This document shows positions 1 to 28,085 of a stretch of 28,085 nt of DNA, in pieces. The notes under the pieces are model-generated. The model was not told the DNA's origin. It made no database searches and saw only the letters and a list, made by a program, of their open reading frames with translations. Each line of letters starts with the position of its first letter. Position 1 is the first letter of the stretch. The position numbers and the translations under genes were made by a program. Origin of the DNA: a virus; IMG/VR virus record IMGVR_UViG_3300042261_000484, positions 1 to 28,085 of that record; one strand, written 5' to 3'.

Positions 1-599
1 CAGCGGCCAACGTGACCGATCCGCGGTTGGCAGATCACCAGCTCGATCTCGTCAAACGCATAGATCAGGGCCAGGTCTTCGATCGCACCAGCGGCATACA
101 TTCCAAGCTGATAACTTTCAAAGGCATCAACCTTCACGCCCATGCCGTACTTCAAATCGATCACGGTCAGTTTCGATCCCTTGATCAGTACCGCGTCGGC
201 GGTGCCTTTAGCATCGTCCTCCCCAGTGATATGGCCGATCGGGAATTTCTGTTCGATCAACACTTGGTCGTACGACTCGCCTCGCACCAGGTCGATGTAC
301 GACTGGACGTTGTCGGCCATTTCACGGTCTACCGTGAAATAATTGGCTTCTTTCGGCACACACTGGTTAGGGTCGTCTGTCATCCAAAACTCGCCTTTTT
401 CCCATACGCAAATTCCACGACCCAAGTAATCGATGGCGTCGTTGCCGCCGGTTAGTGCGGTACTGGCTAGGAAGTGGGCGGCCGATCCTTCGTCCGCATA
501 CTTACTGCCTTTATCTGGAATCCCGCGCGATAGGAATACCGAGCCTGGGCAAGGTATCCAGCGGTGCGCGCCCGAGGGTGAAAATTCAGCGTGTGCCAT
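1..599 (-). CDS. DUF2800-family PD-(D/E)XK nuclease-like protein (partial, C-terminus beyond window)
   Basis: The reading frame starts at the ATG at 599 and is open to the left edge, giving 199 residues without a stop. The start HAEFSPSGAHRW, then CPGSV near residue 17 and EGSAAH near residue 37, is the signature I know from phage DUF2800 proteins. A PD-(D/E)XK-type core is visible: D135 in GTADAV, D148-x-K150 in VIDLKYG, and QLGMY at 164-168, which matches the QxxxY motif of RecB/Cas4-like nucleases. These proteins sit in phage replication-recombination modules, often beside DUF2815 and a family A DNA polymerase, which may lie further left. The start overlaps the stop of the preceding gene (TAATG), so translation is probably coupled. 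The family call is firm. Nuclease activity is inferred from motifs only. Confidence 0.85.
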   Translation of the reverse strand, partial: MAHAEFSPSGAHRWIPCPGSVFLSRGIPDKGSKYADEGSAAHFLASTALTGGNDAIDYLGRGICVWEKGEFWMTDDPNQCVPKEANYFTVDREMADNVQSYIDLVRGESYDQVLIEQKFPIGHITGEDDAKGTADAVLIKGSKLTVIDLKYGMGVKVDAFESYQLGMYAAGAIEDLALIYAFDEIELVICQPRIGHVGR

Positions 600-799
600 T
601 ATTCACCTGCCTTGTACGGTATTCCGTTGATCGAATTCGACGTAACGCGGGTCATTTCCACCAATGCGTCGTTTCTCGACATCCTGTAAAGCACTTTTGC
701 AAAAAGAACTGCGGGAGTATTTTCAGTCGTTCCGAGGAAGTTGATTTCAATATCCAAACTATCTTCTTCGTCTTCAATAGTGATTGTTACCTTTGCCAT
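599..799 (-). CDS. Small acidic hypothetical protein (66 aa)
   Basis: I do not recognise this protein. It begins MAKVTITIEDEEDSLDIEI, a strand-rich acidic start, and ends in a short basic and polar tail. The start at 799 is chosen because it overlaps the upstream stop as TGATG, the pattern used throughout this operon. A longer in-frame start at 907 would bury it in the upstream gene. It lies fourth in the leftward early operon, directly before the DUF2800 gene, and its own stop overlaps that gene's start (TAATG). Its first residues follow the pattern MAxVxxxIEDxE, shared with the 76-aa product just upstream, which hints at a duplicated pair. Function unknown. Confidence 0.7.
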   Translation of the reverse strand: MAKVTITIEDEEDSLDIEINFLGTTENTPAVLFAKVLYRMSRNDALVEMTRVTSNSINGIPYKAGE

Positions 800-1029
800 C
801 ACTCCCCCTGGATAGCGTCTTCGGGCACCGCGCCAGCTTCCACTAAGGTGAAGGCGCGTTCTCGGTTCAAAAATTGATTGATGATCGGCAACATCTCGCC
901 TATGCACATTGCGATCTTTTCGCTTTGTGCCGAGACTTGCTCGCGCCCTTCTTCCATTTCGATATACGCGCGAACGCCGGTGCCTTCTTCGTTCTCAAAA
1001 TCTTCAATGCACAGTTTTACTAAAGCCAT
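799..1029 (-). CDS. Small acidic hypothetical protein (76 aa)
   Basis: This is an unrecognised early phage protein. The N-terminus MALVKLCIEDFENEE is acidic and probably beta-rich. The middle, AMCIGEMLPIINQFLN, looks like an amphipathic helix. The start overlaps the upstream stop (TAATG), and its stop overlaps the next start (TGATG). The opening pattern resembles the 66-aa neighbour (MAxVxxxIEDxE), so the two may be diverged copies, although similarity beyond the first 12 residues is weak. No catalytic motif, signal peptide or membrane segment is visible. Confidence 0.7.
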   Translation of the reverse strand: MALVKLCIEDFENEEGTGVRAYIEMEEGREQVSAQSEKIAMCIGEMLPIINQFLNRERAFTLVEAGAVPEDAIQGE

Positions 1030-1427
1030 TACGCAGCCTCACAAGCCGCGATCACGGCGGCAAAATCGGAGGGCTTAACATCTTTCAATGTTTTAGCGCC
1101 GAACTGGTCTAGCACCTTCACAGCTACCTCACGTCCTTTTCTTACTGCCAAAGCCTGTACGACCTTCGCCGTGTCGTCGTAGGTAACGCCAACCGCCTCG
1201 GTAGCTGGTTGCTCATCTTCAACCGTTGCGCTACTTTTGGCGGATTTCTCGGCGGCAACGTCGGCCTTTGGTATGGAGGCACCTTCGGGCGTGTTGCTGG
1301 CACTGTTATTTTCGGCCACCGGTGCCTGGGCCTGCTGGACGTCCGTTACGGACGGTTGGGAGGAAAGGATCGCGATCAGGCTATTGATCGCGGCTGTATT
1401 TTCTTGGATGGCTAATTCGAGTGACAT
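1029..1427 (-). CDS. Hypothetical early phage protein with disordered linker and helical C-terminal domain (132 aa)
   Basis: The protein has three visible parts. Residues 1-25 form a likely helix (LELAIQENTAAINSLIAIL). Residues 26-75 form a low-complexity linker rich in Ala, Ser, Glu, Thr and Pro. Residues 80-132 form a compact helical region containing AVKVLDQFGAKTLKDVKP and ending in AAVIAACEAA. I have a general memory of similar tails in phage early proteins of unknown role but cannot name a family. A strong ribosome site, AAGGAG, lies 6 bases before the start, and the start overlaps the upstream stop (TAATG). The layout suggests a small multimerising or adaptor protein. That is inference. 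Confidence 0.75.
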   Translation of the reverse strand: MSLELAIQENTAAINSLIAILSSQPSVTDVQQAQAPVAENNSASNTPEGASIPKADVAAEKSAKSSATVEDEQPATEAVGVTYDDTAKVVQALAVRKGREVAVKVLDQFGAKTLKDVKPSDFAAVIAACEAA

Positions 1428-1933
1428 TATTTTTCTCCTTTGATTGCTAAGGTGTATAAAACTTGGTTTTCAAATTGGCGTTTAACTTCGCCTTTAAATT
1501 GCGGTTTGTCGCCCGCGTTCCAGTGATCAGCGCCTCGGCTGACCGTTGTTTTTGGTTTGTCTAAAAGCTGTTTCGCCAAAACTTTGTAATACTCAACCAT
1601 CGACATCGGCGGTTGTTTGCGCTTTACGCCGCGGAGCTGGCAAAGGTTGGTGTCGTCGTCTTCCGCCTTGGTGATGGCGGCCTGGCCAATAGCGACCGCA
1701 TGTTCCACGCTATGCCCTGCGGTTTCGGCGTAGATGATCCGCGCCAAGCAATGTGTTTCCCCCGCAAACGCCTTGCTGCCTGAAAAAATCGCCGCGCCGA
1801 TCAAGGCGCCCAATACGACGCGGTTTTTAATCCGGCGGCGGCGGCGGTCGGCTTGCTCGAAAGCCTCGATGCGTTTTTCACGCAAGTATCGTTCGGCGGC
1901 TTGGTTGCGTCTTAGTTGGTCAAGTGAGTTCAT
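1427..1933 (-). CDS. SleB-like cell wall hydrolase domain protein with N-terminal signal/anchor
   Basis: This 168-residue protein has a long basic N-terminus (RRRRR at residues 30-34), then one hydrophobic stretch at about 39-57 ending in KAFAG, which could be a cleavable signal peptide or an anchor. The rest resembles the SleB/Hydrolase_2 fold of cell-wall hydrolases: CLARIIYAETAGHS places the expected catalytic Glu at E70, followed by a helix (VAIGQAAITKA) and, near the C-terminus, GADHWNA in place of the usual GATHxH-type motif. The substrate would be peptidoglycan in the periplasm. The ribosome site GGAG lies 7 bases before the ATG. It is the first gene of the leftward early operon, an odd place for a lysis-type enzyme. 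It could act in entry or superinfection control, or be an inactive relative. Confidence 0.72.
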   Translation of the reverse strand: MNSLDQLRRNQAAERYLREKRIEAFEQADRRRRRIKNRVVLGALIGAAIFSGSKAFAGETHCLARIIYAETAGHSVEHAVAIGQAAITKAEDDDTNLCQLRGVKRKQPPMSMVEYYKVLAKQLLDKPKTTVSRGADHWNAGDKPQFKGEVKRQFENQVLYTLAIKGEK

Positions 1934-1965
1934 GGGTTATCTCCGGTTTTATTGTTATTAGTTCC

Positions 1966-1990
1966 CCAAAAAGACCGGGCCAAAGCCCGG
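1966..1990 (-). terminator. Rho-independent terminator in the leader of the leftward operon
   Basis: On the minus strand a 6-bp GC-only stem, CCGGGC/GCCCGG, with loop TTTG is followed by TCTTTTT. It lies between the leftward promoter (about 2054-2081) and the first gene (start 1933). Transcripts from that promoter must cross it, so it looks like an attenuator needing antitermination rather than an operon end. Confidence 0.7.
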
Positions 1991-2053
1991 CTGAGTGGAG
2001 ATTTCACGTTCACACAAGGTGTTCGTCCCGAAGCGCTTGCTTCGTTGTGAGAC

Positions 2054-2081
2054 ATTTTATACAACCTAGAAGTTGTGTCAA
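2054..2081 (-). promoter_or_regulatory. Leftward early promoter (PL-like)
   Basis: Reading leftward, the -35 box TTGACA (2081-2076) is exact consensus. A 16-base spacer leads to the -10 box TAAAAT (2059-2054), which matches five of six consensus bases. Transcription should start near 2047, giving a leader of about 115 bases before the first gene. An operator palindrome (2061-2076) fills the spacer, so bound repressor would block RNA polymerase directly. Confidence 0.8.
2061..2076. promoter_or_regulatory. Operator O1 inside the leftward promoter
   Basis: ACAAC and GTTGT form an inverted repeat with a 6-base spacer, located between the -35 and -10 boxes of the leftward promoter. The same half-sites recur at 2091-2105, 2548-2570 and 2585-2603, which identifies it as a probable repressor and/or Cro site. 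Confidence 0.7.
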
Positions 2082-2090
2082 GCAAAACTT

Positions 2091-2105
2091 ACAACAAAAA
2101 GTTGT
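2091..2105. promoter_or_regulatory. Operator O2 upstream of the leftward promoter
   Basis: ACAAC, five A residues, then GTTGT form an inverted repeat with a 5-base spacer. Its centre lies about 30 bp (three helical turns) from that of O1, which suits cooperative binding of two repressor dimers. Confidence 0.68.
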
Positions 2106-2111
2106 GAAAGA

Positions 2112-2149
2112 AGACAAAATAAAACCCACACCAGACACGGCGCGGGTTT
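2112..2149 (-). terminator. Rho-independent terminator behind the repressor gene
   Basis: On the minus strand AAACCCGCGCC pairs with GGTGTGGGTTT (11 bp including two G-U pairs) around loop GTGTCT, followed by TATTTTG. On the plus strand the wobble pairs become A-C mismatches and no T-run follows, so the signal is specific to leftward transcripts. It begins just after the repressor stop and keeps repressor transcription from running into the leftward operon. Confidence 0.75.
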
Positions 2150-2155
2150 CATGGA

Positions 2156-2521
2156 TTAGGCTTTTTCAATAAACCGTGCTGCTTCGTCAATTTTCGACGT
2201 GATAAACACCGACAAGCCTTTCTCTTGCGCGAGTTGAACGAGTTTGTGGCAATCGTTTTGCGTGTTCACAATCAATAGTAACGGCGCGGTGGTTGCCCTT
2301 GGGGGCGCATCGGGCGACCCCACCACGGTGGTAATGGTGATCGCGTCCATACCTCTTGCCCGAAGCAACGCGTTTATCTTTTTTAGCGCCCCTGCACGGG
2401 GCAGGGTGCCGGCTTCCCACTTGCTGACTGATTGCTGCGTGGTGCCGAGTTCTCTGGCTAAATCCGCCTGTTCCCACTGCTGGGTGCGTCTAAGCCGTTT
2501 AAGTATGGTGCCTATATCCAT
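2156..2521 (-). CDS. XRE-family HTH phage repressor (CI-like)
   Basis: The protein is 121 residues long. Residues 5-50 form a Cro/C1-type helix-turn-helix: QADLARELGTTQQSVSKWE, with TTQQSVSKW as the likely recognition helix. The remainder (about 55-121) is a small alpha/beta tail (LLLIVNTQNDCHKLVQLAQ) with no Ser-Lys self-cleaving LexA/S24 peptidase motif, so induction by RecA-stimulated cleavage is not expected. The gene is divergent from a Cro-like gene and lies between two pairs of ACAAC/GTTGT operators, as a lambda-type repressor would. Its -10 box overlaps operator O3, which implies autoregulation. A dedicated terminator follows. The role as main repressor is inferred from position. Confidence 0.85.
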   Translation of the reverse strand: MDIGTILKRLRRTQQWEQADLARELGTTQQSVSKWEAGTLPRAGALKKINALLRARGMDAITITTVVGSPDAPPRATTAPLLLIVNTQNDCHKLVQLAQEKGLSVFITSKIDEAARFIEKA

Positions 2522-2546
2522 ATAGCATTCTCCCTTTCAAGTCGCA

Positions 2547-2570
2547 ATTATACAACAAGTTGTTGTATAA
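2547..2570. promoter_or_regulatory. Operator O3 overlapping the repressor promoter -10 box
   Basis: Positions 2548-2570 form a 23-bp palindrome with arms TTATACAAC and GTTGTATAA around AAGTT, matching everywhere except the unpaired centre base. On the minus strand a perfect TATAAT box lies at 2552-2547, with only a poor -35 (AACACT) upstream, typical of a repressor-maintenance promoter. Binding here should silence the repressor gene. Confidence 0.75.
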
Positions 2571-2584
2571 GTGTTCTTGTATCC

Positions 2585-2603
2585 ATACAACCTTATTTTG
2601 TAC
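2585..2603. promoter_or_regulatory. Operator O4 facing the rightward gene
   Basis: ATACAAC, a 5-base spacer and TTTGTAC form an imperfect copy of O3, with centres about 35 bp apart. It overlaps a separate perfect palindrome TTGTAT-CC-ATACAA at 2577-2590. The position suits control of rightward transcription into the Cro-like gene. Confidence 0.6.
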
Positions 2604-2623
2604 AATCCCCCTCGCTTTATACA
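2596..2623 (+). promoter_or_regulatory. Possible rightward early promoter (PR-like)
   Basis: The best candidate has -10 TATACA at 2618-2623 and a weak -35 TTTTGT at 2596-2601 (16-base spacer), lying under operator O4. An alternative is TTGTAC (2598-2603) with TACATT (2620-2625). Neither is close to consensus, so the exact boxes are uncertain even though a promoter must exist here. Confidence 0.4.
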
Positions 2624-2651
2624 TTTACGATAAAAACTGCGAGGAGTATCC

Positions 2652-2870
2652 ATGCAATCAGGTATAGAGGCCGCGATTCAAGCGGCCGGTAAACAAGCGC
2701 TATTGGCCGAAGCCATTGGCGTTACCCAACAAGCCGTCAGTCGATGGCGTCGGCGCGGTTACGTTCCCGTGCGTCACGTCATACAAATAGAATCCCAGTT
2801 CGGCGTTCCGCGGACGACGCTAGTGAATCCACGGGTGCTTGATCTATTAGACGCTGAGGGGGTGCTATGA
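2652..2870 (+). CDS. Cro/YdaS-like HTH regulator
   Basis: This 72-residue protein is almost entirely a helix-turn-helix: LLAEAIGVTQQAVSRWRRRG at about residues 18-37, followed by a YVPVRHVIQIE segment typical of YdaS/Cro-type phage proteins. It is the first rightward gene, divergent from the repressor, and would shut off repressor synthesis and tune early transcription by binding the ACAAC/GTTGT operators. The ribosome site GAGGAG lies 5 bases before the ATG. Its last codon overlaps the next gene as ATGA. The DNA-binding call is firm. The Cro role rests on position and size. Confidence 0.85.
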   Translation: MQSGIEAAIQAAGKQALLAEAIGVTQQAVSRWRRRGYVPVRHVIQIESQFGVPRTTLVNPRVLDLLDAEGVL

Positions 2871-3079
2871 AAGAAACCGTCAGACTAATAGAAGTATTAG
2901 ACACGATCGCCGGCGCGATCGACAGCGGCAACGGCGATTCCGTGCGCTATGAGGTGCATCGAATCTGCAAAGGTGCAAAGCCTGATTGCTACGGTATTTT
3001 CAGTGCCAAAGCCGACACACAGATCGAACGCGGTTGCGCGAATTGTGAGATTTTCGATTGGTGCGGAGATAAAGGATGA
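2867..3079 (+). CDS. Small cysteine-rich protein, possible metal-binding (70 aa)
   Basis: I do not recognise the family. Five cysteines stand at residues 34, 41, 57, 60 and 66. The last three form CANCEIFDWC (CxxC-x5-C), which with C41 or C34 could bind zinc or an iron-sulfur cluster. The first 25 residues look helical. It is joined to both neighbours by ATGA overlaps: the stop of the Cro-like gene overlaps its start, and its stop overlaps the primase-helicase start. The coupling suggests a partner of the primase-helicase or a small early regulator. That is inference. Confidence 0.7.
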   Translation: MKETVRLIEVLDTIAGAIDSGNGDSVRYEVHRICKGAKPDCYGIFSAKADTQIERGCANCEIFDWCGDKG

Positions 3080-5211
3080 TGGCAGTTGAACAATCTTTTC
3101 ATTTCTACCCAGACAATTTCCCCCCAGCTTTAAAAGCAATCCCCCGTTGGTCACCTTGGCGAGCGTCGTGGAACATCAAACGCGGCAAGTGGGACAAAAT
3201 CCCCCAGCTTGCCAGCAATCTTGATTACGGCGTCAGTACGGCCAAACCTGATAAATGGGTGACGTTCGACCAGGCGATGTCCGCTTTTGACGGTGCCAAG
3301 TCGGCCGGCCTGGGTTTCTGTATGACCGGCATCAAGGGCCTGGTGGCTATCGATCTGGATAACTGTCTGGGCGAAACCTGGGCGCAGGAAATCATCGCCC
3401 TGGTGAACAGCTACACAGAGATCAGCCCAAGCGGTAAAGGCTATCGCATTTTTGCCTTAAGTGAAGTCGACCAGGATTGGACAAACCACGAACGGGGGAT
3501 CGAAGTCTACGCAGGGCATGAAGCGCGCTTCTTAACAGTAACGGGTGAGGTGCTAAACGGATCACCGTCTGACCTGGCTAAGGTTCACCCTGGGGTTTTC
3601 GATCGTTGGGTAAAACAGTACGCGAAGGAAAAGCGCAAGGCTGAGATTATCGATCTCAATATGCCTGATCTGATTGCCGAGGAAAATTTACCAAAGTTTG
3701 AGGATTTGAGAATCCCGGAAGGGCCGCGCCAATTTTTGCTAACGGGCGAATTTGACGGCGACCGATCCGGTACTCTGTTTGGCGTGGGCGTGAGCATGTA
3801 CGCCGCGGGCTACTCTGACGAAGAGGTTTTTAGCGTGCTTGCTATGAATGACTTCGCGATGGAGGTTGCGCTGGACCATCGCCGACAAGACCACGATAGA
3901 GCATTACTTTATCTGTGGCGTGAACATTGTATCAAAGCTAAGGCCAAGGCGGGGAATGTCGTTGCTACGGTGGACGAGTTTGAGGTGATCCAGGTAGACC
4001 CCGACGAGAAGCCTTTGCCCAGGTTCGCACGCGACGGCAAAGGCAAGATCGAGGCAACTATCAATAATGTGACGATGGCCTTGGCCAGGCCGGATATTAC
4101 CGGAATCGATCTTCGATACGATCAGTTCCGCGACGAAATCATGTTCACCCCGCACAACAAGCCAGGTCAATGGCGAGCGTTTACCGACGCCGATTATTCG
4201 CGTCTGCGTATTACCTTGGAAAAAGGCGGCTTCAAACCGATTGGCCGCGAGCTGATCCGCGACAGCGTCCTGCTGACGGCAGATGACAATCCCTTTGATT
4301 CGGCGATTGAGTGGATCAACGGCTTGGAATGGGACGGCGTGCAACGAATCGGTGGCTACTTAACCAATTACTTTGACGCTGAGGATTCCGATTACGCACG
4401 GGCGGTGTCCATGTACCTATGGTCTGCTTTAGCCGGCCGTGTGACGGTGCCGGGTATCAAAGCCGATATGGTGCCGATTTTGATCGGTGACCAAGGCATC
4501 AAGAAATCCAGTTCGGTGGCGGCGATGTTGCCTGCGATGGATTACTTCACCGAGATCAGTTTCAACGAGAAGGACGAAGACCTGGCACGCAAAATGCGCG
4601 GGCGTCTGATCGGTGAAATCGGCGAATTGCGGGGCTTGCATACCAGGGAAGAGGAAGCGATCAAAGCCTTCATTACCCGCACCCATGAGAACTGGGTGCC
4701 TAAATACCGCGAGTTCGCGACCCAGTTTGCCCGTCGTATTGTCTTCATTGCAACAACCAACAAGGATCAGTTTCTGTCGGATGAAACCGGCAATCGCCGC
4801 TGGCTTCCCCTGCGTGTTGGTCAGGCTGACATCGATGCAATCAGACGCGATCGCGATCAATTGTGGGCAGAGGGTAAGTGGTGGTTTGACCTATTGGGGG
4901 TGATGTACCAAGACGCCGAGCGATTGGCGGTAGAACGACACGAAGAGTTCACGATGCCAGAACGATGGGAAGAGCCGATCACGCAGTGGCTAGACGAGGT
5001 CGAACATCTCACGGGGGATACACCACGAATGCGCGAATTTTTACGCACTCACGACGTGGCGGTTGAATGTTTGCGGATTGATGCGGCAAAGGTCACCCGT
5101 GCGGATGAAATGCAGATTGGTAAAGTTTTGCAAAAACTGGGCTTAATTCGCAAGCAAAAGCGGATTGGGGGCAGCAAACCTGTGTGGGTGTACTACCCTG
5201 TACCCATTTGA
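3076..5211 (+). CDS. Primase-helicase: primase-polymerase-like N-terminus fused to VapE/D5-type ATPase
   Basis: This 711-residue protein should start phage DNA replication by priming and unwinding. The N-terminal part (about 1-190) looks like an archaeo-eukaryotic primase fold: VAIDLDN with D93 and D95 as metal ligands, SPSGKGYRIF at 117-126, and RFLTVTG near 150-156. The C-terminal part (about 380-620) resembles the virulence-associated E (VapE) ATPase family, with a P-loop-like GDQGIKKSS at 471-479, LIGEIGEL as probable Walker B, and VFIATTNKDQFLSDETGNRR around the sensor and arginine-finger region. The usual Gly before the P-loop Lys is Lys476 here. The last 90 residues resemble a winged-helix tail (IGKVLQKLGLIRKQKR). 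The start is ATGATG, overlapping the preceding stop. Confidence 0.87.
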   Translation: MMAVEQSFHFYPDNFPPALKAIPRWSPWRASWNIKRGKWDKIPQLASNLDYGVSTAKPDKWVTFDQAMSAFDGAKSAGLGFCMTGIKGLVAIDLDNCLGETWAQEIIALVNSYTEISPSGKGYRIFALSEVDQDWTNHERGIEVYAGHEARFLTVTGEVLNGSPSDLAKVHPGVFDRWVKQYAKEKRKAEIIDLNMPDLIAEENLPKFEDLRIPEGPRQFLLTGEFDGDRSGTLFGVGVSMYAAGYSDEEVFSVLAMNDFAMEVALDHRRQDHDRALLYLWREHCIKAKAKAGNVVATVDEFEVIQVDPDEKPLPRFARDGKGKIEATINNVTMALARPDITGIDLRYDQFRDEIMFTPHNKPGQWRAFTDADYSRLRITLEKGGFKPIGRELIRDSVLLTADDNPFDSAIEWINGLEWDGVQRIGGYLTNYFDAEDSDYARAVSMYLWSALAGRVTVPGIKADMVPILIGDQGIKKSSSVAAMLPAMDYFTEISFNEKDEDLARKMRGRLIGEIGELRGLHTREEEAIKAFITRTHENWVPKYREFATQFARRIVFIATTNKDQFLSDETGNRRWLPLRVGQADIDAIRRDRDQLWAEGKWWFDLLGVMYQDAERLAVERHEEFTMPERWEEPITQWLDEVEHLTGDTPRMREFLRTHDVAVECLRIDAAKVTRADEMQIGKVLQKLGLIRKQKRIGGSKPVWVYYPVPI

Positions 5212-5384
5212 CACTAGATGGGAACGGCGAGGTAGGTACAGTTAAAGCCACGGATGGCGCGGCCTGTACCTACGTCACTACTGTAACTACCTATAAATGA
5301 AGTGTATGTGGGTAAATGACTATATATGTAGGCTGGGGGAAAGGGAAGGAAACCAAGTGGGTACAGATAGTGACATGGTTACAG
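5198..5384. repeat. Cluster of three inverted-repeat pairs built on GTACAG/GTTACAG
   Basis: The 205-base gap between the primase-helicase and the late genes is non-coding. Three pairs of inverted repeats are interleaved here: CTGTACCCA (5198-5206, inside the end of the primase gene) with TGGGTACAG (5358-5366); GTAGGTACAG (5232-5241) with CTGTACCTAC (5264-5273); and CTGTAAC (5281-5287) with GTTACAG (5378-5384). The region also has a purine-rich stretch (5333-5350) and AT-rich spots (TATAAA at 5292, TATATAT at 5320). It could be a replication origin with iteron-like sites, or a control region for late transcription. No good sigma-70 promoter or terminator is evident. Confidence 0.55.
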
Positions 5385-5416
5385 CAATTTTTTACGCGTT
5401 CGTTGCGAGGTGAAAA

Positions 5417-5647
5417 ATGGGGCGTCGTTTGGTTGGGGTGAATGAGCGCGGGATTCGGGTTGGAGAAGGCCATCAGCGGTCTAAATTATCGGATCACGAT
5501 GTTGAGTTGATTCGCGAATTAGCGGAAGACGGAATGCGGTATTCATTGATCGCCGCAAAGTTTGAAATTAGCAAGGTTACGGTGGGGCGGATTTGCCGGT
5601 ATGAACGCCGAGGGCAAACAGCGATCCGTTTTAAGCGTTGCACATAA
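5417..5647 (+). CDS. Small resolvase-type helix-turn-helix protein
   Basis: The protein has 76 residues. After a flexible N-terminus, residues 21-65 (RSKLSDHDVELIRELAEDGM, then a turn and SKVTVGRICRYE) form a homeodomain-like HTH of the kind seen in the DNA-binding end of resolvases. There is no catalytic recombinase domain. Such short HTH proteins often precede terminase genes in phages and may help regulate late genes or assist packaging. The ribosome site GAGGTG lies just before the ATG. It is the first gene after the inverted-repeat cluster, so it may bind there; that is untested. Its stop lies 29 bases before the terminase small subunit start. Confidence 0.75.
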   Translation: MGRRLVGVNERGIRVGEGHQRSKLSDHDVELIRELAEDGMRYSLIAAKFEISKVTVGRICRYERRGQTAIRFKRCT

Positions 5648-5675
5648 GGCGAATAGCCAGGTGGAGAATAAAAAC

Positions 5676-6146
5676 ATGGTGAGATATTCAAAAGAAATTG
5701 CGGAAGAGATTTGCGAACGTCTGGCGCAGGGCGAGTCGTTGCGCGCTATTTGCGCGGACGGCCATTTGCCGAGTGAGGCGGCGGTTCGCCAATGGGATAT
5801 GGATAACCGTGACGGTTTCTCTACGCACTACGCTCGCGCGCGGGCCATCGGCTATGAACGACTAGCCGAGGATATTGTTGAAATCGCCGACGCGCCGGTA
5901 GGGAGTTTAGATAACGGCGCCACCGATTCGGGTGCAGTCAACAAACAGCGATTACAGATCGATTCACGCAAGTGGCTATTGTCGAAGATGTTGCCCAAGA
6001 AATACGGCGACAAGGTCACGACCGAGGTGACCGGCGCCGATGGCGGGCCTGTGGAGATTAGCGAAACGGATCGCGCGGCCAAAGTGGCGGCCCTGTTGGC
6101 CTTGGCACAATCAAGACGTGATACAGATGTCAGCGACCTTGTTTGA
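5676..6146 (+). CDS. terS: Terminase small subunit (Sf6-type)
   Basis: This 156-residue protein recognises phage DNA and hands it to the large subunit for packaging. Residues 3-70 (YSKEIAEEICERLAQGESLR, then VRQWDMDN, then YARARAIGYERLAEDI) match the N-terminal HTH and helical layout of Sf6 gp1-like small terminases. The middle is helical (KQRLQIDSRKWLLSKMLPKK) and suits oligomer formation. The C-terminus ends in a helix near residues 130-145. The ATG at 5676 is preferred over an upstream in-frame start at 5562 because GTGGAG lies at the right distance and the longer form would overlap the HTH gene by 86 bases. The end overlaps the large-subunit start by 20 bases. Confidence 0.87.
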   Translation: MVRYSKEIAEEICERLAQGESLRAICADGHLPSEAAVRQWDMDNRDGFSTHYARARAIGYERLAEDIVEIADAPVGSLDNGATDSGAVNKQRLQIDSRKWLLSKMLPKKYGDKVTTEVTGADGGPVEISETDRAAKVAALLALAQSRRDTDVSDLV

Positions 6147-7644
6147 TACCGTCCTTTTCAACTATCTATCTGCCGATGAACAGCGAGAGCTAGACGCGCT
6201 ACTTGCGGGGATGCCGGTCTGGTCACCGTTACCAGGCCCGCAGTTGGTGGCGTTTGATTCAGATGCCGACATCATCGGCTATGGCGGCGCGGCTGGCGGT
6301 GGCAAGACTGACCTGGCGTGCGGTAAGACCTTGCGATCCCATCAAAAGACCTTGATCCTACGGCGCGAAGCCACGCAGCTCACAGGCATCATTGACCGGT
6401 TTACTGAGCTACTGGGTGGCCGCGACGGTTTTAACGGCGCAGAACGTATCTGGCGATTGCCTAATAAGCAAATTGAATTCGGATCAACGCCCAACGTCGA
6501 TGACTGGAACAAGTACCAGGGCCGACCGCACGACCTCTTGATCTTCGACGAGGCGGCAAACTTCTTGGAGTCGCAAGTACGCGCACTGTTGGGTTGGTTG
6601 CGTTCGGTCGATCCCAATCAGAAATGCCAGGCGTTGCTTACATTCAACCCGCCCACGTCTGTAGAAGGTCGCTGGATCATTCCGTTCTTTGCACCTTGGC
6701 TTGATCCTAAGCATCCAAGGCCAGCGCAACCTGGCGAACTACGCTGGTTCGCAATGGTGGATGGTAAAGAGATCGAATGCACCGATGGCACGCCGTTTGA
6801 ACACGGCACAGACACAATTAAACCGATGTCGCGGACGTTTATCCCTTCGCGCATTTCAGATAACCCGTATCTGATGAACACTGGGTACATGGCGACATTG
6901 CAGGCACTTCCTGAACCGCTACGCTCGCAGATGCTTTATGGGGACTTTATGGCAGGCATTGAAGATGATCCGTGGCAAGTTATACCCACCGCTTGGGTTG
7001 AAGCGGCACAAAACCGTTGGAAGAAACCCGACAAAATACCGGAAATGCACAGCCTCGGCGTCGACGTGGCGCGAGGTGGGCGAGATCAGACCATCATCGC
7101 GCGTCGGCACGATATGTGGTTTGACGAGCCGCTGGTCTACCCTGGATCGGCGACACCTGATGGCCCGACGGTTGCGGGCTTATCGATCGCGGCCGTGCGT
7201 GACCAAGCGCCGATTCACATCGACGTGATCGGTGTCGGTGCCTCGCCTTACGATTTCTTGAAAGAGGCCAACCAACAGGTGATCGGCGTCAACGTATCCG
7301 AAGCCGCCACCGGCCTTGATAAGTCTGGCCGCTTGCGCTTTAAGAATTTGCGCTCAGAACTATGGTGGCGAATGCGTGAAGCGCTTGATCCCACTAACAA
7401 CACGGGCATTGCCTTGCCTCCTGATCCGCGTATCCTGGCTGATCTGTGTGCCCCGACCTGGACACTGGCCGGCTCGCTGGTCAGCGTGGCCAGTCGGGAC
7501 GAGATCATGGCCAAGATCGGCCGCTCGCCGGATTATGGAAGCGCGTATTGTCTGGCATTGATCGATACACCCAAGCGCGCCTTCCTGCCGTTCGCACAGA
7601 ACAACCCCCGCCGCAACGTCCTCGACTACAACCCTTACGCATAA
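6127..7644 (+). CDS. terL: Terminase large subunit
   Basis: This 505-residue motor-nuclease pumps DNA into the prohead and cuts it. The ATPase half has Walker A GGAAGGGKT at 53-61 and Walker B LLIFDEA with D141 and E142, followed by a coupling motif in LLTFNPP. The nuclease half has an RNase H-like triad: D313 (LGVDVARGG), D366 (HIDVIGVG) and D469 (PDYGSAYCLA). Length is normal for the family. ATG 6127 is chosen inside the end of terS; an upstream in-frame start at 6040 would extend the overlap with no family support. The gene ends 5 bases before the first GATGCACTTA repeat mini-frame. Confidence 0.95.
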   Translation: MSATLFDTVLFNYLSADEQRELDALLAGMPVWSPLPGPQLVAFDSDADIIGYGGAAGGGKTDLACGKTLRSHQKTLILRREATQLTGIIDRFTELLGGRDGFNGAERIWRLPNKQIEFGSTPNVDDWNKYQGRPHDLLIFDEAANFLESQVRALLGWLRSVDPNQKCQALLTFNPPTSVEGRWIIPFFAPWLDPKHPRPAQPGELRWFAMVDGKEIECTDGTPFEHGTDTIKPMSRTFIPSRISDNPYLMNTGYMATLQALPEPLRSQMLYGDFMAGIEDDPWQVIPTAWVEAAQNRWKKPDKIPEMHSLGVDVARGGRDQTIIARRHDMWFDEPLVYPGSATPDGPTVAGLSIAAVRDQAPIHIDVIGVGASPYDFLKEANQQVIGVNVSEAATGLDKSGRLRFKNLRSELWWRMREALDPTNNTGIALPPDPRILADLCAPTWTLAGSLVSVASRDEIMAKIGRSPDYGSAYCLALIDTPKRAFLPFAQNNPRRNVLDYNPYA

Positions 7645-7649
7645 CACCG

Positions 7650-7703
7650 ATGCACTTACCGCCTGGTGGTGGGCTTAGGCTTTGCCACCATGCGCGATAT
7701 TGA
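7650..7703 (+). CDS. Mini-ORF A starting with the GATGCACTTA repeat (17 aa)
   Basis: This is an open frame beginning ATGCACTTACCGC, 5 bases after the terL stop, encoding MHLPPGGGLRLCHHARY. The same word starts three other short frames between late genes. Its stop lies 14 bases inside the acetyltransferase gene, so it could couple terL and acetyltransferase translation. No Shine-Dalgarno precedes it. Whether it is translated, or whether the word acts as DNA or RNA, cannot be told from one sequence. Confidence 0.35.
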   Translation: MHLPPGGGLRLCHHARY

Positions 7704-8145
7704 AATTAGACCTTGTACTGTGATTGACGTTGTCGGGGCTTCCACTTACGAAGCCCTGATCCACGCCTACGCCGCTGAATCCGCGTTGGATGATATGCCG
7801 ACACCGGAACCCGACGTTGCGATGTACCACGCGCTCGAAGCGAATGGCTCGCTTAAAGTCGTTGGGGCATTTAGCCAAGGGCAGTTGGTCGGCTTTATGG
7901 CGTGCAATATGAACTACGCACCGCAATACGCCGCAATCGTCGGTTTGACGATGGTGTTTTTTGTCGCTCATTCACACCGCACCTACGGCACAGGCGCACG
8001 CATGGTGGAAGCCATGAAAGCGTTGGCCAAAGCGCAAGGCGCTGTGGGGTTGATGATCGGCGCACCGGCTGAAAGCCGTTTAGCTAAAGCCGCACCGATC
8101 CTGGGCTTTAAAGAAACCAACCGACTTTACTTCAAGGCGATCTGA
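7690..8145 (+). CDS. GNAT-family N-acetyltransferase
   Basis: The 151-residue product has the GNAT layout: an N-terminal strand and helix (IEIRPCT, then ASTYEALIHAY), a central beta-sheet (VVGAFSQGQLVGFMAC), the segment VGLTMVFFVAHSHRTYGTGARMV whose H-x-x-YGTGAR part fits the acetyl-CoA pyrophosphate loop, and a C-terminal GFKETNRLYFK typical of the family. The acceptor is unknown; phages with T7-like portals often carry such a gene between terminase and portal. ATG 7690 is preferred to a GTG at 7666 because the family fold begins at once. The end overlaps the next start as TGATG. Confidence 0.82.
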   Translation: MRDIEIRPCTVIDVVGASTYEALIHAYAAESALDDMPTPEPDVAMYHALEANGSLKVVGAFSQGQLVGFMACNMNYAPQYAAIVGLTMVFFVAHSHRTYGTGARMVEAMKALAKAQGAVGLMIGAPAESRLAKAAPILGFKETNRLYFKAI

Positions 8146-8618
8146 TGGACTTGCGTGTGCTTGATTCTACGGGATTGCCAACGATGAGTCGCGAAGCCAT
8201 CGACAAAGCGCACGCACTACACCGCGCAATGGAAGCCTTGCCGCAGGTGGACATTGAGATCACGCACTGTTTGCACGACGGGGTTTACGCCCGCACTGCC
8301 TTCGTACCGGCCGGGATCATGGTCATGGGCGTGTTAATCAAGATACCCACCACCGTGATCGTTAGCGGTCACGCCAAGGTGTTTATCGGTGACGACACGA
8401 TTGTGGTGCAAGGGTATCGCGTGATTGCAGGCGCACCTGGCAGAAAGCAAGCGGCATTGGCCCTTGAAGACACGCATTTCACTATGTTGTTTGCCACTAG
8501 CGCCAGCACGATCGAAGAGGCCGAGCGAGAATTCACCGACGAGGTCGAGCAACTCACGACCCGTCGACCAAACAATCAACTGGATACAGGAGCAAAACCA
8601 TGTCTGGAGCAGCAATAG
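8145..8618 (+). CDS. Conserved phage protein, cupin-like fold suspected (157 aa)
   Basis: I recall similar proteins beside terminase and portal genes in podoviruses but know no proven function. After a helical start (REAIDKAHALHRAMEALP), residues 40-110 are beta-rich with repeating turns (THCLHDGVYARTAFVPAG, VSGHAKVFIGDDTIVVQGYR). This resembles a cupin-like barrel with His42 and His46 as possible metal ligands. Residues 118-145 include a helix (TIEEAEREFTDEVEQL). The start overlaps the acetyltransferase stop (TGATG) and the end overlaps the next gene by 19 bases. A structural or head-completion role is possible. The fold is a guess from pattern. Confidence 0.7.
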   Translation: MDLRVLDSTGLPTMSREAIDKAHALHRAMEALPQVDIEITHCLHDGVYARTAFVPAGIMVMGVLIKIPTTVIVSGHAKVFIGDDTIVVQGYRVIAGAPGRKQAALALEDTHFTMLFATSASTIEEAEREFTDEVEQLTTRRPNNQLDTGAKPCLEQQ

Positions 8619-8908
8619 CAGTAGCGGCCGCAGTAGCGGGTACTGCCATGTCAGCCATTCAAGGCGCAGACCAAGCAGACGCCGCCAAAAAATCCATGCA
8701 ACAAGCCCAAGCCAACGCGGATCGCACCGCGGCGCAAGCAGACCAGGAATTTAACCGGGCGAATCAAAAGAAGCCCGACACGATGGCCATTTTGTCGGCC
8801 GCGCAACAATCCGGTAAGCAAGGTGCATCAGGCACGATGCTGACTGGCCCTCAAGGGATTGATCCTACGACTTTGGCCTTGGGCAAATCAACGCTATTAG
8901 GTTCTTAA
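8600..8908 (+). CDS. Ala-rich conserved phage protein upstream of portal (102 aa)
   Basis: The protein opens with a hydrophobic Ala/Val helix (residues 3-20), continues with a coiled-coil-like polar helix (DAAKKSMQQAQANADRTAAQ), and ends in a Gly/Ser/Leu segment (GTMLTGPQGIDPTTLALG) that I have seen at the end of small proteins preceding T7-like portals. It may be a minor virion or ejection-related protein, or a membrane-associated assembly factor. The ribosome site CAGGAG lies inside the upstream gene, and the portal start follows the stop by one base. Function is not established. Confidence 0.72.
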   Translation: MSGAAIAVAAAVAGTAMSAIQGADQADAAKKSMQQAQANADRTAAQADQEFNRANQKKPDTMAILSAAQQSGKQGASGTMLTGPQGIDPTTLALGKSTLLGS

Positions 8909-8909
8909 G

Positions 8910-10577
8910 ATGCAAGGCACACCACGTCGCGATAAGTTACAAAGCCGCTGGGGACAACTCAAGTCTGAACGCGCGTCATGGTGGGCGCATTGGAAAGAGC
9001 TGTCCGATTACCTTTTGCCCCGATCTGGGCGCTATTTCGTCCAGGATCGCAACAAGGGCGGGCGCCGCAATAACAGCATTTATGACAACACCGGCACGCG
9101 TAGTCTTCGGGTGCTGGCCGCGGGCATGATGTCGGGTTTAACTAGCCCGGCTCGCCCGTGGTTTCGGTTGTCCACCGCTGATCCTGACCTCATGCAATAC
9201 CAGCCGGTTAAAGCCTGGCTGAATGATGTCACCAACTTGATGCTGGCGATCTATCAGCGCTCGAATACCTACCGCACCTTGCACCAGATGTACGAAGAAT
9301 TGGGGACGTTCGGCACGGCGGCTTGTATCGTGATGCCCGATTTCGACAACGTGATTCACCTGTACCCGTTGACCATTGGCGAGTACGCCATTGCGACTAA
9401 CTGGAAGGGGGAAGTCACGACCCTATACCGCGAGTTTCAAAAAACCGTGGCCGAGGTGGTGAAGGAATTTGGCATCGAGAACGTGCAACCCTCAACGCGT
9501 TCGATGTTTGAGCGCGGATCACTGGATCAGTGGATCACGATCATTCACGCCATCGAACCACGCGCGGATCGGGACATCACCAAGAAAGACGACATGAATA
9601 TGCCTTGGCGATCGGTCTACTTTGAGGTGGGATCGGCACCAGATCATTACCTGCGCGAGTCTGGCTTTAAGCGTTTTCCTGGTTTGGCCCCCCGTTGGGC
9701 GGTCGCTGGCGGTGACATATACGGCAATAGCCCAGGGATGGAAGCGCTAGGCGACATCAAACAGTTACAGCACGAGCAGCTACGCAAAGCCCAAGGCATC
9801 GACTATAAGACCAACCCACCGTTACAGGTGCCAACGTCCATGAAAAATCGTGACGTTGAGCGTTTACCGGGCGGCGTGACTTATGTCGATTTGGCCGGCG
9901 GATCGCAAGGTGTCAAGACCGCTTTCGAGGTCAACCTTGACTTGTCGCACTTATTGCAGGACATCCAGGACGTTCGCCAACGTATCGAAGGCAGTTTCTA
10001 CGCCGATTTGTTCCTGATGCTGGCCAACCAAAGCGACGCGCGGATGACCGCGACCGAGGTGGCCGAACGCCATGAAGAAAAGATGCTGATGCTCGGCCCC
10101 GTGCTAGAGCGTTTGCAAAATGAACTACTCGACCCGCTGATCGAAATGACCTTCGATTACATCATGGAGGCCGGCTTAATGCCGCCGCCGCCCGAGGAAA
10201 TGCAGGGCCATGACATCAACGTTGAGCTGATTTCGATGCTGGCGCAGGCGCAACGCGCGGTGGGCACCAACTCGATCGATCGATTGCTAGGCACTGTGGG
10301 CGCCGTGGCACAGTACAAACCCGAAGCACTGGACAAGATCGACGCCGACAGCCTGGTGGACATCTACGCAGACGGCTTAGGCACCGACCCGCGCATTCTG
10401 TTAGCGCAGGACAAAGTCGAAGCGATCCGCGCACAACGTGCAGACGCCCAACAAAAAATGGCGCAGTCCGCCATGATGAACCAAGGCGCCGATACCGCGC
10501 AGAAACTCGCATCAGCCAAGACCGATCAACAAAGCGTATTGACCGATGTCACACGACAATTTTCTGGATACACATAA
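8910..10577 (+). CDS. Portal protein (T7-like head-to-tail connector)
   Basis: This 555-residue protein should form the dodecameric ring at the portal vertex through which DNA enters and leaves. The N-terminus LKSERASWWAHWKELSDYLL, then YDNTGTRSLRVLAAGMMSGL and SPARPWFRL, is the hallmark of the head-to-tail connecting protein family to which T7 gp8 belongs. The middle has the conserved GDIYGNSPGMEALGDIKQLQ, part of the clip and stem region. Residues from about 500 on form a long polar helix (KVEAIRAQRADAQQKMAQ). Length is close to the T7 relative. The gene is followed at once by a very strong ribosome site for the next gene. Confidence 0.93.
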   Translation: MQGTPRRDKLQSRWGQLKSERASWWAHWKELSDYLLPRSGRYFVQDRNKGGRRNNSIYDNTGTRSLRVLAAGMMSGLTSPARPWFRLSTADPDLMQYQPVKAWLNDVTNLMLAIYQRSNTYRTLHQMYEELGTFGTAACIVMPDFDNVIHLYPLTIGEYAIATNWKGEVTTLYREFQKTVAEVVKEFGIENVQPSTRSMFERGSLDQWITIIHAIEPRADRDITKKDDMNMPWRSVYFEVGSAPDHYLRESGFKRFPGLAPRWAVAGGDIYGNSPGMEALGDIKQLQHEQLRKAQGIDYKTNPPLQVPTSMKNRDVERLPGGVTYVDLAGGSQGVKTAFEVNLDLSHLLQDIQDVRQRIEGSFYADLFLMLANQSDARMTATEVAERHEEKMLMLGPVLERLQNELLDPLIEMTFDYIMEAGLMPPPPEEMQGHDINVELISMLAQAQRAVGTNSIDRLLGTVGAVAQYKPEALDKIDADSLVDIYADGLGTDPRILLAQDKVEAIRAQRADAQQKMAQSAMMNQGADTAQKLASAKTDQQSVLTDVTRQFSGYT

Positions 10578-10588
10578 GGAGATATACC
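10576..10588 (+). promoter_or_regulatory. Strong T7 gene 10-like ribosome binding site
   Basis: AAGGAGATATACC stands one base before ATG 10590 and overlaps the portal stop. Its first 12 bases equal the leader of the T7 capsid gene. It should drive high translation of the downstream small virion protein. Confidence 0.75.
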
Positions 10589-10589
10589 A

Positions 10590-10892
10590 ATGGCAAAAAT
10601 GTTATTTCAGTGGAACCCCCAAACCAAAAGGCAAATCTTCCACACCGATTTTCAGGGCGAAGCAATCACCCCGTCTGACTCCGCAGACCTGGTCAGTGGC
10701 CCAGCGATCGGCATCGCCGTCACAGGCGCTGGTGCAGTAGCGGTTCAGCTTGATGGTGGTAGTACCGCGGTACTAACCCTGTCCGACACTAATGAGCCGT
10801 ATCTGTGCCAGGTTAAACGTGTTCTGGCGACCGGCACTACTGCAACCGGCATCTATGCACTGTACGCCGGCGCGACAATGGGCAACGTCTAA
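10590..10892 (+). CDS. Spike-base / decoration-like protein, copy 1 (Rcc01079-like)
   Basis: This 100-residue beta-rich protein contains AITPSDSADL, an internal GAGAVAVQLDGGSTAVLTL, and VKRVLATGTTATGIYALY. This is the pattern I know from the spike base protein family named after Rcc01079 of the Rhodobacter gene transfer agent, also found in phages. It would be a small beta-sandwich attached to the capsid or vertex. The neighbouring gene is a diverged copy. The very strong ribosome site suggests many copies per virion, which fits a decoration protein better than a tail part. Confidence 0.75.
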   Translation: MAKMLFQWNPQTKRQIFHTDFQGEAITPSDSADLVSGPAIGIAVTGAGAVAVQLDGGSTAVLTLSDTNEPYLCQVKRVLATGTTATGIYALYAGATMGNV

Positions 10893-10904
10893 GGAGGTTT
10901 GGCG

Positions 10905-11186
10905 ATGCAAACAACCCCAACCCCGTTTATTCAAGACCTCAACTGGTACACGCCGATCCGGGACATCAAAGTGGTGACACCCAGTGACGCCGCTGATCTG
11001 CCAAATGGGGTTTGCCGCGCGGTCATTTTCAACGGCACTGGCAACATTACGTTTATCACCCCAGGCGATACCACTGTTACGCTGGCGATCACCTCAAGCT
11101 GGTTCGGCGTCCAGTACATCATGGCTAAGAAGGTGCTGGCTACGGGCACGACGATGCCCGCCAACACCATTTACGCTTGCTACTAG
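10905..11186 (+). CDS. Spike-base / decoration-like protein, copy 2
   Basis: This 93-residue paralogue of the preceding product keeps VTPSDAADL and KKVLATGTT in the same order and spacing, with NGTGNITFITPGDTTVTLAI between. It has an extra N-terminal segment (TPFIQDLNWYTPIRDIKV). ATG 10905 is chosen because a perfect AAGGAGG lies 7 bases upstream; a TTG at 10899 overlaps that spacing. The duplication suggests two different positions on one capsid or a mixed assembly. Placement on the virion is inferred from the family and the location between portal and capsid genes. Confidence 0.72.
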   Translation: MQTTPTPFIQDLNWYTPIRDIKVVTPSDAADLPNGVCRAVIFNGTGNITFITPGDTTVTLAITSSWFGVQYIMAKKVLATGTTMPANTIYACY

Positions 11187-11198
11187 GGGATAGATAAA

Positions 11199-11678
11199 AT
11201 GTCAGATTACAACATTCAAACCGTCGCCGGTTTACATAACCGCTCGACCGGCGCTTTGGTTGGGTTTCTGGGCGCGGACGGCAAAGAGTACTTGCTGCCT
11301 GCGGGACAATCCACAATTTACAACCCCACGTCTGTAGCAGTTACGGGCGGCTCGGTGAACGGAACATCGATCGGCCAGGCAGCACCCGCCGCGGTGAAGA
11401 CGACCAACCTGGCAGCAACCTACTCCGACTCTTCTGGCACGCCAGGTAGCGCCTCTAACAATAACCCGCGCGGTCGTGCGGCGTTTGCGGCGGCGGCGTC
11501 CAGCGTGGTGATTACCAGTTCACTGGTCACTGCCGCTTCGACCATCTTGGTTTCCCTTGGCGGTAACGATGCGACGCTAACCAGTATCCGCGTAACCCCA
11601 GCGGCAGGGTCTTTCACCGTAACAGGTAACGCCGCCGCGACGGCCACAACCCCGTTCGATTGGGTAGTGGTGAACTAA
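11199..11678 (+). CDS. Beta-rich virion protein, head fibre or decoration type (159 aa)
   Basis: The N-terminus (NIQTVAGLHNRSTGALVGF, then ADGKEYLLP) looks like an attachment domain. The C-terminal half, GRAAFAAAASSVVITSSLV and SIRVTPAAGSFTVTGNAAA, ending FDWVVVN, is a beta-sandwich pattern that recurs at the tips of phage fibres and decoration proteins. It is flanked by spike-base-like and staple-like genes, so a capsid-surface role is most likely. A modest ribosome site (GGGGATA) precedes it and the stop is one base before the next ATG. The name is by pattern only. Confidence 0.68.
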   Translation: MSDYNIQTVAGLHNRSTGALVGFLGADGKEYLLPAGQSTIYNPTSVAVTGGSVNGTSIGQAAPAAVKTTNLAATYSDSSGTPGSASNNNPRGRAAFAAAASSVVITSSLVTAASTILVSLGGNDATLTSIRVTPAAGSFTVTGNAAATATTPFDWVVVN

Positions 11679-11679
11679 C

Positions 11680-11991
11680 ATGGCCTTAATCAACATGAAG
11701 ACTAGCGAAGACGGCGCAAATGAGGCGATCACGCCAAACCCATACGGTTATGGGCTTGAGCTTCGGTTAAACGAAGATCAATGCGAAGCGCTTGGCATCA
11801 CCACGCCGCCGACACCCGGTAGCAAAGTTATGATCAAGGCCGCGACCATCGTCACCGAGGTGCACCAAACCGTCGAAATGGACGGGGACGACGCCGGCCC
11901 TGATGTCTATATGTGCTTGCAGATCACTGATCTGGAACTGGGCGCCGCGGAGAGCGCGAACACTCAGGCCACCATGTTGTATGGCGACTGA
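11680..11991 (+). CDS. Capsid staple-like protein
   Basis: The product (103 residues) begins MALINMKTSEDGANEA and continues NPYGYGLELRLNEDQCEALG, TPGSKVMIKAATIV and YMCLQITDLELG, a pattern I recognise from proteins annotated as capsid staples in tailed phages. It probably binds the outer capsid and locks subunits against DNA pressure. The last codon overlaps the start of a GATGCACTTA mini-frame as TGATG, making it part of a coupled string reaching the Bbp19-like gene. Confidence 0.75.
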   Translation: MALINMKTSEDGANEAITPNPYGYGLELRLNEDQCEALGITTPPTPGSKVMIKAATIVTEVHQTVEMDGDDAGPDVYMCLQITDLELGAAESANTQATMLYGD

Positions 11992-12032
11992 TGCACTTAC
12001 CGCACCCATTACAAATTAGATTGAAGCCATGA
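11991..12032 (+). CDS. Mini-ORF B starting with the GATGCACTTA repeat (13 aa)
   Basis: The frame encodes MHLPHPLQIRLKP. Its ATG overlaps the upstream stop (TGATG) and its stop overlaps the next start (ATGA), so a ribosome could pass from the staple gene through it into the Bbp19-like gene. Its first 13 coding bases equal those of mini-ORF A. There is no own Shine-Dalgarno. Confidence 0.4.
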   Translation: MHLPHPLQIRLKP

Positions 12033-12331
12033 CACGAGATATTGACCCTTTTACGTTAGAAGACGCGCAGGCCGCTTACGCGGATAAAGCGCGTTTTGAA
12101 TCCGAACTAGAAATCAGTGATCTTAAGTGGCTAATGAGTAACAAGCGCGGACGACGTTTTGTCTTCCGACTGCTGGAACGCGCAGGGGTTTGGCGCCTTT
12201 CTTTTAACACCAACGCATTGTCGATGGCCTTCGCAGAGGGTACGCGCAACGAGGGGTTAAGACTATTGGCACAGATTACCGAACACTGCCTGGATCGACA
12301 CGCAGAAATGCTTAAGGAGCAAAGAGAATGA
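12029..12331 (+). CDS. Bbp19-like phage protein
   Basis: This 100-residue mostly helical protein carries the segment DLKWLMSNKRGRRFVFRLLE followed by MAFAEGTRNEGLRLLAQI, which matches the domain named after Bbp19 of Bordetella phage BPP-1. The family is found next to scaffold and capsid genes and is thought to take part in head assembly, with no proven activity. It starts inside the stop of mini-ORF B (ATGA) and its own stop overlaps the scaffold start (ATGA). The sequence before its start has no clear ribosome site, so translation may depend on the upstream frame. Confidence 0.8.
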   Translation: MTRDIDPFTLEDAQAAYADKARFESELEISDLKWLMSNKRGRRFVFRLLERAGVWRLSFNTNALSMAFAEGTRNEGLRLLAQITEHCLDRHAEMLKEQRE

Positions 12332-12978
12332 GTGAAACGCTGATTACCGGCGCTGACAATACAGATACAAGCGCAGACACACAGCAAATCGCTGACACCA
12401 CCACGACCGACACAACGGCCGCAGCGGATCAGCAAACGCAGACGCAATCAACCGACACGGACAAAACCGATACCACCAACGAAGGTGATAAAGGCGACCA
12501 AGGTAAAGCCGACGACAAGTCAGGCGCCCCTGAGCAGTACGAGTTTAAGGCACAAGAGGGCTTGCAGTTTGATGAGCAAGTGATCGAGGCGTACTCGGAA
12601 GTCGCTAAGGAATTGAATTTGTCGAATGACGACGCCCAAAAACTGCTTGATAAAGTCGCCCCGGTCATGGCCGCGCGACAACAAGAGCAGATCAAAGCGG
12701 TTGTTGATGGCTGGTCGGAAACAGCTCGCACAGACAAAGAGTTCGGCGGCGAGAAGTTATCGGAAAACCTGGCCACCGCGAAAAAGGCACTTGATGCCTT
12801 CGGCACGCCAGAGTTGAAAACCCTGCTTAACGAGTCTGGGCTAGGTAATAACCCCGAAGTGATTCGGTTTATGTACCGCGCAGGTAAACAGATAAGCGAA
12901 GACAAGTTCGTCGGCGGCAAAGGCCCGTCCGGCAGCGATAAGTCCCTCGCTGATAAATTGTATTCAAACCAAAAGTAA
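12328..12978 (+). CDS. Scaffold / head assembly protein
   Basis: The product has 216 residues. The first 65 are low-complexity Thr, Asp and Gln (DTTTTDTTAAADQQTQTQS), surely disordered. Residues 70-190 are helical, including VIEAYSEVAKELNLSNDDAQ and LLDKVAPVMAARQQEQIKAV. The tail is basic and Gly/Ser-rich (FVGGKGPSGSDKSLADKLY). Acidic disordered start, coiled middle, basic end and position just before the capsid gene are typical of phage scaffolds, which shape the prohead and then leave. No protease motif is visible, so removal is probably by exit rather than cleavage. Confidence 0.8.
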   Translation: MSETLITGADNTDTSADTQQIADTTTTDTTAAADQQTQTQSTDTDKTDTTNEGDKGDQGKADDKSGAPEQYEFKAQEGLQFDEQVIEAYSEVAKELNLSNDDAQKLLDKVAPVMAARQQEQIKAVVDGWSETARTDKEFGGEKLSENLATAKKALDAFGTPELKTLLNESGLGNNPEVIRFMYRAGKQISEDKFVGGKGPSGSDKSLADKLYSNQK

Positions 12979-12988
12979 GGAGTAGCCA

Positions 12989-13993
12989 GTGGCAACTTTA
13001 GCATCCGGCGCTTTGACCCTGGCAGATTGGGCAAAACGTCTTGATCCAGATGGCAAGGTTCCTGTAGTCGCGGAACTATTGTCACAATCTAATGAAATCC
13101 TGGAAGACGCCGTATTCCAAGAAGGCAACTTGCCAACCGGTCACCGCGTGGTGATCCGTACTGGTTTGCCGACTGCCTACTGGCGTTCGATCAACCAAGG
13201 TATTCCAACCAGCAAATCAACCACTGTACAAGTGGATGAGGCGGTAGGTATGCTGGAATCTTACGCGCGTATCGATAAAGACCTGGCTGACCTAAACGGC
13301 AACACCGCGCAGTTCCGCTTGTCTGAAGACACCGCGTTCCTGGAAGCGATGAACCAGGCGCAAGCCAGCACTTTGTTGTACGGCAACCCTGCAACAGACC
13401 CTCGTCAGTATTTGGGTTTGGCGTCACGTTACGGTGCGATTTCAGGCGCGGGTAACGCGAGTAGCATCATCGACGCAGGCGGTACAGCATCGAACAACAC
13501 ATCAATTTACTTGGTGGTTTGGGGCGACAACACTGTTTTCTGTACCTTCCCGAAAGGTTCAAGAGCCGGTTTGACCCACGAAGATCAAGGCATCTTGACC
13601 GTGTACGACGGCAACAACAACCCTTATCAAGCGTACCAAACCCACTATCAGTGGAAAAACGGCTTGGTGGTTAAAGACTGGCGTTATGTGGTGCGTATTG
13701 CAAACATCAACACCGCTAACTTGGTGGCCGAATCTTCTGCCGCTGACTTGGTGAAATTGATGAGCCGCGCATTGGATCGTATCCCTAACTTCGGAATGGG
13801 CCGCGCCGCGTTCTATATGAACAGAACCGTGTACTCAATGTTGAGAATCCAGGCGTTGAACAAATCACAAAACGCGATCGACGTTCAACAAGGTTTGAAC
13901 CAGTTCGGCACACCGCAATCATGGACTCAGTTTGAAGGTGTCCCATTGCGCCGCGTGGATCAGATTTTGAACACCGAATCGCGCGTCGTTTAA
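12989..13993 (+). CDS. Major capsid protein (BPP-1-like, HK97 fold expected)
   Basis: This 334-residue protein should build the icosahedral shell. It contains TLADWAKRLDPDGKVPVVAE and ILEDAVFQEGNLPTGHRV near the start, then TTVQVDEAVGMLESYARIDKD and SAADLVKLMSRALDRIPNFG, which I know from capsids of the BPP-1 Bbp17 type. The start codon is GTG at 12989, supported by AAGGAG at normal distance and the conserved beginning ATLASGALTLADWAKR. Codon use is more uniform and AT-richer at third positions than in neighbours (many TTG, GGT, CGT), typical for a highly expressed structural gene. Confidence 0.9.
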   Translation: MATLASGALTLADWAKRLDPDGKVPVVAELLSQSNEILEDAVFQEGNLPTGHRVVIRTGLPTAYWRSINQGIPTSKSTTVQVDEAVGMLESYARIDKDLADLNGNTAQFRLSEDTAFLEAMNQAQASTLLYGNPATDPRQYLGLASRYGAISGAGNASSIIDAGGTASNNTSIYLVVWGDNTVFCTFPKGSRAGLTHEDQGILTVYDGNNNPYQAYQTHYQWKNGLVVKDWRYVVRIANINTANLVAESSAADLVKLMSRALDRIPNFGMGRAAFYMNRTVYSMLRIQALNKSQNAIDVQQGLNQFGTPQSWTQFEGVPLRRVDQILNTESRVV

Positions 13994-14006
13994 TAGGAGA
14001 TTCATA

Positions 14007-14474
14007 ATGTATGTAGATAACGGCTTACTTGTTTCTGGTTCGGTGTCGGCAGCTAACGTCATCACCGGCCAAACAGTTAACGGCTCCGGTAACGTGCTGT
14101 CAACCAACACGGTTGACCTTTTGCAAAACCGAGATTTGGGCGAAGGTTTGGACGTATTCGCAAGGGTGCAGGCTACTGTTGCCCAAGCGGGCGCGACTTC
14201 GGTCGAGGTGCAGGCGATTACCGCCGACGATGCGGCGTTGACCGCCAACATTAACGTGTTGGCTACCACCGGCGCGTTGGCGATTGCGAAATGGTCGGTT
14301 GGCGCACGTCAGGCAATCAAATTGTCAGGCGTATTGAACAGCAAAGGCCAACGGTATTTGGGCATTCGCTATGTGATCGTCGGTACGTCTACCGCGGGCG
14401 CTTTCGTGGCTGATTTTGGTATCGGCGCACAAGGTGGCGGGGCGTTCTACCCTTCTGGTTTTACAGTTCTTTAA
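14007..14474 (+). CDS. Bbp16-family capsid cement protein
   Basis: The 155-residue product starts YVDNGLLVSGS and includes DLLQNRDLGEGLDVFARVQA, ARQAIKLSGVLNSKGQRYLG and GAFVADFGIG, matching the Bbp16 family described as capsid cement in BPP-1-like phages. It likely sits on the outer capsid at threefold or quasi-threefold positions. It follows the capsid gene by 13 bases with ribosome site AGGAG, so both would be made from one transcript before the strong terminator downstream. Confidence 0.8.
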   Translation: MYVDNGLLVSGSVSAANVITGQTVNGSGNVLSTNTVDLLQNRDLGEGLDVFARVQATVAQAGATSVEVQAITADDAALTANINVLATTGALAIAKWSVGARQAIKLSGVLNSKGQRYLGIRYVIVGTSTAGAFVADFGIGAQGGGAFYPSGFTVL

Positions 14475-14484
14475 GGGGTAGATC

Positions 14485-14649
14485 ATGGCTCAATACAAAG
14501 TTTTGGAAAGATCGTTTATCAATAACGCGATTGTTGAAGAGGGCGCCGTCGTCGAGTACGACGGTGAAGCATCCAGCAATCTGGAATTGATCGTGGAAGA
14601 AAAGCCAGCGAAGAAAGCGAAAGCTGACGCCGCTGACAGCTTGGTTTAA
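14485..14649 (+). CDS. Small phage protein of 54 aa
   Basis: This short frame has a good ribosome site (AAGGGG, 6 bases before ATG) and starts 10 bases after the cement gene stop. The sequence AQYKVLERSFINNAIVEEGA, then VEYDGEASSNLELI, is a pattern I recall from short proteins near phage capsid genes, followed by a charged Lys/Ala tail (EEKPAKKAKADAAD). It may be a minor head component. The strong terminator begins 21 bases after its stop, so it is the last gene of the capsid transcript. Confidence 0.75.
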   Translation: MAQYKVLERSFINNAIVEEGAVVEYDGEASSNLELIVEEKPAKKAKADAADSLV

Positions 14650-14670
14650 TCCTGTGTATGGCTGACTTTG

Positions 14671-14697
14671 CGGGGGCTTTATGCCCCCGTCTTTTTT
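14671..14697 (+). terminator. Strong Rho-independent terminator after the capsid genes
   Basis: CGGGGGC (14671-14677), loop TTTAT and GCCCCCG (14683-14689) form a perfect 7-bp GC stem followed by TCTTTTTT. It divides the late block into capsid and tail parts and lies only 11 bases before the next gene's start, so some read-through or an undetected promoter must supply the tail genes. Confidence 0.85.
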
Positions 14698-14708
14698 GGG
14701 GATAATGA

Positions 14709-15359
14709 ATGGCAACCGAAGTAGATATTTGCAACTTGGCCTTGGCTCACTTAGGCGATACCGCAACGGTGGCCAGCATTGATCCACCAGAGGGATCAGC
14801 GCAAGCAGAACATTGTTCGCGGTTTTATCCAATCGCGCGCGATGGATTGTTAGAGATGCACTCGTGGGGTTTTGCGACCAAACGAGTGCAACTCGCTTTG
14901 CTTTCCGAAGCATGGGGGGAATGGACGTATGCCTACGCCCAGCCAAATGACGCGGTTAACCTTATTGCCGTCATCGATCCTACGGCGACCGACGATTACA
15001 GTCAGACCTTAGAGAACGTCGCGGTAACCGCGGGCGGTTCCTATGTTCCACAAGCGTTTTCGTGTGAGATCAACGAAACCGGCGTCCCTGTCATTCTGAC
15101 CGATTTAGAAAACGCGGCCTTGCGATATACCGCCCAGGTGTCAGACACCGGAAACTTTTCGCCCTTATTTGTCACCACCTTGGCCTGGTATCTGGCCTCG
15201 ATGTTAGCCGGCCCCTTGATCAAAGGCGATGCCGGCGCGGCCGAGTCCAAACGATGCCTGGCGATGGTGAAATACTCCCTGGAACAAGCCGCCGAATCCG
15301 ATGCGTCACAGCGTCGAATCAACCCCGCGCAGAAAGTCGCGTGGATCAGCGGGAGATAG
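14709..15359 (+). CDS. Tail tubular protein A-like head-tail adaptor
   Basis: The 216-residue product begins ATEVDICNLALAHLGDTA, then SAQAEHCSRFYPIARDGLLE and MHSWGFATKRVQLA, the well-known start of T7 gp11-like tail tubular proteins, which bind below the portal and join head to tail. The C-terminal part (TTLAWYLASMLAGPLIKG, then a helix with SKRCLAMVKYSLEQAAESDA) fits too. Length is near the T7 protein. The start is ATG 14709, close behind the capsid terminator, with a weak GGGG ribosome site. Confidence 0.88.
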   Translation: MATEVDICNLALAHLGDTATVASIDPPEGSAQAEHCSRFYPIARDGLLEMHSWGFATKRVQLALLSEAWGEWTYAYAQPNDAVNLIAVIDPTATDDYSQTLENVAVTAGGSYVPQAFSCEINETGVPVILTDLENAALRYTAQVSDTGNFSPLFVTTLAWYLASMLAGPLIKGDAGAAESKRCLAMVKYSLEQAAESDASQRRINPAQKVAWISGR

Positions 15360-15362
15360 CGC

Positions 15363-17405
15363 ATGGCTAACCTAAAGACCCTGCAAAAGTCTTTCACAGG
15401 CGGCGAGATCAGCCCCGAAATGTTCGGGCGGATCGACGACGCTAAGTATCAGTCTGGCCTCGCTACTTGTCGCAACTTCATTGTGAAGCCCCAAGGCCCT
15501 GTGCAAAATCGCCCAGGCTTTGCTTTTGTGCGTGGGGTAAAAACCTCCGCCAAAAAAACCCGCGTGATCCCGTTCACTTATTCAACCACCCAAACAATGG
15601 TGATCGAATGCGGGGCAGGATACTTTAGATTCCATACGCAAGGAGCAACCTTGCTCAATGCTGGAGTGCCTTATGAAATTACCAATCCCTATGCCGAAGC
15701 TGATCTTTTTGATCTGCACTTTGTTCAGTCTGCGGACGTCCTGACCATTGTTCACCCGAACTATGCGCCGCAAGAGCTACGCCGTTTGGGGGCGACCAAC
15801 TGGACACTAACCACCGTTTCATTCAACGCGGCGGTAGCCGCACCAACGGGGGTAGCCGCCACCGCTACTGGATCGGGAACCGCAAATTACAGCTATGTGG
15901 TTACGACTGTTGGCGCGGATCAGGTGAGCGAGTCCGCCGCTTCAACCGCGGGAACGTGTACGAATAATCTGTTTACGTCGGGCAACAAAAACACAATCAC
16001 TTGGACTGCGGTAACGGGCGCGTGGCGATATAACGTCTATAAATTGTCCGGTGGGCTTTTCGGGTACATCGGGCAGACTGACGGCACGTCTATCGTTGAC
16101 GACAACATCGCCGCGGACATGGGCAAAACGCCGCCCATTTACGATGCGGTGTTCGGGTCGGCGGGCAATTATCCCGGCGCGGTGTCGTACTTCGAACAGC
16201 GTCGAAGTTTTGCCGCCACCACCAACGACCCGCAAACCATTTGGATGACCAAATCAGGCACCGAATCGGTGATGTCGTACAGCTTGCCAATCAGGGACGA
16301 CGACCGAATTAAGTTTCGGGTAGCCGCGCGCGAAGCGAACACCATCCGCCACATTGTGCCACTGACACAATTGCTGTTGCTGACCGGCGCCGCGGAATGG
16401 CGGGTGACATCGGTTAACTCGGACGCAATCACCCCGACGTCAATTTCAGTCCGCCCACAGTCATACATCGGCGCTAGCAATGTGCAGCCAGTGGTGATTA
16501 ACAACAATCTTATTTACGGCGCGGCGAGAGGCGGACATGTTAGAGAATGTGCATATAATTGGCAGGCTAACGGGTTCGTGTCCGGTGATCTATCGCTACG
16601 GGCGCCCCACCTGTTCGACTCTTTCGACATCACAGACATGGCCTACGCCAAAGCGCCCATTCCGCTTGTCTGGATGGTATCCACCACGGGTAAATTACTG
16701 GGTCTGACCTACGTCCCGGAACAGCAAATCGGCGCCTGGCATTGGCACGATACCGACGGGGTGTTCGAATCCTGCGCGGTGGTTGCCGAGGGCGGCGAAG
16801 ATTTTCTGTATTGCGTGATCCGCAGAACGATCAACGGGTCGTCGGTGCGGTATGTGGAGCGCATGGCGTCACGTCAGTTCGTTGATCCAGCCGACGCGTT
16901 CTTTGTGGACGCCGGATTGACTTATTCAGGCGCAGCCGCTACAACCATCAGCGGTCTGTCGCACTTGGAAGGCAAAACGGTCAACGTGCTGGCCGACGGC
17001 GCGGTACATCCGCAATGCGTCGTCACCAGCGGAGCAATCACGTTGCAACAGGCCGCCAGCAAAGTGCAGATTGGCTTGCCGATTACCGCCGACACGCAAA
17101 CCTTGCCGGTCGCCGCCCAGGTGGACAACGCCTTCGGGCAAGGGCGCTACAAAAACGTCAATAAAGCGTGGCTCCGAGTGTACCGTTCGAGCGGTATTTT
17201 TATTGGGCCGGATGCCGACAACCTGGTGCAAGTTAAACAGCGGACGACCGAGAACTACGGTTCCGCGCCAGCGCTTAAATCCGAAGAAATTTCGATCCTG
17301 TTAAATCCCTCTTGGGCGGATAGCGGCCAAGTATTCATCCGACAATCCGATCCACTGCCGTTGACTATCGCCAGTCTTACCTTAGAAATCGCGCTAGGCG
17401 GCTGA
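15363..17405 (+). CDS. Tail tube/nozzle protein (tubular protein B / stabilisation type) with inserted Fn3-like domain
   Basis: This 680-residue protein starts NLKTLQKSFTGGEISPEMFG, then SGLATCRNFIVKPQGPVQNR, the conserved opening of podovirus tail proteins that extend the tail tube (T7 gp12 or P22 gp10 role). Residues of about 158-256 (PTGVAATATGSGTANYSYVV to GWTAVTG-like turns and YNVYKLSGGLFGYIGQT) look like an immunoglobulin/fibronectin type III insert, often used for surface contact. The later part keeps EQRRSFAATTNDPQTIWMTK and LLLTGAAEWRV, matching the family. The ribosome site GGGAGA lies 6 bases before ATG 15363. The stop overlaps mini-ORF C (TGATG). Confidence 0.83.
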   Translation: MANLKTLQKSFTGGEISPEMFGRIDDAKYQSGLATCRNFIVKPQGPVQNRPGFAFVRGVKTSAKKTRVIPFTYSTTQTMVIECGAGYFRFHTQGATLLNAGVPYEITNPYAEADLFDLHFVQSADVLTIVHPNYAPQELRRLGATNWTLTTVSFNAAVAAPTGVAATATGSGTANYSYVVTTVGADQVSESAASTAGTCTNNLFTSGNKNTITWTAVTGAWRYNVYKLSGGLFGYIGQTDGTSIVDDNIAADMGKTPPIYDAVFGSAGNYPGAVSYFEQRRSFAATTNDPQTIWMTKSGTESVMSYSLPIRDDDRIKFRVAAREANTIRHIVPLTQLLLLTGAAEWRVTSVNSDAITPTSISVRPQSYIGASNVQPVVINNNLIYGAARGGHVRECAYNWQANGFVSGDLSLRAPHLFDSFDITDMAYAKAPIPLVWMVSTTGKLLGLTYVPEQQIGAWHWHDTDGVFESCAVVAEGGEDFLYCVIRRTINGSSVRYVERMASRQFVDPADAFFVDAGLTYSGAAATTISGLSHLEGKTVNVLADGAVHPQCVVTSGAITLQQAASKVQIGLPITADTQTLPVAAQVDNAFGQGRYKNVNKAWLRVYRSSGIFIGPDADNLVQVKQRTTENYGSAPALKSEEISILLNPSWADSGQVFIRQSDPLPLTIASLTLEIALGG

Positions 17406-17500
17406 TGCACTTAATCAAACGTCGAGCGGGTATGGTGATTGCCATTATTCCTCGGAGTTTACGATATGACAGTTCAAGGAGTCGGCGCCCCATCTTTTAG
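17405..17500 (+). CDS. Mini-ORF C starting with the GATGCACTTA repeat (31 aa)
   Basis: The frame starts inside the tail gene stop (TGATG), encodes MHLIKRRAGMVIAIIPRSLR and 11 more basic/polar residues, and ends 35 bases inside the next gene. The middle has a short hydrophobic run (MVIAIIP). Only the first nine coding bases match the other copies. The downstream gene has its own ribosome site here, so coupling is less needed than at B or D. Confidence 0.33.
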   Translation: MHLIKRRAGMVIAIIPRSLRYDSSRSRRPIF

Positions 17501-18113
17501 CGGCCTCAATGGCGGCGGCGGCATGGGCGGCCTGGGCGCGGCGTCGATCATTTCCAGTATTGGCGGTCTTTTTTCCTCAGCCATTGGTGGGTTTTACAGC
17601 GCCAAAGCCCAAAAATACCAACTTAAAACGCAGGCAATCATCGCCGACACCAACGCGCGTATCGCGGAGATGGGCGCGCAGTCTGCGCTTGCCCAAGGCG
17701 AACGCGAGATCGGCAACCTCACACTTAAAGCGGGTCAACTCAAGTCAACACAGCGGGCGTCGATGGCGGCCAATGGCGTTGATCTGGGCGAAGGCAACGC
17801 GGCGGAGGTGCTGGCTTCGACCGAGATTATGAAAGAGGTTGATAAGAACACCTTGCAAGCCAACGCGATTCGAAGCGCGTGGGGCTACCGGATGCAAGGC
17901 ACCAACTTTCAGAACGAAGCGCTGACCGCGCGCAATACCGCAGGGGCAATTAGCCCGTGGATGAGCGCGGCGGGCACCTTGCTAGGCGGTGCAGGCAACG
18001 TGGCGTCTAACTGGTACATGATGAACAAAATGGGGGCTTTCGATAAAGGCTCGATGTTCTACATGGGTGGATCAGGTTCGGCCGGATCAACCGGCGCCAT
18101 GGGAGGTAACTAA
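17466..18113 (+). CDS. Internal virion protein, T7 gp14-like
   Basis: The 215-residue product has a Gly-rich start, a hydrophobic stretch (residues 20-42, AASIISSIGGLFSSAIGGFY), then a helical core with IIADTNARIAEMGAQSALAQ and RASMAANGVDLGEGNAAEVL, and LQANAIRSAWGYRMQG. This core is typical of T7 gp14-type internal core proteins, which leave the virion first and form a channel in the outer membrane. A second hydrophobic Gly/Ala segment (SPWMSAAGTLLGGAGNV) lies at about 160-180. ATG 17466 is chosen for the CGGAG site 9 bases upstream. The stop overlaps the next start (TAATG). Confidence 0.82.
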   Translation: MTVQGVGAPSFSGLNGGGGMGGLGAASIISSIGGLFSSAIGGFYSAKAQKYQLKTQAIIADTNARIAEMGAQSALAQGEREIGNLTLKAGQLKSTQRASMAANGVDLGEGNAAEVLASTEIMKEVDKNTLQANAIRSAWGYRMQGTNFQNEALTARNTAGAISPWMSAAGTLLGGAGNVASNWYMMNKMGAFDKGSMFYMGGSGSAGSTGAMGGN

Positions 18114-20290
18114 TGCCAAGAGTCCCGACATACGACAGTTTTCAGGTGATGCCGAATACGGCACCGACCAACTATTTCCATACACCTAACCTACACGCCG
18201 AACAAGTCGGCAAACAAGCGGAGCAAATCGGCCAAGCCATGACAGGCATGGGCGATGCGTTTGCTAAGACCGCGCTGGACATGGCGCAAGAGGCCAACCA
18301 GCTACGGGTGGATGATGCAACCAATCAGCTACGCGAAGCGGCGCTGCAATTGAAGTTTGGCCAGAACCCAGGCCAAGCACCTCAGCCAGGACAAATCGCT
18401 GGATACACCCAGCTAAAAGGGGCCGACGCGCTTTACCGGCCTGACGGCACCGCGTTGTCGGAAGAATACGGCAACAAGCTACAGGAACATATCAGCAAAA
18501 TATCCGAAGGCTTAGGCAACGATGCCCAGCGCGCGGCGTTTACGCGCTTTGCCAACGGCTATAACGCCGGGTTTCGGGCGGACGTATCCGCGCACGAAAT
18601 CGGCGAGTTCCGCGACTACAGCCTGTCCGTCGCCGACGGTATTCAAAAAACGGCGATGAATGACATTGCCTTGAACTACAACAACCCGGCGGCGATTCAA
18701 GACGCGGTGGGGCGTATTCAGGCAGAAACCTACCGGCAGGCCAAAATTCTCGGCAAGTCGGCCGAATGGCAAGAAGCCTCGGCCCGGTCGTTGACCAGCT
18801 CGGCGCACAAATTAGCCATTTCTACCGCGCTTGAAAACAACAATCCGCTTTACGCCGAAGACTATTTGAAACGCTTTTCAACGCAAATGAACGCAGACGA
18901 CATCCTGTCCGTTCGTGGTCATATCACCAAGGACGTCGATAACCGGATTGGTTCCAGTGTGGCTAACGAGGTGCTACAGAAAGTCCAGCCACAGATCGCC
19001 CCGGGCGATGCAGAAAGAGCTTATCGGGTGGGCGTTTGGAAAGAATCCAGAAACAAGCAGTTTGACAAGAACGGCGCGCCGTTGACCAGTTCAGCGGGTG
19101 CGGTGGGGATTGGCCAGGTAATGCCAGGCACCGGCCCCGAAGCGGCAAAACTAGCGGGCCTGCCGTGGGACGAAAACGCTTTTAAATACGATGAAAAGTA
19201 CAACTACGCTATTGGCTTGGCGTACTTTCAGAAACAGTTGCAGGACAACGGCGGCGAACTGGATAAAGCGTATGCCGCTTACAACGCGGGACCTGGCGCG
19301 CTGAAAGAAGCGGTCAAGAAAGCCGAGAAAGAAGGCGGAAATTGGCTGGCTAATCTGCCGCAAGAAACCCAGAAATACGTCATTGAGAACGTAAAAAATT
19401 ACAACGCAGGGGGTGGCGCACCGCCGCGTCCAACGTTTGCCGAGATTGACGCGCAACTCAGAGCCGATCCGCGAATCGCCAATAATCCACAGCGCTACAA
19501 AATCGCCCGTGACCAAGCAAGTATCCAGTTTGAAGACCAAACCAAAGCAATTAAACAGCGAGAGGAAGAAGGCACTGCTACCGCTATCAAGGGCTTGATC
19601 CAAAACGGTGGCCGCTTTAGCGACTTGCCGTCGGACGTGATCGCCAACATCCCTCCCAAGGAATACGACAGCGTGTTGTCTACCGCCAAGAAAATCGCCC
19701 TGGGGGACGATCACACCAACCTGGCGCTTTACAACAAGCTGACCTTGGACCCGACCAAAGACCCGGTGACAGGCCAAGCGATGAGCGATAGCCAATTCAT
19801 GCGGTATCGGAGTGAGTTGTCTGAGTCGGACTTCAAACACTTTAGCAATGAGCGGGCTAAAGTCGGCAAGCCTGATTCACCGACTGACCCGGCATCGGTG
19901 AACATGGAAGCGGTTAACAGCACGTTGAACTACACCCTTAACATGTTGAAGATCGACCCAACACCGAAAGACGGCACGGCCGACGGCCAACGGGTGGGCG
20001 CGATTCGTAAGACGGTGGTGCAGGCCATCATTGCCCAGCAAGCCAGCGCCGGTAAGAAGTTCAGCCAGGCGGAGGTGGTCGAACACGTTAACGCGCTGTT
20101 TGCCAAAAACCAGACCGTCAAGGGCCTTATCTCAGGTTATTCCGGCTCGATGCTGGGCATGAAAACCAGCGACCTACCGTCGGGCACCGTTAAAGAAATC
20201 AAAACCGCGCTGAAATTGCAAGGCAACGAAGACCCGAACGACGCGCAAATCCTTCAACACTATTGGATCACCCAGTTTACAAAACGATGA
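18113..20290 (+). CDS. Internal virion protein with lytic transglycosylase (SLT) domain
   Basis: This 725-residue ejection protein has a helical N-terminal part (1-295), then a soluble-lytic-transglycosylase-like domain at about 300-415: KESRNKQFD with E311 as likely catalytic acid, SSAGAVGIGQVMPGT, GLAYFQKQLQ and AYAAYNAGPGAL, all in the normal order. It should cut peptidoglycan glycan strands so that DNA can cross the cell wall. The C-terminal 300 residues are helical and polar and may form the periplasmic tunnel as in T7 gp15/gp16. In T7 the transglycosylase is in gp16; here it sits in the smaller partner. The stop overlaps the next gene (ATGA). Confidence 0.87.
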   Translation: MPRVPTYDSFQVMPNTAPTNYFHTPNLHAEQVGKQAEQIGQAMTGMGDAFAKTALDMAQEANQLRVDDATNQLREAALQLKFGQNPGQAPQPGQIAGYTQLKGADALYRPDGTALSEEYGNKLQEHISKISEGLGNDAQRAAFTRFANGYNAGFRADVSAHEIGEFRDYSLSVADGIQKTAMNDIALNYNNPAAIQDAVGRIQAETYRQAKILGKSAEWQEASARSLTSSAHKLAISTALENNNPLYAEDYLKRFSTQMNADDILSVRGHITKDVDNRIGSSVANEVLQKVQPQIAPGDAERAYRVGVWKESRNKQFDKNGAPLTSSAGAVGIGQVMPGTGPEAAKLAGLPWDENAFKYDEKYNYAIGLAYFQKQLQDNGGELDKAYAAYNAGPGALKEAVKKAEKEGGNWLANLPQETQKYVIENVKNYNAGGGAPPRPTFAEIDAQLRADPRIANNPQRYKIARDQASIQFEDQTKAIKQREEEGTATAIKGLIQNGGRFSDLPSDVIANIPPKEYDSVLSTAKKIALGDDHTNLALYNKLTLDPTKDPVTGQAMSDSQFMRYRSELSESDFKHFSNERAKVGKPDSPTDPASVNMEAVNSTLNYTLNMLKIDPTPKDGTADGQRVGAIRKTVVQAIIAQQASAGKKFSQAEVVEHVNALFAKNQTVKGLISGYSGSMLGMKTSDLPSGTVKEIKTALKLQGNEDPNDAQILQHYWITQFTKR

Positions 20291-23200
20291 GCGAACTAAA
20301 CATTCAAAACCCTGCTGACGTGATTGATCCCGCCCAACCAGACACCGCGCAAGCGGCCAGGGTGGGTTTCTTTTCGGCGGCGGAAACGGACCCGCAGACC
20401 TACGCGGAGATGAGCCGACTCGCCAAAATCGCCAACGTACCGGTAGATTCGGTGTTGCAAAGCCCGAAGGAAATCAAAAAGCAGGTCGCGCTGGATTCGA
20501 TCGACTTCGATTCGCTGGCCAAGACTTCGCCGTCCACTGCGTCGGTGATCGCCGACATCGACAAGGCCAAGATCACGCACGACGACATCAACAACATGAC
20601 CGGCCTAGAAGAGATCGTCAGCAAGTCGGGCAAATCATTCGCCCGTGGCGCCAGATCGCTGGCCGCCGGTCTGCTGTATGACCTGCCGTCTGGCGTAATG
20701 GGCGTTGGTGAAACGGGCGCCAGATTGCTGGCACCGCTGGCCGAACCACTGGCCGGTACGATCCTGCCAGAAAACCCGCTGCTGCGGATCGCCGAGGGTT
20801 TCAAAGGGCTGCGTCAATCCGGCAACGCATGGGGCAATATCGTCGCGGGCGATCAATCGGACGCGGGTTGGATCGAGCAGGCAGCAAACTCCGGTGTGCG
20901 ATCAGTCGGGCAGAACATTCCCGGCATGGTGGCATCGTTCCTGACAGAAAATCCCGCGTTTATGCTGGGCAGCGCGGGCATGATGTCCGGCAGTCAGGCG
21001 GCAACCAAAGCGCTGGACATGGGCAAGACACCCGCGCAGGCGGCGATGTACGGATTCGAGGACGCCACCGCCGAAGTGGTGACCGAAGCCATCCCGACGC
21101 TAAAACTGTTGAAAGACTTGAAACTGTCCGCACCATTCTGGAAGCTGTACGCCGGCCAGGTGGCGACTGAAGTGCCGAGCGAAATGGCGGCCACCGCGTG
21201 GCAGAACTTCAACGAGTGGGCGAACCTGCACCCTGAACAGACGTTCAAGGACTACGCCAAAGCCCTGCCCGAAGCCGAAGCGCAAACCGTGGTGTCCACC
21301 TTGGTCGCCACCATGCTGACGTCCGGCTTTGCGAAGACGGCCCACGCCGTTATCAATCGCGGTCAGAAACGCGACGACCAACTGGCGCAGGCGCAGGACG
21401 GCGCCCAGCAGGTGCAAAAGATCAACCAACTCGCGCAGGAAAGCAAAGTTATCCCGCGCGACAACGAACTGTTTCAGGACTTCGTCACGGATGCCGCCGA
21501 CCGCGGATCGCTGACCCACCTGAACATCAACGCCAACGCGCTGCTGCAATCCGGCATGGCCGAGCAACTGGCGCAGGTGTCACCGACGATTGCCGAACAG
21601 ATCAATCTGGCCGCGCAGACAGGTGGCGACATCGCCGTGCCGATCGGTGAATACTCGACCAAAATTGCGCCGCTGAAAGAAGCGGACGGGCTGGTGGATT
21701 TATGGCGATTGCCAGACAACGAACGCAGCCTGGCCGAAGAACAGGAATACTACAAGACGCGCGTCGAAGGTATCCAGCAGGAAGTTGAAAACGCGATCCA
21801 GGGCAAAGGGCAACAAGCCAAGTTCGACGAATCCCTGAACAACTTGCGCGCGAAGTTCACCAGTGAGATGAACGCACTCGGCCACCACACCCCTGACATC
21901 GTGGAGGCGCAGGTTACCCCGGCGCTGGAGTGGTATCGCGTCACCAGTAAAGCGATGGGTTTAACGCCGGAGGAATTGCACCAGCTTTACCCGCTGAACT
22001 TTGCGTCGGAATTGGCGCAAGGGGAAGGGGTGTTAAATCAAGGGAAACCTTTTGACTCGACAAAACTTGTTGAGTTCGACAAGTTTAAAACCGGACAACC
22101 GGTAACGTTTGATTTTATTCACAACACAGAAAGCGCAACCAAGCTGCTTGGTAAGCCAAAAAAGAACGCGCCGTATGGCCGGTTCATCGAACCGTCTGGG
22201 CGGTACGTTAGCGAAGGTACTTTGCTGGATTCAGCAAACCCAAACATGATTAGCGGCCAGTTGACGTTTAACAACCCGTTGGTTTTGAACGTTGATTCGT
22301 GGAAGCAAGACCTGTTTGACCACTACGGAAAACGCGGCAAGGCATTAAGCAAAGCGCTTATTGCTGATGGGTTCGATGGCGTCGTGACGGTGAACAAAGA
22401 CGACAGGCCTGGAAGAACCTATATATCTGAAATACTGGATTTGACCACTTTTGACGAAGCAAAAGCGCTTGATGCTTTGAAACAGCGCGGTGTCACCGAC
22501 ATCAAGATGTACGAACGGGGCAATGAGGAAGACCGCGCGGCGAAAATCCAAGAGTTCCAGCACCTCTTTTTCCAACAAAAACGCGGCGCATACAACACCG
22601 AGTCGCTCACAATCACCCAGCTAAAAGACGCTAACCTTTCGACGTTCCTGCACGAAACGGGGCATTTCTTCCTGGAAGCGAATTTTGACATCGCGTCTAA
22701 GTTGTCAGGAAAAACCGAACCACTGACCCCAGGTGAACAGCGTATCGTTGACGACGCGCAAACCACGCTGAACTGGTTTGGCGTTCCTGACCTCAACGCC
22801 TGGTATGCGATGGACTTCGAGCAAAGGCGCGGATTCCATGAGCAATTCGCCGAAGGCTTCGAGACTTATCTGTTTGAAGGCAAAGCCCCGTCAATGCAAC
22901 TGCAAGGGGTGTTCAACCGCTTCCGTGCGTGGCTGACTGAGGTCTACAAAAGCCTTAAAAATATGCGCGTCCAGCTCACCCCAGAGGTGCGCGGGGTGTT
23001 TGACCGTATGCTGGCCACCGACGAGGAAATCGACCTGGCGCGTAAAGCCCAGAGCATGTTCCCGCTACTTGAGCGGGGCGACATGTCGCCTGAAGAATTC
23101 GCGGCGTACCAAGCGCAAGGACAAGACGACATCGACGAAGCGAAAGCGGAACTCGGCAGAAAGGCCGCGCGTAATATGCAGTGGCTGGACAACGCCAAAA

Positions 23201-26200
23201 GCAAAGCGCTTCGCAAATTGCAAAAGCAGCATGACGCGATCCGCAGGGAAGTCCGCGCGGAAGTTCGACTGGAAGTCTTGGCGAAGCCTATCTACCAGGC
23301 TTACACCGCGCTGACGGCGAAGATCACCGACGAAGACAAGATCGCGCCATTGGAAAACCGCAAGTCCGATCCGAATGTCGTCGATCCGGCAACAGACAAC
23401 CTGGCGACCGCTATCGCCAAACTGGGCGGGTTGAACAAAGAAGAGGTGATGGAAGAGTGGGGCGTCGATCCTGCCTACAAACCGAAAACCGGCGTGTTTG
23501 GTAAGTCGGTTTTTAGGCGGGGTAACAATGGCTATTCGCGCGAAGCGATGGCCGAAATGCTGTCCGAACGGGGCTATCTGCGACAAGACCAGCACGGCAA
23601 ACACGACCTGCGTGAGTTTGAAGAGAAACTCGACAACCAGTTGCGCGGCATGGATCAGTATTCGACGCAATACGTTCCAGGGTTTGAATCTCAGGCCGGC
23701 GACCAGGTGGGCAACCCCGCAGCGCTGAAAGCAATGCGGCTAAACATCGACGGCCTGGCGCAGTCCGTGGACTGGCCAACCATCGATGTTTTGAAACATC
23801 GTCGCATGACCAGTGCAACAAGCGGACTTCACCCCGACCTGGTAGCCGATCTGTTTGGCTTCGGATCAGGTGAGGAATTAGCGCACAAATTGGCTGAAGC
23901 CACACCGCCGAAGGAAGCGATCGAAGCGCTGACCGACGCCCGTATGCTGGAACAGTACGGTGATCTGTCCACACCGGAAGCGCTGAACAAAGCAGCGCTG
24001 ATGGCGATTCACAACGACCTGCGTGTCAAGTTTCTGGCCACCGAACACGACACCCTGGCCGCAGCGATTGGGCAGAAAAAGGTGCTGACTGAACAGGCCA
24101 AGATTCTGGCGGAAACCACAATCGCCCGTAAGAAGGTCAGGGATGTGCAGCCGTCGCAGTTCACCGCTGCGGAAGCGCGCAACGCTAAAGCGGCGGAGAA
24201 GGCCAAGAAGTCCGGCGACATCGCCCAGGCCGCAGTCGAAAAGCGCAACCAGATTTTCAACGCGCTGGCGGCCAAGGCCGCGATGAACGCGCGCGAAGAG
24301 GTGGACAAGGGCATTCGCCGGCTGAAGCGCTTGCAGTCTGCCGGTTCGCAGTCGAACATGCGCGGCGAGTTTCTGGCACAGCTTAACGCACTGATGGCGC
24401 GGTTCGACATCCGCACCAGTCTGTCGTTGAAATCGATCGACCAGGCGCGCACCCCGCTTGCGACCTGGGTGCAGAACGAAGCCGAGCGGCTGGCTGCCGT
24501 CACCCCAGACCTGCCGGACTTTATCCTGGACGAAAGCGTCAAGACGCACTACAAAAACCTGACGGTCGAACAGTTCCGCGGGCTGATGGACACCATCAAA
24601 CAGCTTGAAATGCTGGCGCGACGTGAAGAGAAACAGTACCAGGCGATCCGCAACCAGACGTTCGCGCAAGAGAAAGCGGCAGCGCTGGAATCGATCCGCC
24701 AAACAAACCCCGGCGGATTTGACGGCGACGACACGCCGATTCCTGCCGATCCTAAGTTTGTGCCAAAACTCAGCGACGCCATGCAGAACGCAGGCGAAAA
24801 ACTTGTCGCTGAACTGGTCAACCCTGAGAACATCATTGATGTTATCGAAAACGGACGTATGGGGGCGCTGTGGGAGTCGATATTCGGCCGGATGTCACAC
24901 GCGTCTGACGCCAAAGCGTTGATGTATGAGAAAGTACGCAACGTGATGAAACCCTTCTTTGATGCTTACACCATCCAAGACAAAATATATTTTTCGACCA
25001 AGGGAATTTATGTTCCTGAGATTGGCACCAGCATCACTCGCGAAAACGCTGTTGTCACCGCGTTGCTATGGGGCAGCATGGATGGCCGCAACCGTTTACA
25101 GAACTACGGCTGGGGGCCAGGGCAAGCGCAAGCGATTATGGCGCACCTGCAAGACAAGGACATCAACCTAGTTAACGCTATTTGGGATTTGTTTGATAAC
25201 CAGCTTTGGCCTCAACTCAAAGCCTTGAACGAAGAGACCCGCGGCAAGGCACCGCCAAAGATAGAAGCAGCGCCGTTTACCCTGAACGGTCGCATCCTGT
25301 CGGGTGGGTACTTCCGCCTGAAGTACGACACCGAACTGGACGAACGCGCGCACACCATCGAGGAGGGCCAAGCGGTCACGGATTTGCTGGGCGGGTCGAT
25401 GGGGATGGCGAAGAAAACCAACCAAGGCACCAGCACCGAACGTCTGGACAAAGTCACCATGCGCCCGCGTCTGGACTTGGGTGTGTTCGCCGAAACCGTG
25501 GGCGAAACCCTGCACGACTTGGCGTATCGCAAAGCGGTGGCTGACACCATCCGCATGTTAAACGACCGGGCGATCACCACCGCGATCAAGGGCATAGTCG
25601 GCACACCAGGCTACCGCGCGCTGGTCGGGTTTGTGAGCGATGCCGCATCTCCGCCGCGCAATCCTGCGGGCGTTGTGGAAAAGACCCTTTCAGCCGCGCG
25701 CAAAAATACCGTGATCAACATGATGTCGGGCGTCAAAACCGCGTTGCAGAACTTCACCGGTCTGGTGCCTGCGTTGACTAAAGTCGGCCCGGCCAACTTG
25801 ACGCGCGAGGTGTTCCGGTTTTACAGCCCCAGCATGTTGAAACACTACAACTTTGTGATCGAGCAATCGGACTTCATGCGGAATTACTTCCACAGCTTCG
25901 ACCGCGAAGTCAGCAACATGGCGCGGCAGTTGACTGTCAGCGGCAGTCTGCGCCCCGACGACTCGGTGTTCCTAAGCCTGATGACCTGGGTGAACAAAGG
26001 CACCGCGACGCCCGTCTGGATGGCGGCGTTTAAAGACGGCATGGAGAAGTTCAACAACGACGAAGCGCAGGCGACTGACTACGCTGACCGCATTGTCAGG
26101 CAGACTCAAGGCTCCGGCCGTGACGTCGACCTGTCTGAAGTCATGCGCGGATCGGGTAAATCTGGGGAATTTAAAAAGCTGTTTACTATGTTTTACAGCT

Positions 26201-26739
26201 ACTTCAACGCGCAGATAGGGCAGTTGGTATCTAGCGGCGCGGTGTCCAAACGCCTGGCCAAGAAAAACCCGGCGTTAGCGGCGGCGAGATTTGCCAGAGA
26301 TTATATGTATGTAATCGTTATCCCAACTATTTTGACCGACCTACTGATGCATGGCACGGGTGACGATGACGAGGAAGAGCTGGCCCTTCGTTGGGCTAAA
26401 AAGAGCGCGCAGACTACGGGGCAATTGGTGCCTTTTTTCCGCGATGTATCGGCGTATTTGTTTGGTAAGTACGCGCCGGATACTAAGTACCATGCGGGGT
26501 TTAGATTGTCCCCAATTGAGGGCATGATAGAAACAACCGCAAGTGCCCCAGGTTCGGCGGTTGATTGGTGGAACGATGAGGAAACACCGGCGGATATTAA
26601 AAACATCATTCTTGGCACCGGGTTTGTGTTTCGTCTGCCAGGTAAACTGGTGTCCGATACCGTGATGGGAACCAACGCCTGGATGGAAGGAAGCGCCGGG
26701 CCAGAAGCGGTAATCCTTGGCCCACCTAGACAGCGGTAA
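20287..26739 (+). CDS. Giant polyvalent ejection protein (2150 aa) with ART-like, metallopeptidase-like and LPD38-like regions
   Basis: This is the largest gene and the third ejection protein. The N-terminal 600 residues have helical repeats and hydrophobic Gly/Ala patches (FMLGSAGMMSGSQAATKALD). Residues 600-725 look like an ADP-ribosyltransferase of the polyvalent type (FIHNTES, then YGRFIEPSGRYVSEGTL, then LIADGFDGVVTV). Residues 780-880 hold a zinc-peptidase motif HETGH at 789-793 and HEQFAEGFETYLFEGKAPS further on, with a candidate third ligand Glu. Residues 920-1500 are long charged helices. The last 400 include AAFKDGMEKFNNDEAQATDY and GEFKKLFTMFYSYFNAQIGQ, resembling LPD38, then a likely membrane segment (YMYVIVIPTILTDLLM, about 2005-2020). 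ATG 20287 overlaps the previous stop; a TTG at 20263 is less likely. Enzyme calls rest on motifs. Confidence 0.82.
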   Translation: MSELNIQNPADVIDPAQPDTAQAARVGFFSAAETDPQTYAEMSRLAKIANVPVDSVLQSPKEIKKQVALDSIDFDSLAKTSPSTASVIADIDKAKITHDDINNMTGLEEIVSKSGKSFARGARSLAAGLLYDLPSGVMGVGETGARLLAPLAEPLAGTILPENPLLRIAEGFKGLRQSGNAWGNIVAGDQSDAGWIEQAANSGVRSVGQNIPGMVASFLTENPAFMLGSAGMMSGSQAATKALDMGKTPAQAAMYGFEDATAEVVTEAIPTLKLLKDLKLSAPFWKLYAGQVATEVPSEMAATAWQNFNEWANLHPEQTFKDYAKALPEAEAQTVVSTLVATMLTSGFAKTAHAVINRGQKRDDQLAQAQDGAQQVQKINQLAQESKVIPRDNELFQDFVTDAADRGSLTHLNINANALLQSGMAEQLAQVSPTIAEQINLAAQTGGDIAVPIGEYSTKIAPLKEADGLVDLWRLPDNERSLAEEQEYYKTRVEGIQQEVENAIQGKGQQAKFDESLNNLRAKFTSEMNALGHHTPDIVEAQVTPALEWYRVTSKAMGLTPEELHQLYPLNFASELAQGEGVLNQGKPFDSTKLVEFDKFKTGQPVTFDFIHNTESATKLLGKPKKNAPYGRFIEPSGRYVSEGTLLDSANPNMISGQLTFNNPLVLNVDSWKQDLFDHYGKRGKALSKALIADGFDGVVTVNKDDRPGRTYISEILDLTTFDEAKALDALKQRGVTDIKMYERGNEEDRAAKIQEFQHLFFQQKRGAYNTESLTITQLKDANLSTFLHETGHFFLEANFDIASKLSGKTEPLTPGEQRIVDDAQTTLNWFGVPDLNAWYAMDFEQRRGFHEQFAEGFETYLFEGKAPSMQLQGVFNRFRAWLTEVYKSLKNMRVQLTPEVRGVFDRMLATDEEIDLARKAQSMFPLLERGDMSPEEFAAYQAQGQDDIDEAKAELGRKAARNMQWLDNAKSKALRKLQKQHDAIRREVRAEVRLEVLAKPIYQAYTALTAKITDEDKIAPLENRKSDPNVVDPATDNLATAIAKLGGLNKEEVMEEWGVDPAYKPKTGVFGKSVFRRGNNGYSREAMAEMLSERGYLRQDQHGKHDLREFEEKLDNQLRGMDQYSTQYVPGFESQAGDQVGNPAALKAMRLNIDGLAQSVDWPTIDVLKHRRMTSATSGLHPDLVADLFGFGSGEELAHKLAEATPPKEAIEALTDARMLEQYGDLSTPEALNKAALMAIHNDLRVKFLATEHDTLAAAIGQKKVLTEQAKILAETTIARKKVRDVQPSQFTAAEARNAKAAEKAKKSGDIAQAAVEKRNQIFNALAAKAAMNAREEVDKGIRRLKRLQSAGSQSNMRGEFLAQLNALMARFDIRTSLSLKSIDQARTPLATWVQNEAERLAAVTPDLPDFILDESVKTHYKNLTVEQFRGLMDTIKQLEMLARREEKQYQAIRNQTFAQEKAAALESIRQTNPGGFDGDDTPIPADPKFVPKLSDAMQNAGEKLVAELVNPENIIDVIENGRMGALWESIFGRMSHASDAKALMYEKVRNVMKPFFDAYTIQDKIYFSTKGIYVPEIGTSITRENAVVTALLWGSMDGRNRLQNYGWGPGQAQAIMAHLQDKDINLVNAIWDLFDNQLWPQLKALNEETRGKAPPKIEAAPFTLNGRILSGGYFRLKYDTELDERAHTIEEGQAVTDLLGGSMGMAKKTNQGTSTERLDKVTMRPRLDLGVFAETVGETLHDLAYRKAVADTIRMLNDRAITTAIKGIVGTPGYRALVGFVSDAASPPRNPAGVVEKTLSAARKNTVINMMSGVKTALQNFTGLVPALTKVGPANLTREVFRFYSPSMLKHYNFVIEQSDFMRNYFHSFDREVSNMARQLTVSGSLRPDDSVFLSLMTWVNKGTATPVWMAAFKDGMEKFNNDEAQATDYADRIVRQTQGSGRDVDLSEVMRGSGKSGEFKKLFTMFYSYFNAQIGQLVSSGAVSKRLAKKNPALAAARFARDYMYVIVIPTILTDLLMHGTGDDDEEELALRWAKKSAQTTGQLVPFFRDVSAYLFGKYAPDTKYHAGFRLSPIEGMIETTASAPGSAVDWWNDEETPADIKNIILGTGFVFRLPGKLVSDTVMGTNAWMEGSAGPEAVILGPPRQR

Positions 26740-26741
26740 CG

Positions 26742-26804
26742 ATGCACTTACTCACCCCGGTGAGCGATAGCCTAGCGCAATCTTTCATTGGGGTTAGTTT
26801 ATGA
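26742..26804 (+). CDS. Mini-ORF D starting with the GATGCACTTA repeat (20 aa)
   Basis: It lies 2 bases behind the giant protein stop, encodes MHLLTPVSDSLAQSFIGVSL and stops in an ATGA overlap with the tail fibre start. A small hairpin, CTCACC/GGTGAG (26750-26763), falls within it. No ribosome site precedes its ATG; GGGG at 26790-26793 could serve the fibre gene directly. Confidence 0.38.
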   Translation: MHLLTPVSDSLAQSFIGVSL

Positions 26805-28085
26805 CCATTGCCAGCACATCGCGAAAAGCCGGGCCTTATACTGGTAACGGCACCACGACGGTTTTTCCATTCAGTTTTAAGGTCTTTCAGGCCAGTGACA
26901 TCGTAGTCACGCAAACGGATTTAAGCGAGGTGGAAACCACCCTCGTGCTGACCACTAACTATACGGTCTCTCTCAATTCCAACCAGGACTCCAACCCTGG
27001 CGGAAACGTCACGCTTTTATCCGCGCCTGCTTCGGGCTACCTGATTACCCTGACCAGTGCCGTTCCACAACTGCAACCTGTGGTTTTGACGAATAACGGC
27101 GGGTTCTATCCGACGGTTATCAACGACGCATTAGATCGACTGACGATCTTCGCCCAGCAAATTAACGAGCAGGTGACCCGCTCGGTGAAAGTAGGGATTT
27201 CTAGCAGTACGAATCCAGACTCGCTTATCGCTTCAATTATTTCAAGTGCGGCGTCGGCAGCATCCAGCGCGGCGTCTGCGCTATCTTCGTGGAATAGTTT
27301 CCAAGGTGTCTATTATGGGGCGTTAGCCTCTGACCCTTCGGTTGATCCTTTGGGTAATCCATGCGGCTTAGGCGACGAGTATTTCAACACGGCAACTAAC
27401 GTGCTTAGGATTTACTCTGCTACAGGCTGGCAAGACACCGCTGTCGCGACGCCAGTAAGTTACAACAGCCAGATGCTAAGCGGCACCGGGGCGCAGACCG
27501 CATTTACGTTGTCGTCCGCCCCGGCTTCGTTGCTCGCTACGGAAGTGTTTATTTCTGGTGTCCGTCAGAGGTCAACCACTGATTACACCATCAGCGGCAC
27601 GACGCTGACTTTCCCCAGTGCGCCAGCGTCCGGTACTAATAACATCTTTGTGCGCTGGACAAACTCGATTGCGGTTGGCGTTCCGAACAACAAGTCTGTC
27701 ACCTACCCAAAGATTCAAGATGTCCCGAACCAACGACTGCTTGGTAGAAACACTGCGGCGGCGGGTGACGTTGAAGAGGTTACGCTTTCCCAATTACTTG
27801 ATTGGATTGGCTCGGCGGCAAGAGGCGATATTCTCTTCCGTGGGGCATCAGCGTGGCAACGATTGGCGGCTGGCACGGCGGGTCAATTTCTGAAAACGCT
27901 GGGCGCTGGTGCTGATCCTGCGTGGGCAAACGTGGCTAGTATTACGTCAGGCACAGCCGTTGCCACGACATCTGGCACGGCGATTGTCTTCACTGGTATT
28001 CCAGCTTGGGCTAAACGAATTACGGTGATGTTTAATGGGGTTAGCGTAAGCGGAACGTCACTTAAAACACTTCGTCTGGGGACAT
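26801..28085 (+). CDS. Tail fibre protein, T7 gp17-like N-terminus (partial, C-terminus beyond window)
   Basis: The visible 428 codons have no stop. Residues 1-130 (YTGNGTTTVFPFSFKVFQAS, then TNYTVSLNSNQ, GGNVTL, and FYPTVINDALDRLTIFAQQI) are the tail-attachment domain found in T7 gp17-type fibres. Next come Ala/Ser-rich helices (IISSAASAASSAASALSSW), then beta repeats (LSGTGAQTAFTLSSAPASLL, VFISGVRQRSTTDYTI) typical of a fibre shaft, and GQFLKTLGAGADPAWANV, common in phage fibres. The receptor-binding tip is not in view. The start overlaps mini-ORF D by ATGA. Confidence 0.88.
   Translation, partial: MTIASTSRKAGPYTGNGTTTVFPFSFKVFQASDIVVTQTDLSEVETTLVLTTNYTVSLNSNQDSNPGGNVTLLSAPASGYLITLTSAVPQLQPVVLTNNGGFYPTVINDALDRLTIFAQQINEQVTRSVKVGISSSTNPDSLIASIISSAASAASSAASALSSWNSFQGVYYGALASDPSVDPLGNPCGLGDEYFNTATNVLRIYSATGWQDTAVATPVSYNSQMLSGTGAQTAFTLSSAPASLLATEVFISGVRQRSTTDYTISGTTLTFPSAPASGTNNIFVRWTNSIAVGVPNNKSVTYPKIQDVPNQRLLGRNTAAAGDVEEVTLSQLLDWIGSAARGDILFRGASAWQRLAAGTAGQFLKTLGAGADPAWANVASITSGTAVATTSGTAIVFTGIPAWAKRITVMFNGVSVSGTSLKTLRLGT

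Follow-up and report, generated by a model that had tools for sequence, protein, structure and literature searches.

Predicted late-gene promoters with a phage-specific box at the -35 position in BPP-1-like podoviruses, and a candidate HTH protein that would read it

Late-gene junctions of the window

The analysed stretch of DNA (the window; 28,085 bases, IMG/VR record IMGVR_UViG_3300042261_000484) represents part of a BPP-1-like podovirus genome: its tail protein shares 73.5% identity with the Bordetella phage BPP-1 protein, and late genes are in the same order; no near DNA match to it was found among named phages. Four exact copies of a 10-base word, GATGCACTTA, begin at 7,649, 11,990, 17,404 and 26,741 (sites A to D), all on the plus strand and nowhere else in the record, against 0.02 copies expected from shuffled sequence. 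Each lies at a late-gene junction, no more than 5 bases from the upstream stop codon (TAA, 7,642–7,644; TGA, 11,989–11,991; TGA, 17,403–17,405; TAA, 26,737–26,739), and both the positions and the rarity reported in a preliminary description were reproduced. When two mismatches were allowed, the window contained 17 occurrences versus 19 expected, corresponding to background with no graded tail.

All features listed here are on the plus strand. At site A the word (7,649–7,658; 9-mer, 7,650–7,658) occupies the -35 position of a predicted promoter, with a -10 element, TAGGCT (7,676–7,681), 17 nt past the box, and the ATG of a GNAT acetyltransferase gene (7,690–8,145), predicted to be leaderless, 8 nt past the -10. 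At site B (box, 11,990–11,999; -10 element TAGATT, 12,017–12,022) the conserved parts are the box, the -10 and CATG, and the ATG of a Bbp19-like gene (Phage_Bbp19, PF25181; 12,029–12,331), 6 nt past the -10, coincides with the predicted +1, giving a second predicted leaderless gene. Site C (box, 17,404–17,413; -10 element TATGGT, 17,431–17,436) precedes a gene for a T7 gp14-like internal virion protein (17,466–18,113), with a leader that includes a Shine-Dalgarno sequence (CGGAG). Site D (box, 26,741–26,750; -10 element TAGCCT, 26,768–26,773) is spanned by a hairpin (26,754–26,794; z -4.07), and 3′ of it lies a tail fibre gene (26,801–28,085, running off the record) that matches the T7 tail fibre N-terminus weakly (E 0.03) and is placed in the gene order as bbp9 is in BPP-1. 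A gene at 5,417–5,647 encodes a 76-aa HTH protein, the ortholog of BPP-1 Bbp27 and the candidate box reader and late activator. A strong hairpin resembling a terminator, with 8 pairs followed by TTTTTT, lies at 14,670–14,690 in the gap between late genes ending at 14,474 and starting at 14,709.

Promoter layout and predicted transcripts

In the clade of the window, TANNNT is found exactly 17 nt after the 9-bp box ATGCACTTA in 23 of 23 exact copies, and at a spacing of 16 or 18 in none. Sigma-70 -10 elements are most strongly conserved at these three bases (T, A and the last T), and 17 is their optimal spacing; the sites have T-12, A-11 and T-7 at 17 ± 1 from the -35 position, as in sigma-70-type promoters. 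A consensus scan of the four sites found no TTGACA-like -35 and no canonical promoter, the position reading CACTTA instead. The suggestion in the preliminary description that the word is a regulatory protein site appears to have been right, the word being the upstream element of a predicted promoter.

When each relative was searched separately, without prior choice of word, for words recurring 17 nt before TANNNT, the same layout was recovered with other words (TGCACGTA, TGCGCGTA, TGCCCGTG, TACCCGTA and TGACCGTA). BPP-1-like relatives carry lineage-specific 9-mers at the same junctions and in the same layout (GTGCACGTA, GTGCGCGTA, GTGCCCGTG in BPP-1, GTACCCGTA and GTGACCGTA), and the nine-base forms at gene ends include, besides GTGCACGTA, GTGCGCGTA, GTACCCGTA and GTGACCGTA, GTGCCCGTR, GTATCCGTA and others; the wider family can be written as GTRNNCGTA. 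Four complete genomes (DC33, zth2-2, ctEw122 and ctQRb9) each contain exactly four copies of their own word, all with TANNNT at 17. The first of these (Limnohabitans phage DC33, PQ492659.1) is filed under Inoviridae (filamentous phages), yet is a 39-kb BPP-1-like tailed-phage genome. BPP-1 itself has three GTGCCCGTG sites with a -10, upstream of bbp24, bbp19 and bbp9; their -10 elements are TACTGT, TAGAGT and TAGCCT, with RNA starts predicted about 7 nt further on (near 24,095, 20,710 and 6,150 of the record), in the first two cases no more than about a base from an AUG; a fourth GTGCCCGTG, within the terminase small subunit gene, has no -10 and was not counted as a site. Likewise, ATGCACTTT at the start of the capsid gene of two loci (L005 and L007) has no -10 and was set aside as a coding coincidence. 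In the GTGCGCGTG lineage an extra box with a -10 is found between the HTH gene, which it follows directly, and the terminase small subunit gene (L097, 1,687; L098, 1,047).

Across 112 non-redundant sites, retrieved with a purine at box position 1, T2, C6, G/T7, T8 and A/G9 plus TA...T, four parts hold most of the information: the box, the G before it, the -10 and the start codon, which sits at the predicted +1. The spacer and the 30 nt upstream hold little. The retrieval did not constrain box positions 3–5, the flanking G or the start codon. A second half-site 5′ of the box was considered and rejected, there being no conservation across those 30 nt.

The start codon of Bbp19 lies 5–9 nt past the -10 in 59 of 59 sites, and exactly 6 nt past it in 51, placing AUG on +1. 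Shine-Dalgarno energy is -1.2 kcal/mol at Bbp19 versus about -6.5 kcal/mol at sites C and D, and most acetyltransferase sites resemble Bbp19, with a start near the predicted +1 and a weak Shine-Dalgarno. A predicted +1 at or near a start codon that lacks a Shine-Dalgarno, the leaderless arrangement, is found at all 59 B sites and most A sites, where the AUG would coincide with the transcript start or adjoin it. Predicted leaders of the gp14-like and fibre genes are mostly 20–30 nt long and contain a strong Shine-Dalgarno. In the hairpin at D, the upstream arm precedes the predicted RNA start and the downstream arm contains the Shine-Dalgarno; that of BPP-1 (z -6.2) is followed by five T. Its arms pair better within a phage than when swapped across relatives (0 of 2,000 permutations). 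Promoter-spanning hairpins at all four junctions were considered, and arm swapping supports D only, with marginal values for C and A (about 0.055) and a weak one for B (0.03). The D hairpin is absent from GTACCCGTA lineages and so is not general; where present, it may stop or silence read-through RNA.

A check raised in the preliminary description, whether close relatives lack the word at these junctions, was made on IMG/VR genomes, and the word was retained. The frames that follow it differ (MHLG, MHLIKT and MHLISYP, each ended by a stop codon, and MHLSPLVG...), running from 2 to about 50 codons with only the word in common, and no conserved short frame was found among these relatives. The ATG-led mini-frames noted earlier do exist, but they differ between relatives and are incidental. 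That each word's ATG opens a short frame coupling translation of the neighbouring late genes, as first proposed, can draw on the TGATG stop-start overlap at B and C and on frames in the window that reach the next start. However, since the MHL frame is not kept in relatives, in which the DNA word and the -10 are conserved, the peptide reading fails; moreover, in other lineages the homologous box (GTGCACGTA or GTACCCGTA) does not have to begin a reading frame at all, transcription is predicted to start 3′ of the word, and the leaderless spacing at A and B would be left unexplained. We regard this reading as scarcely tenable.

The words might instead be conserved boundary sequences for recombination of phage modules, without a regulatory role. 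Lambdoid phages provide a precedent, in that short repeats at their gene junctions are known to act as recombination linkers, but this account predicts neither the exact 17-nt spacing to TANNNT nor a start codon at +1, and offers nothing on the co-variation with a single recognition-helix residue of a DNA-binding protein described below; we give it next to no weight. The related proposal that the word marks past gene insertion is not needed, dozens of relatives carrying the element at the same junctions in the same gene order.

The Bbp27-type HTH protein and its co-variation with the box

The 76-aa protein matches Pfam HTH_7 (resolvase/Hin type) with an E-value of 4.7e-5, just above the curated cut-off, and GcrA with a weak profile match (E 0.93). 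In nearly every relative the terminase genes follow its gene directly. An AlphaFold (AF2) model has three helices, with pLDDT of about 90 or more over the HTH, and the Hin HTH is among the structural matches returned by Foldseek (1ijw; TM 0.80 on the target, E 0.38), although the E-values fall short of significance, the domain being very small. In an ungapped alignment R58 falls on Hin Arg178, a residue with base contacts in the major groove, and V54 on Ser174. The BPP-1 protein is annotated as an ‘endonuclease’ (NC_005357; L085, 26,337–26,573) and its counterpart in MW202722 as a ‘54S ribosomal protein’ (L241, 36,495–36,830); both annotations look wrong.

Residue 58, in the recognition helix, co-varies with box position 5. 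Among 35 representative proteins (<80% identical), 29 fit a simple pairing, with K/C in 13, R/A in nine and D/G in seven; the others are M/A, N/A, S/A, G/G and S/G plus one contradiction, K/A (L213). The window protein is of the R type, that of BPP-1 of the K type and that of L022 of the D type. In this set residue 58 has the highest mutual information with box position 5 of any HTH column. Such raw pair counts are inflated by shared ancestry, an effect that a terminase tree and a terminase control address but do not abolish: on the tree, which covers 58 loci, residue and box base each change seven times and all leaves fit, and in a set of 17 terminase-diverse loci the box base is predicted perfectly by residue 58 alone of the 78 HTH columns and by none of about 500 terminase columns. 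Genomes examined after the rule had been noticed also fit it, namely DC33, zth2-2, ctEw122 and ctQRb9 and prophages in Ramlibacter, Gallionella, Sterolibacterium and one further proteobacterium. A search of HTH loci without the standard layout mostly gave no box, but in L206 it yielded GTGCGCAAA/GTGCGCATA, in agreement with the D residue of the L206 protein.

No recognisable box with N17-TANNNT was found in L189, L190, L195, L246, L248 and L238 (Caulobacter phage JessA), all of which have the HTH gene and enough flanking sequence. Either box and HTH protein are not universally linked, or the boxes there differ beyond the search pattern; such loci may use a different box, or the role of the protein may have changed.

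The small phage-encoded Hin-like HTH protein is, on these comparisons, the most likely candidate for the box reader. The box could also be read by another phage or host protein, for instance a phage sigma-like factor, with the HTH protein co-varying by linkage; linked genes do share ancestry, and TANNNT by itself is no proof of sigma-70. Against this, residue 58 is the only column that predicts the base perfectly and is aligned with the base-contacting arginine of Hin, no terminase column equals it, and at least seven switches on the terminase tree are matched by the residue each time. A different reader is accordingly very improbable in our estimation.

A proposed late-gene switch and its known counterparts

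We consider it highly probable that the four words are -35-position elements of phage late-gene promoters, bound by a Bbp27-type HTH protein that recruits or retargets sigma-70 polymerase; box binding, activation rather than repression, sigma-70 use and late action are what we infer from sequence comparison. The protein, whose gene directly precedes the terminase genes, would be expressed from the early operon and would bind the 9-mer, which spans about -38 to -30, the stretch normally read as a -35 by sigma region 4. Once bound, it would direct the host sigma-70 RNA polymerase to weak promoters without a -35, replacing -35 recognition as MotA does on T4 middle promoters.

Activation is preferred over repression because the -35 is missing and the -10s are poor. 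A box placed over the -35 is a geometry also used by repressors, with much the same footprint on a sigma-70 promoter, and the phages are probably temperate, with CI/Cro-type genes in the window and in BPP-1, so that the HTH protein could cover the -35 of late promoters until late infection or during lysogeny. However, with no recognisable -35 and -10s such as TAGGCT and TAGCCT, these promoters would be weak unaided, and the HTH gene closes the early operon next to the terminase genes, a usual place for a late activator. We therefore think a repressor unlikely.

The proposed activator shares with MotA of T4 a box that replaces the -35, but MotA is a double-wing protein rather than a 76-aa Hin-like HTH protein, its box is centred at -30/-31 instead of lying at about -38 to -30, and it serves middle rather than late genes. 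T4 also needs an excellent -10, where here only TANNNT is kept, and in T4 MotA acts together with AsiA in sigma appropriation. Hin recombinase and the resolvases (HTH_7) have the same fold, and the recognition helix of Hin aligns without gaps with that of the window protein; the Bbp27 type, however, lacks the recombinase catalytic domain and would act at single promoter boxes rather than at crossover sites. Proteins of the GcrA type are likewise small HTH proteins, acting with the housekeeping sigma factor (PMC7403470), but no sigma-interacting domain was recognised here and the box is not a methylation motif. Leaderless TANNNT promoters of Deinococcus and Mycobacterium have the -10 about 6–7 nt before the start codon (PMC3898074, PMC3160421, PMC12340547); that layout is shared, but here it occurs mostly in proteobacterial phages, is limited to selected late genes and comes with a phage-specific box at -35.

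Tentatively, the Bbp27 type may represent a new family of late activators: stand-alone Hin-like HTH proteins that would assume -35 recognition through a switchable residue-to-base code (K-C, R-A, D-G), with late-gene expression confined to the new transcript, which would be leaderless at A and B and, at D, would escape a hairpin that hides the Shine-Dalgarno in read-through RNA. In BPP-1 (NC_005357; L085, 6,184 to 140, minus strand) a D-type promoter heads the bbp9-mtd-avd-TR-brt-lysis genes, with no further box.

No description of late-gene control in BPP-1-like podoviruses, which include the model phage for diversity-generating retroelements, was found in the open-access literature searched. 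For these phages the analysis provides a set of predicted promoters, a candidate activator with a recognition rule that can be tested, and a corrected Bbp27 annotation, and the natural joint variants of box and protein offer a compact system for studying the evolution of activator specificity. Conserved leaderless late mRNAs in proteobacterial phages would be unexpected. If the Bbp27-type reading is true, the D promoter of BPP-1 would place the mtd-avd-brt tropism-switching cassette under the same switch.
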